From contig JARUPZ010000003.1 in the NCBI GenBank assembly GCA_031213475.1, positions 12,529,580 through 12,593,579 of the forward strand: 64,000 nucleotides of DNA, in the 5' to 3' direction. This DNA is from Nereocystis luetkeana (Eukaryota; Sar; Phaeophyceae; Laminariales; Laminariaceae). Position numbers and translations under genes: made by a program. This document shows positions 1 through 64,000 of this stretch, one piece after another; positions within the stretch are counted from its first letter, which is position 1; each line of letters begins with the position of its first letter. The notes below the pieces were generated by a model. It made no database searches. It saw only the letters and a program-made list of their open reading frames with translations, and was not told the DNA's origin.

Positions 1-2005
1 ACAATATTTATCTTCGGAGTCGTGCTACAACGATAACGACGGTGACGCAAGAAGTAAGAACGCCCACATCAACCTGACTGAATACTCTACAAATACATGG
101 AAATAGCGCAAAAAAAAAAAAAAAACACCCAGTGTAGCGTGCAGAGATCAGAGACTCAACAACACACGCGCAGTCTGCATAGTCGGATTTCAAGACGTAC
201 GATACAATGTCATACATCCCTCGTCGTTTTCTTCTCTGCTGAGGATAATGTAATACAACCCTCACCGTTTTACCTGCTCTGTTGAGGGAAAAACAGACCG
301 TGATGGCGCGAAGCACAATGACACGCAGGAGAAATAAACAACGACAGCACGCCGCCGCCACCAACCTGTTGCAGCCGCTCCTGTTGTTGTGTTAACCTCC
401 TGTCTCTGCTTCGTATCCCTAAAACTCTACAGTACAAGTTGTTGTGCAGCTCAGAAAAATCTCAGCGTACACAGTCTACAGCCCGTAAAAAAAAACACAT
501 CTACGGCAGCGAATAAATGATGAGAATTGCGCCAAAACAACTGTTCGAATATGGGTTGCTCAGCATCAGGGGGTGTGCGTTCATGTGCGTTCGAATGTGG
601 ATGTTCAGTATTTTGGCAGTTTCATGACTATCCGGGATATTGGCTCAGTATACTGTAGGTTACTTGGTGGTCGTTTCTGCGAGTGCACGTGATACCCACG
701 TGGTGACTCATGTCTGTCCCTACTCTGCCGGGAGAATGATGACAAGAACCTGAAACATCTTCGTTCTTCGCCCGGGATATATGAACAACAAACAGTGAGT
801 AGAGTGCAGAGACCGGAAGGAAAACAAATTAACCGCAACATAGACATGCAATCTGCAGATTCGATCCAGCAGAGTTTTCCCAGGAGATTGCCTGGGCGAT
901 CGCAGCAAAGCCCTCAGCAACAGCACTTAGCACCGCCAACAGCAGCAGCAGCAGCAGAACGAAGCAGAGCGGAGCAGAACCTGCTCCCTTCCTGTGATGC
1001 TGTCTTGCCTTGTCCCAATGTCAAGTTTTAAAAGGAACGATGAGAGTGTGCTTGAAGTTGAACCATACATGCTACATCTGCTGCCATGGCTGTCAAGTCA
1101 CAAGTGCCAGCGGTGACGGAATGCGGGCGAAACTACCGAACACAAAAAAAGGGTAAGAACAACTGGAAAGCAGCACACAAGAGTTGTAGACACCGGTACA
1201 GCAGGAGAGCAGCAGCAGCAGCAGCAGCAGCCGCAGGCAGAACAGAGCAGGACCTTGAATTCCCCTTTCTCTCTCACTCTTGCTTTCCTGCTATCAATAC
1301 ATAAAGTGTTGTGGTGTTTCGCTTTGTCCGCATGTCGAGCTCCAAAAGGAAGAATGTAAGTTTGCTCTATTCAATAGCGAAGATACCTGGTACGTAGTGT
1401 GCTGTCGCAACTGTCAAGACAAAGCTGTCCGCGGTGACGGAAAGCGGGTAAATCGTGCCAATACCGACAAAATGCACACGAGCTAGTCGTGCCGTGCGTG
1501 CGTCAGCTTGGGTGTTGACGTTAAAAGCCCGCCTGCTGCGGGCTAGTCGTGTTGTGTATCGTCTCCTGCTGTCAGCTGCTGACGCTCAAAGCCAGCCTGC
1601 CTGGGCTTGCCCTACCGATCGCCTGGTAGAATTGCTTACTTGTATCTATATATGAAGTATGTGTTTTACTCCGAGCTATTTGTCCTCGAAACGTGGACGC
1701 ACACTATGCAGCCTGCTGCTGCTGCGTTATTCGTGGGGTGTCGAGTGCTCATCGAGTAGAGGAGGTCTGCTGATTCGACGTTGGTGGGGTCGTGGGCTGT
1801 CCTTTCGTTCGAAACGGCTTCAAAATCGCAAAACAACAATGTTCGAGAGACATGCCTGCTAGGAAGTGGACTGAAAAATGGGGCACACAGCCAGCCAGGC
1901 AGACAGACAAACCCGACCTTCCCTCACAGAGCCCCCCGGCAAAACACTGAGGAGTCTACAAGCTTCGACGTAGGCAGGTGTTAGATTGAGAGCCGCCCCA
2001 CTCAC
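1..2005. other. Noncoding, left edge
   Basis: No exon with convincing splice borders is seen on either strand. The stretch holds an A-run near 107-125, CAG runs near 940-957 and 1205-1230 inside an imperfect duplication, and one TACCTGGTA at 1384. The remaining HSBP1 exon(s) expected 3' of the exon at 2006-2110 are not found here and probably lie left of the window. Confidence 0.5.
940..1470. repeat. Imperfect duplication headed by CAG runs
   Basis: Two related copies (about 940-1160 and 1205-1470) both start with a CAG run, continue through a T/C-rich stretch and an AAAAGGAA segment, and end in GCGGTGACGGAAAGCGGG or a one-base variant of it (about 1110 and 1430). They are strongly diverged. 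Short open frames with Cys pairs occur in the second copy, but no family is recognised. Confidence 0.5.
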
Positions 2006-2110
2006 CATCTGCTCCATGACGCTCTGAACGAAAACCGTCAAGTCTTCGGCCTCCACCGGCGTTTCCTTGTCAGCCGCCTTTGCTGCCTTTGCTGCCTCCT
2101 CCTTGCGTTC
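2006..2110 (-). CDS. HSBP1: HSBP1-like protein, internal exon
   Basis: This 35-codon exon is bounded by a pyrimidine-rich acceptor (ctttgcag) and a GTGAGTGG donor, phase 0 at both ends. It encodes a charged Lys/Ala/Glu lead-in followed by DLTVFVQSVMEQM. That matches the start of the heat-shock-factor-binding-protein family, where DLT.(F/V)VQ.LLQQM opens a short trimeric coiled coil that binds heat-shock factor and is also reported in WASH-complex assembly. The family is usually 75-90 residues with the rest of the helix (RFQTMS...IDELE) in the next exon; that exon is not seen to position 1. The first exon was not located either. Assignment rests on one 13-residue motif and clean splice sites. 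Confidence 0.65.
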
Positions 2111-2343
2111 CTGCAAAGGTGCAAGTAAGCCGCAAGGGCGGCATTTATAGGCCTTCCGGAACAAAGCTCCAGGAGCAGGGTGAGGTGTCCACTGCCACAA
2201 ACTGACGAGACTCTATTTCACAGGCGAGGGAGGTTGAGCTACTTCACGAGCTGACCGTACGAGATGGTGCCAGGTTTGCTGTCTAATATATCCCCCCACA
2301 GAAGTACGCTTGGGGCAAGCACTGTCTGCCTGGTCGGTGGAAA

Positions 2344-2415
2344 CCCGATATGCTCCGTCCCGGCATTGTAGGGATGCGAGGATCTATGGTCATACGACTA
2401 CGGCCATGCATGAGA
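2344..2415 (-). repeat. Family-D dispersed repeat, fragment
   Basis: In reverse orientation it matches the head of the family-D repeat: CATGCATGGCCGTAGTCGTA, then ATGACCATAGAtCCTCGCATCC-like sequence and the CCGGGACGGAGCA segment. The rest of the unit is absent. Confidence 0.6.
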
Positions 2416-3004
2416 TCAGGTACATCTCTCCTATCGAGTAACCCAACCCCCCCGACCCCCCCCTACAGCAGTAAGAACCACCTTCGTATGGGAAAGCTAG
2501 CGGGATGGAGGTCGAGAGTTCACCGTGAACTCGTGTTTGAAAGCCAATTGACACACGTCCGGTGCGATATAAGCGTTGCGGCGGAGGTGTGCCCTCCATC
2601 TTCCGGTCGGAAGAAGTTATGCGAGTCAATCGTTTCGCCGTTATTGCTGGATACAGGTTTGACCGCATGCCTTGCTTGTACATAGCTCGACTCAACCTAA
2701 CCAGCATGAGCTGCTGCCGACTGGGCTGCAGCTCAGCTTCGAGCCCTCTCGCGGCACGGCAGTTGGCCGTTGAGACAGTCTACCGCTCCACTCTTTCGGA
2801 ACGAAGTGGTGCTTTGCTTTGCACCATGAACCTCGTACACACGTATACGATATACGTACTGTACCACTCAGGGCGTAAACATGATGAACGTTGGGTCTTC
2901 AAATTTATGTATAAACGCGCTTTAGAACCGGACTCTCGTTTTGGGGACATATTACTTGGAGTTATTATTAGAGTCAGAAATATGTCCATGTAAAGTGCAG
3001 CTCT

Positions 3005-3119
3005 TAAAAGGGTTACAACCCTTTTTATGAAAAGTACGGCAGCCCCGTTTTGGGGGCAAAGCCCTTGGAACTAGACTGGTTCGTCCCCAAATCGGGACTG
3101 CGGTACTAAAGGGGTTTGA
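3005..3119. mobile_element. piggyBac-like MITE, family B copy 1
   Basis: Inverted repeats of about 28 bp (3033-3060 against 3080-3107) share the core GCAGYCCCGTTTTGGGG. The outer ends carry TTAA, and the best copy (41300-41396) has an end reading TTAACCCTGTTAG, the form of piggyBac-group ends with TTAA target sites. No coding sequence is present, so it is non-autonomous. Confidence 0.6.
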
Positions 3120-3162
3120 TTTAATTTCCGCTCAGAGCGGTACTGCTGTACCATACCCTGTA

Positions 3163-3380
3163 TCACGGAAGATAGCACACACATCCTCGGACCGAGTTCC
3201 GAGCTGATTTTCTCGCAAGCGGTGAGAGTGCATGCAACCACCAAGCGATGCGTCTTTGGAAAGGTCTCGACGACGAGATATTTCCAAAGCCACCATTCTG
3301 GCTGCGGTGCGGTCCTCCTGATTTGTAGAATATGGGCTCGGGCATTCGTCCCGCAGGGTGTGTGTTGTCTGGCGTGACAT
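3163..3380 (+). mobile_element. Family-C TIR element, copy 1
   Basis: Shares with four other copies the order GCGATGCGTC, a ggtctcgacgagatatttcca-like segment, a CCACCATTCTGGCTGC segment and a 3' end with GGGTGTGT plus GTGACA. Better preserved copies end in TAACACACCCC / GGGGTGTGTTA with an outer TATCACCC repeat, pointing to a cut-and-paste MITE of 220-270 bp. Class not determined. Confidence 0.5.
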
Positions 3381-3391
3381 CGGGTACCTGG

Positions 3392-3500
3392 TATTACGGG
3401 GGACCATAGTAAATAGGACCAAATATTGATAGTAAAAATAGCGATTTATATAGGTTTTCGTGTGTACCGTAGGTTCTATTTAATATGGTCCCCCGTAATA
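3392..3500. mobile_element. TA-flanked MITE, family A copy 1
   Basis: About 109 bp including flanking TA duplicates. Inverted repeats read TTACGGGGGACCATAGT and its complement, then an AATAGGACC continuation; the centre is AT-rich. A TA target duplication and TIRs of this size fit a Tc1/mariner-type non-autonomous element. The left TA belongs to the word TACCTGGTA, as also at 30326. Confidence 0.85.
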
Positions 3501-4394
3501 GTTGGTATCCTGGTGTGATACTATACTACTGCTGTATACCAGGTATAGAGGCACCTGGTATACGGCACGACAAGTATGTTAACATTCAACATCGATTTTG
3601 CGAGTCCCATCTCTACTGCTTGCTGCTGTTGTATGTACATCTCCTGCGGCCGCCTTTACTTTCACTTCCTCGAACCGGCCACTGAGCTAATAACTGAAAC
3701 TGGATACCCGATCGCAGAGAATCACGGGGTTTGTTTTGCCTCTACAGCTCCTCGCACAACGAGCCAATCTGGTCTACACTGCTGCTGTACGTTCCTGGCT
3801 CGTGAGCAGCAGCAGAGCAACGAGTGTTTCGTTCACGAACTGCGAGTTCAAAATCTCGAAAGAACTCTGAAATAGATTCGTTGATACTTTTTGTTCCAGT
3901 ATCCAGTGCACCACACCACGACGTTGCACCTTCGAAGAGGTGCTATTTAATAGTTCACGCTTCGGTGCACAAGCTCACCATTGTCGCTGTTCCCTGACGT
4001 GCTCCTCCTCCTCAAGCTCAGCGCCTAAACAGTCGATACAGCAGTTGGTGCCAATGGGAACGGTAGGGTGTTCCACAAGTCGAAAGAAGCCGTAAATGTG
4101 GGGATGCGGGGACAATTTGTACGAATCACATTCAGTTCGTCATCCCCTTTAGCACCTCCCCCCATGCCCCCTCGTACTCCCCCCATGCCCCCCCCGCGCT
4201 ATTAGCCCCGCCCGACTCCAAGGATCCCCGTTGCTCTGTTGGTATATTTTATTGCCGCTGGATCGACCGCGAAATCCCTCTTCCGTTCTGATTATGAATA
4301 GTCCAAAATACGTACCAGGTACGAGTAAATACCGTTCGTTGATGTGGGATTTTGAAGCCGAGGGAGCAAAGCGAGTTCATAACAATCACGAGGA

Positions 4395-4530
4395 TAATCC
4401 TGACACATGATACATGTACGAGATACCATTGCATCCATGTGTGAGATACATCCTTGCTTACAGAATCCTGATACATATATATATGCATGATACATGTACG
4501 AGATACCATGACAGCCATGAATGAGATAAC
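4395..4530. repeat. CATGTACGAGATACCA word repeat, block 1
   Basis: The words GATACATGTACGAGATACCA and close variants recur several times, with ATATATATA between. A second block sits at 5785-6060 and stray words near 6800-6850. It is a degenerate, non-tandem word cluster rather than a uniform satellite. Confidence 0.5.
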
Positions 4531-4956
4531 TGGTGTGTAGGGTTTAGATTGAGTACGATTGGTGAACCTTTAACTACAGCAGTGGTAGCCCGACGGACAA
4601 ATAATCGAAAATAAAAAATCGAACAGCTTTCGCTTTCGAGGGTATTTTAGACGAGGTGCCAAATCAGAATCGAAATGTGAAAGTAGAAATACAGGCGAAA
4701 AACAACGGAGAGCACAACATACGAACCGCCCATAACTGCCCACGCATGCATGCCGACAATCTAGCGCTCGGCAACACAGATCCACCATTGAAGCAGGCTA
4801 ACGCGACGACAATTCGATCCCGTGGGGTCGTTTGGCACCCCATGGAGGTAGTGGTGCGTCCAACGTTGACGCCCCGGAATCAAACTTTGAATTCTACTGA
4901 GAACGAACGTCCAACCTCGTTCTCGAGGGCATCATCTGGATTTTTCCTCAACCTAA

Positions 4957-5190
4957 CAGACGAATCGGAAAAATGGGAACGAAGCCTAAAATGAGAACCA
5001 AGCCGTATCTCCAGAACCATGTGGTGTATCAGATAACCAAAATGATCCTGCGAAACCCCTTGGCCAGCCCTGTGAGAGGAGCTCGTCAGAACGGTCATGC
5101 TCCATCTCGTGCCTTCGGGTGGGCGCAAAAAGCGATATACGCTGGCTCTATTGTGATTTCTCTAGATAGATGTGCTGGCTACCGCGGCGA
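4957..5190. mobile_element. TIR element, family F copy 1
   Basis: Nearly identical over more than 220 bp to 44631-44870. The left end GGGAACGAAGCCTAAAATGA equals the inverted end of the complete copy at 44631-45027; the matching right end is not seen here, so this copy is 3'-truncated or rearranged. The few differences include a 6-bp TAGATG-type insertion near 5167. Confidence 0.6.
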
Positions 5191-5784
5191 TGCCGAGGAC
5201 TATCGATGTTTGCCTTGGCCCGAACGCCGGGGAACAAAGGCCCGAGAACGTCGGAGCTGGTGTTGTGGTTCACCTACTGGCTGTTTACGGGGGGTCTATG
5301 TGGCTGTGTTGCCGTGCTATTAATAGCTGTGGGTTGAATGCTGTGTGCGGCGGTCCTAATGTGATATATTGACGTGGCTGCGCCAACCAGTAGGACACGC
5401 TGATTGCTGATGTTCGTGTTTCCGATTTGCTTTTCGATTTTCAGCCGTCAATTTTTTTATTTTGGCAATGGGTTGCAAATCGCCCATTTTCGCGGAACCT
5501 AAAAAACGAAGGGGAACAGGATCGGGCTAGGGACCAATCAACACCCTATGTATGATCAGTTTGAGATTCGATTTCGATTTTACATTCTGTTTGGACTCGC
5601 CTTAAGACCTTAGGCTTGTCCGTTGGTCTACTGGGAAAAGGATAACCAAGTACCCTCCCAATCTAAGTCTTAGAACACTCTCCTCCCGTTCAGTACAGCG
5701 GGGTTCTCAGTCTTCGTGTAGGGCCGGTGGTGCCTAATTCGATGTTCTAAACATCTCTGTGGACCCAGGAAGAGTGTTTTAGCA

Positions 5785-6060
5785 GATTCTTGACATGAGA
5801 CGAGGCACGAGATACCAGGATACGACCCAAGTGCGAGTGATTGAGGGCTTGTTGTTTGGTGAGTTCGCCGTCCTTTCAGAGCCATGTACGAGATACAAGC
5901 CATGAACAAACGGGACATCAGGATACGATACGAGATACTAGGTACCTCCCTAACAGACTCCTGATAGTAGATACATGCACGAGATAACAGCCACCCATGT
6001 ACGAGATACCAGGAAACGATACGTATATCATGCGAGATTCCAGCCATGCACTAAGTACGA
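5785..6060. repeat. GATACGAGATACCAGG word repeat, block 2
   Basis: Repeated GATACGAGATACYAGG, ATGTACGAGATACCAGG and related words in both tandem and spaced form. Same vocabulary as 4395-4530. Confidence 0.5.
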
Positions 6061-6095
6061 GCGATCTCCCACATTATTGAGCTTTTGAGTAAAAC

Positions 6096-6776
6096 TCCAT
6101 GGACGTAAAGAACATCCATGGAAGTGATTTTACTTCCATTTTACTTTCTTGGAAGAAAAATAGTTGATTCCATGGAACCTTCGAGCAACTCCCATGGAAA
6201 TAATCATCAAGTTCTATGGAACCAAACGTACTCCCAAAAAGTTGGATCTACTTTCATGGAAGTTGTGTAAAAAAGCTTCCATAGAATTGGCCTCCATAGG
6301 ATACGCCACCAATTACCCTACTGCCCTCCTTCCCATTTGGCACCCTGCTCCGACCCACAGATTGCAGAAATTGAACCACCAGTCACCCTGATCCCAGGAA
6401 TCACCCTGATCCCAGGAATCATGGAAATAAACTTACTTGCATGGAAGCAAAAAAAAAAAACTGTAATGAAACACTTCCATGAAGTACGCAATCTTCCGGT
6501 GGAAGAAATGAAGTCTGTGGGAGCTGGTGGCAACAATGGGAGTCGGTGGACGACTCTAGTGGAAGTTTAAGGCAGGTTACAACGGACGTGGTTGTGGTGG
6601 AGTTGGTGGAAGCTCCAATTTTCCCCAACAGTGGAAGTTTCCACTTGCTTCCACGGAAGTAAATTCTACTTCCCTTCCCTGGAAAGTAAAATCAAGTTTC
6701 CATGGAAGTAAACTTACTTCATGGAAGTAAAATTTAGTTCCATTGGGAGTACGCGGTAACTTCCATTGGATGTGAA
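6096..6776. repeat. Palindromic CCATGGAAGTAAA array
   Basis: TCCATGGAAGTAAA and its complement TTTACTTCCATGGA alternate in both orientations about twenty times over 680 bp, with irregular spacing, giving many small hairpin-forming pairs. No reading frame is maintained and no TIR or target duplication bounds the block. Confidence 0.7.
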
Positions 6777-7389
6777 TAAATAAAGGGAAATAATGTTGTG
6801 GACCCGATACGAGATAACCAGGATTCGATGCAAAAGTATGAGATTGAGAATCAGCTTGCTTGTCGATTTCGTCATTCCCTTCCGCAGCAAGCCTGATACA
6901 GTATTCGTACTGCAACTTTTTGTGGTGCATCGGGCACTTCGTGATGATGGGGCTGTATGATTGACTTCTCGTTGTTGATGACGTCGATAACAAATGACGA
7001 CTGATTGTCATCTTCTTCGTAGAAAGTTATTAGATAAGCGTAGGTATGTAGAACATCGTAGAACCATAACGTAGAGGTGTTCTCAAATCTGGAGCGTATA
7101 TAGAGATGTCCTCAAGTTTTTGTCTTTATACCCTGCTTCAATTTTTCAGAGTGGTTCGTTCTTGATGTCGACGGAAAACCCAAGAGTAAAGTACGTTTTG
7201 GTCCTCGCTAGAGAAAGTAGCCCGTCGTATATGCAGTATACCGCGCGTGTGCTGCGAGATACGCATAATGATTGCTGGGTCCTCCTCCGCGCTTTCCCCT
7301 GCCACCTGGCCAAGGAAGGTACCCCGGGTGGTAAATGGAAGTGTTCCGCGCGTCTGGCACTGTATAAATACGTGTGATAAGACGGCACA

Positions 7390-7658
7390 TCGTGTAACAC
7401 ACTGGGTGATAAAATAACACCTCCCCCCCCCCTGACGATTTGCGAACCTGGCTTTCTCGACAACGGGAAGAAGGCAAAAAACAAGGCCGAGCGACGCGTC
7501 TGTCTGTGGAAAGATCTCGACGGAAGGATGTTCCCCTAAGCCGCCTTTTTCGTTACTTGGTTCCGCCCCCCTGCTGTTTTTGGTGGAGAATACAGGATAT
7601 ACCAGGTATGTAATATCCATCCCGGCAGGGGGTGTGCTATTTATGTCACCCGTGTGAT
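7390..7658 (+). mobile_element. Family-C TIR element, copy 2
   Basis: Left end TAACACACTGGGTGATAAAA, then the family core (CTTTCTCGACAACGG, GATCTCGACG) and a right end GGGGTGTGCTATTTATGTCACC. It lies directly downstream of the RSP2-like stop codon and would be in or just past the 3' UTR. Confidence 0.5.
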
Positions 7659-7659
7659 A

Positions 7660-7695
7660 CGGTATTTACATTGCGTCATCATTAAAAAAATCGAC
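7660..7695 (-). terminator. Possible polyadenylation region of the RSP2-like gene
   Basis: About 25 bases after the stop codon the minus strand reads TGTAA. No AATAAA is present. TGTAA is the poly(A) signal of green algae, so its use here is only an analogy. Confidence 0.25.
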
Positions 7696-7932
7696 TCAGT
7701 CCTCCTCCCCCCCTTCCCCTGCCTCTTCCGCCGCGGCTGCTGCTGCTTCCGCTGCTTCTGCCGCTTCTGCAGCGGCCGCTTCCGCCGCCGCCTCCGCCGC
7801 CGCCTCTGCTGCGGCCGCTGCCGCAGCGGCGTCCTCGGCCTCGGTAATGGCGCTCATCATCCACTCCAGAATCGCAAACGTGGGGATGTTCACGGTCTTG
7901 ACACCCTCTGCGTCGATCGGTTCCACAGCTTC
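7696..7932 (-). CDS. RSP2: RSP2-like exon 14, terminal
   Basis: Reads EAVEPIDAEGVKTVNIPTFA, ILEWMMSAITEAED, then about 35 residues almost wholly Ala and Glu, and stops after GEGGEED. Acceptor gattgggcacaagcag, phase 0. The tail is encoded by a GCN/GAN repeat that could vary in length between strains. Confidence 0.82.
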   Translation of the reverse strand, partial: EAVEPIDAEGVKTVNIPTFAILEWMMSAITEAEDAAAAAAAAEAAAEAAAEAAAAEAAEAAEAAAAAAEEAGEGGEED

Positions 7933-10900
7933 CTGCTTGTGCCCAATCAGTACCAGGTACACGGCAGTATTCGTTTGAGCGATTGTGAGTTAATACATGG
8001 AGCGTTGGCTTGACTTGTACAAGAAACATACATAATAAAATCCATTTTCCAAATAATAGTGCTGAACAAAATAGTGCAGGACACACCTCGCCTAGCATAA
8101 AAAATCGAGCCTGCGCCCAGTCTTGAGCGGTCTCGCGTACTGTATATGTTGTTGTTGATCTCACATTTTTTTGTGCTACTTTTTTTCCAGCGCGTGTTTA
8201 CGAAATGACACAAGGAGTCGACAGGCACAGTAGGTAGGAAGCACAAAAAAACTATCGGGGTAACAGGGTGACAAAGGGTTCCACGACCTGTTATTTTGCA
8301 AACGAAAGGCATGCCGTATAAAACGCAAGATAAAACACCCCTCTCAGACGATTTTTAAAGCTGGGTTTCTCGACAACGGAGAGGGCGTACTGAATACGCC
8401 AAGCGATGCGTCCATAGAACCTTCTGGACGAAGCCTTTCCAGAGCCAGCATTTTCGTTGTGTGTGCCCCCCATTCGGAGGAAACCGGGTCTGAAATTCGT
8501 TCCAGGGGGTGTGTTATATTGTCACCCAGTGTGATAGTGTACACCACTGGTATGCGCTATACAAGTATTTTATAAGTTCGAAGTGTATACGCATATTCGG
8601 GGCAACGACAGGAGGAGGGGTCAGACCGGTCTCTTGCCAGTGGATGCCATCATATTCGGTGCTGTGTTGGGAGGGATAACCTACTATAGCAGAATAACCT
8701 ACCCTGCCAGCGATAGCCTACTACTGGTACTGTAGTGGCCTGCTCAGTCAGTGGGTATAATAATATTCCGTGTTGTAGTATTAATAGAGGGGATGACCTA
8801 CAGAGGCCTACTCAGCCAGCGATCGCCTAACTACTGCTGTAGCCTACTCAGCCAGCGCTGATTGAGGGGGCTAGTAGGATATATCTCTTCTGACCAGTAC
8901 GGTAGATGCTTTATGAGTTCGACTCGGTCTCGGCATTGGATTCTCGCGGCGAACCCCCTCGCCCCTCGTGTCTGAAAAAGAAGACTCCACCTTCCCCTAT
9001 TATCCATCTGGAAAAGAGATAGGTCGCCGAGAATCGATCGAAGTATCGCATCGACCTCAGCACGGCAATTGCCGAACAAGAAACTAGAGTACTGGATCAG
9101 GCTAAGTTTCTTCTTCGGGAAGGGGTGTTGTTCGTCACAAGGGAGAACCTGCTACTCCACGCAGTCATCTGCAGTAGGTTATCGGTTCTAAACAACAGGT
9201 GCGTTCCACACGAACTTCAGGATAACGACTCCCGAATTTCCGATTTTCCTTGAACTTTATTGCTGCCCGCCTTTCTCAAGGCTCGTTCTCCTTCCGCAGG
9301 TGTCCCGCGCTTGTGTTACCAGGTACATGAACGAAAAAAACGGGTTGTCGTATCAAGGCATGCTACGAAAATATCGACGCAATTGGAACTTGCGGGCGCC
9401 ACGCGTACCTTCGCTTCTGCGGCAAGCGTGGCTGACGTTGGGTCGTCGACTTTAAAGGCCAAGATAGCCGGCACAAGCTCTGTGCTTACGGCCGTCCGCA
9501 TCTTGCCGACCCAATCCAGCGCGCCCCTGCTTTGTGCATGTCGTGCCAAGCAAGTATTGGGGTGATCGGGCGATAGGTAAGCGTGACGCTCAGGTGTCAC
9601 ATACCTGGTACAGCTATCAGTGATTCACAACTCGAGTCGGGGGGGAGTAGGGGGGGGGGCGACGAGAGCAAGCCGTTTTGCTCCTCGCTTACCGTGAAAA
9701 TTTCCCCGCGACAGTCCGCCCCCCCCAGGTAGGAAGGAAGTTGGAAAGGGGGTGGCTCGGAACCAAACCAGAAGGCTCGCGAATGCCCTATGTATCACGC
9801 GAAGCGACGTTCTTTTCTGCAGACGCCGAATCAAACGATACCCCAACAAACTACCGTATCAGGCCGATAAGCAAAACTTGGCATGTTGCCTGGATGGTTT
9901 CAAAGGGCGGAGATTGACCGTTCGTATGCCACGGGGCACAATGTTTATTTATCAAGTTTGCCATCCGACAAAGTGTGCAGCAGCGCTATCAACAGTGTCA
10001 ATCGCAACTAATGGCGCAGAAAGAGAATCTGAAGACCACGACGCACGAGTACAGAGGCGTAAAAGGACGACAACATTCCGTACCTGGCATCACACAGGTC
10101 GGACCTAGGCTTGCCCACCAGCAACAACGCTCGCTCCAACACATCGATCACGCCGGCCTGCGGATCGAGGTGGAGCTTCCCCATGAGGGAGACAAGACCC
10201 TTCACAGCTTCCACCGCCTTCAGTCTCACGCGGTATCGTGTCGCCTGGCCATTGAGCGAGCGGAAACAAGACATAAATTGGTGCAGATTCTGAGGAGCCC
10301 GGACGGTGTAGCCAACTTTATTTATTTAACCCAGTGAGGGGAAAAAAAATCCGAAACGAAAACGACACGCAGGCAGCATGATGGGGTGTGTAGGGTGGAT
10401 GTGTCCGAAGCTGCAACAGAAAGAAAGGGACGACACGCAGGCGGCATGATGGGGTGTAAGGGGTGTCGCCCACAGTTGCAACGGAAGAAAATGGGCGACA
10501 CGCAGGCAGCATGATGGGGTGTGTAGGGTGGGTGTGTCCGAAGTTGCGACGGAAGGAAAAGGACGACATGGAGGTGGCATGATGGGGTGTAAGGGATTTT
10601 GGCCGAAGGTACGACGGAAGGCAATAAACCACACGCGGGCAGCATGATGGCCCTTGGATTGCTGAACCCGCTCTTGCTATGGGACTGAGAAGACTGCCGC
10701 GCTTGTTGCCTTTTAGGGTGTCGCACGGCCGTTCACCGCGTGCATCTATCTGCAAGGATAATACGCTATCGAAACCCCTTCAAAAATACAGGAGGGGGGA
10801 AAAGCGTCGAAAGCAAAGTGATCGTAACGATTACAGCGGCGGCCACACAAACTATGGTATGTTTTATCGATGGAATGCCCGGACTTGAGGGCAACGAGTT

Positions 10901-13900
10901 GCACGACATGCGGTCTTACAAGACCAACGTACAACACTCTAGCGACAACACACCCCCTCGAACGAATGCCACTGAGACTACAGCAGTAGTTTTGTCGACA
11001 ACGGGAAGAGTGCAGCCACCGAGCGATGCGTCTACGGTAAGGTCTCGACGAGATATTTCCAAGACGGCCACCATCCTGGCTGCGTGTGCTTTATCCGTGC
11101 TATGGAGAGTACCTGTTCGGATAGTCGCCCAAGCAGGTGTGTCACCTTTTCCCCCGTGAGATACGTGTACGGTTCCGGTGTATAGCTGGTATTTGTTTTG
11201 TCGCTACACGAACTATCTGGGTCCCGAAATGAGTTTTTTCCCCGTAGACCGTATATACTACTTGGTATATATACCGCTAATCCTCTCGGGGGCCGAACAG
11301 ACTCGAGCGAAAATAGGGGAGTCATACAGCGCCTACTTCATCGACCGCAGCTGCTGCTGTGGTCAGAAAAAGCCGGCTTAGCCGTAGGTACCAGCTGTCG
11401 GTCTCTATGCCCGGGGATCTACATTATTCGACTTTTCATGGCATGCCATGCCATGGTACTGCCATGGGATTGCCCTCGCCAAACGTCATGTCAAAAATAT
11501 ATGACAGTTAATGATATGGCGATGTCATGTTACTTGTCACGGCAACCCCATAGCAGCGGTATGGTTGAACACAAGGGTGCCTGTTCATTAACGATCTGCC
11601 TTTTCAATTACGATGGAGTATTACCATGGGCTACCGTGGCATCACGGGGCATCACGGGGCCTCATAGTATTGTAGCCATGAGCGAATATGGCAACGCTAC
11701 GGAGGCCCATGAACCTTCATTGTCTCCATGGGGTTCTCCATGATATGCTATGGGTCATGGGTCTGTCATGCCGTCTCATGAAGTTCTCCATGACCAGCCA
11801 TGGGTCTACCATGGGTTTGACATGGCGTACCATGAAGGTCATCAACCTTTATCGTACGTCCTGATGATCTCCATGATTGGCGATGGGTCTGTCATAGCGT
11901 ACCATGAAGTTCACCACGAACCTCTCCGTGCACGTATCGTGAAGTTATCCATGACCTGCCCTGGCTCATGGCCTGTCGTGGCAAAGCCACGGCATGTCAT
12001 GGCATGGCCATGGCAAGCCAATCCAGTGCCATGGTATCGCCTTGGGCTGCCATGGCAATGCCATGGTAACCCATGGCGGCATCGTTCCCCCCTCATGGCA
12101 ACGCCATGGCGATACCATGCATACGCTATGGTAATGGCATGACAGTGCTTGACAGTGCCATGTCATTGCCATCACATTACCATGAAATTGCTATCGGCCA
12201 TTCCATGGCACCATGACATTTCTCTGGGCTGTTCCGTGGCAATGACATGGGCCAATACCATGGTCATGCCATGGTGTTTTTCATGCCATACCATGAAATA
12301 CCGTGCCGCAAAAGTCCATGGCATTGCCCTGGATATGCCACGAAGCACCATGACAGTTCGTTGGAGCACATGAAGTGACAGGAAGTGCTATGACGTGCCA
12401 TGGCGTGCCATGGTAATGGATGTGACAATGTTATGCACTCCCACGGCAATTGCCATGGCAATGCCATGGCAACCCATGGGGAATACCATGACGCGCCATG
12501 AAAAAGTCAACTAAATGTACACCCCCCTCTCTACCAGTTGATTTGTCACGATTAGTTCCTGAGTGACGCCTGTCTCGGGTACGGACCGCGTGGGGGGATG
12601 GTGTCGTCGGGCAATGCGGGCTCGCAGGACACAGCAAGCAGTGACCACCCCGCGATATGAAGCATAGTACGAAGGCAACAGTGGGTGCCTGATTGCTACC
12701 GACGGAAGGAAGGACGGAAGCGCGTAGGATCGCACGCGGTGAGACACTCGGGGGGCACTGAGGTGCGACGGAGCAAAGCAAGCATATCAACCATGCACAT
12801 CCATCAGTTGAATCGGGACACCGCTTGGCCTCACATGCCAGGGACTATGAACAAACACCGAACGTCCGCCACAGACAGACGACTTGTCAAATTCGTTCAG
12901 TGATCATTCACTCTCGTACACATCGTATCCTGCAATAAGAATCAATGAAATGCTCCACCACCGAACCACTGCACACTATATTGCGCTTTTGCAACTGTCG
13001 CCCGCTCCTGTGCGTAAAAAAAGTAAATTCTTGTTATGTACCAGGGATTCGAACGGTCCTCTTCCGGAAGAGCTACGAAACGTAGCATATGATGGGGTGC
13101 TGAGGTGCAGGTATGGGAAGGACCTGCTGGGTCATCATGTAGTTGAACAAGTATAGATGGCGGTACGCGAAGTATGTATGTCACCCAACCAAAAAAAAAC
13201 TAGCAAACAAGCGTGCCGAAACGTCCGACAATTCGATGTGAGTCGACGAGGGAAGGAAGTGCTGAATCCTTGTCACGATAAAAAAAAAATCAAGGGCACG
13301 TACCTTATTACGGGGGATCATAGTTAATAGCACCTAATATTGTTAATAAAAATGGTTAAATATATAGGCTTTTATATATATACCATAGGTCCTATTAACT
13401 ATGGTCCCCGATGATAGTGGGGAGGGGGGAGAAGAGCATAGTATGTGACCCCGGATCTGAGATACGACTACTACTGCAATAGGAGGGAGAAAGAAAAGAA
13501 GGGCAAAACACATATTAAGAGTTGGGATGAAAAAAAACACACAAAAACACGAACACACAAAAATTGTGACGTGCCTTGGAAGCTCTTTCCTTGTCGTCTT
13601 CTGTCGCCCCCGCTGCTTCCATCGCAGCGAGTGCGGCCTCCACGGTGGCCTCCTCTCCCTCCGTTACCTTCGCCACAAGCAACGCCGGTTCGCCCCCCCG
13701 CAGCAGCGGCAGAACGCTCGTATCGTCGTCGAACATGCGTGACTTTTAGCAGGGCGTTTGAAAACGAGATTTTGTTGGGCGTGGGGAGGGAGGGAGGGAG
13801 GGAGTGAGGGAGGGAGGCGGGGGGGGGGGGGGAGGAGGGCGTATTCAGTTGTTGCTTGCCTTAGATATTTGACCATTGACCACGCATCCCTTTCGAGACC

Positions 13901-16900
13901 GATCATCGTTCTTACTCCCAACAGAGACACCTCCAACAGTAGTTGGGCATTCATTACGTGGTCTAGACATGAAATCTTGAAAGCAGATTTAACGGTAACC
14001 AAGCGGCCTCGTATACGCAAGAAACGTTTTCAGAACACGGAAGTTGTCATAAAAACGATGACCGTCTTGCCCCTACCCGGTGAATGCCTTTTGAATCAGA
14101 TACTATTTAGCACTAGCGTCGCCTGAGACGGACGGAACTTCCGACGTCCTTCGTTCACCATTTCCGAACGGTGTCGTCTATGCATTTTTTTCTTCCAAGA
14201 CGAGCGGGAAACTTGCTGGCGATTTCGCGCTCAGTATCCACCGCCTTGCGGGCGGGGACGGATTTGCCCCCCCCCCCGCGCAACATATTCCGTACGTTAC
14301 CGCCGTTGCGACATACCGCCGTGCCAGGTACCCGCATATACTTTCATTTACCTTGGGCACCCTCGACATATTACTGCTGCTGCTGCGAAACAAAACATCG
14401 GCGTCTTCTGGTGGTACTTGTACGCACACGAGCGTCGTGCACGATCGCGGCTCGACTTTGGCAGATGTTCAGGGGACAGGGTACAAGGGATAGATTCACG
14501 CCACTGCTGTAGGGGTGCGCTGAAAACAAAACAGGGGGGTCCTCACTCAAAGAGCGCTGTATGACGAGGTACCTCATGAAAAAAAGGGATTTTTGATCCT
14601 ATGTGGTGTGAATGTGCAACTAACCCGATGGACTTATCCCGTCGTGAGCATATCGCAAATAGCTTGCAACGGTGCGTGTGAGTGATCAACGTGGAAGCTC
14701 ATGCTGCACATTTTCAAGGGTGGAAAAACGCAACTATACGGTAAGACATGCACGCATTATCGGGTGTTCCTCGGTGTCCGTGAAGAGCTCCGCCAGTGGG
14801 CAGCAATGTTGGCCATAAAGTGCTATATAGTAGTGTACCCCTATCTCGTGGCACGTATCGACAGCCGTACCAGGTACTAACGTAACAGACATCGCCGATG
14901 TATTTGAAAGCACCACCCTCCTTCGATCTGTCCCGTCCTTGGGGTTGCGCCGAGGAAGTCCGCGAGGAACTAAAACAGTCCTATTACGGGGGACCATAGT
15001 TAACAGGACCTGTGGTATACATAAAAACCTATATATTCAAGCATTTTTACTCACAATATTTGGTCCTATTAACTATGGTCCCCCGTAATAGCGACAGTCA
15101 CAGGTAACGAGCTTTGGGCTGGGTAGAGAGGGAACATTGCGCGGTCTGGCTGGTGACCTGCTCACTTTCTGGAACACGTGGGGTGGTGGTGATGTTTTCC
15201 GCGAAGGCATGCGAGTTCGCGTGCAGACAAATGATGGCAAGGCTCGAAATGGTTTAATGTCACGCAGGGGCTGCGGCAGGCTGCGTGCTATCACTGTTAC
15301 TGTTCAACGTGTAGTTGGCAGCTGCGTTACACGTCGTATAAGCAAAGACGATTTCATCGCAAGGGATTTTAGTTCACCTCAAAGAGGTTGGAGTAGTCGG
15401 AAACGAGGAGCCGAGAGCACGCGTGCGAAGGGCTGTGTAGGGCATGTTGTACGCCGATGATGCAGGAGTTGTCTCAAAGTCGGCTGAAGGGTTCGCTAAA
15501 CGGATGACAGTCATCGTCACTGTCTTCGAAGCAGCAGGCTTCCCGATATCAGGAAACAAGACAAAGAGAGTGCTGCTACAAACACCGGGCCAGACAACCC
15601 TCGCCTCACCGCCCGTCATAGAAGCAGCAGGCCAGAGGTATAGACAGACAGCCCAGTTATTGTACCTAGGCAACATCATCAACGAAAACGCTGACCTCTC
15701 GATCGAAATCGACCGACGGATCCGTCTTATGCGGGCATGCCTCAAACGGTTCGGCCTGGAGTTGTATGACAGGACGACTGTCCCGCCTAGCCTGAACTAA
15801 TGCTGAAGGCCGAGGTGATTGAGACCCTGCTTTACGGGAGTGTAACGTCTCCCCTCAGGGGGGAACACGTCGCCTGGCTCCGAACGGCTCACCACCAGGT
15901 CCTTTGCGAGTTATTGGCTTCCAGCGCATGACTTCGTACCTACCGCACCACCCTCTCATACGCGAAGGCCCTCAAGATGACACGTTGCGAGAGCATCGAA
16001 CGACCATCCGTAAACGGCGGCTCTGTTTTTGAGGGGCCGTGGCACGGCAAAGAAAAGGGGCGACTACGCAGCCGGGTAATGTTCGGGATGATGGAGCTGG
16101 TGGAGAGAAGCCGAGACCTGGCGGGCAGTTTCAGACTTGGCATAGATGCATAGTCGAAGACCTCAGGGAGTTCCGAGCCACCAAGAGACAACCGGACACT
16201 CCCCCTTGGTATTGAGACTTGGAACGGCGCTGTGGCCCTCTGCAGCAAAAAATGCGGGTACGTGGTACCGGGGGGCCACCGAGGCAGCCGAACGGTTCAT
16301 GGTCAAGTGGCACGAGGATGAGGCACAGCTGAGTAGGCAGCGCCGCGCATCCGTCGTGGGTGGTGCCCAAGGCAGACAGGAGGAGTAGAAGCAAACCCGA
16401 CCAAGGGAATAGGGGCAGGGGAGGCAACAGGAGGAGAATAAGGGAACCGCGGTGGGCGAATGTAGGAAGGAGACGGCAGACAGGGTAGCAAAGCCCCAGG
16501 CCCACTATCAATAGTGGGTGGAACGTGTCTGTGCTACTCGTACCGCCAACTGCTGCAGGTGTTTCGAACGTCATGTTTCTTTCTTCCTTCTTTCTTTTTT
16601 TTGCGCTTTGATCCTCCAAGAAATTCCTGATTTTTTCCTTCTGTCTTGCTTCCTTTTTTGTCTTCATGAAAAATGTCTTGTTTCATGGGTGGATGGCGAG
16701 TCTGTTTTTTTTTGCTTTCATTGCCTGACGCATCCTCTTCGGGGTGGGGTACGGTAGCGACACTACCGTCTCTGTCGGCGAAGTACGAGGGGGCGGCGTC
16801 CCTCTCTCTTCTTCGCCTGGGGATTTCTCTCGCGACGTTTGTGTCGTGCAGAGTCCCCCGCGCTTCATACGTTTCACTGGGAGGAGGTGACAGACCGCGT

Positions 16901-19900
16901 GGAGACCGCGTGGCAACGGCTCCAGCTGCATTCGAAACCCCATGTCGGCTGCTGCATCGAGTCCTGCTCGTGGGCTGCCGTGTTATTCTGGTTCTGGATG
17001 TTGGTTTGCTTGACTTTGTTTTTTTCATTTGTCTCTCACGTTTTCCGTTCACGTTTTCGTTTCATTTTCCATTTATTATTTTCCATTTTTTTGTTTAGGT
17101 TGGTTAATTTATTTTAGTTTAGTTGTATTTCATCACTTTCTCTCTCAATGTTTAGGTTGCTAGGGTATGCATATTGTGCTTGTCGTACCCAGGACGATGG
17201 CATGGCACTGCGTTATCTGTTCGGCTTGCGAGTTGGTACTGCATTGCCATGTGCCATATATGTGTCGTAGTTTGTTACCACAGGGCTTGTACCTTAATAG
17301 GGTGATTAACCAGGATGGACACTCGGTGTGCTGGATGTCGACGAGTAGAAAAACAATTTAATGTGAAGAACATATACAAATAGCAGTGGTTTCACATATG
17401 TGTCGTATCGCCCCCGCACGGGCTTGCTTCTCTCGCTCGTCTCGGCGAATAAAACGATCGTGTACTATGCAATGGAATCTATCGATCGACCGACCGACCG
17501 ATCGACCAGCCGACGCTCTCTCACCTCAAGGGCTTGGACGGCGACCTTGAGCTTGCCTGCCCACACCTTCGCCCACTCGACCTCCGCCGCGCTGAAACAT
17601 CTCCCCTATTCATATAGGACCATCATCAAGGGGGTAAAGGGGTAAAGAAATGAACACTATGCACTTGAGGATGATGCCCATGGTGGACACGGTGGGCATG
17701 ATGCACTTACTTTATGCACATGATGCATATGATGCACATTATGCACATACATTGTGTACGGTCCAATCATGAAGCGTGTTAGATACCTACTACGGCACGT
17801 GTGAGGGTTGTACTTTCGAGCCCAAACTTTTCTCGCTGACGGTGCTCCACATCGAGCAGATGATCTACTTCCACTTCATGATCTACAGCAGACATTTCAG
17901 GGCAGATATATGTAGTCCTGATTTGTATGATCTGCCTGGTACAGTGTATCATGTTGCCGGGTGGGAGCCGTACAGTCTGCATGATGTGTGATTCCTGCCT
18001 TGGATCTGTACTACACAGATCCTGCTGGGCATCTCTTACCAGCAGGTTAGCATCTAGATGATCTATCTGTAGATCGTGATCTGCACGAGAGGTGTGGAAG
18101 GTTCGTACTTGATATCGTTGGGTGCGATGTGAGCTTCACGATAGTATCCGTTTAGATATCTAGCTACTATAGCCGTACCTGGTATACAGGATATCTAGAA
18201 TGTTTCAGTCTGGCTTATCTTGAGCACTTTCTGAGAGCCGGCTGCTGGGTGCTGCTGCAGGTATTGAGCTCCTCAGAGTGCCACATGGGATAGGATCCGG
18301 GTGGGATCAGGGTAAAGGCGTTGACCAATGAAAACAGGGGTGTGGCCTATTGGGGTTGGTCGGATAGCGCGTCCAACCCCGAAGCACTAGAACACTGATA
18401 AATAGCGGCGGGTTGCAATCTACGCTGCGAGTTCTGCAGTAGAATCGCAATGGGGTCGCGCCCTTTTTAAGTGGGTTTCCTGGAGATTTGTTCCACGAAG
18501 TACAGCCCAAGGGAACTGGTTTACGAAGGGAGGGGTCTGCGAAGCATAAGGTGCTACACCTCTACCTTGGGACGGGTCTAAGAGTTATCTCGATGCAAAC
18601 ACAGAATCCCTCCTGAGGACCGCCACATCGGAGGCATGTACGAATAAGCGTGTTTTGAGTTCTCTTGAACAAAACATGCAACCCCAGCGCGACGTAGCGC
18701 CATTTAAAGCGCGATTTTAGCCTCCACTCTGCTCTGAGTAGCGCCTGATGTGATGCGGCTTGGCAGCTCTTTGAATAGGCAGATCGACCTCCGTGCTTTC
18801 TCAAGTTTGTGATAATAATTCTCCCTACACCACATATATATACGCCAACCGGCTGAAATGAAATGGTATTGTCCGTATGGGCACAATTTCGGTAGCCATG
18901 AGCTACGCCACCGTCGATCTGACGCTGAACGGTAGTCACGATCAAAGCCGGTGGCCCGATCGGGGTCATGGCCGCCCACCCTTACTATACGTATTCTAAA
19001 AGTGAACACAGCGAAAATAAAAATGAACAACTACTGTAGCTCTTCTTGTAGGAAGTAGCAAACACAACGAACAGGCAGATGTCCAGCTATGTAGCTCTTG
19101 TCGGAAGCCGTCACCAGAACCGAAGACAGCGAACAAAACAAGTCACAGATGGTTCTTGCTAAAGGGAGACATACGAACACTTTCGCAGGAACTATGTGCA
19201 ACTTGCACAGGAGGGGTCAGCACCAGCAGGAAGACGGTAATGAGCGAGTGAGCACTTGCGCGATAAGTTACGAGTACTTTGCACACATCTATGAGGGATA
19301 CTTGAAGGACTTTGCACGCACTATGCGCGAGTCTATGAGGTACTTACAGGAAGGATGAGCACTTGCACGCAAGAAAATGTCAGGGTTGTTCACGGGTCGG
19401 GTTGGGTCAGACCTCACGGGTCAGGTCGGGTCGGGTCGGATCGGGTAAGGGTGTCCCGACCCGATCCGCGAGAGTTTGTTTAAAACCTCGTAACCCGACG
19501 CGACCCGACCCGACCCGTGAGATTCCAAAAACGTCCCGACTCGAGGATCAGATCATTGAACCGTAAAGAGCCCTGGTATCCTTTAGCACTTACAGCAAGA
19601 ACGTATGAACACTTGCACGAGAAATATGTGAGTACGAGCAATAGCATGGGTCGAATCGTACCTGCCCTATGGTGTCAGCGCACAGCACCAGCTCAGCGGC
19701 CGCCTCGTTTTTGCTGTACACGCTAGCGGACACTGCCAGCGTTTTGTCGTCGCTTGCGATGGCCCCTTCTGGCGGCTTTATTGTACGCACGTGAAACGAT
19801 GCACCAGGATTTAAATCACATGTACGGAGGGCGGAAGGCGGTCGGTGGTCGTGTGGCCGATGTTGCGTTTGTGCTTCGCTTCCCTGGTATGAGTTGTGAG

Positions 19901-22900
19901 CTATGCGTGCAGTTGGGGTGGTGAGTGCATGAGTTTTGAGTGAGCGCTTGGGACAAAGGGCGCGTGCGCGTCTGAGTGTACGAGAGCTCCTTTTTCGAAA
20001 GCAGTCAAGGTGATGTGCTTGAACTGTGTACGGGGGGGGGGGTACTCGACAGGAGATATGTACTCGATCTCATGCATGGCTGTAGTCGTATGACCATAGA
20101 CCCTCGCATCCTACAATGCCGGGACGAAGCATGTCGGGTTTTCACCGACCAGACAGACATTGCTTGCACCAAGCGCGAAGCGCCGTGAGGTGTCCGGCGA
20201 GTCACATGAAGGGTGAGCTGCATCCTACCAAGAACCGCTTGAGAGGCGGACTTGCGTATGGATGACAGCTTCAATGAGTAGATAGATTTCCGGTGTAGCC
20301 ACTTCCAAAGACAGCTATGGGAATATTATATAGCTGCCTCTTGGGTGCCTTACCATGAACACTACGTGACACGATCATTCCCACTTGCGCAGAGTAAAGG
20401 TTATTTACCTCGCACAAATGATCTAACTCGACGACCAGCTGTGGGCGACCGCCAAAAACAAAAACGGTACCCTGGTTGTCTAGCTCACGTCGTGAGCGGC
20501 ATGTTTTACGGTATAGTAGCCAACCGACGCCAACCCAACGTATATATGTCATAGGGGGGGGGGGGCATGCACCAGTATTACACTTGGGGGTGTGGCCTAA
20601 AGCACTCCCTGCGTGCCGTCTAACTAAAGACTGGGCTTGCACCCCCAGCAGCCGCCGTGTGGATCATCATGGCCGACAAAGTCTCATTAAAAAAAAGACA
20701 TGAAGAAAACGGCTGTTACTGCTGCTGTTTAACGAAATTACCCCTGTTCTCTATTCTGATATCAATGACAGTATACGTGTGACAAACAATAGTTTTACAC
20801 GACAACAGCTGGGGGTGTTAGCCCAGTCCATTGACAGACGGCACGCGAGGAGTACGTCAGGCCACTCCCGAGGATAGTACTGGTGCATGCCACCCCCCCA
20901 CGTGCACCGTTTACGCGCCTCAGCTTAACTGTACTTTCCGAATAAGCTCTCGTACACAAAAAAGCGTTATGTTATACTATTTCACTACGAATTGAACAGC
21001 TCCGACCTGGGCAGACCTAGGCACGTCTGTTTTTTTTTCGATAGAACAAATCTCGAGAAACAATCTTGGACAGACTCACAACAAGTCTGCTCACGGCCGA
21101 TCAAGCCCCATGTGCTCGCTCGCACGACCGAATGTACACAGTGCATTCTCTAGGCACTAGGTTAGGGTTGCATCCTCGGCGGAGGCTCTCTCGCCGCCTC
21201 TCGCTCACGGGCGAGAGGTGTACTGCCGAACATGCTTTATTTCGTCAAAAAAGCTTGAGGATTCGGTGATAATTCACAATTTTGTCGACTGCCAGGTACA
21301 TACATACAGTATATAGTTCCGAACACGGCCGCCGCAAAAAACAATCGACAGCCGGAAATCGGTCTACAGGCAGGAAACTTATGATGCAACCTCACATAGA
21401 GAACGAATCTAGGTCGGTTCTTCGTTTTTTTAGGAGCCCCGTCATGCTGCTACTAGCACCCCCTCTACCGTACTAATACCAGCATGACGGGAAAACACAG
21501 CAGTGATCAGACCAGACTATAGTGTGTAAACATACAAATACGGGGTCCACCGTGGGTTCTACTCAACTTCAATCCCTCGCAATAGCAGCATAATTATGTC
21601 AGGGCCGGCCAATCTCAAATTTCTTATCCTTCTCCCTGATATACATATTAGGCTGCGTTTCAAATGGAGCTCCTGCTTTTTTTTTTTTCAAATCTTCCGG
21701 TGGACTGGTAAAAAATCACCACACTTGCACGTTTAGGATACGTGTGATGAAGCTGTTTTCTTGTGAGGGGCCGGTGCGTAGTGCATACCACACTCTGGGC
21801 GTAAATATAACAAGTCCTTAAGTTTCCGCCCTCAGAGTGGTAGTTGACTGCTGGTCGTTGCCTCTACTGTTATTAATATACCTCTCCCTCGGGGTCGCCC
21901 TCGCCCTCGTCCTGGCCCTCTTCATCCTCAGGCGCGCCGTCTTGCGCTGGCGGTGGCGCGTCGGAGATTCCTACATACGAAGCACGGAAACAAAAAACGC
22001 GAAAGCTTAATGTGCCGCTGATATTATCTGCTTAGAGAACGCTAGAGGTGGCGCGTCGGAGGTTCCTAAGCAGCACGGAAACAACAGGCGCAAGCTTATT
22101 CAAGGGCATTGACATGATCTGATTAAACGTTTACGAAGGGGGGGAAACGGAGAAACATGAGGACGATGCCGCGACACGCCGATAGTGTGTCGTGTAAAAA
22201 TTCGCAGGGCCTGCATGCTTGGGGTCGCTTTTCTCCTTGCCGTCATTGCTCTGCTGACGGCTGGGGTTTAGTGAACTTGGTGCACTTCATGAGCCATACC
22301 AGCGCTGACCGTGATACCGTATGCTACTACACCTTCTGACAAATGAAAAAAGCGAAGTATTTTGCGGGTCTTCAAATCTCTGCCAGTAACGTTTTTTCCA
22401 GAAGCACGTAGCCCCTTCCAATCCCCTCGTGACACCCTCGCACATATATATATATATATATATACATATGGTGAAAAAAAACGAAATACAACCCTCCTAT
22501 CATACGACCCCCCCCCTCCCCCCAACCCTCCCTTCAAAGTCCCTGGTTGGAGTCAAGTAACCCTTCTCAGGGACCGCAACCACTGTTTTTGGGGCATGCT
22601 ACTTAAATTAATGTGGGGCACTGTTTTTCAGTACGAGTCGCGTAAGGGTAACGGTTAAGACGATGCGTGGTTCGCCTCTCACCCCCCGGTTGGAGCCACG
22701 AGTCGTAGGTGATGCGAACCGCGAGGTACGATCCCAGCTTGGGTATGCCGAAGAACTTGACGCGCGGGTCTCGCACGACGTTCTCGATGAGCAGGTGTAA
22801 GGGGGGGATGAGTTCGGGCTCGTTCTCGTCGGGGACCAGTTCTCCCTCCTACGACAAAGGAAGGGAGGGGGGGATGGGTATTCATTGCGATGCATGGTCG

Positions 22901-25900
22901 ATGTCGTAAACGCATAGACCTGCGCATCACTACAATGCCGGGAAGGGGTAAGTTGTCGGGAACGTACATATTGCCATGCATGGCCGTAGCCGTAAGACCA
23001 TAGACCCTCGCACCCCTACAATCCCGAAATGGAGCACGTTGGGTTTTCAAGAAAACCAGGCAGACCTTGATTGCACCAGGCGAAAACAACGCTGTGAGGT
23101 GCTCGGCGAGCCGCATGAAGGGCGAGCTGCATCCTACTAAGAATCGCAAGGGACGGGGGAGTTTTGGGGGGGGGGGGCGTACTCGTGTCATCGGGGGGGA
23201 ATGTACTCATGGTCATTCATGACCACCGTCGAAGACCATAGGCCCTCGCATCCCTGTATACAACGCCGGGACGGAGAACATTAGGTTATCACCGACCGCG
23301 CGGACAGTGCTTGCACCGAGGGCCAAAATGCCGTGGGGTGGTCGATGAGTTGCATGAAGGGTGAGCTCCATCCTGCCAAGAATCGCTTGCGAGGCGGACT
23401 TTCGTGCTTATGGACGACAGCGTCGAAATAGTTGTTTTTTCGTAATCCGGTGTGGCCACTTCCAGAGACAGGGGTGTCAGGCTCGACAACGAAAAAGGGC
23501 CAGCAACGCAACGGTAATGAGACAGAGCGAGGATTGACACCGTGGCGTTGCGTTCGTGGTGGGGCTTCCCTGCACGCAGGCTGAGACTTACGAGGTACAG
23601 CGTGGCGCCCTGGCACGGCACCTGCTGGTGGCGTTGTGTTAGTGGATGAAAGGCTTCGACGTATGCAGATATTTTAAAGTTTACATGGGGGCGTGAAGAG
23701 TCCGACACGCAGTCGGGCTACTGACGAAACGACCACGAGAAATCGAGGGATGAACGTGGTGGCATTTTTGTTGGTGGGGCTTCACTGTACGCAGAGAAAT
23801 ACCGTACCTGGTACAGTTTAGCGTCCCAGCATGGTGGTGTTGTGTTGGTGGTGCTGTGTTGCTGGTAGTGTGTTAGTGGTGTTGTGTTGTTGGTGGTGTT
23901 TTGCTGGTGGCACGCCTTTACTACATGCAGGAGTAAATTAAATCGTCGTAGCAACGGCGGAGCGTGGTAGGTGTAGTCCGTGGGTAAAATAAAAACGTAA
24001 GGACTGCTTCACCACAGGCGCGACCATCTTGTGCGAATCCGCCCCATACGTGTATATGGAGTGCCCCACCGAAAAATACATGCTCGCTCAAGGGCCAAAG
24101 CTTTTTGCTTCAAAATGATCCCACTACAAGTCGAAACAAAATTTAAAATCGCAATCGAAGTGCTACAGGACTCTCGTAGAAGCAAACGTCAGATCTGATC
24201 CAGGCTGGATATCTTACACCGAAACGGGCGCGCTTTATCGTACACCAAATAACTTCGGTACAACGACTCCCGAATTTCTTGCTTTCTTAAAAGTATCAGC
24301 CCGCCTTTCCTATTGCTCGTTTCACGCAGGTGTCCTGCCCTATACGTAGGTAGTATTGCACCATCGAATGTACCTCGTCGAACACTGGCTCCAGGGGAGG
24401 AGGTAGCTCGGTTTTCTTCCAGACGTCAAACGTGACACCCTCTTCCCCTGGCCCGTCCTCGGGATCCTCGCCCTCCTTTAGTCCTTTCAGCTCCTGAGAC
24501 GTGACGTGAGGCGAAGGCCAACAAGCCCCCAAGGAAGGGGGAAAATGTCAAAGTGGAGAGACGATACCTAACGCTGCTATTGCATACCACTCCGGCCGTT
24601 TATATCACGAACGTTCGGTACCGGTATTATAGTACAAAGGTGAATTGTATTTCCGGGCAAAGTGAGCGTTTTGTTGTTGCTGTCGTATACACGTGGCGGG
24701 GGGTGCAGTGGATCCGATCGAGGCGCATAATGTTTTTTTCGGTAGCAATCCTTATGATGTTGGCTGTGCGCGGTGACACGACGGAGGACAAGATGAATTA
24801 TCATATTACCCTGCGCAACCAACAGGTTGCAATACCCCTTCTGTCGTTGATGGGTGGGAGCACCGAGCACTGGACGGTGCCGATAAATATCGACTCTCTG
24901 CCACTGTAACGTATGCAATATTGTGGCCGTGAAGCACAGCAGTAGTAGAACGGGTGGTTACGTAAAGTGCGTATATTATTCCGTGGGGTCACTTCGGCAG
25001 TAGACCGCTGTTCCTTCGCTTGAGTGGTTCCATGCACAAGTATTCTCGTTATATATTATGTGTAAGCCGCTCGCCGCGGTAACTGCAGCAGGGTAAGAAT
25101 AACAGCTCCAGAAAGAGCGTGAAGCGCAACGCTGACGACAGTATCAAAATCCAAAGTCGAATATTTGGGAGCCACAAAAGCGGAGAAGGAGGAGGTGCGT
25201 CCTGAACGGAAGGCCTACCAGCATGCCTACATGATCAGCAGAACGACATACACAATATACTATAAGAAATGTGCACGCCAATCGTGCGCACCCGTCCAAC
25301 TATGTCTTCCTGGCCTTCTGCCGCGGCAATGTACTCGATAATCTCCTGTCCTTCCAAGACCACTTTCCGCCCAAGCTGCACACCGGATGCGGCAAGCCTC
25401 TCCCTGGCCAGGCCGAGCACCTGCACAGAAATCAACGATCACCGGTAATTGTTTTGGTAGCCTCCAGACCGTTTCATGCAACAGCAGCCGAAGCAGAAGC
25501 AGAAGCAGAAGCAGAAGCAAGCGTAGAGCGCTCCCTACCGTCAACTTAACGTAGCGAGTCTGCTTAGCTCCTGCAGATATCATGGGCGGTAATTTTTCGA
25601 GAACGCTTTTTGCAGCAGCCACAGCGGCAGAAGATGCCTTTTACGCAGAAGGCAAGGATCCCTCACCGTTGATTACTTACCGCGAACACAATCTACGTGT
25701 GTACTGTATTCAGCCCTTGTATTTCGTCCTGTTAACGAGCATGCGATAGTATCACCGCAGCGACCACCTCCCCCCAAACACACACCCACACGAGTAAATA
25801 GACCCCCCCCCCCTCGCTCTTCCCTTGTGTGCAAATGCCAACGTCGAAAACCATACCGGTATCATTTACCTTGACGACACGTTGTCAAGCTGAAAACCAC

Positions 25901-28900
25901 CACATCGACAGCGCAATCACAGGTTGTACGCAGGAGTATATTATGAATAGGTTGATGACAAGTTGTGCTGATTCTCGGCTTGACGTTGTGTCCTCAGTGT
26001 TCAATGTGTGGCGTAAGTTCCCGATGTTGACGGGGTGGGTTCGGACGGAGGGGGGGGGGGGGGGTCTGGCCATCCGTGCAAAGGTGATTTTCATTTAGGG
26101 GCAGCAAGGCCTAGTGGTCAGAAGTTGAGTACTCCGTGTTTTCGTGTAACATACTTTCTGAGAACCCGTCTGCCATGGATACGAGTTTTGAATGAAGCGC
26201 ATCACTAGAGTACCGTACCACGACATTATCCCCCACAACCACAGTATTTTAAGAGGAATGTTCTGCAGGTTGCACGCGAATAAGGATGGATCGCCGGCAA
26301 TGCGCGCAAGACCCACTCGAACCCGTGCAGATACAACAAACAGGTCCAGCACACAAGGCTTCCCTTCGGGGGCATTCGGACCGGGGGGTGGGGGCGCAAG
26401 GTACAGTCCGATGGCGTTCTGTGCAGCTCAAGTAAGCGAAGGGACAACCGAGCGTTGAAATATGGACGCTTATGCAGCCCAAAAAACGGAAGACATACCG
26501 ACCAGCGAAAGGAAATCGGTGAATCTATCTATCGCGGCACATCCTGTTGGAAATGTGACAGTTCACACTCTTCACACTCCAATGGCTCGCCGATGGCGGC
26601 GTTTGTTTCTGTAGCAGAACGCCTACAATAAATACACAGCCGTGTCTGGGTTGCAATCACCTTGGAGTACACATCGTCGTGGCCCGAAGCCTTCGATATG
26701 GCGGCTTCCACCTCCTGTTCGACGACCGCCTTGGCGTGGAGGGCTGCTTCTTCGACAATTTTTGCCTGGTCGGCGATTTCCTTCAGGAACGTGTTTTATT
26801 CGTGAAAGTGCGCGCGAACGGTTGCACAAATAAAAAAAAGGGTTCGTCTCGATCCGCGGCCTTGCCTGTTGACACAGAGAGAACCCTAGTTGCGGTCGTA
26901 CCCCCCCCCCCCCACCGCGACTATACGAGCACACTTCTGCGATGCCCTGCTTTTACTGTACCAATAACTGGTGTGCGTCCATCAGCATTGACGTATCGTG
27001 TGTATAGGCCCCTTTATTCCAGGCGGCCGTACAAAATTTGCACATCAACCAAAGTGACTTGAGTTAGTGTTAAGCATAGTGTGGATCAACTACTTTTCAC
27101 GGGGGGTAGGGGTAGGTGTGAAAGTAATTAATTGATGTCCTGAGTTTATACTCCTACAGTGGGAATCCATTCATTTTTTTGTAGAACCGCGGTGGAGGAG
27201 GGGGGGGGGGGAGCCTGCCATGTGACCCCGGATTCGAATTGCGAGTATTACGGGGGGGCATAGTTTATAGGACCTATGGTATACATAAAAACCTATATAT
27301 TTAACCACTTTTACTAACAATATTTGGTCCTATTAACTATGGTCCCCCGTAATATTAACAGGAGGGAGAGAGAAAAGAAAAGAAGGGCGAAAACATTAAA
27401 AGGGGAGAAGAAAATACAAGAAAGGGAGAAAGAGAGTATCCTTACACACACAGCACAGAGCTAAGTATGTATTGAGAACGAAGTAATGGTTTGTTTTCAG
27501 GAGACGATACATGCAAACCGGATGTTGGATACTAGTAGTATTGTAGTGCTTACGGTATCACGGGAGGAACATAGTAACAAATACCTGGTACGTAATAAAT
27601 AGGACCAAAATAATGTTTGTAAAAATAGGTAAATACCTGGTATAAAGGTTTGTGAGTGTACCGTAGATCCTTTTTACTATGGCCCCTCGTAAGAGTAGTT
27701 GCAAGTACATTGCGTAGTTGTCGTGATTGGCGTGGCCTCGCGGATGCGCCAACCACAAATAACTCAAGTTTTCTGTTGGCGACGTTTCCGCGACTTCGGC
27801 TTTTCCTGTACGAAATAGTCTCGGGTGGTCACTACGTGTTAGGAGGTGGTCCGAAGCTTTTACACGATGTTCTGATATTTTGTGGACGCCGACACAAATA
27901 TTGTGTCTCCCACACCCTTCTGTATCATATTGTAGGGCAGAAGCGGAGTACCGACATGGGTCTCCGGTTGGACTAACGGCACGCACCGTCGTGGGGAGGG
28001 AGGAGGAGGGCCTTCTGTGTGGCCCCGGATCTGAGGTTCGACAAGGGGATACCATAATATAGCATTACTATTATTAATATTAATAGTACCAGGTATGAGA
28101 TAAATGAAATATTAAATTGGACGTGGGAAAAAAACGAACTTACGGTGCGGTCGTGAAAACGTACTTACCAGTGCTGTGCCAGGTATGTTCAACGTTCGGC
28201 TGGAAATACAGCAGCAGTAGAGGGTACAAAAGGGGGTTGCTACTGCTGTAGACTTCGTGCATAACAGGTAGGGTTCCCTTTTTTTCGTTTCTCTTGGTTT
28301 TCTTCCTGGGAATGCTCCATTATTAACATTTATTATTTTGAGTGGTCGATGTTGAACCTCATGCTGCGTTCTGCATGTTATCGTCGGATGGCGACCATAA
28401 CAATCAAAATGTTCGACTCTCTCATAGACACGCTTTTTGGGCATCTACAACACGGCCAGTACCAGGTATTAATGCACTCTGAGATAATATACACCAATAT
28501 AGTGGTATGCGCGTGTTTCGTCCCTCACCTGCTGCTGCAGACGCAAGACGTGTTTTTCAGCCACTTCCGCGGCGTAGTTGGTGCGCTGCACGGGACGAGA
28601 CGCGCGTTTGACATGGACGTAATAACGGATGCGCACACAAGGGGAGCGTCCGAGTATCAATCACCATCCCGACATTGCAACCGTCGGATAGAGCTTGCTG
28701 CACAACAACCAGACCTACCTGCGTTTTCTAGAGAGTTTACGGTTCAAAGGTCGAACGGTGTGTATATCTCAACTGCTGTACGAGGCCTGGTACCCGGTAC
28801 GTAACTGCTACCGGTATGTCGCATCGAACGGTCGCAACTCTTGCCGTCGTCTGTACGTAGGTAGATGTATACGCACAGCAATGTACGTGGATGCCCGATG

Positions 28901-29308
28901 TCCGATTTTCGCATCTTGTACTGGGTGCAGGTTCGTTTGTGTGTGCCAAACCTCACGTACTCGGGCCTGGTATCGCTTGACACTGGTGAGCTTTCCCTGC
29001 TCGAACTACTACTACACACCAGTACCTCTTCAGGCACAAGACAAAGACAAACACACATCGTTGCTGCTGCGGCTTTGGCATCGCACGGCACCAGCAGTTC
29101 GCTTCACCCCCACCCCCTCTCATGCCCATCACACCTTCGTGTCGGCCTTTCTGCGTTCGATGTAATCCAGCAGAGCCTCGCCGATAAAGTCGATCGGATC
29201 CGGCGGCTGCGCGACGACGAGCGACGTCAGCGCCTCCGACAAAGGTTCGCCGACTGTGCGCTTCAGGAACTCTGCATCCATCGCGGCACCCGCGCTTACC
29301 TTCGCCAT
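7696..29308 (-). CDS. RSP2: Radial spoke protein 2-like (Dpy-30 + GAF), whole gene span
   Basis: The gene is a 21.6-kb, about 14-exon minus-strand gene encoding roughly 600 residues. Order: Dpy-30 dimerisation motif (residues about 11-52, FLKRTVGEPL...DPIDFIGEALLDYI); a charged coiled coil (59-117); a GAF-type domain broken over six exons (about 118-350), with GVTFDVWK, VRDPRVKFFGIPKLGSYLAV and LVLCADTIGQ; a helical part; and an Ala/Glu-rich tail ending GEGGEED. Chlamydomonas RSP2 is the known flagellar protein joining an N-terminal Dpy-30 motif to a GAF domain; it sits in the radial-spoke stalk/neck, where Dpy-30 dimers bind RIIa/AKAP-type helices. All intron phases agree except at exon 10, whose 3' end is unsettled. 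The identity is inferred from domain order. The start is the first ATG of exon 1; a second ATG nine codons on also fits. Confidence 0.75.
8300..8540 (+). mobile_element. Family-C TIR element, copy 3
   Basis: Lies in the last intron. AAAACACCCC at the left, CTGGGTTTCTCGACAACGG and CCAAGCGATGCGTCC within, GGGGTGTGTTATATTGTCAC at the right, followed by a CCCAGTGTGATA end. Confidence 0.6.
8670..8870. repeat. CCTACTCAGCCAGCGAT tandem words
   Basis: Words of the form GCCTACTCAGCCAGCGATMGCC repeat about five times with TAGTAG or TACTGCTGTAG spacers. Intronic. Confidence 0.5.
9222..9325. repeat. Exon-adjacent repeat, copy next to exon 13
   Basis: Shares AACGACTCCCGAATTTC, CCCGCCTTTC, GCTCGTT and CGCAGGTGTCC in the same order and spacing as 24256-24345. 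It lies about 85 bases past the donor of exon 13. Confidence 0.6.
9409..9526 (-). CDS. RSP2: RSP2-like exon 13
   Basis: 118 bases: (R)GALDWVGKMRTAVSTELVPA, ILAFKVDDPTSATLAAEAK. Acceptor catgcacaaagcag, donor GTACGC, leaving phase 0. Predominantly helical, no known motif. Confidence 0.8.
10084..10244 (-). CDS. RSP2: RSP2-like exon 12: helical C-terminal part
   Basis: 161 bases: ATRYRVRLKAVEAVKGLVSL, MGKLHLDPQAGVIDVLERAL, LLVGKPRSDLCDA. Acceptor gctcaatggccag, donor GTACGG. Leaves two bases of an Arg codon completed by exon 13, an independent check of the model. Confidence 0.8.
10363..10651. repeat. Minisatellite, unit about 62-67 bp
   Basis: Four and a half units starting CGACACGCAGGCAGCATGAT and continuing GGGGTGTG.AGGGTGGGTGTG, in alternating types A and B. 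It starts about 120 bp upstream of the exon 12 acceptor (transcript sense) and produces long chance frames. Confidence 0.85.
10945..11165 (+). mobile_element. Family-C TIR element, copy 4
   Basis: CAACACACCCCCTCGA at the left, TCGACAACGGGAAGAG, CGAGCGATGCGTCTACGG, TCTCGACGAGATATTTCCA and a GGTGTGTCACC right end. TACAGCAGTA is embedded at 10979. Confidence 0.5.
11437..12505. repeat. CCATGG/CATGCC palindrome array
   Basis: More than 1 kb built from CCATGG, GGCATGCC, ATGCCATGG and TTCTCCATGACC words on both strands, with irregular 10-25 bp spacing. It lies in the intron between exons 11 and 12 of the RSP2-like gene. No unit length is constant and no open frame is coding-like. Confidence 0.8.
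13306..13416. mobile_element. TA-flanked MITE, family A copy 2
   Basis: TTACGGGGGATCATAGTTAA at one end and the complement (slightly diverged, GTCCCCGATGA) at the other; AT-rich centre with ATATATATACCATAGG. Intron of the RSP2-like gene. Confidence 0.75.
13425..13510. repeat. Family-N dispersed repeat, copy 1
   Basis: GTGACCCCGGATCTGAGATA then AGGAGGGAGAAAGAAAAGAA. Other copies: 27195-27410 (split by a family-A MITE) and 27985-28035. Confidence 0.6.
13575..13742 (-). CDS. RSP2: RSP2-like exon 11
   Basis: Fifty-six codons from acceptor gctaaaag: SRMFDDDTSVLPLLRGGEPA, LLVAKVTEGEEATVEAALAA, then MEAAGATEDDKERASK. Phase with exon 12 is only kept if the donor is AAG|GCACGT, a GC-AG intron; an internal AAG|GTAACG donor would shorten the exon by 31 codons and also keep phase 0. 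Confidence 0.65.
14159..14244 (-). CDS. RSP2: RSP2-like exon 10, 3' border unsettled
   Basis: Reads AVDTEREIASKFPARLGRKK and on to CIDDTVRK from a pyrimidine-rich acceptor ending gcccgcaag, phase 0. The best donor (ATG|GTGAAC) leaves phase 2, which does not fit exon 11; a GTTCGG donor at 14169 would leave phase 0 but is poor. A further small exon may be missing. Confidence 0.5.
14982..15090. mobile_element. TA-flanked MITE, family A copy 3
   Basis: Best preserved copy: TATTACGGGGGACCATAGTT and the exact complement as ends, flanked C..TA / TA..G. Sits just before LINE-A. Confidence 0.88.
15181..16390 (+). mobile_element. LINE-A, 3' half (reverse transcriptase to C-terminus)
   Basis: A non-LTR retrotransposon remnant, antisense to the host gene within the exon 9-10 intron. 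Visible parts: FREGMRVRVQTNDG before the palm (15180-15220); the catalytic MLYADDAGVVSKSAEGFAKR (from 15444); a thumb region with YLGNIINENADLSIEIDRRI; ALKMTRCESIE (about 15970); and the C-terminal WYRGATEAAERFMVKWHEDE, QLSRQRR near 16270-16345. At least two frameshifts and several stops separate these. The endonuclease and palm N-terminus are missing, as expected of 5' truncation. T-rich sequence follows to about 17130. Confidence 0.85.
17525..17605 (-). CDS. RSP2: RSP2-like exon 9: GAF C-terminal helix
   Basis: Twenty-seven codons, GRCFSAAEVEWAKVWAGKLK then VAVQALE. The F...E......A..L..A...L pattern is the closing helix of GAF domains. Acceptor tatatgaatag, donor GTGAGA, phase 0. Confidence 0.8.
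17685..17755. repeat. ATGCACATG tandem repeat
   Basis: GGGCATGATGCAC, TATGCACATGATGCATATG and similar words, period near 9. Intronic. Confidence 0.5.
17870..18060 (+). repeat. Family-R dispersed repeat, copy 1
   Basis: ATTTCAGGGCAGATAT and CATGTTGCCGGGTGGGAGCC match, inverted, 56400-56570. A trace of the same words is near 62845-62865. Confidence 0.5.
19384..19570. repeat. GGGTCGGGTC foldback repeat, copy 1
   Basis: A GGGTCRGGTCGGGTCGG arm is followed by TCCCGACCCGATCCGCGAGA and a CGACCCGACCCGACCCGTGA arm, so the strand folds on itself. Copy 2 at 38588-38762 has the same order, including CCGATCCGCGAGA. Confidence 0.7.
19662..19775 (-). CDS. RSP2: RSP2-like exon 8: GAF C-terminal strand
   Basis: Thirty-eight codons, PPEGAIASDDKTLAVSASVY ... 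AAELVLCADTIGQ. The last part fits the central GAF strand of the type VLC.DT.G. Acceptor acaataaag keeps phase 0; the nearby CCAG would break the frame. Donor GTACGA. Confidence 0.82.
20072..20281 (+). repeat. Family-D dispersed repeat, copy 1
   Basis: CATGCATGGCTGTAGTCGTA, TAGACCCTCGCATCCTACAA, GGGTTTTCACCGACCAGACA, AGCGCGAAGCGCCGTGAGGT, CATGAAGGGTGAGCTGCATC, GGATGACAGCTTC. About 210-230 bp, no TIR and no poly(A) tail seen; class unknown. Confidence 0.75.
21882..21970 (-). CDS. RSP2: RSP2-like exon 7: acidic loop
   Basis: 89 bases, completing a split Gly codon and reading ISDAPPPAQDGAPEDEEGQD then an Glu/Gly-rich run. Acceptor cttcgtatgtag, donor GTATAT, leaving phase 0. The acceptor side of this exon is duplicated, degenerate, at about 22046-22125. 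Confidence 0.8.
21951..22125. repeat. Tandem duplication covering the exon 7 acceptor
   Basis: GGTGGCGCGTCGGAGATTCC (from 21951) and GGTGGCGCGTCGGAGGTTCC (from 22046), each followed by a related AGCACGGAAACAA and AAGCTTA segment. The upstream copy keeps an AG but the surrounding acceptor has decayed. Confidence 0.65.
22683..22848 (-). CDS. RSP2: RSP2-like exon 6: GAF core
   Basis: 166 bases beginning EGELVPDENEPELIPPLHLL and containing DPRVKFFGIPKLGSYLAV and RITYDSWLQPG. The FFGIPKLGSYLAV strand pair is the most distinctive part of the gene. Ends after the first base of a codon; exon 7 supplies the other two. Confidence 0.88.
22872..23440 (+). repeat. Family-D repeats, three in tandem
   Basis: A fragment (22872-22950), a near-complete copy (22965-23165) and another (23212-23440), separated by G-rich runs. 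All in the intron between exons 5 and 6 of the RSP2-like gene, same orientation. Confidence 0.7.
24256..24345. repeat. Exon-adjacent repeat, copy next to exon 5
   Basis: Same words as 9222-9325 (AACGACTCCCGAATTTC, CCCGCCTTTC, CGCAGGTGTCC). Ends about 28 bases from the donor of exon 5. Confidence 0.6.
24374..24493 (-). CDS. RSP2: RSP2-like exon 5: GAF core
   Basis: Forty codons: an acidic loop (EGEDPEDGPGEEG), then VTFDVWKKTELPPPLEPVFDE. The G.(S/T)F..W step is typical of GAF strands. Acceptor cgtctcag, donor GTACAT, phase 0. A repeat shared with exon 13's flank lies just beyond the donor. Confidence 0.85.
25292..25420 (-). CDS. RSP2: RSP2-like exon 4: start of GAF domain
   Basis: Forty-three codons with VLGLARERLAASGV and EIIEYIAAAEGQEDIVGR, resembling the first helix and strand of GAF domains that end in a pre-loop VG(R/K). 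Acceptor ttgatttctgtgcag, donor GTGCGC, phase 0. Confidence 0.8.
26661..26780 (-). CDS. RSP2: RSP2-like exon 3: coiled coil
   Basis: Forty codons starting EIADQAKIVEEAALHAKAVV, Ala/Glu/Val rich with heptad spacing, ending YSK before a GTGATT donor. The acceptor is AAG rather than CAG or TAG, but phase 0 matches both neighbours. Confidence 0.75.
27195..27410. repeat. Family-N repeat copy 2, split by a MITE
   Basis: GTGACCCCGGATTCGAATTG on the left and AACAGGAGGGAGAGAGAAAA on the right of the family-A MITE at 27246-27354. Copy 1 is continuous across the equivalent point, so this is a nested insertion. Confidence 0.65.
27246..27354. mobile_element. TA-flanked MITE, family A copy 4
   Basis: TTACGGGGGGGCATAGTTTA and the complement CTATGGTCCCCCGTAA as ends, TA on both sides; nested in a family-N repeat. 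Confidence 0.85.
27556..27693. mobile_element. TA-flanked MITE, family A copy 5, with two TACCTGGTA words
   Basis: Longer than its relatives because it carries TACCTGGTA at 27582 and 27634. Outside these it follows the family order, but its ends (TCACGGGAGGAACATAG, CTATGGCCCCTCGTAAGA) are diverged. Confidence 0.7.
27985..28035. repeat. Family-N dispersed repeat, copy 3 (partial)
   Basis: GGGAGGAGGAGGGCCT then GTGGCCCCGGATCTGAGGTT; the purine-rich right part is missing. Confidence 0.5.
28529..28585 (-). CDS. RSP2: RSP2-like exon 2
   Basis: Nineteen codons, RTNYAAEVAEKHVLRLQQQ, between a tctcgtcccgtgcag acceptor and a GTGAGG donor, phase 0 at both ends. It begins the helical linker behind the Dpy-30 motif. 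Confidence 0.75.
29135..29308 (-). CDS. RSP2: RSP2-like exon 1: Dpy-30 domain
   Basis: Opens with ATGGCGAAG and runs 58 codons to a GTGTGA donor, phase 0. Residues 11-52 contain FLKRTVGEPLSEALTSL and DPIDFIGEALLDYIERR, the hydrophobic pattern of the Dpy-30 helix pair. The sequence AAG|GTAAGC just after the ATG would also be an excellent donor, but the next acceptor would make a 28-base intron, so read-through is preferred. Confidence 0.85.
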
Positions 29309-29965
29309 CGCCTAGGCAGTCAGGGTACGGTGCAATGTGCCTTGCCCGATGCTTTCGTCTCTCGTTACTCCTACCGAGGTGTTTGTTTTTGCCACGTTTT
29401 TCATCCCAGACGGGATGTCATCATAAAAATCGGTCGGAAAAATAAAAGCAGAAAAAAATGACGGTTTCATTTTTTTGAGGCGTTCCACTGGACTGTTGGA
29501 ATGTTTGCCCATGTTGTACACCGTATTGTACGGAAATATAAGGACTGTTTGGTTATCAATAGACATAATAAACCGTTTATTACATTTCCGGACATAGTGG
29601 TCCCTCGACTACTCGATCGTGTGATCGTGCGAGGTACGGCCGTAGTTCGTCGTTGTGTTACCTGGTAGTTTGCCGGGCTCTGAGTTGGATCGTCTCGAAA
29701 GCGGGCACGCACCAAAGCTGCTGCTGCTGCTACTGTTGCTGTTGTTGCTGGCCTGGTGGTCGCATCATCCGGCCAACGTATCCGACGACGCCCCTCTCTG
29801 TCTTTCACACGGTAAGAGCTGTAAGCTAAATTCAGTCACCAGGCAGCAGTCATCATGTTTCTTGCTGGACCGGCAGCAGGTGCCACGAATACCGCTGCTA
29901 CTGCCGCTACTGCTGCTACGGCGGTGTGTCGAGTCGGCTGGGTTGCGAATGTAAACAGGGTTCAA
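29309..29965. promoter_or_regulatory. Divergent 5' region
   Basis: Separates the minus-strand RSP2-like start codon from a plus-strand candidate first exon at 29966. No TATA box is recognised at a convincing distance. It has a CTG run (29718-29755) and a GCTACTGCN run (29893-29920). If both starts are right, the two genes share a promoter of about 650 bp. Confidence 0.3.
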
Positions 29966-30163
29966 ATGATACGTGCTCGTGCTTCGTCGTCGCACGTGGC
30001 ACCTTCAGCTTCGGGGCTATCAAGCAGCGTCGTGGTGGTGCCACGTCTCCCACTCCATGGATGTCCCGTGACAAGTAGCTCGATGCTTCGTGGGCGGTAC
30101 GCCTCGTCTAGTGCGGTCTCTCGGCTCCATCTGAAGGCCGACAACGTCGGAGTCTGTGTCAAG
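29966..30163 (+). CDS. Candidate first exon with organelle-type leader
   Basis: Sixty-six codons from ATG to a strong GTGAGC donor, phase 0. The first 50 residues are Ser/Ala/Arg-rich, lacking acidic residues (MIRARASSSHVAPSASGLSS, LRGRYASSSAVSRL), as in mitochondrial presequences; then HLKADNVGVCVK. It could be the 5' exon of the phosphatase gene downstream, since all phases are 0, but no sequence link proves this. Confidence 0.4.
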
Positions 30164-30325
30164 GTGAGCTGGGACATCAATATTAATATTCGTTTCAAAA
30201 CGTCTGCTATGTGAGATGCGGCAGTAGATGGTTTTTGTGCCAGTACGAGGTATGCTGCTGTCTACGAGGTACGACGAGTACTCGTTACGTCGTTACATAC
30301 CTGGTACCTGGTACGCCGTACCAGG

Positions 30326-30434
30326 TATTACGGGGGGCCATAGTTAATAGGACCTATGGTATACATAAAAACCCAGATATTTAACCATTTTTACTAACAA
30401 TATTTGGTCCTATTAACTATGGTCCCCAGTAATA
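30326..30434. mobile_element. TA-flanked MITE, family A copy 6
   Basis: TTACGGGGGGCCATAGTTAA with its near-complement at the far end. The left TA is the end of TACCAGGTA (30319), and TATTAATA abuts the right end. Confidence 0.85.
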
Positions 30435-30710
30435 TTAATAGTACATACTCGTAGAGCACCTACGGCAGTAGCGTATCGTACCAGGTACGAGGTCATACCC
30501 GGTACCAGGTACCAGGGTATATACCTGATACCTGGCACAGCAGTTCGTCGTCATGATGCTGCAAGGTACAGAGTAGTCGTGCGAGGGTAAAGACGTTTCG
30601 AGGTCCCATGTAAGCACTGCTTGCTGCACAACAGTAGTTTCCATCGACGAGAAACAGAACGAGCAAGACACGGGAGGCGGTACTGGCGGTGTTGCTGACT
30701 AAATTTATTA

Positions 30711-31346
30711 TTAGGGTCGATCTTAACGACACCTTTTGTATTTCGTTTTTTCCTGAAATTTCGGCATTTCACCAAATTCAGCGAGGGTTGAATCTTATCG
30801 AGTGAGTGCCTCAGTTGGCTCGGGAAATAATCGTCCACCCGGCACAGAACCGTCCCTACAGCAGCTGCGCTCGCGGAACCCATGCGTGCGGTGGCCCCAC
30901 AGCCATCGGCCTGACTCGTAGGCAGGTGTCGGTGCCTTGGGGAGTGAAATCCATCACCAACTCGTCACGCAACAACGCCCAACGCTTGCCCAAAGCGAAA
31001 AGGTCTCAGCTATTGCCGTCGCCGAGCTCAGTCGGTCGGCCAGTGCGGTCACCTTGTGAACTCGGCCACGAGAGCCCAGAAAGCTATTGCGCCTTCTGCG
31101 TTTGGCCATGACTTGCGAATGACCTTAGGAACGACCCCTGTCAGCTCTGTGCGCTCGCGAGTGGTGTCACAGCTCGAGCGGTGGGGTTGCCCGATCCTCT
31201 ACGACCTTGTACCTAAATTTCCTGAAAAACCCTAAAAACTTCGAGGCGACTGTTTGGGGGGGTGAAGTTTTTCGGCTTTTCCCGAAAATATTTCGGGAAA
31301 ATACCGAAAAAAACTGAAAAACACTCGTCGTTAAGGTCGACCCTTA
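30711..31346. mobile_element. Family-G DNA element, copy 1
   Basis: Ends TTAGGGTCGATCTTAACGA and, inverted, TAAGGGTCGACCTTAACGA. 636 bp, no intact coding frame. Internal words include AATCTTATCGAG, CATCGGCCTGACTCGTAGGC and GAACTCGGCCACGAGAGCCC. Confidence 0.7.
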
Positions 31347-31605
31347 GTATTAATAGTATTCATATTGATAAAAGAGAACTCATCCTTTCTTTGGTTTGGG
31401 CCAGTTTGATGGTATGCCAGGCTATAGGCTGGTTATCGGATAGCAACAGGGGCAGTATGAAGCTGGCCCGACTACTGCAATATAGGTCGCGACCTAGATG
31501 CGTGCAGTTACTCACTGAGTTTGATGCCTTATCTCGATAATTCCCACTTTCCTGACTCCCAGAGGGTTCTGGGAGCCGGGGAGACACGTACTGTACGATA
31601 TTTTA

Positions 31606-32381
31606 TTTCGTTTTTTGTTTTTCCCTACAGTTCCGCATTTCACCAAATTTCAGCGAGGGTTGAATCTTGTCGAGTACGTGCCTCACTTGGCTCGCGAAAT
31701 AATCATCCACCCGGCACCAAAGATGTCAGGAGACAGCATTTTCACCCCTCGACAGACAGCAACTTTTGCCTTGACATGCCTTAACTGACACCACACTACT
31801 AGGTTTTAGTGTGGAACACTCGGCCGTACACCCTTGACAGCGCGTATTTTGCCTTCCTTGACATGCCTCCTGACATCTCGGCACAGAACCGTCACTACCG
31901 CAGCTGTGCTCGCCGAACCCATCTGTGCGGTGGTCCCACTCTCATCGGCCTGACTCGTAGGCACGTGTCGGTGCCTTGGGGAGCGAAATCCATCACCAAA
32001 TCGTCACGCTACGTACAACGCCCAACGCGACAAAGTCTCAGCTATTGCCCTCACCGAACTCAATCGGTCGGCCACCTCGGTGCGGTCACCTTGTGAACTC
32101 GGCCACGAGAGCCCAGAAAGCTATTGCGCCTTCTGCGTTCGGCCATGACTTGCGGATGACCTTAAGAACGACCCTTGTCAGTCTTGTGCGCTCGCGAGTG
32201 GTGTCACAGCTCGAGCGGTGGGGCTGCCCGATCCTCCACAGCCTTGTACCTAAATTTCTTGAAAAAACTTGAAAAATTCGAGACGTGATTTTTCGGGGTC
32301 GGAGTTTTTCGGCTTTTCCCAAAAAAATCGGGAAAATACTGAACAAAACTGAGAAACGCTCCTCGTTAAGATCGACCCTTA
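31606..32381. mobile_element. Family-G DNA element, copy 2
   Basis: Repeats nearly all of copy 1 in the same orientation; right end TCGTTAAGATCGACCCTTA is intact, the left terminal repeat is missing. Longer because of a nested element at 31718-31878. Confidence 0.7.
31718..31878. mobile_element. Small TIR element nested in family-G copy 2
   Basis: Flanked by the direct repeat CGGCAC (31712-31717 and 31879-31884), which occurs once in copy 1 at the same place. Ends AGATGTCAGGAG and CTCCTGACATCT are inverted. 161 bp, no coding capacity. Confidence 0.75.
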
Positions 32382-32576
32382 CCCCACTATTCTGCGTACG
32401 TACATTGTACGAACCTGGTTCTAGTTCGTCTCCCCGAATAAAAAAATAAAAAATGGTTTTTATTTATTTATTTTTCGTCTCCCCAAATTCAGAAAATAAC
32501 TTTTTACGGACGCTGACCCTTGAACGGGGATAATAAGGATGTATCCCCTGCTTTCCAAAGCCTTGCGAGATTCCAG

Positions 32577-32669
32577 GTAGTGGTAATGGCGAGCGGTAAT
32601 GATTCAGCTAAAATCGGTAGCTTCCGATACGTCGCAGCTCTGAAATACGGTAAAGTTTACCCGGTACAG
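32577..32669 (+). CDS. Possible internal exon
   Basis: Thirty-one codons between ttgcgagattccag and GTATAT, phase 0: VVVMASGNDSAKIGSFRYVA, ALKYGKVYPVQ. Less GC-rich than the accepted exons. It would join 30163 to 33819 without breaking the frame, but there is no family match. Confidence 0.25.
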
Positions 32670-33818
32670 GTATATGGTACATACATCGGCGAAGAAAACG
32701 GTCAGTCAAAAGGTGAGCCTCGACCAATCAGAAAGTGGTGTTGCACGCCTTTTTTGCACGCCTTTTTTCAAAGGCGTTGTTGCAGTGAGGGCCTCTCTGC
32801 GGGGAGGCGAAGTGTACGAGTACGTACGTACGTAAAACAAGCTGTAGCAGCATACCCCAGTTTTCGCTCTCCGCCGAAGAAAGACCAGCACTGAATGCTA
32901 TACTCGTACAGCAGGTACACTGGGTACAGTGGCAAGCAATGGGCGACGGCGTTTAATACGTTATTGGCTCGACATTTGCGTGAAACATTGGAACAACATC
33001 GTTTTATGTTGAAACTAGTCTTGGACGCACTCTGCTTCATGCAATAAAAAGTGAGCCTAGCCGGAAATGAAGGTATCGTACTGCAATATGGAGTGTGCAC
33101 TGCTGCGCACTGCTGTCGCGGATGTTTTTCCAGCCGCTCGCCCGCACTCGAAGCGCCGACAGCGGTAATTCCCTTTGGGGGACACGCTCACACTATTCCT
33201 CCGCGGACCTGGCTATTGTTTGCTCTTTCGCTGCGCAAGTCGAGGGCTACGCGTAAAACTTGTCTTCCCCATCCGTTTTTTTTTTTCTGCCGTTGTATCC
33301 GTAGTTCCTGTGTTCCTTTCAGTGATACCGCGTGAGTTTAGCAAACGTGGTTTTAACAGTCTGTTGATGCGTACTAATTGACGCCTATGTCCGGGAATAT
33401 AATCCCCGTTAGAACTTTCACGCGAGTAGTGAACAAAAATTATTTTCCTGGACAGAGGTACCGAAAGAGGACATGACACCTACTAACAAAACGACTACCA
33501 GCTACGTAGTAAGAAACGCGAGCTCCTCTTTTCAGGAAAATAAGAAGCCCGGGAGCCGTTGTACCGAACTCAAGTTGAACGCACCATTTTTCCCAATAAA
33601 AAATCCGAAATCCAGCCTGTTGGGTATACATACGCCTTCAATTTCTTATAAACTGATTCTTGTGCTTGACTGAACTGTACATACTTTATAGAATAACAGT
33701 ATCAACTGACAATATTTGCCGTTATTTTACACTGCCGGGTACTACTACGTACCAAATCACTATCAATACTCGTAACTGCTACGGGACCGTGAAACCGCCG
33801 TACTCTATACAACGCCAG

Positions 33819-33907
33819 CAGGCGAAAGAGCGCTTGCCGGGGTTGATCCCGATCGAAGACGGCGACCGAATCCTACACGTGCACGGCTTCTCCGGACGAG
33901 CAAACTG
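33819..33907 (+). CDS. Phosphatase exon a
   Basis: QAKERLPGLIPIEDGDRILH, VHGFSGRAN plus TG of a Trp codon. Acceptor ctatacaacgccag or, three bases on, cag again; both keep the frame. Donor GTGAGA. Confidence 0.78.
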
Positions 33908-36900
33908 GTGAGAATCAAAAAAAAAAAACTCAACTCAGTAGCAAATTAGGCTGTTAACCGAGGCTATGAACAGCGTTATTGGTTAATAGGGGACCCGGGA
34001 GCGACATTCGAGCCCTCTGTCGGCCTTAATGTACTTGTTTCAGTGTAGGGGGCGGCCGGAAAAAGGGCTGTATAACCGCAGTCTCCTATCAGTAGCGTAT
34101 TTTCTCCGCAGTGAATACGAGTATATTCCGACTTGGCGAGCTGAGTGATGTCTCTGGGTAGAAGTGACGCTTTCATGCGAAGCCAACGCATAAGGAGCGG
34201 TCGAGATTCGGCCACCTATCCTTTCTCTCTTCGTGACAGTATTTCTCTCCTTCTTTCTATCTCGTTGTGTCTGTCTTCCTCTCTCTCTTTCTCTCTCATT
34301 TTGTTGGCGTGTTGCCGCCGCCGTCTGCTGGGCAGGCTTGTGCCGGGAAAGATCCTGCTCGGGAAGTACCCGGGCCAGATCCCTTCCGACCTGCCCACCG
34401 ACCGTCAGACTGCCCGTGACCGCGTGAGGGAGATCGTCTTGAGGGGCGGCGTGACTGAGTTACTCTCGCTTCAGGTAGGGGCAGTCAGTATCTGTCAGTG
34501 TCTGTCAGTGTCTACCAGTGGCTGTCAGTGTCTGTCAGTGTCTACCAGTGTCTGACAGTGTCTACCCAGTGTCTACCCAGTGTCTGCACAGTGTCTGCAC
34601 AGTATCTGCCAGTGTCTACCAGTGTTTGTCAGTGTCTGTCAGTGTCTACCAGTGTCTGTCAGTGTCTGCCAGTGTCTGTCGCGACACAGATCATGCATGC
34701 ACGAATGACACACTGCGTCTGATGCTTGTTTTTGACGGTATGAACAGAGATGTCAAGAGTAAAAAGTACCTGTTTTATAGTGTTATAAGTGGCTTCGGTA
34801 AATATCAGAGTAGGAATATGAAAATGATCAAAAGGAAAAACGAGTGGCTGGTTTGTAGTCAAAACCGTCCAAAATATCTCCATGCACTCCCCCCTCTGGC
34901 TCACTCTGCCCCCCTTCCCCCACCCGAACCCGACGTTGCGGTTGCTCTCAGCTCCAATCGATTGTCGGACCGACCGACTGCCCAACAAACCAACCAACCG
35001 AACGACCGACCAACCAACCAACCGACCGACTATCCAACCAACCAAACAACTAACCGACAGACCAACCAACCAACCGACCAACTATTAATAGACCAATCAA
35101 CAAAACCAACCAACCGATCAACTGAACAGCCGACCCTTCACCCGATCGACCAACCAACTAACCAAACATACAAACAACCAACCCACCGACCAACCAACCA
35201 ACCGACTAGTCAACCGACAGACCGATCGACAAACCAACCAATCAACCAACCGACCGATCTACCTCTTGCCCAACCCTCAGGCGGAACTCCCTTCTCAAGC
35301 GGACGAAAGCCAATGGGACGCGCCCGGCGACAAGACCGACGACGGGCTCTTCTTTTCGGGATTTCGCTCGTATCGAGGGGACGCACTGGCTGCTGTGGCG
35401 GAAGGCCGAAACAACAGGAACGGCCAATCCCCCGGGGTGAACGGAGGGGGTGCAAGCGAGGAGGGGGCGGGGGTAGGGGCGGGGGCAGGGGTGGCGGCGG
35501 CAGCAGCAGGGCTTACGTTCCACCACTTTCCCATCCCGGACTTGTCGCCCGCCGAGAACATGGCCGTGCTGTCGGGGCTCGTGGACGATCTGGAGCTGTT
35601 GGTGACAGCGGGGAAGGTGGGGGTCTGACTTGACTTGTGGGCGCAACATAACGACGAGTGATATTTGCGACCCGGCGGGAGGGGGCAAGGGGGGGGGGGG
35701 TACTCATTGTCATGCATGGCCGTAGTCGTATGATCATAGGCTCTTGCATCCCTATGTGCAATGCCGACACGCTGCACGTCGTCAGGTTTTCGCCGACCAG
35801 ACAGACACTGATTGCTTGCACCAAGCGCAAAGCGAAACGTGAGGTGTTCGGTGAGTCGCATGAAGGGTGAGCTGAATCCTACTACAAAGAACTGATTGTG
35901 AGGCGGACTTTTGTGCATATAAATGACAGCGTCGAATGAACACGGCGCGCGGGGGGGGGTAGCTCTGTGCAGGATTCCCCCCCGCTGCCGTGGCCGATGC
36001 GACTCTGCTGCGCTGCATGTACGTATCACTCTGCTCGTAGAAGTTTAGGACCGTTTTGAGTTTCATATTGGTACCCAGACGGTCCTTACACTCCCGGGGA
36101 AGATTGGTATCGGTATGGGAAGGCCGAGATAGTATCGCCAAACGAGCCCGACCCACGGACGAACCAGCAGCAGTCGTACCCACTTAAATAACCGCATTGA
36201 TAATATCACGTTCACGAGAGAGAGTCGCCTGTTTGGGTTGTCTGTTGACTCCATCATAGATCGCCAGCTCTAAGAATAAAAAACCACGGCGGCGGCATTC
36301 TTCACCAGCCGTACTCGTATGCTATACCAGGTACAGAAGTATAACACACAGCTTGCAAGCATGAGTTTCGACGAAATCCTCGATCTCACAGCTGTTGTTT
36401 TAGATTTTTTATAACTATAAAGCATACCTGGTACCACATATTCGACACTATGCGTATGGTTGACGCACGCTGTGAGACGAGTAGGTACATATATGCGTTG
36501 TCAGGTAAACCCCGTCGTACGCGCGATCGCAGTATGACTACCGTAGTATCATGCGCAGCTGGCAGAAATATAGACGAAATCCTCAATCTCACGGCTCAAA
36601 TTCTTCAAACGTTAAACATATTTACGATCCCTGACCTTACTCAATTCGGCTTCGTAGAGTTTAGGGTCAGTACCCGCAGTTTTGTCTCGTACACAGTAAC
36701 CCTGCGTATTAGTAGAAATGTCGAAAGAGTAAATGGTATGCCACCCTCCTTCCACCACAGCCGAAATGAGTACGACATATTCCTACTAATAACGGTTGCC
36801 ACCCGTACCCTCCACTCCGTCTTTCTCGTCTCGGACGCATCTCGCCGTCCCGCGCTGTCTCTGACTTGACGCGTCGTGGCACGGTGGGACGGACCCACTC

Positions 36901-37137
36901 CTGCAGGTCTTGTTCATCCACTGCTGGGCAGGGAGGGGCAGGACGGGCCTCATCGCGGCGTGTCTCCTGGGAAAGCTCTACCCCGAAGTCAGCGCCGAGC
37001 AGGCACTGAACAGAGTGGACGCCTATTACCGCTGTAGGGGCACGGTGGCGATCGGCAAGACCAGCCGCGTGTCGCCCGAGACGGAGCAGCAGGAGGACCA
37101 AGTCCGCCAGTTTTTCGAGAAAGTCCTGAGGCGATAG
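33819..37137 (+). CDS. Dual-specificity/tyrosine phosphatase-like gene, four secure exons
   Basis: Four exons whose phases (2, 0, 0) match exactly. Order: a lead ending HVHGFSGRANW; LVPGKILLGKYPGQ, the strand that opens many small dual-specificity phosphatases; VTELLSLQAELP; a 60-residue Gly/Ala/Asn-rich insert; FHHFPIPDLSP with the general-acid Asp (codon 35539-35541); and the P-loop HCWAGRGRTG, C-x5-R with Cys at 36922 and Arg at 36940. The substrate cannot be told; phosphoprotein, phosphoinositide and RNA phosphatases share this loop. The protein is at least 264 residues. The N-terminal exon is not certain; 29966 and 32577 are candidates. Tandem repeats fill the introns. Confidence 0.8.
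34336..34474 (+). CDS. Phosphatase exon b
   Basis: Completes Trp and reads LVPGKILLGKYPGQIPSDLP, TDRQTARDRVREIVLRGG, VTELLSLQ. Acceptor cgtctgctgggcag, donor GTAGGG. A GTCAGTGTCT minisatellite starts directly after the donor. Confidence 0.85.
34480..34690. repeat. GTCAGTGTCTACCAGTGTCT minisatellite
   Basis: Near-tandem 10-bp units (CAGTGTCTGT, CAGTGTCTAC, CAGTGTCTGC), about 20 copies, intron b-c of the phosphatase gene. Confidence 0.85.
34965..35265. repeat. CCAA/CCGA tetranucleotide repeat
   Basis: ACCAACCAACCGACCGACC-like repeats for about 300 bp, ending 15 bases before the exon c acceptor. It gives a long Thr/Pro/Asn/Gln chance frame. Confidence 0.85.
35281..35616 (+). CDS. Phosphatase exon c: insert and acid loop
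   Basis: 112 codons: AELPSQADESQWDAPGDKTD, a Gly/Ala-rich stretch (near 35440-35510), then FHHFPIPDLSPAENMAVLSG, LVDDLELLVTAGK. Acceptor tcttgcccaaccctcag follows a CCAA/CCGA repeat; donor GTGGGG. The Gly/Ala stretch is likely a variable surface loop. Confidence 0.85.
35709..35940 (+). repeat. Family-D dispersed repeat, copy 4
   Basis: CATGCATGGCCGTAGTCGTA, CATAGGCTCTTGCATCCCTA, GGTTTTCGCCGACCAGACAG, GCATGAAGGGTGAGCTGAAT, AATGACAGCGTCGAA. Intron c-d of the phosphatase gene. Confidence 0.75.
36907..37137 (+). CDS. Phosphatase exon d: catalytic loop, terminal
   Basis: VLFIHCWAGRGRTGLIAACL, LGKLYPEVSAEQALNRVDAY, YRCRGTV..., ending FFEKVLRR and TAG. Acceptor cactcctgcag. The C-terminal AEQAL..V...R pattern is usual behind the P-loop helix in this superfamily. 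Confidence 0.9.
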   Translation, partial: VLFIHCWAGRGRTGLIAACLLGKLYPEVSAEQALNRVDAYYRCRGTVAIGKTSRVSPETEQQEDQVRQFFEKVLRR

Positions 37138-37809
37138 TGGGTCTCAACACTAAGTTGTTTGTTTCGCTCCGATTCGTTTTTTGTGACTGGAGGAGACAAG
37201 AAAAAGGTTCTGCGTTTTTTTCTCTCGCGTTTTTTTGCCAACAGCGTAAAAGCGATACGTGAAGACAAAGTCTTGCGTTGCTCAGACTTTTCTTCGTGAC
37301 ACTCCTAGGAAAAAATTGTTGAGGCGTTTTTTTCTGAAAAAATTATCTCTGGTCTCAGTTTCACGTAGTCTCTCCCCGAAGAGGGGGTGTAATTATGGGT
37401 GCAAAGGGGGCAGTCTAATATCCCGGCGGTGTTCGTACGAAGAGGGCGTTTTGACATGCACGTGTTGCCTCAGAACAGGACCTCTGGTTCGTTTTTTCAA
37501 GCGAATTGAAGACATCCCCCGTCCTCGGATATCCGTGGTGTTTGTTTTGATTTTATGAAACAGAGCGTAACGTTAGCCGCCGGAGGGAGTTTCAGCTTGA
37601 CTGGAAGTTTTAGTATGTCGTGCAGGTTTTTTAATCGATAGCTATTGTACGCGGTTGCAAAACGCCTTTGCGTCGAAATCCGCAGCAGTTGAAAAATTAA
37701 GTGTGGTATTCGTCGTGCTTAGCCCCCTCGGGAGCGGTCCACGCACCGCTGGTCTTTCTGACGTGAGGTTAGTTGGTATTGGCTAGAGTGTATCACTACT
37801 GTGATTGTT

Positions 37810-38110
37810 TTGTTCGTCGTGCTTAGTCCCACGCGAGCGTTCGTCGTGCTTAGTCCCACGCGAGCGTTCGTCGTGCTTAGTCCCACGCGAGCGGTCCACG
37901 CACCGCTGCTCTTGCTGACGTGGGGCTAGCTGTCATTGGCTGGAGGTGTATCACTGTGATTGGCAGAAGTGTACCAATGTGATTGGTTGAAGTGTTTCAC
38001 TGTGATTGGCTGCAGTGTAGCACTGTGATTTGCTGGAGTGTGTCACTCTGTAATCGGTTGGAGTTCATCACTGATTAGCAGAAAAGTGAATCAATGTGAC
38101 TGGCTGGAGT
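37810..38110. repeat. Two tandem arrays
   Basis: TTCGTCGTGCTTAGTCCCAC-GCGAGCG three times (unit 27 bp, about 37815-37895), then GTGTATCACTGTGATTGGCT-type units of about 25 bp, seven times to 38110. Confidence 0.75.
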
Positions 38111-38587
38111 GTAAAAATGGGTCGTGGTGTCAAGGCACGTAGGTATGGAGTTCGAGCTTACGTAGCTCATGGCCCAAGACTTGCAAGGGTACACAAGAGA
38201 GCGATGATGGTGTCTGGGCATTGCCCAATAGACGGCGGGGAGAGCGCCGAAAACCTTATCTTAAAGTTAATTGCCCAAGCTTCGGAGCTGCATCTGTATG
38301 TTTCGGGGAGGTATTGCTTGAAGTTGGAGTGAAACACTGCGCGAGGTTTGGAGACCATAGTAGTGATAGTGCCCGACTTGATGTGTGCTGACCATCAACC
38401 CGGCCTTCGTACGTACGGGGCTGTGACTGCACCCTGTGTATCGAGGCGTTCTAGCGTTTTTCCTGGGGTCCACCACGGGGAGTGGTTACAATAATATACG
38501 AACGACCCGCACCCCAGTATTCTGCTGATACCTGCATAGATCGTACCAGAATGTACTGCCTGCGGAGGTAGGATGTACCAGGTATCA

Positions 38588-38762
38588 GGGCAGTTCAGGG
38601 ATCCGAATCAAACTTCGCGGGTCGGGTCAGGCCCGGTCGGATCAGGCAAGGGTGACCCGACCCGATCCGCGAGAATTTGGAAACCTCCTGACCCGATCCG
38701 GGCCAACCCAACCCGACCCGTGATATTTCGAACACTTCCTGAGCCGATCCGCGGGGTTTTCT
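38588..38762. repeat. GGGTCGGGTC foldback repeat, copy 2
   Basis: CGGGTCGGGTCAGGCCCGGT, CCGACCCGATCCGCGAGAAT, CCAACCCAACCCGACCCGTG. Same structure as 19384-19570. Confidence 0.7.
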
Positions 38763-38916
38763 CGTATGGTGAGCATAATGCTGGTGGGCACGGGGGTGTC
38801 TGTGAGGTGGGCGGGGCAGCAACTCACGTAATCAGCTCTGGCAGTAGAAGCCTGCCGTGGGTTTTTCTCTGTTTGCTGCCGGGTATGCACACGGGGGGAG
38901 GGGGGTGCGCCTAGAT

Positions 38917-38992
38917 ATCATGCATGTCCGTTGTCGTATGACCATAGACCTACAATACCGGGACGGAGCACGCCGGGTTTTCGCCAACATGA
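38917..38992 (+). repeat. Family-D dispersed repeat, fragment
   Basis: CATGCATGTCCGTTGTCGTA TGACCATAGACC, then CCGGGACGGAGCACGCCGGG. Only the head of the unit. Confidence 0.6.
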
Positions 38993-39510
38993 GGGAGGGG
39001 GGTTCTATACTCGAGGCGCGAAAGCGAACCCAACCACAGATGCGGGGTATAAAGCAGGACAGGCGATACTGTCATATCGTATCAGCTCGCCGTACGAAGC
39101 TTGACGGAGCTACAATCAGTAGCTCATTTCGCGAAATATCAATCAATACCTGCGATAACTCGTACACGAGCCAGCACATTCTTACCGGATGTGAGTATTC
39201 GATAACTCTTCTGCACATGATTGCTGGGGGCGAGATACGCGAGGTAGACGAGGACGTACAGCAGTTCGTGAGATCCCCAACATATGTGTGGACAATTTTC
39301 AGTTTGAAGTTTTGCAGTGGGCCGTTTCTACAACCGACAACTTGTCGATCCCAGAAGTGTCATTTTAGAGTTGCTGCGCCCACATTTTGGAAGACTGCTT
39401 GGAGTTGAAGTAGTGTGGGGGGAAGTATGCAATGGAAAAAAAAACTGATAAAAAATTGTCGACCTCAATCGATTTTTACGGTCATGCAAAAGCCGATAGA
39501 ATCGCCGACT

Positions 39511-39780
39511 TCAGTGGTCTTTCACGGTCATGCGCATAACCACGCTGTCCTCTAAGCTCGACACGGCCAGCTCCTCCTCCGTTATCTTGTACATTTTTTT
39601 CAGTCTATCTCGCCCCCCCCCGCTACCGCTACCGCCCTGCTTCCCCCGCTCGCCCGCATCCAACCCCTGCCCCAGCTCGTCCAGCCCGCAAGGCTCCCCC
39701 TCCACGTCTCCCAGTATCGATCGAAACTCCTCTTCGTCGACGCCTATGGCAGCAACCAACAGGCTCGCGTCTTCCACTTC
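39511..39780 (-). CDS. TPRKB: TPRKB terminal exon
   Basis: 89 codons and TGA: EVEDASLLVAAIGVDEEEFR, SILGDVEGEPCGLDELGQGL, the Gly/Ser-rich insert, then LKKMYKITEEELAVSSLEDS. Acceptor ctccgtggcaccgcttag. The last 46 bases are echoed just past the stop. Confidence 0.9.
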   Translation of the reverse strand, partial: EVEDASLLVAAIGVDEEEFRSILGDVEGEPCGLDELGQGLDAGERGKQGGSGSGGGRDRLKKMYKITEEELAVSSLEDSVVMRMTVKDH

Positions 39781-42700
39781 CTAAGCGGTGCCACGGAGAG
39801 GGAGAGGGGGGTAGCCGTGTTTCGGAAACCCCTAGTTAGGACAATCGTCGTGTTTTCACGTCCGGAAAATGCTAATTTAGGACAATCGTATTATACGTAC
39901 CAGTATGATATAGCGTTCAGCGTTTAGTGTATGTATACGAAGCCCTTTTAAAAAGAACTGCATCCGCATGGTCTGGGTAAAACTACCTGGAACATATGTG
40001 GGTTTATTTTTGAAGTGGTAGTATGTACCTGGTAGGGTTCATGTGATTGTTGGCGGTCTCACGGCAAGGAGGGCGATGCTGGTCGGGACAGCCGCAGTTA
40101 GAACAAGTGTCCGGATTTTTTTAACATGACACGGCTCAGGAATCATGCCTCACAACAAAGGGGGTAACTTAACGCTTTTAGGAATGCAGCCCCGTTCTGG
40201 GGGCAACCCTACTTGGAGCTACAGCAGTAGAGTCAAATGCGAGTGACAGTAACCAAACACACGATGCAAGAACAAACCATCCAGACCACGAACAGCAGCA
40301 GCGTGAAACGATATTGCCGAAACAAGCAAAAACTATCTGTACTCGTTCGTGCAACGTGTGTTGTTGGTACAGCAACAGCAGTATGGTACCAGATATCTTG
40401 CTGCAATAGCAGTATGGTATCTACACTCGTTCGTGTGGTGTTGGTGCTACAAGAGTATATGGTATCTATACTCAATCGTTCTCGAGCGCTCTGCGCGGGG
40501 CATGCTCTTCTTGGGTCCTCGTATGGCTCTGCGGTCAGAGAGCTAAAGACGCTCTGCTATCGTCCGTCGCGCGTTTGCTCCTCCTGCTCTGTCGCCCTGA
40601 AGGCATGCTCTTGTGTACTTGTGGTGTTGTTGGTTGTATCAGCAGTATGCGGTCAGAGAGCTGACGCTCTGCCACCGCTCGTCGCGCGCTCGCATGCTCT
40701 TGTGTACTGGTGCTGTTGGTACAGCAGTATGGCATCTATACTCGCTCTTGCCCTGTCGCCCTGAAAGTGTATGCTCTTGTGCACTTGACGCGCTGTCATC
40801 GCTCGTCGCGCGCTCGCATGATCTTGTGTACTTGTGATGTTGGTACAGCAGTATGGTATCTATACTCGCTCCTGCTCGGTCGCCCTGAAGGCATGCTCTT
40901 GCGCACTTGTATTGTGGTGTTTGTTGGTATAGCAGTATGATGGTATCTAAACTCGTTCAGTCCTGGTATGGTTGAGCGCCTCGGGTGGTTTTGGTGCAGT
41001 ATGGGTATGGTATGGTACGTGGTATGGTACGGTATGGCATGGTGTGCGGTATGGCACGGTATGTGATATCGTGTGTTGGTATGGCATGATTGTACGGTTT
41101 GATATATATATGTATGTACACGAGTACGAAGTACAAGGTTCCCCTTCGCGAAGTGCCCAGGGGAGTGGCGCAAGAACGAAATGATACTCGTATGAAATAC
41201 CTGCACACCTGTTTAGACCTTACTGCATCCCACCCATCACTATTAAAATGTGAAGCACACACACATATTCATGAGGACAGAACTGCTGTACTGCTCCTGT
41301 TAAGCTTTTTAGGGCTGCAGTCCCGTTATGGGGACAAACTATTTAGAATTTGAGTGATTGGTCCCCAAAACGGGACTGCGGTTCTAACAGGGTTAAACCA
41401 GTTTCTTGTGGAAATACAGTAGTATTAATAGTGTCATTATTTAGTTGTAGTGAATATAAAAAAAGGAGGGTACCGGTAGCACGGGTACTGCTACGAATAT
41501 CTGGTACAGTATAAGCCCGCCATAAGAGAGTGCCCAATAAGAACATAATGCTCACTTTTTGGAGAACGCTACGAAAATTGGCTCAAGAAAAACGGCTCAG
41601 TCGTAATCTCTACACTAATAAATCCTATATAAAAGCCTATGCTCAAGGTTGTTTCAAGATGGCGCCCAAATAAAAATCTCAGGCTTGCCCCACATACTGT
41701 ACCCTTTCGGTTGACCAACCACGAAGGACGTTTCGACGGTCGAGTGCTGGGGTTTGAGGCCACACTGCTCTTCGGGTAGGATCTCTTGCCGTTCACAGCA
41801 GTCGCTGAGGCGGCCCGCGACGACTTTGGGGAGTACTTGCCGGCGCGCGCCACAAGAAAGATGCCACGACAGTCAGGGTCCTATGTTTCTTCTTGCGGAG
41901 CACCTAGACCGTTGCGTCCTTCCACTGTTGCGGCACGCCCTCTCCCCTCGCCCCCCCCCTTCCAAACAGCGACGATGACCCCGTACAAGGTTACCAGTGT
42001 GTCCGGATCTCCTTAGTCGGCTAGGACCTTCAGGAGTTCAATGGGGAGGCCATCCGACCCAACCGCCTTGCGGTTCGCCATCGCCAAGACCACTCCCTTC
42101 ACCTTGTACCTAGACGAGACGTCGCCCAGTGGCATGCACGGGGGCCATGCCTTGAGCTCGTCCACGATAGTCGGGTCAAGGGTCGGCAACTTGGTATTTA
42201 GCACTTTGTGAAACCACCGTACCCAGCGCTCCCGGATGACGCCTATGCCCCGCAGCAATCTACCTTCCTCGTCCTTGAAGTACTGCGAAAAAACGCCCTC
42301 TTCCCTTCCATACCCACCCCCTTGAGGTGCTCATAGAAGCCAAACTGATCGCCTTCTCGATTACGCCCTTCAAGTTGGCTGAAAGGTAGTTCAAAGGACC
42401 TCCGCAAACCTTCCGCCGTCGCGCGTTTGAGCTGATTGGTGACAACCTCCAAGGATCTACGACTACTATCGTTCGGAGTGGTCCGTAGCGGCGTCCTCGC
42501 GTCTTTCTTCTCCTGCCATCGCATATGAAACTCCCCCCTCTTCAGTCGTACATCAACCCATCGATGCATGCATGCGGCGAATGACCGGTGCTAGGTTCGC
42601 CGCAGCAGACAGTAAGGCCTCCGAGAGTCCCGCTGCTGTATCATCGACAGTACGAGTACTGGTTGTACAGGGCGGCTGGGGCCAAAAACGTTGACGGCAT

Positions 42701-45570
42701 CTCTTTGTTGCAAGTCCGCTCGGAGACCCCGGTCCGCCACCAACCGCTGTAGACCTATAGCCCGCCGTTCCTTGCTTACTCTCGTACGCCGATTCGGCGC
42801 AAAATCTTCCCAAGCGGCGAATAATTCCAACCATGAAAATGTGGCCAGATTCATGCCGCTCCGTTGGTGGTCTCCGTGCCGAGATGTTGCGGACGAGGCG
42901 CCGATCAGCTTGTAATATGTATCAGGATGTAATCAAGGCGATATCGGCCTTTGCCCCGGTTTGCAGATCGAAAAGTGTACGTTACTCCACGAGCGGGCGT
43001 GGCGAAAAACTTATTCAGGAGCGCAAGCTTGTTGTTTGTTTCCTGGAGGAGTAGTCTCTCTCCGCTATCGATATATTCGTCACGTCCGCATGCACCGAAC
43101 ACCTTACTGTCTGCACACCCGTTCTCTCGTTTGCCATCAGGACGAGGAGATGGTCCCCACCGGGGACCCCAGCTATGACGCTGTCGAGTGCATTCCAAAA
43201 GTGATCCCTCTCGTGGGTCGTAGCGCCTTCTGTAGGGGCATGGCCGACAACAAAACGATACACCATTTTATTTACCCACGAAATCGATGCGAACCTTCAT
43301 CAGTCTCGCACTGATGCACTCCACAACAAGACCGCCCTTTCCCACCTCTGACGCAGTAGACTCTCCGACAGATAGTCCCCCTCCATGAGTCTCTTTCCTT
43401 TTGAACTTGCTCCCGTCTTCCTCAGAGAAAAAAACAGTACACCCCACGGTCGTAAAAGTACTATTCCCATCACGTCTGGTATCATGAAGACCCACGACGC
43501 CACAGTCTAGCTCCAAGAAGAACTCAATGATGACCGCGCTGTGGCCGATGCCGTTCTTGCTGTTGAAGGCGAGCGCGTGAACATTGAAAATGCCCACTAC
43601 GAGTGCCGCAGCTCTGGACCTAGCCCTGGCACCTGAGCGTAGCTTCCGAGCTTCTCTCTGAGCCCTCCCGCGTTCCATCCGTTTCTTTTAGAGTTGCGTT
43701 TTTTTTCCCCTCCACTCTCCACTTTTCCCTAGCGGTGCGATTCTTCCGTTCCATGCTCCTTTTCCCGGCCCAGTTCGTGCCTAGATTCCAACGTGCTGGG
43801 GGTAGCAGTTCCAGCGCGCCTCGACGCCCATAATCTCCGATGACGCCGATTGGGGCGCTTACTCACGCGGGTCGTAGCCTCTCTTCTCCGTCCGCTACGA
43901 GTTCCACGCTTTCCGCGACGATGATGCGACACAGCTTTCGCAGGCATTACTGCCGCAGTGAAAACAGCCGTGAGGACATTTTCCGCCATGTCGCTAACCA
44001 TCACCGTCGGCTTGGTCATGCTGGAGCGCCAGTTCGCACACGAGTACGGCCAACGCCGCACTCCTCTGGGAGCTCTTGCACCTGTTGGGAGAACCGCAGG
44101 CCACAGCTCCTCCCCGGCCGAAGGACAGCCGCAGTATATACAGGAGGCCGTGGTCATCGCTGGATAGTACCTGGTATACAACTACCGTGCAGGTTGTCTC
44201 TTGGTTATGTTTGGGTCATTCACATGTGTTGGTATCGTCTTAGCTCTCCCTTGCCTCTTCAGGTGTTTCTGAGACGGGGGGGGCAAGTACTCCACTCGCA
44301 AGAGAGGCAAGCATTCCTTCCTCCAAGAGAACCAATAACAGCGACAGTAACGCCTCCCCAACAATATAGGGGAAACAGGGATACCATAGCATTAGGGATC
44401 CCTCACGAGCTTCCTGAAGCATCCGCCGAACGCCGAAACGTTCCGAAAAAGGAATATTTTTGGGGGAATTGCTAAGAAGAAGTTGTTTTCTGTTTGTTTC
44501 TACCTTCCACCAATGCATACACGTTGACGACAGTTACAAATATCCTGCTGAGCGGGTTCCTAGCGATAGCTACACCACCCCACCTGGTGTGCTCAAGGAG
44601 CCTTATCGAAGGATTTTTTGTCTTAAATTTAACAGATAAATCGGGAAAATGGGAACGAAGCCTAAAATGAGAACCAAGCCGTATCTCCAGAACCATGTGG
44701 TGTATCAGAGAACCAAAATGATCCTGCGAAACCCCTTGGCCAGCCCTGTGAGAGGAGCTCGTCAGAACGGTCATGCTCCATCTCGTGCCTTCGGGTGGGC
44801 GCAAAAAGCGATATACGCTGGCTCTATTGTGATTTCTCTAGATGCTGGCTACCGCGGCGATGCCGAGGACTTCCAGCCTGAGCGACAGCTCATTCGAAGG
44901 CTGCTGTACTGCCCCACAGGACTGTCAACTTTTTTTCTTGGAGTTGTACACAATTGGTTTGCTTTCTAAAAAAAAACGTCCGTTCTCATTTTTGGCTTCG
45001 TTCCCATTTTTCCGATTTATCTGTTATTTCCCGACTTATCATTGTTTTCCCCTGTTTTTCCTGTTTTTTGTCGGAAACAATATTACAACATGGAAAAAGA
45101 GAAAATAAAAATCTGATAAGACTAGCCCTAATAGCAGTTGTGTGTGAGTCACTCTCACCTTTACGCAGAAGGCCTGCAGAGATGAAGTCAAGTTCTTCGA
45201 GCCGGAGAGCGACCAAACCATCTCCGAAGGCAAAGACCTGCGCGCAGAAAAAAGAGTACATTGGATTATTCCTCGACATAATATGGGGGGTAACAAAAAC
45301 TCATATTCTCAAGTATATCGATATATCGCTTCGATATTCGACACAAATGCAAGAGCACGTATTATATCTATAGGGAGAGGAGAGCCTGGGTTTGGGAATG
45401 TGGTTGAGTGGGGACAGAGACGAGGTTGATTGTGGGCATTAGGTTCGGCACATATTAATAGACATATGATAGCATATATACGCCTCACCTCGTTTTCATT
45501 TTCCCAGCTCTCTCCTTTTCTACGGACATAGCCGCCGCTACCCGCAGCTGAAAGACGCTCAGCACCAGCC
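39511..45570 (-). CDS. TPRKB: TPRKB / CGI-121 (KEOPS/EKC subunit), 3' part of gene
   Basis: Three exons with matching phases give LSVFQLRVAAA, GKMKTRSLPSEMVWSLSGSK, NLTSSLQAFCVK, EVEDASLLVAAIGVDEEEF, and KKMYKITEEELAVSSLEDSV VMRMTVKDH. These follow human TPRKB step by step: FQILVAANKAV, GKMKTRTLSTEIIFNLS, NISEALKKFGI, DTSILIVYIE, and KIYKL...SIGTLLDAIICRMSTKDV. TPRKB/Cgi121 binds the Bud32/PRPK kinase in the complex that makes t6A37 on tRNAs. The first 60 or so residues, in an upstream exon that must end in phase 1, were not found to the right. A 26-residue Gly/Ser/Glu insertion precedes the last helix. The 5.4-kb intron 39781-45158 holds LINE-B, two piggyBac-like MITEs and a family-F element. 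Confidence 0.85.
40169..40219. mobile_element. piggyBac-like MITE, family B copy 2 (left half)
   Basis: TTAACGCTTTTAGGAATGCA, GCCCCGTTCTGGGGGCAA, then CTTGGAGC as in copy 1. It continues for a few bases after an inserted TACAGCAGTA (40220) and is then lost. Confidence 0.55.
40380..41090. repeat. Complex tandem repeat, unit about 125-170 bp
   Basis: Words GGTACAGCAGTATGGYATCT ATACTCG, TCGCCCTGAAGGCATGCTCT TGTGTACTTG and GCTCGTCGCGCGCTCGCATG recur in order three to four times; from 40985 it degrades to GGTATGGTA. No coding frame is kept. Confidence 0.65.
41300..41396. mobile_element. piggyBac-like MITE, family B copy 3 (complete)
   Basis: 97 bp including TTAA at both ends. Inverted repeats of about 35 bp share GCAGTCCCGTTWTGGGGAC. 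The right end, inverted, reads TTAACCCTGTTAGAACCGCA. Confidence 0.75.
42010..43690 (-). mobile_element. LINE-B, 5' half (endonuclease to RT start)
   Basis: Non-LTR remnant in the TPRKB intron, same strand as the gene. N-terminal APE-type endonuclease pieces: VVGIFNVHALAFNSKNGIGH, CGVVGLHDTRRDGN, then VVGHAPTEGATTHERDHFWN and LLVLMANERTG, where family members have DANARTG. Next a linker (42250-42830) and the RT opening WFHKVLNTKL... MANRKAVGSDGLPIELLK, which ends in a stop near 42013. The YADD palm and C-terminus are absent. At least three frame changes are visible. Confidence 0.8.
44631..45027. mobile_element. TIR element, family F copy 2 (complete)
   Basis: Ends TAACAGATAAATCGGGAAAA and inverted TAACAGATAAATCGGAAAAA, continuing GGGAACGAAGCC; TIR about 46 bp, element about 397 bp. 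No transposase. Nearly identical to 4957-5190, so recently active. Confidence 0.75.
45159..45237 (-). CDS. TPRKB: TPRKB middle exon
   Basis: 79 bases: (R)SLPSEMVWSLSGSKNLTSS, LQAFCVK. Acceptor ttctgcgcgcag, donor GTGAGA. Two other frames are open here, but only this one matches both neighbours in phase and in TPRKB alignment. Confidence 0.85.
45489..45570 (-). CDS. TPRKB: TPRKB exon with GKMKTR motif
   Basis: 82 bases: GLVLSVFQLRVAAAMSVEKE, RAGKMKT and two bases of Arg. Acceptor tatcgccctgggcag, donor GTGAGG. Needs one base from an upstream exon, so the internal ATG is not the start. Confidence 0.82.
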
Positions 45571-46609
45571 CTGCCCAGGGCGATAAGACAACGGGGTGCA
45601 AACGCGGGGGGGGTCGTCCTGGGCTCCCGTGCTCACACAGGTTTACAGTTGCCTTCTGCACGACTCCGTGGTCTGTGGCGCTGCGCCAGTAGATACAGAG
45701 TAGATGCATGAAGTAAATGCCTGCGCGCCCACAGCAGCAGCTGTAGCTACACGCGGCCACACAGGGACGCGTCTTGCTGACTGGCAGCTGTGGCCGAAGA
45801 GCTTGGCTACTGGGGTGTATGTTATAGGCACACTCGTCACTACAGCGGGCAGCAACAGGCCAAGGACAGCGAGTGTGATAGAAGCTAAATGTGAGCAAAA
45901 ACAACAGCAGTGTAATAACACTACCATTACCAGTAAGGTACCGGACAAGAATGCGTCGAGTGTGGAGTGTCTGCATTAGAGTTGTACCCCGTTTAGAAAA
46001 AATCCAGGCACTCGCGAGTAAAAGCTCTCTTTGCCAATACCTGTCACGGGTACGAGTAGCACTTTCGCACTCGCTAGTGTTTTCGGCCCGAGTATCCGCG
46101 AACTCGCCAGGAACGAGTACCTGGGTGCTTCACCCCCGGAAACCCCGGGAATGACAATGTTTCATCCCCTGAACCACATCCCCTGTGTAGTATATCGTAA
46201 ATCTGCAGGAAACCCGTTCATGGTGGGTTTTAAAGCTTGCCGGCCTTACTTTTCGCATGGAGTTTTCTTGTTTCTGTATCGAAGGATTTGATGTGCTTCC
46301 GCCTTCCGCCTACGTAGCATCAGGCTACAGCAGATGCTTTATTTTTGGTTTCAATGACTCCCACCCGGTTTCCCGTTCGCCTCATTTTCTTGTTTTGGGG
46401 GCTTTCCCGCTGTTTTTTCACTCTGTGTTGGCATGCTTGATTTTTGCCTGATTCACGTAGACTGTTTTCGGAACGTTCCTCTCGGCAAAAAATCCCACCC
46501 TTTTTGTCTTTGTTATTTCTCTGGTACGTTCGTACGCTGTCACATTCGCGTTCTTGATTTTCGCGTGATTTTTTTTTCTCGTTTTCGGAATGTTCCCCCC
46601 GGCAGCACC

Positions 46610-46880
46610 GTACAACACTTAAGATAACACACCCCCTTTGACGATTTTCAAAGCTGGGTTTCCCGGAAATGGGGAGGGCGTACTGAATACGATGAGCAAT
46701 ACGCCTATGCAACCTTCTCGACGAAATATTCTCAGAGCCGCCATTTTCGTTGTGTGTGGCTGCCGTTCCATGTTTTGGGGGAAGCCGGGCCTGAAATTCG
46801 TCCCAAGGGTGTGTTATATTATCACCCAGCGTGATACGTCACTAATATCGGTGTGTTATCTTATCACCCAGGGTGATGGT
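46610..46880 (+). mobile_element. Family-C TIR element, copy 5
   Basis: GATAACACACCCCCTTTGAC at the left, GCTGGGTTTCCCGGAAATGG, CCTTCTCGACGAAATATTCT, and GGGTGTGTTATATTATCACC at the right, followed by a second solo end (GGTGTGTTATCTTATCACCC). Confidence 0.65.
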
Positions 46881-47757
46881 GCTATCATTACAGAGGGGCA
46901 TGTTGATAGTGACCAGGACCCATCATATACAAAAAAAAAAACTATACGAAATATTGTTCCTCGATGAAATGCATTCGAGCGATGTTCTCAGTTTGCTTGT
47001 TTTTTTTTTTGTGAAGTCGCAGTTGGAGCTGGTGGGAGTGTGGAGAGAGACCAGTCGACACGGGCACAGACGGCACCCCAACAGGCGGGGTTTGGCTCAG
47101 ACTAAGCGTCTGTTTTTTTTTCCTTGGAAAACCAAGAACAAAAAGGCTCGCGCTTCGCGCTCGCGCGCCTCATTGTGAAATGCGGTTACTATATTACGGG
47201 ACAGAGTGGTATGCCAGTACAGCAGTACGATAGCACGGCGGGAGCAGGACGCCCCGCCCCCCAGCAGCCATCAATAGGTTGTGGTTTGCCTGGTCCATAC
47301 GGCGGTAGTGCATACGGGAAAGCACGTCTGCCGATATCTGTACATCGCAGAATGTCCCCCCTCGCCTCTAAGAAAAGCCCACGGCTCACGGCTCCGGTTC
47401 TGCCCGACGATGGAAGCCGGAAGCCTGCCCGTCAATACGCACAGGAAGACGCACTACTTTTACGAAGCATGTTATCATATCGTCATGTAGAGTCCAGGCG
47501 GTGGTGGATCAGTAGGTACAGCTTGCGAGAAATAACATTGAGCAGGTACTCGTATTCATTTTCTGAAATCGGGGAGACGAAAAATACGACGGTAACACAG
47601 TGATCGACAGACGATTAGAGACAGAACATACATATCTGTGCCACACAGAGGATTGGAAAGCAAAAACGAGCTATTTTTCGTCTTGAAGTTGATGCGAACT
47701 AGACTTTTTCGTGCTGCTAGTGGTACGGATGATGCACCAGACTCTTTCACAGCCTAC

Positions 47758-47900
47758 TATTACGAGGGACCATAGTTAATAGGACCCATGGTATACACAA
47801 AAACCTACCATATATATTTACTCATTTTTGCTCACAATATTAATATTTGGTCCTTCACAATATTAATATTTGGTCCTTTTTACTATGGTCCCCCGTAATA
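47758..47900. mobile_element. TA-flanked MITE, family A copy 7
   Basis: TTACGAGGGACCATAGTTAA and CTATGGTCCCCCGTAA ends. Longer than the norm because CACAATATTAATATTTGGTC is present twice, each with TATTAATA where other copies have TA. Confidence 0.85.
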
Positions 47901-49142
47901 TTATACTAGAAGAGTGGGAATAAAAAGTATACGAACATTCCAGTATTTTTACTATTTAATAAGCATATTTGGTCCTTAATGATGTGTTCCCTCATCATAC
48001 AGTGTTTTTCTTGGTGCGTATGATATTATAAGCTATCTCTTGGCATGCTTGATTGTTGCCTGTGATTTACGTAAATCGTTATCGGAACGCCCTTGTGGGC
48101 AGGAGGTGCCTTGTTTTCAACACATTATATCAATACGTATCATACAGCAGTATGGGTTGCTTTACTTTCTCGTAAGGTCACAGCAACAGGGTAGCACTAG
48201 TAGTACTAATGGTCACATTACATTTACCTTGTTTTTATGGATTTTTCGTACGGGGTTTCCCATTCCCCACGTTTTTAATGTCTTTAACAAAATGTGCATT
48301 GTGGATGTGGATTCAGTAGTCAGTATCATCAATCGACAACGTGCCAACAAGCGCGATGACTGTTGTTTTCACTTGAACCACGGCTAGCTTGAGAGACCTG
48401 GCTAAGCGACACAGCATGGCGCGCGACGTGGATCACGCGCACAAAGTTCGCTCTCTATCTTACTATCATGGCTGATCCGTCAGCTTTGACACACGAACAC
48501 GCATATTATACGTATACCTGCTACTACTGTAGTATGATACTGGTAGGGCGGACTTTAATATTATTTAATAGCTACATGTGGAGGACAGGGTACGTAGATA
48601 CCGTCAATCTCCGATCACAAATGCCAACCATCAAGATACCTTCACAAGATACCTTAACCAACGTCCGGTCTATAAGATCCGCCATCACCGATGGACCTTC
48701 ATAATGGTTGACGTTCGGGCCATGAAGTCCGAACGCGCCAGGGAGAAAAGAGTCCTTTGGAGAAGGACCCGCACCCTCACAATTTCTACAAACTCTCTCC
48801 TTGCGAGACGCGAGGGAGGCTTGTGGAGGCACCTCCTTGCCACATATCACGAAAGAAAACGTGCACGTCGGGGCCTCGGCCAACCCCGTCCACGGCGAAG
48901 GCTAGGCCGACACCACCAACGGAGGCACCCTCCATATGCATGTACGTCATGGCCTGTTTTTTAATATGGAGTACCAGGGTATGATAAATCATTGCGACAA
49001 ACCGTCCTGTCGAATGCTGTACACGTCGCGTTACCAACCCTTCGTTGCAATAAATGAGCTCGAACAAGGTCCCGGGTACACGGGTACTCGTTTAGACGGG
49101 TACTCGCGTGGTACATATAGCGTAGTCCGAGGTCCGAGATAC

Positions 49143-49203
49143 TGTTGTAACATCGCGTCGTACGTTAATTCGTATATAGTTGGGGATCAATGAGGCCTCC
49201 TGC
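49143..49203. repeat. 60-bp direct repeat, left member
   Basis: TTGTAACATCGCGTCGTACG TTAATTCGTATATAGTTGGG, repeated at 49538-49598 with a few changes. The intervening 330 bp shows no coding or TIR structure. Confidence 0.7.
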
Positions 49204-49537
49204 GGCGACCAGCCGGGGACTGTCTCTCACCCAGGGTTACTTCTCCCGCGTTGGTTGTCTGGCAATCAACGCGGCACCTCGTCGCAAGAGAGCAGGTGTA
49301 CCCCGGTAAAATAAACACTAACAGAACTGATCTCGTTGTCGACGGTAAACCTCGCTACCAACGATGGGCGGGCCGGATGATCTGTTTCCCAGCCTCTTTT
49401 CTACTTTGTCGTGCTGTTGTAGAGCTGCGATATCGCTCACGGAGTGATACTCAATCACTGTCTCCCCATACAACAATGAGGCTTTCCCGAAAAGGGGTCC
49501 ACCCTGCTGGCGCCCCCTCTTTTCTGCTCCAGATGAA

Positions 49538-49598
49538 TGTTGTAACATCGCGTCGTACGTTAATTCGTACCTAGTTTGGGATCAATGAGGCGTCCTTC
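49538..49598. repeat. 60-bp direct repeat, right member
   Basis: TTGTAACATCGCGTCGTACG TTAATTCGTACCTAGTTTGG, then GATCAATGAGGC as in the left member. Confidence 0.7.
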
Positions 49599-50639
49599 TG
49601 CTGCGGCATGAGATCACACCCAAACTTGTTGACCCTTCTCTTAACTCAATGTCGTCGCTCGTTTCATGCGTACCTGGTACCCCTGGCATTATTTTTGCGG
49701 GTGCCTTCTATTCCTTGTTGTCCCCAAACTCGTAACCTAGTTGATTAGGGGTTATGCTACCGTTGGTTGTCCCGTGGGAACGTCGTGTACGATTTTCCAT
49801 GCCCCTCCGACGGTGATACGGCGCTGGGGTATGCGATTGCGGTGTGATGCACCCGGAAAGCGAATACCAGCGGTTACCCCCCCCCCCCCACCCCAGATTT
49901 GGCGAGAATGTACTCGTGGCCCCACGAGGACTCGCAGGGGTACAACTGCTATAGTCTGCAAGTTCGAGGTACATTCAACGGATAGGAGGTATATCTGAGA
50001 GCCGAATACCACCGATGAAGTGCAACTCACGCTACGTTTCTGAGGTATGTAGGGTTTGCCGAGGTCAGCCCTCCTGCCTGAGACCGAACCAACAGACCGG
50101 CAGTGCTACAGCAAAGCGCAACGCTATGCCAGTGTGTGCCTGCTGTTTACTCTGTGTACTTTCCTTGAATTTACGACTTGCCTGCATCCAGCAGAGAGAC
50201 CCGAGCCAAGTGCTTGCTTTTCAGCAATGTTGCGTTTTTCACGTTTTTGTACAGTGCCAACGTCAGCATCACCTCTGGATAACCATCTACGACGAATTTC
50301 TCCATGGTAACACTAGGCTTGGCTCTGCTTCACTGCTGGTTCAGGCTTCTGGCTTCCGGGCCGGGTTCCGCGCTCGACACTCGATGCTAGGCCCCTGATA
50401 ACAAAAGCAAACTTTTTCGAGTGGAAAACTGCGAACCGGCATTATTTATACCGCGTGCTTGATGCTTGCTGCTTGGGGAGCATCAGCATCATACCGTGCA
50501 CTTGCTCAGAGTGCATCTCGTAGTTCGTAGTACATGCACATATATACGAGGAGAGTGTACGTGCTAGCTCCATTGCTGCAGAGCTAGACCTATCACCCAG
50601 TAACGCGTAGCCAGTTCCTGGCGGCGAGACTCGTTGCGC

Positions 50640-50774
50640 ATGGCAGACGAGCAGCCAGGCCACATCAACAGGGATGTGCGTGATATCACGAACGTCCCGC
50701 AAGCGGAGGATCTGGTGAGGAACAACGTAGGATCGACAGTCAGGGACAATTCGAATTTCAAGGCCGTCTCCGAG
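50640..50774 (+). CDS. Candidate first exon, unknown protein
   Basis: ATG then MADEQPGHINRDVRDITNVP, QAEDLVRNNVGSTVRDNSNF, KAVSE and a GTACGG donor, phase 0, 45 codons. The other strand is open too, which weakens the call. No family recognised. Confidence 0.35.
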
Positions 50775-51484
50775 GTACGGGTGGTCGCACCAGGCATGCG
50801 TTTTGAGCAGCAAGCCGCAGCGTGATTGGGGGCCGGCAGCATACCGTGCTACTCATTCCAGTCTAAAGAGAGAGAGAACCTTCGCAGGATCCTGGCAGTA
50901 AAAGCTCAACCGTGTCGAAGATGTATCTATCGGTTGGGATTTTTAGCATGGGGGTCTATGAGAGCCACACACTCTAATAAGCGAATTGCAAACAATACTC
51001 CCGAGCGTACGACGGCAGTCTGGTCTGTAGTCGGGGCAAAGGCACTTGCTACTTGTATTAGCGACCGGAAGAGTCTGCCATATCTGCACATATCTGGCAC
51101 ATCGTTCCGCTGCTTCGATACAGTATGGGCCCAAAACCAGAAGCACCACATCTGGAGCAAAAGGCTTGAAGAACGGAACGGAGAAGATGGTCCTAAAATT
51201 GAGATTCAAACTGGCAACTTGCAGAAGCCAAGAGCTCCATGCTCCATCCAGGGCACCCGGACGCCGCATGCATGTACTTACGTACTTACATAGCTGATAC
51301 TACAGGTAGGGTACATCTTTAGATATGTACGAAAGAGAAAAATGAACATCAATCAAAAACGAAATAATATTGGAAGGTTGTGTTTCGTAGGCAATGTACG
51401 CACTTAGATATACCCGGGTAAAATACCCGGGTATGTACCTGACCTAACCACTTAAGGTAGGGCCATACCTAAGTAATGAATAAT

Positions 51485-51890
51485 CTTTTCTGAAGCAGCG
51501 TTCGGCCATATCTGTAAGGCACGCCTGAAGGAAAGGGTAAGCTTTTCTGAAACAGCGTGTCTGGACGCTCTCTTCGTGCCTATCTTGCCTATCTGTCGCG
51601 AGAAACTCCAAACGTCATAAAAGGCACTCAAACGTATCGCCGTTGGGTGGGAACTCCCAAAATTAAGAGAAGGGGCATTACGTTTTTTTGCGTTTTCTTC
51701 TGAAGCCCACATATTTTATAGCCCCATTCCTTTGAGGCATGCCCGAAAGAATGCCTGAATCACCTTTTCTGAAACAGCGTGCCTGACTGCCTTTTTCGTG
51801 CTCATCTTGCCTATCTTTCGCGACGCACTGCAAACGACAAAAAAGGCACTCAAAAGTATCGCCGTTACGAAGGTACTATTTTTTCTGCGT
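51485..51890. repeat. Tandem repeat, unit about 250 bp, two copies
   Basis: CTTTTCTGAAACAGCGTGTC, CATCTTGCCTATCT.TCGCGA and AAAAGGCACTCAAA.GTATCG recur at about 51545-51650 and 51760-51870. Confidence 0.65.
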
Positions 51891-52088
51891 TTGGGTTGTT
51901 GGGGAGATGGCCATTTATAAAATACTTGAATTTAGTATAGGATGTGCCCTGGCGGGTCCATCAGGTTTCAGGCACGTCAAAGTCATTATTCCAGGCACGT
52001 TTCAGGCTCGTTTTGGCCTTTCAGGCGTTTGCCTATTATATATAGTTCCTATGTAAAAAATCGCCTGCGGCGCGCCTATCTCCATGTG

Positions 52089-52500
52089 CTAGAACGCTAT
52101 ACTTACGTACGTTGAGTGCGACCTCAGATCCTTACCTAGATTTAGCTACGATTGGTGCAACCTCCGACACTTCCCTGAGTTTTACCTACTGTAACTTTAG
52201 ATACGACCTTCGATGTTTACCTAAGTTTTACCTAACGTTAGGTACGACCCCTGATACTTACCTAAGCTTTAGCTATGACCTCCGGTACTTACCTAAGCTT
52301 TAGTTAGCGTTAGGTACGACCTCCGATACTTACCCAAGTTTTACCTACGACCTCCAATACTTACCTACCAGGTAACAGGTAAGTTTTAGGAACGTTAGGT
52401 ACGTTAGATACGACGCTCGATGCTTCGATTCCACCTCCGATCCTTACCGAACTAAGTTTAGGTTCGAGCTCGGATACACATCTAAGTTCAGGTACGGCCT
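52089..52500. repeat. GTACGACCTCCGATACTTAC array, part 1
   Basis: Units of 35-40 bp: TACGACCTCCGATACTTACC, TAAGTTTTACCTACGTTAGG. About ten degenerate copies. Confidence 0.8.
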
Positions 52501-52844
52501 CAAACATCTTCTCCGAAGTGTGGTTTATGTCTGGTAGTCACGTACTGACTCGGATATTTCATATCTGGTCTACGTATCGCGTTTCAAATTCCTACTCTTG
52601 ACGTAACCTCCAGAACGATTCAGATATTGGTACGTCACGCCAGGCACGCATTGGCATACTTCCCTCCGCCTTGAGACACCTGCCGCACACAGCCCTAACT
52701 ACCTCACAGGTAGAGAGTAGGGTCGTGGACAATGAGTGACAGTATTTGATGGAGACCATGAGGGCCCACAACCTGCATCGAGCGAGGAGGGCAGAGCACA
52801 GAACACGCCAGGGGTCGAGGTGGTCAAGGTCGTGCCCCCGACAG

Positions 52845-52931
52845 GGCGCCGGTGTGATCACGCCAAAGCGTGTTTACCAGATTAAGGGAGGCGCACAGAC
52901 GGTGTACTTCGTGCCGAGCGAGATCGCAAAG
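52845..52931 (+). CDS. Candidate exon, unknown protein
   Basis: Acceptor tcgtgcccccgacag, then GAGVITPKRVYQIKGGAQTV, YFVPSEIAK and a GTCATT donor (weak), phase 0, 29 codons. Reads like a folded domain but matches nothing I recognise. Confidence 0.35.
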
Positions 52932-53129
52932 GTCATTGTTATCGGACAGAAGGAACCCATAAGGCGTCGTTCATGTACTCTGTATGAGTATACCGCGTGC
53001 CGGCTGACCGGAGCGGTCTCAACGCCATGTATAGTAGTAATATGGTTTCAACAGTAAGCGCCGCTGTGCAAAGACCGCATTCCCCTGCGCAAGGAAATAG
53101 TGTGCATATGAACAACGTGAACAACCAAG

Positions 53130-53322
53130 ACCTAACTTTGAGTACGACCTCCGACGCTTATCCAAGTTTAGGTACGACCTCCGACGCTTGCCTAACTCCG
53201 ATGCTTCCCTAACTTTAGGTACGACCTCCGATACTTGCCTAAGTTTTAGGTGAGTTAGGTACGAGCCCCGATGCTTGCCCAAGTAGTAGGTACGTTAGGT
53301 ACGACTTCCGATACTTGCCTAC
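53130..53322. repeat. GTACGACCTCCGATACTTAC array, part 2
   Basis: Same unit as 52089-52500; about six copies ending at the donor of the minus-strand exon candidate 53323-53378. Confidence 0.75.
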
Positions 53323-53378
53323 CCGCCAGTGCTCGCTGATACCCACGACGGCGCCGAGCTCGCCCGCGTTGCCGTCCT
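53323..53378 (-). CDS. Candidate internal exon, unknown protein
   Basis: The acceptor has an excellent tract (T/C run and GTGTGTGTG before cgtgcacccag); donor GTAGGC. After two bases it reads DGNAGELGAVVGISEHWR, phase 0 out. GC-rich in an AT-rich setting. The rest of the gene was not found. Confidence 0.45.
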
Positions 53379-54736
53379 CTGGGTGCACGCACGCACACAC
53401 ACAAGAAAAAAAAGAAAAAAAAACTCGCCCGCAAGTGATAGAAGGAGGCGGGGTCCAACTGGGAAGTCTGAGAGGCCAGAGTCGCACCAACCGAGCCCGC
53501 TCAGGAAACACACAAATATAAGTGAGCCTGTATCGTATTTAGGTGTAGAGCTCGTCGCTGAGGGCGATGTCTTGATCCGAAATTCTTACGCAGCGTCCCC
53601 TAAATACAGAGAAGTACGTTTCGTGAGAGCCTGGCGTTTTTACTGCGCTACTGTAGGTATTGTAGGCTATCATTGTTATCCATGAACGCCTACGGTGTGC
53701 GGTCGGTTGGTTAACCCAGCGTCTGTCGATATAGGGTGCCGCGTATCCGCTTACGTGAGCGGCTTGATCTCATGAGTTCGATTGTTATCGACGGGAGAGG
53801 ATTGGGCTCATTATGTGTCCTCAACGTATCCCTTGAAGGCTGCTGCAACCATCGATGCGCGAACCTTTGTATTCTGCTGATTGATTGATGCTTGTCGAGA
53901 ATTGAAGAGTGCCACGTACTCGTACGGAAATATTCTGCGAGAATTAAAACAGACAGATCCGGCGGCCAACAGCATACGCTCGTCGCCCGGTACTGGTACC
54001 AACGTCCAGCAGTATTACGTCGAAAACTCTACTGTTACAAGAAACTAAAGTATAATATGTGTACGAGTAGGATGGACCGGACAGCATGCTTGTGGTGCAC
54101 GAAGCCGTTTGGAGTTGAACTGTCCATGAGGAAGGCAAAAAAAAACCCACCACTGAAGCGGACGCACGAAGCACGAACCCATATACAACCCACATACATA
54201 CGTACCTGCTGGCAACACAAAAATGAGGACGTGCTGGAAAACTTGCAGCAAAACGTTCTGCACCTTGTAGTAAACAAACGTGTGCTGTACTGAGAGTTGA
54301 GATATCTACCGCACCCTTTGTTTGGCCAAACTCATAAGAAAATACACCCCGTTTTCATGACCGGCTCGGCATATGGCAGCACAACATTTCACTCTAACGT
54401 TGCAGTCCAATGCCTACGAAACGTCACGGTGACCGATGTGCCAAAACGCAAAACAGAAGCAACGCTCGGCATTCAGCAATCTGCTTAACACTGTGACCAA
54501 AAAACAAGGGATTGTGTCGATATTTCTAAAGGGAACAATCAGCACGGACACCTGGATGTGCTGGGTGCCGATGTGCAGATAAAACGATATACGGTGAAGG
54601 ACACACAGAACACATAGATCATAAGGTGGAAACCAGGCCTATTTTATCGTATTCATGCGAAGCAATGCTGCAACAAAACCCCCGTTGGACTTAGGGCACA
54701 GGCTCCTCGTCCATGTTTTTTGTTTTCTCGTTGTAG

Positions 54737-54856
54737 GCGGAGGCTGCGGTTGCGTCTACTCTCTACCTCGACCCTTCCATCCAGGCAGCGCACACGTCGC
54801 CCAAGAAGACCCAAGACACATCGGGGCAAACAGCGACAACAACAGGTGGTGACCTC
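54737..54856 (+). CDS. Candidate exon, unknown protein
   Basis: Acceptor ttttttgttttctcgttgtag is near ideal. Forty codons: AEAAVASTLYLDPSIQAAHT, SPKKTQDTSGQTATTTGGDL, then donor GTGAGG. The same frame stays open to a stop at 55066, so a terminal exon of 109 residues is the alternative. Low-complexity Thr/Ala/Gln composition suggests a disordered segment. Confidence 0.4.
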
Positions 54857-55716
54857 GTGAGGGCGACGGGAGAAGAAGTTCGCAGTATCGGTAGCTCGGA
54901 AAGCAGACCGGCAGGGCATGCGGTGGAAGCAAAAAAGGGGGTGCGCGAGGGACCGGTCGTTGTCATGTCGGACGCAAACAACTACGCACGGAATCTCAGT
55001 CCTGGCGGCAGGCAGCGCAAACGTGGAACCAGGCACGACAAATGTGGGGCCTGCTGTGTGGGCTGAGCTAGCTCGAAAGGGGGCCACCTTCACAACTTTG
55101 CTGGGATACTGTAGGCAAAAAAGTGCCAAGTCAAGAGAGCGTTCCGCAAACTCAGGGTGACTGTCGTCTGGACTGCTGCAGTAAATAATACCCCCCCCCC
55201 TCCCCCCCGCCCGCCCTGAGGCTTGTTTTTAATCTTTCCCCGTCACTACACGTGCGGTACGCCGAAGAAACCTTGGCTATTAATAGTCTTCTTTCGGGAA
55301 AAGTTATGAGTGATCCATGTTGAAGATCGTGCTGCACATTGTAGGATGGCAAGATAAATAATAAGGAGTAATAAAAATAGACGAGCTTTTATGTTTACTT
55401 CGAAGTGTGCGAAATGACTCGTCGTGTATCCTCACGACCTTTCAGTCCGCCCCGTATTGATGGTGTCGCATGGTATCTTCATCGCGACTAAAGGCCTCCC
55501 GACCATCCAGGCGCCAGTGTAAGGAGGCATTACTTGCTCGGTGGTGCAGGAAGAAGCGGCCTTGTTAAAAAAACACCGGGTGGATTGGTTCGTTGCGGCC
55601 TTTGCGGTGTGTTCCTTGAACACACGTCTTTCTGCTGCAAACATGACGCGTCAGATGTAACCGACAAACGCTTGGGAGAACACGAACCGCAATTTCAGTC
55701 CTCGAGCGCCGTCAAC

Positions 55717-55824
55717 TCTTACGGGGGACAATAGTAAATAGAACCTACGGTACACGCAAAATCTATATATTTACCTTTTTTCAACAACAATATTTGGTTC
55801 TATTTACCATGCCCCCCCGTAGTA
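55717..55824. mobile_element. TA-flanked MITE, family A copy 8
   Basis: CTTACGGGGGACAATAGTAA and GCCCCCCCGTAGTA ends; somewhat diverged, centre ATATATTTACC. Confidence 0.75.
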
Positions 55825-56399
55825 CTACGAAACGCTCATCCACGTAACTCCCGGTGTCCCGATTCCCGATATTGCCAGCATACCCCGAAATATTCTCATT
55901 GACCCTGCGGCACGAGAGGACAATACTGCTGTAGCAGCAAGCTAGCCTAATTCGAGTAGCACTCAAATTACCCCGCCAATCCACCACCTTGTATACCACT
56001 GTCCGTTACCCACGTCTCTGGGAGCAGCAGCCAGAAGCGTGGTTCTTTCCCCGGTGGCAACGCTTATTCATCCCTTTTTTGGTTGATTGGCACCGGACCG
56101 ACGGTGTTCAGTATGTCCGGCGCGTTTGTCAGCCTCGTGAGTCTCAACCCGGGCTGAATCGGTGGAGGCACAAGCCTAGCTATGCGTGTGTATACTTCGT
56201 CCACCGGCGCATCTTTGCGCCGTGACTGCAAGCGCTTCTTGTCATGTACACGTTTATCCACTGCGGTTCTTCACGTCGAGAGTGGGGTACATGACCAGGA
56301 GAGCTGGTTGCGTTTTGGTCTGGTCATGCGGAAATGGTTTACGCGCCGGACGGATCATAATCCACAGTCGATAATCTAGACCTTAATCCGCGTTTATGA

Positions 56400-56570
56400 T
56401 ATGTTGTGCAGGATCAGTGTAGTACGGATCTAGCCCAGGAAACATGTCCTCGTAAATCATTGAGGTTACACGACTCCCACCCGGCAACATGAGCTAGATC
56501 CTACAGATCATGGAACTATATTTAGATATCTACCCTGAAATACCCAGATCATCCAGCGGAAATCAATGCT
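56400..56570 (-). repeat. Family-R dispersed repeat, copy 2
   Basis: Inverted relative to 17870-18060: ACGACTCCCACCCGGCAACA and ATATCTACCCTGAAAT are the complements. Confidence 0.55.
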
Positions 56571-57893
56571 ATGTCTGAGCTGTGGCAGTGTCCCGTTAGC
56601 ACGAAACACCTGTTGGGCTACTTTCAATACGCGAACAGGTGCTTGCTTCTACAGTGTTTACGAATACATATGTTGCCTTGCCAATATCGGAGTGACGATG
56701 AAGTAGTTGGGATTCGCACCCACTCCCCGCGCGGTACGAATCTTGCACCGGAGAAAAAACCGGTGGTATTAATTGTTAAACCCTCTACAGTAGCTTGGAA
56801 AGTATTCTAGCCATGCGGCGGCGCGGGGGCTACTTTTAGGTCCCTTGATTCGGCCGCTCAAGGCCACTCGGCCGGGTGACTATACCTAATGCTTTGCAAT
56901 CTCAAGCTTTGATGTTTTATATTAGGTTTCGCGATATGCACCCCAATGACATTACTACTACTGCAGTGTTTACCAAACGCCGAACAACAATTGTTCAGAA
57001 GCTTCATTCTGAGTAGAGCGCGGCTAGTCACCCGCCCGAGGAGACCAAAACGCGGTAGTGAAAAATATGGCATCATGCCCCCCCCCCCCCGACCACAGCA
57101 CCAGTAGTATTCCTTATTCGCAGCCATCACACTGCTATGGAAATACGTGCAACGGCAGGGTTGTGGTTGAGGCTCCGAGCTCTCAAGAGCAGCTCTACTG
57201 CCCTATCGGCCTCACCTAAAACCCGATTTTGATATGAAAAATGAAAACTGAACGCCCGATGAACAATCCTGTGGCCCAGGTAGAAAACGAGTCGAATAGT
57301 AAAACAACTATATACTCGGATTATCGAGTAGTTCTTGAGTCCCGTCGGGCAGACATAGGTAGGCCAAAATATGCCACCTCTGTCGTATGCAGCACGCCTC
57401 CGCGGGTACGCGGGGGTGCTCTCCGGCCCAGACATTTCGGCTGACTAAGAATAGTATACTTGGTAGTTGAAGTCCCATTTATTTGCATTTTTTTACGATT
57501 GATTGTGATCGTTATTAGACTACTGTTTACGTCTATTGGTCCGTGCGAGTGCGATTTGCTTTCTCAAAAATATTTTTGGTGGTTCGGGTATTCGTGTAGA
57601 GCCTCTCCTCATGCTAAGAGCCTTACAATAGTACTGTAGGTATACCCCCTCTACCTGTCTCATTCGGCCACACGGTATGTTACAAGTATGAGAATCGGAA
57701 ACAAAGCTGCCGAGAGCAGCAAGCGGTAGGCGGAACGCCGCCAATCGGACATTTCGACATCGGTTGGTTCGCTTAGTACGGTGACCATCGGCGCGTTGGG
57801 GGAGGGGGGGGACGTACTCGTTTGTTGCTCGCCTTAGTCACTTGACCATTGACCACGCATCCCTTTCCAGACGGGGGAGGGGGTGTACTCGAT

Positions 57894-58115
57894 ATCATGT
57901 ACGGCCGTAGTCGTATAACCATAGACCCTCGTGTCCCTACATTGCCGGGATGGAGCACGTCGGGTTTTCACCGACCAGGTAGATATCGCTAGCACCAAGC
58001 GCGAAGCGCCGTGAAGTATTCGGCGAGTCGCATGAAGGGTGAGCTGCATCCTACTGAGAAGCGCTTGTGAGCCGGACTTTCTTGCGTCTGAATGACAGCG
58101 TCGAAAACATTGTTG
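57894..58115 (+). repeat. Family-D dispersed repeat, copy 5
   Basis: CATGTACGGCCGTAGTCGTA, CATAGACCCTCGTGTCCCTA, GGGTTTTCACCGACCAGGTA, GAAGCGCCGTGAAG, CATGAAGGGTGAGCTGCATC. A leader TTGACCATTGACCACGCATC (57843) also occurs at 13871. Confidence 0.75.
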
Positions 58116-58823
58116 TTTTTTCTTGGGGGGGGAAGGGTGAAATCTAGGAGATCCCCCACAGTCCAAGGCGGCAGCAATGGAAAGTTGGTAGCTGCACGCC
58201 AGCGAAGCTTTACGACAAGGAAAACGCGAAATACTATCTGTATCAAAGGGCTTGCTACGGTCTCAAACAGGAGAGAATACCGCAACCAAATATGTCGTTT
58301 ATAATTGTTTTCGCGTTTAGCTTCCCTAGGTCTGGCTCTTCTCTCTCTACGTACATACAGCAGCTGTTTATGGGTGATCGGCATCAGTCTTTGTGCTGCG
58401 CTTTTGTCGGGGGCGGCAAACATGACATAATACCAATTTTGTTTTAGCAGACGATAGATTCAAGCTCAAAGAGAAAAGGAGCATCTGCAAGGCTCAGCGA
58501 TCGAGTGGGCCCCTCCCGAGGTTCGATACCCTATTACTAGACCGGCGATAAATGCTACGCATGAAACTCATGTCATGTGAGAGAGCGCCTTTGGCAATAA
58601 ACTTATACGTATACCGGACCTCGGGGCTCTTGGTCGTTCGGCTACGATTTAGTTGAGTTCGGGGCAAGGGGCTTAATCTTCATGGCGCGGGTCGGAAGGC
58701 TCAAGCCCGATGGTGCAACCAGAGGTGGTAGAGGCGGTGTGCATGATACTTTCCTTATACGTAATAGGGTGTGCTAATGGGTAAGGAAGGGAGCATGGCA
58801 CAGCAGCATTACTCCTCAATAAG

Positions 58824-58980
58824 TCGTTGTATGTGTGTGCCTAGGATCAAATATACCAGGTACACACTTCGTACGCAGACATAAATTGCGCGAGCACATT
58901 GTTCGTCGTTTTATGTGTGTGCCTTGAATCAGATATATACCTGGTACCAGGTATACACTTCGTACGCAGACATAAAAAAC
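58824..58980. repeat. Tandem duplication with differing TACCWGGTA content
   Basis: Two copies of ATGTGTGTGCC...ATATACC...ACACTTCGTACGCAGACATA. The first has one TACCAGGTA, the second an abutting TACCTGGTACCAGGTA. Confidence 0.75.
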
Positions 58981-59029
58981 GCGACTACGAGTATACGAAT
59001 ACAGCAGTAGTGATTGGTGCTGGGTCCAG

Positions 59030-59075
59030 CGCAGTCACGACTTCAAGAGTCGGGTGATATACGACTACCACGTCG
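59030..59075 (+). CDS. Possible small exon
   Basis: Acceptor ggtgctgggtccag, donor GTGAGT (strong), reading RSHDFKSRVIYDYHV and one base. Forty-six bases only, and its phase 1 does not fit the next candidate (59638). Confidence 0.25.
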
Positions 59076-59637
59076 GTGAGTGCCGCCCCCGCTCGAATCG
59101 GCATGACAGCAGGACTTTCACCGCCCTCCGCATCGAAGAGGACGCGGGCGCGCGCGCGCGATGGGATGGCGACTGGTATCACGACATAATGATGTATGTA
59201 CAGCAGTACGTATCCAACTGACGGTTGGTGTCGATGATGGCAAGCTTGCCAATCTGGGGTAGATATATGACCACCCATCATCGTTGATCCCGAAGACATG
59301 GCCGTAGCATGCCTCGAGATACGGGCATAGCTATAATATCTTGCCACCCTCTGCTTTGCAACAGCATCAACCGCCTGGTACGAAACTGGAAACGATACGT
59401 GCGGTCTCATACCTCTTCTGCACGCACATTTTCAACATATTAAAATTTTACATCGAAACTTTACAGAATTTTCCCGCAACAATAACGCCGTGCAATTTTT
59501 GTGAACTCCATTTTCCAACCTCCTCTTCGATCGAGCGAGGCCTAGAGGTACTGCACGCGGGAGGCCTGCGTCCTCACAACAGATAAAACCCAGGCATTGA
59601 CCAACCTGGGCGGCTCTCTTGGCTTCGGTCCCACCAG

Positions 59638-60096
59638 GAAGAATTGAGCGTGATCGCTTTTGCCCACGTAGATAGCGAGAGAGCGTTGATGAGGAGGAGA
59701 ACAGCACACAATATGGGGCTCGCTCGTGCTCCTTCCGCGAAAGCATCAACTACATCTTTGGCTTTGCTGAGCCTGGCTCTCGTGCTGCTTGCCTCGCCGC
59801 CGTGGGTGGAAGCCTCACGCGCGAGGCGACGCCACCCCATCCCGGAACTCGCTGACCACAACCCTTCACTAGCGTCTGCGGGGCTGACCCGCGAGGGCTC
59901 GTCCATCCCTGGGGTGTCGATCTGGACCTCGAAGAATGCTGCTTCCGCGTCGGAGAAAGTAGGGTATGCGAGAGATGCCCTGAGCCGGCGCATGGGAGAT
60001 CGTGGTCGCGGAGATGGAAAATCAAGCAGGGTGGAGGCTAGTCGGCCGGCCTCCCGTTCTTTCATCCAGGCACGGGACTGGGCGGGAGATAGTCAG
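59638..60096 (+). CDS. Candidate exon with signal-peptide-like segment
   Basis: 153 codons from acceptor cttcggtcccaccag to a GTGGGG donor, phase 0. Contains TTSLALLSLALVLLASPPWV followed by EASRARRR, which looks like a signal peptide if translation starts at the Met of MGLARAPS (59712). The rest is Ser/Arg/Ala-rich. The opposite strand (59574-60065) is also open over 160 codons, so the strand is not settled. Confidence 0.35.
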
Positions 60097-60540
60097 GTGG
60101 GGCGCATCGCAAATGGACATTTCGTTGTCGGAAAAGGGGTGTACACATGGCAGCCAGCAGGGCGGGATCGAGAGCACGTTGGCCAGGATGCATCTTACAA
60201 TCAATGCACACAGCTATACGTAGCGGTGCCGACAAGTCTATTCGTCCACGCGTCACACGATGGGACGTTTAAACGAGCGTGCAACATGCAACACAGCAGC
60301 AACGCAGCATGCAGACACACCCAAGAGCAAAGAGGCCTCGGTGCAAAGGAGACGGCACTTTCCCCCGCCTTGACAGCTGAAAGACGGCAAATTCCCATCA
60401 CTTTACCTCGAAGCTCGCCAAACTACTCCTGTACAAGCAGTACTATTAAATACTGCTGTACTGCTGTAGACCTCCTGCTGAGTACTGGTAGTGTTTAACG
60501 CGTACATACCTGGTAGTATGACGTACCAGGTACCAGGTAA

Positions 60541-60700
60541 GAAACCACCCCGGGTGATAGCCAAATCGTGTTTTGCCCGGGGTTGTTTCCTGTGGTGGGG
60601 TGATATTTAACACACCCCGGTGATTGCGGGCATGTTTTGTTTGAGGTTTGAAATACTTACCACCGGGGGGTGGTTTCTAGCGGGGGGTGATAGAAGCACA
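60541..60700. repeat. GGTGATA/CACCCCGGG palindromic block
   Basis: ACCACCCCGGGTGATAG, GGTGGGGTGATATTTAACAC ACCCCGGTGATTG, and ACCACCGGGGGGTGGT follow each other; related to family-C ends but without the core. Confidence 0.45.
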
Positions 60701-60877
60701 ATGGGGAGTGATAGACAAGGGGGGTTGTATCGCAAGCCACGGCAGTTGGCAGCACAGGCGCAACCGGCCACGAGCTGCCTCGCCGGGTTACCGCTGTGGT
60801 TTGTCCGATGTCCGATAGGAACAAGTGTGCTTCTATACTGCAGTATACCGTACTAGTTGTTTTTTTTTGCCAAAAAA

Positions 60878-61310
60878 GAAGGCTCGTTCTGTGCGGCCGA
60901 CTCCTGCTGTTCAATGGATTATTTGGCGGAAGTTGCACGCAAGTTGGCAAAGCAACGCTTGCAGATTGCCTTGGATGGAGTTTTTGCCTCTCCCTGACAG
61001 GTCGAGGCGGTCCCATTTCTTGGCGTCACACAGTGTGCATGACACGGCCTTGGGAGGTAGTGACCGCAAGTCCTACAAGGCTGCGCACCTTGGCGGGTCG
61101 AAGTACTGTACTGCCCACCGATCTACCCGCCTTTCAAGCCCGTGCCATCCATGCACAATGTGTGACGCCGAGAAAGGGGACCGCCTCGACCTGTCCGGGG
61201 GTGGCAAAGACCCTCCCAGGGCAATCTGCAAGCGCCGCTTTGCCCACTTGCCTGTGACTTTCGCCAAATAATCCATTGAACAGACAGTGGTCGGCCGCAC
61301 AGAACGGGCC
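60878..61310. repeat. Long inverted repeat, arms about 165 bp
   Basis: Left arm 60878-61040 and right arm about 61137-61310 are inverted copies: GTTCTGTGCGGCCGAC, GTTCAATGGATTATTTGGCG, GCGCTTGCAGATTGCC, GACAGGTCGAGGCGGTCCC and GGCGTCACACA occur in order in each. Spacer about 100 bp. Each arm has a frame with Cys/His pairs, perhaps a C-terminal zinc-finger piece of a transposase; not proven. Confidence 0.7.
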
Positions 61311-62472
61311 TTCTTCCGGTTCTTACGTCAGACGTTTACTCCCCCAAGAAACAACGCTTGCATCAACGGCTTGCTTTGCTTCCTTTGCTTGTTCGCTTGG
61401 TGTGCTTGCCTTAAGAAATTTCTCGGAAATTTCTCGGAAATTTCTCGGAATACATGTGCGATTATTGAGGAAGAAGTTTAGTGTGAACTATCAACCACTT
61501 GTCGAACTTGGCGCAAGTCGCAAACACTACTACCTGTAGTCACTTTCGGTGGTTCTTTCTTATTTGGTCAACCCCACTATTTAATAGTTACTTCTAACAT
61601 TTTCGAGGCCGACGTAACTACTATCAAAATAGTACTCGTCTCATACGCATTGACTCTACGTACATCCTGGCTGGGGTAAGTAGGGTTTTGGAGTTATCGA
61701 TGTCAACGTTGTCACGGGACGGGACGATCGTTCCGAATCCCGAATCCCGTGAAATCCCGCGGGGCAAATATAGCGGTCAAAGTCCCGAGGACTGATCATG
61801 CTTCATTTTTTTAGTGTCGGCCCCTGCCGCCTGCGCGTACGGCAATACCGTGGTACAGCAGGTAGGGGTTGCACGTTTTGGGCCAAAGGTTTCTGACCAG
61901 TTGAGTTCCTTAAGTGAGGAACTGCCAGCTTGGATGAAAAAATTACTCGTATGTTCAATTTAGGACGAGCGCATACAAGTGCCGATCGGGTGGCACGAAC
62001 AAATTTCTTCCAAGTGTTGTTTCGGGTGAGATATTGAGCTCCTAATGTGAGGGGACTCAGGAACTTCTGGTGCACCCCTACCGTGGGATAATGGCAGCGT
62101 CTATTGCCCGTACTTTGAGATGATGCTCCGCTCCGCTATCAGCAGTAATAGCACCCCATGGCAAATACAACAGGCTGGCCCATCAAGAGAATGCGATCAG
62201 GGTTATTCGCTGGACACTAACGACCAGCGCTACTTTCGACCCCTACACCTGCACATCTTTCATACCGGCATTCTCTTTCTGTCGTCGATGAAAAGTTTGT
62301 GTGAGGTTTTGATGATTTTTTTGTGGCGTTCTGATACCACGCTTTCGTGGCGTGATGATGGCGTTTTGATGACGTTTTTCATAGAGTTCTAGTGGATGAC
62401 GTATTGGTGATGCTTTAGATGGCAGTTTATTGCCGTTTTTATGAACTTTTGATGGGTTTATTTGCGCGCAAG
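61311..62472. other. Noncoding, 61.3-62.5 kb
   Basis: Small tandem repeat TTTCTCGGAAA (about 61417-61450) and GATGATTTTTTTGTGGCG / GTTTTGATGACG words (62300-62400). No supported exon. Confidence 0.4.
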
Positions 62473-62556
62473 CAGGACGACCGTGGGGACCCGGGAGACG
62501 CAGACGTCGAGCCTCCCGCGCGAGGGACAGGCGAAGAGCGAGGGAACGTCGCCGGG
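62473..62556 (+). CDS. Acidic internal exon, unknown protein
   Basis: Twenty-eight codons (or 27 with the alternative acceptor three bases on): QDDRGDPGDADVEPPARGTG, EERGNVAG, donor GTGAGT (strong), phase 0. GC-rich. Probably spliced to the exon at 63949. Confidence 0.55.
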
Positions 62557-62900
62557 GTGAGTTGGCAGCCAGTAGTTTGGATATGTTCGGCAGCAGCAAA
62601 AATTGGCGACCTACAGCAGTATGTGCCGATATACCTCGGGACGTTACTCCGTTGTACGCACTACGTACAAGTGTGTACTCGTACGCATTTTTGTAATAAA
62701 TTTAGCTCAATTCACCCATGGGACAAATCACGATCTAGATCATACCAGGTATAGATCGTGTAGATCGTATAGACTAAGTATATTGATCACATAGACAATC
62801 TTTTGGCCGTTCCGTTACGAGACGTTATGCAAGAGCTGTATCATCCAGATCCCACCCGACCGAAGTGATCTATTATTAGACGATACAGACAATGTACAGG

Positions 62901-63014
62901 TATTACGGGGGGGCATACTAAAAAGGACCAAATGTTGTTAGTAAAAGTAGGGAAATATATACCAGGTAGGTTTTTGTTTGTACAATAGGTCCTATTTACT
63001 ATGGTCCCCCTTTA
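62901..63014. mobile_element. TA-flanked MITE, family A copy 9
   Basis: TTACGGGGGGGCATACTAAA and CTATGGTCCCCCTTTAAA ends; contains TACCAGGTA at 62960 where other copies read TATATAGG. Confidence 0.75.
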
Positions 63015-63780
63015 AAAATCGGGGATGCGTTTGCTCCGAGAGATCTGCTGTACATAATATCACGATACGTTAAAGGATTCGCACAGGAGGTCGTGTATAC
63101 GTATCATGCGATGCAGTAAGTAGGCGTGTAAGGTATTCTATTAATAGCAGCACGTGCGAGCTAAAGGTATAGTAAATAGGCGTTTAGCGTGCACGGGGGG
63201 GGGGAGGGGGTCGTTTTTCAGCGCTCGATTAATCCAGAACGAGAAGGTTGCGACAAGTATCAATACCGAACAACATTAAGTTGTTTTTGGAAATATCTGG
63301 TCGAAGGAGAAGAGATCCTTCAGAGAATAAAACGTACCTGGTACGCCCTGAGCACCCTTACCGTCGTTGTCGAGAAAACGAGTAGCGCTGAAAAAAAACG
63401 GTGGCACCACTGTGCAAACCCCACGCTGCCATGTGCCGCCGGTTTGAAGTGATATGGTACCAGGGTCTGAACATGTGTGCCGCCGGCCCTACGCATGAGT
63501 TGGGCAAGCGTGTCGAACCTTTATTTTTGTGTCTCCCGTCCTTGTCTCCTCCTTGGCTACAACAGACAACAGCAGCGCTGTGAAACTGCTGCGAGTATAG
63601 CCTGATGTACCGGTATTGGTACGAGATTGTCTTATTATGCTCGCGATTTTGCACTCGAAAGAATACACCGCCTATCAGGCGCTACGACCACGCTTCTTGA
63701 GGCTTCCAAATAAAAACACGCCTTTCTCTCTTCACCAACCAACACAACAGCTGAGCGTATGTCATCAACTTGAAGGCGTC

Positions 63781-63935
63781 TCACTTTTGGGCCCCCTGTA
63801 CCCTGTCTCTTGCCCCATGCCCCATGTCCCCTATCTCCTGCCCCATGTCCCCTATCCCCTGTCCCCTATCCCTTGTTCCCTATCCCCCTTCCCCTATCCC
63901 CTGTCCCCTATCCCCCGTCCCCTACTCCCTCCCTA
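63781..63935. repeat. CCCCTATCCCCTGT minisatellite
   Basis: Units of 7-14 bp, CCCCTATCCCCTGTCCCCTA, about fifteen times. It supplies the pyrimidine tract of the next acceptor. Confidence 0.85.
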
Positions 63936-63948
63936 CTTGGCGACACAG

Positions 63949-64000
63949 GACGAGTACCGTGGGGTTGAGACCACCGAAGAGGAGGATGACAACAAAGGAT
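63949..64000 (+). CDS. Acidic exon, cut by right edge
   Basis: Acceptor ctacttggcgacacag behind a long pyrimidine tract, then DEYRGVETTEEEDDNKG and onward. Phase 0, in agreement with 62556. Function unknown. Confidence 0.6.

Follow-up and report, generated by a model that had tools for sequence, protein, structure and literature searches.

Results

TACCWGGTA sites and repeats in the window

The window, i.e., the whole 64 kb stretch of DNA that was analyzed, contains nine copies of a 109-base MITE family (reference copy at 30326..30434 on the forward strand; the supplier of the empty sites used below), a 72-base tandem repeat and 37 exact sites of the palindrome TACCWGGTA; Rfam families and tRNAs were also searched for in the window, and none were found. 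The initial annotation had taken the host to be a eukaryote, which agrees with the DNA very likely being brown-algal: searches for the MITE in 394 and 392 bacterial genomes matched only two already-known MAGs, which seem to come from a study of the kelp microbiome. In viral contigs, two 17-base MITE patterns had 0 matches, a protein query found no relative, and the nine stretches with the double word (2.3 to 13.7 kb; two words each, one with three) hold little beyond the double word they were selected by.

Exact matches to TACCTGGTA lie at 1384..1392, 9602..9610, 18176..18184, 23805..23813, 29659..29667, 36425..36433, 40026..40034, 44168..44176, 49671..49679 and 63335..63343, and those to TACCAGGTA at 7600..7608, 7951..7959, 9317..9325, 14868..14876, 28087..28095, 28460..28468, 36325..36333, 38576..38584 and 62743..62751. 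The initial annotation had listed 36 coordinates, 35 of which are exact; 38577 should read 38576, and the site at 29659 had been overlooked. The TACCTGGTA at 3385..3393 is likewise exact, its final TA being the flank of a MITE, the exact TACCAGGTA at 3537..3545 lies beside TACTGCTGTA, and word match and alignment place another TACCTGGTA (27582..27590) in a MITE copy, at its disturbed left end. Several sites lie together at 30298..30327 (30298, 30305 and 30319, the first two with a common TA and the third adjoining a MITE), 30479..30511 (30479 and 30503, amid a cluster of intact and altered words) and 60507..60539 (60507, 60524 and 60531, the last two with a common TA), and a local duplication carries TACCAGGTA in its first copy (58854..58862) and the double word TACCTGGTACCAGGTA (58938 and 58945) in its second (58938..58953). 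One TA is common to TACCAGGTA (4313) and TACGAGTA (4320) at 4313..4327, as it is to the tandem TACTGCTGTA words found by word match at 60451..60468, an example of the putative 6-base class. Judging by their layout, such tandem words (30298/30305, 58938/58945, 60524/60531, 4313/4320 and 60451/60459) look as if the TA of a scar had been used again; 31 of the 37 words have no TA in common with another TACCWGGTA.

Abundance of the word

The over-representation of TACCWGGTA in the window is real, and the strong excess that had been claimed for it holds (37 sites vs. about one expected). Uniform bases give, by arithmetic, 0.49 sites per window (about 0.5 according to the initial annotation), 4-mer statistics give 0.80, 20 order-3 simulations gave 0 to 3 per sequence and 100 of them a mean of 0.93, the 7.0 expected from a 6-mer-based model being inflated by the word itself. 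The proposed count of the word and its one-base variants against a Markov background was run on the window and, besides the 37 vs. 0.93, yielded 29 variants at the outer positions vs. approximately 14 expected from trinucleotides and three sites with a C/G centre (on the forward strand, the centre is A in 20 sites, T in 17, C in three and G in none). Permutations of the same letters (n = 4848, both strands) have a mean count of 0.40, the top one without overlap with TACCWGGTA reaching 5; the second-ranked W/S-centred 9-base palindrome has six sites, and TACCWGGTA ranks third among the 9-mers of the window, behind poly-C and poly-A.

The words do not all stem from one repeat, in line with the reading of the initial annotation. 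When the flanks were compared with one word masked (E <= 1e-3), only 58854 and 58938/58945 proved to be copies in the same register, the words at 3385 and 30319 both adjoin the same MITE end, and the few remaining matches are the double words themselves; the shared flanks that one dispersed repeat family would show, in register at the majority of sites, were not seen.

The word as an insertion at TA

In comparisons with clean repeat copies, TA is replaced by TA-CCWGG-TA, an exact 7-base insertion, at three sites: TACCTGGTA at 27634..27642 and TACCAGGTA at 62960..62968, both aligned within MITE copies, and position 2762 of the MAG contig L030. Of the paralogues that span the junction, 9 of 14, 7 of 15 and 9 of 13, respectively, have the bare TA, i.e., seven to nine empty copies stand behind each site. 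The TA is duplicated relative to the empty site at all three, as it is in a Tc1/mariner (IS630) footprint and, since transposon scars arise in just this way, the arrival of the word as a 7-base TA-duplicating insertion points to such an origin. A usable paralogue was available for nine of the 44 sites examined, three of the nine being clean insertions and six not clean. At 52366..52374, TACCAGGTA followed by TAACAGGTA has 14 extra bases relative to the other units of the 72-base tandem repeat, which can be read as a 7-base unit plus another in which one base is changed; the site received no clean-insertion score in the stricter paralogue test.

As a control, 320 other TA-N5-TA words were examined, 66 of which had a paralogue and four of which were scored as insertions (supported by 1/14, 1/1, 3/9 and 1/14 paralogues). 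A loose insertion test at other word lengths was positive for 11/71 (1 base), 2/99 (2), 4/33 (3), 3/64 (4), 3/41 (6), 11/58 (7) and 6/51 (8) words, mostly with few paralogues behind each; TATTAATA at 47838 has insertion support from 8 of 10 paralogues, but lies within a 23-base tandem duplication. Among the 37 collapsed targets, GTAC (10 vs. 4.3 expected) and ATAC/GTAT (16 vs. 6.8) are enriched and CTAC/GTAG (1 vs. 5.3) and ATAA/TTAT (0 vs. 4.0) depleted, the preferred target being R-TA-Y.

Other TA-X-TA words

TACCWGGTA is not one privileged motif, because similarly built TA-X-TA words are also enriched: CAGCAG/CTGCTG between TAs (17 vs. 0.4 expected), CGAG/CTCG (18 vs. 3.3) and CWG (22 vs. 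9.6), whose letters between the TAs, like CCWGG, begin with C, end with G and are partly self-complementary. In comparison with neighbor words, CWG and CSG are not sharp and CGAG is only moderately so. Among the sites examined, a paralogue exists for 4 of 19 CAGCAG sites and for 0 of 19 CGAG sites, and neither word has an empty site; by their letters, both fit a TA-X-TA scar rule and may be considered candidates. TACTGTA at 52187..52193, identical in sequence to the Sleeping Beauty scar and one of the two paralogue-bearing CWG sites, is a 5-base insertion at TA relative to two of four paralogues with an ungapped TA (one of four in the stricter test), and TACCATA at 47806..47812, one of the eight paralogue-bearing CCA/TGG sites, is another, within a MITE copy, with bare TA in 7 of 14 paralogues. 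TACSGTA was dropped as a scar class, being mildly enriched but of the insertion type at 0 of 8 sites. TACGTA is also enriched (38 vs. 18 expected). Products that would mix the two strands, namely, TACAGCTGTA (0 vs. 0.12 expected), TACTGCAGTA (1 vs. 0.15), TACGCGTA (1 vs. 1.02) and TACTAGTA (1 vs. 0.95), are at background, as expected if the sequence of one strand wins.

Search for a source element and transposase

A search of the window for an element with CCWGG ends yielded no convincing candidate. Pairs of half-sites within 20 kb of each other agreed at best at 16 of 24 bases, seven of them by design. Among the TA-flanked inverted ends listed (at most 12 kb apart, low-complexity pairs aside), five pairs open with the complete word at one or both ends (14 or 15 of 18 bases), most matches being contributed by the word itself; and none of the 25 of 64 inverted-repeat pairs listed (up to 6 kb) was convincing with CCWGG ends, the element searches returning mainly the TTACGGGGG MITE family. 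Pfam (E <= 0.01), applied to 300 of 751 filtered stop-to-stop frames, named no transposase and just one reverse transcriptase. A DDE_3 match in G001 was set aside, the surrounding DNA having been judged bacterial by eye. Among the literature matches listed for TACCAGGTA and TACCTGGTA, no title concerned a genome-wide word, and the available portions of the works found on footprints, iterated palindromes and brown-algal elements do not report it.

Discussion

Proposed origin of the word

TACCWGGTA is, in our opinion, likely to be the excision footprint of a TA-inserting, TA-duplicating cut-and-paste DNA transposon, and the word is probably a trace of transposon activity and not a control signal. 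What we infer is the transposon itself, the sequence of its ends, a 5-base stagger and an annealing step: the source element would insert at TA, duplicating it, and have ends starting with 5'-CCAGG or CCTGG; upon excision, its transposase would leave the donor flanks with 3' overhangs made of the terminal element bases; these, self-complementary save for the center, could anneal through four C-G pairs around a single A.A or T.T mismatch and be ligated, the mismatch then being resolved to A or T. The nearly equal numbers of A and T centers (20:17) fit with either element strand being kept, and TA-CAGCAG-TA, TA-CGAG-TA and TA-CWG-TA might be scars of other families formed by the same rule. Several points speak against a footprint: the element and transposase searches in the window were negative, usable paralogues were few and six of the nine sites with one were not clean, and the loose insertion test was also positive at other word lengths. 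Moreover, the word is very uniform, whereas scars of TA elements can vary within one site, according to the available part of PMC1925063; the five bases of CCWGG also lie outside the 2-4 bases given for Tc1/mariner scars in that of PMC7913693.

The initial annotation had likened the word to the HIP1 of cyanobacteria, and selective retention of a palindrome for protein binding or methylation, an option raised for HIP1, would agree with the high copy number, the perfect palindrome, the few one-base variants and the isolation of many sites. We nonetheless deem this decidedly improbable: the word arrives whole, as a 7-base TA-duplicating insertion, in three repeat-copy comparisons (inside MITE copies among them), the enrichment extends to other TA-X-TA words, and the sequence itself is TACCWGGTA and not the GCGATCGC of HIP1. 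It seems improbable as well that a different process (templated repair, telomere-like addition of 7-base units, shrinkage of a palindromic MITE) produced a tiny insertion; although the unit is seven bases long and at times tandem, an identical sequence occurs at unrelated sites, 5-base inserts of different letters are also found at TA, and most of the words have no TA in common with another copy.

How the scar would be made is a separate matter. Granted an excision scar, overhangs of just two or three bases (CC or CCW) might be ligated end to end, with fill-in or the addition of a single A and no 5-base stagger, and 3-base overhangs are indeed published for Sleeping Beauty and mariner (PMC7827188, in the part available); TACCGGTA, the product without the extra base, occurs 5 times vs. 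0.87 expected, but TACCATGGTA, the complete fill-in product of 3-base overhangs, has a count of 0, and CAGCAG and CGAG would be left unexplained if they are also scars; we consider this variant rather unlikely. That the scars stem from life-cycle programmed DNA elimination instead of ordinary transposition would suit the many scars and the lack of any convincing intact element in 64 kb, yet no such process is in evidence here and a few very active copies could give the same pattern over a long time, so we regard it as extremely improbable. Returning to the excision footprint, it is conceivable, albeit on the doubtful side, that brown algae harbor undescribed TA-inserting transposases, of one group or several, that cut 4, 5 or 6 bases in from the ends of their elements, each group with a single, precisely annealed palindromic scar that is now among the most repeated non-coding words.

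If the proposed footprint origin holds, past transposition could be counted from scars alone, even with the elements gone, because the letters between the two TAs would be the end sequence proper to each family; scar length would show the depth of the enzyme's cut within the element, and five or six bases would add to the lengths so far given for TA-inserting transposons. It would also be a caution that an over-represented palindrome is not necessarily a binding site.

Comparison with known systems

The Tec/IES junctions of Euplotes resemble the mechanism proposed here in that TA-flanked elements are cut with a longer stagger and a heteroduplex forms between two TAs; there, excision is part of ciliate programmed elimination. 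As far as the available parts of the cited works go, the published footprint of Sleeping Beauty is TACWGTA (PMC4378557), made from 3-base 3' overhangs (PMC7827188), and TACCWGGTA shares with it the TA duplication, the central A/T choice, the palindrome and, by inference, the logic of terminal element bases between two TAs; it differs in that the TAs enclose five bases and not three, and neither a convincing source element nor, among 300 of 751 filtered frames, a transposase was found in the window. The Stowaway footprints of Triticeae (PMC1925063, as far as available) are similar in being TA...TA scars with terminal-repeat fragments and re-use of TA, but these differ within one locus, whereas here one sequence prevails at many loci. 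HIP1 is likewise a short palindrome far more frequent than expected; it is, however, discussed together with DNA methyltransferases in the available part of PMC4390886, whereas TACCWGGTA is an insertion that duplicates a TA, in DNA of very likely algal origin.

Over-representation of TACCWGGTA and its relation to repeats

The nine-base palindrome TACCWGGTA occurs 37 times in the window (20 sites with a central A, 17 with a central T), against an expectation of 0.80 from the window's 4-mer statistics and a mean of 0.93 over 100 order-3 simulations (0 to 3 per run in a separate set of 20); a 6-mer model, into which much of the word is already built, predicts 7.0. The same-letter permutations of the word (n = 4848) average 0.40 copies, the runner-up among W/S-centred 9-base palindromes has six, and the C- and G-centred forms of the word are seen three times and not at all, respectively, on the forward strand. 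The excess described in the initial annotation is real and striking, and its list of 36 positions stands except that 38577 should read 38576 and that 29659 was omitted. Outer one-base variants number 29, roughly double the ~14 that trinucleotide frequencies predict, which indicates that most recognisable sites are undecayed.

That the words do not all stem from one repeat was borne out when the word was masked and the 150-base flanks of each site were searched against the window: in-register matches were few, the only copies in register being 58854 and 58938/58945. The sites 3385 and 30319 adjoin the same end of a palindromic MITE, and some further flank matches were double words themselves. 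This MITE (~109 bases; ends given as TATTACGGGGGACCATAG, or as TTACGGGGGACCATAGTTAATAGGACC with TA flanks) has nine window copies, at 3392, 13306, 14982, 27246, 27593, 30326, 47755, 55713 and 62901. Several word sites lie in or near it at differing offsets. They cluster around it to some extent: 10 of the 37 are no more than 75 bases from a copy, where TA content would predict 2.9. Other structures in the window include a 397-base element (44630-45026) with 45-base inverted ends, 96% complementary, and long nested inverted repeats (60876-61315; arms of 31, 68 and 62 bases) resembling a large hairpin.

MITE copies in metagenome-assembled contigs

A 22-base pattern of the MITE, searched for in a collection of bacterial and archaeal genomes, matched only two contigs of metagenome-assembled genomes (MAGs), labelled Phycisphaera and Flavimaricola, the MITE itself being present on three contigs of those two MAGs (L030, L034 and L035). 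Their g3_MAG naming matches a bull kelp (Nereocystis luetkeana) study that mentions partial host kelp genomes (PMC9238374), and we infer that both belong to its MAG set. Besides copies of the MITE, L030 (12,215 bases) shares a second repeat with the window (41297-41396), so that algal contamination very likely accounts for at least the opening few kilobases of this contig. That second repeat, palindromic with TTAA at both ends (41300-41396), has relatives in L030 and in contig 127 of G001, and is possibly a TTAA-inserting MITE. The word occurs seven times in both MAGs together (~5.4 Mb), three of these on L030, against 13 for the reversed pattern, so it is not enriched in the bacterial DNA of these MAGs. 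Taken together, these matches make a brown alga, at or near the kelps, the very likely origin of the window. G+C falls at one end of several bacterial-labelled contigs (L035 1-2000, which holds MITE copies; L038 14500-17850; L036 9000-10031), which suggests chimeric assembly.

The word as a 7-base insertion at TA

The key result concerns the mode of origin: at three places the word is seen to be an insertion at TA with duplication of the TA. In an alignment of 17 MITE copies, of which the window supplied nine and MAG contigs eight, word-free copies serve as natural empty sites: the copies at 27570 and 62901 are exactly seven bases longer at the word than most others, which have TA, and the MAG copy L030:2676 carries the word at a third position. 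When TACCWGGTA was collapsed to TA and paralogues were sought for 44 sites (37 in the window, seven on MAG contigs), nine had a paralogue spanning the junction, and three of those were clean insertions, with bare TA in 9/14 (27634), 7/15 (62960) and 9/13 (L030:2762) paralogues. The sites 30503 and L030:2824 were ambiguous; 58854, 58938 and 58945 have the word in both duplicate copies, single in one and double in the other; and 52366, not among the clean three, has 14 extra bases within a tandem repeat, which can be read as a pair of 7-base units with changes in the second.

Other TA-N5-TA words (320) gave an insertion score at 4 of 66 sites with a paralogue, each on few paralogues; one of the four, L030:2769, begins at the TA that closes the 2762 word and probably reflects the same event. 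The loose test also fired at 11/71 (1 base), 2/99 (2), 4/33 (3), 3/64 (4), 3/41 (6), 11/58 (7) and 6/51 (8) for other lengths, mostly on few paralogues, and at 47838 (TATTAATA) eight of ten paralogues are empty, but the site lies within a 23-base tandem duplication. What carries weight is therefore the number of empty copies at these three sites together with the alignment, rather than the score alone.

Related words of TA-X-TA build

TACAGCAGTA/TACTGCTGTA (X = CAGCAG/CTGCTG; 17 sites, 2464 to 62612) and TACGAGTA/TACTCGTA (CGAG/CTCG; 18 sites, 4320 to 62676) are likewise enriched and share the TA-C..G-TA build, as is CWG (22). The first stands out sharply from its one-base neighbours (mean 0.70) and the second moderately so (mean 2.88, best 7); CWG and CSG do not. 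Among CAGCAG and CGAG sites only 40720/40844 have flanks in register, some others lying at MITE edges or next to different repeats. Relative to 2/4 paralogues (1/4 under a stricter test), TACTGTA at 52187 has five bases inserted at TA, and so has TACCATA at 47806, within a MITE copy (7/14); insertion-type sites among those with a paralogue are 1/2 for CWG, 1/8 for CCA/TGG and 0/8 for CSG. CAGCAG and CGAG have no empty sites among those compared (paralogues at 4/19 and 0/19), so that the excision model described below would extend to them by analogy.

Discussion

The best explanation for the TACCWGGTA excess is a build-up of scars left behind by transposon excision. A TA-inserting transposon would cut inside its own ends, leaving terminal bases on the donor flanks; CCAGG on both flanks could then pair as C-G, C-G, A.A, G-C, G-C, and ligation with settling of the central mismatch would give TACCAGGTA or TACCTGGTA. 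Equal A and T centres are predicted, and 20:17 were observed. If repair keeps one strand's sequence, mixed outcomes should be absent, and TACAGCTGTA, TACTGCAGTA, TACGCGTA and TACTAGTA occur 0, 1, 1 and 1 times, all at background. Collapsed sites show an R-TA-Y target preference, and at some places two adjoining words have a TA in common; scar TAs may be re-used as new targets, which would yield such neighbours. The source transposon, its end sequence and the 5-base stagger are what we infer from this pattern.

Searches of the window for half-site pairs, TA-flanked inverted ends and inverted repeats gave no convincing intact element with CCWGG ends, and Pfam named no transposase in the 300 frames scanned out of 751 filtered ones. 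This need not be fatal to the scar model, since neutral scars would add up with each excision while copy number may stay low. A forward-strand frame at 36865-37134, downstream of the words at 36325 and 36425, has an HCxxGxxR phosphatase signature and probably corresponds to one of the phosphatase hits in that scan.

The annealing logic is that of Sleeping Beauty, which leaves 3-base 3' overhangs on excision (PMC7827188) and TACAGTA and TACTGTA footprints (PMC4378557), with CAG in place of the proposed CCAGG. The five bases of CCWGG are, however, longer than the 2-4 bases given for Tc1/mariner scars (PMC7913693) and the 0-4 for Passer (PMC9976928). To reach five bases, either the stagger must be longer or a shorter overhang must be filled in; that the scars are so uniform tends to favour annealing of long overhangs over the latter. 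Scars of this kind are already known, and it is in their length, uniformity and number that those seen here depart from the descriptions cited, as far as the accessible text of these goes.
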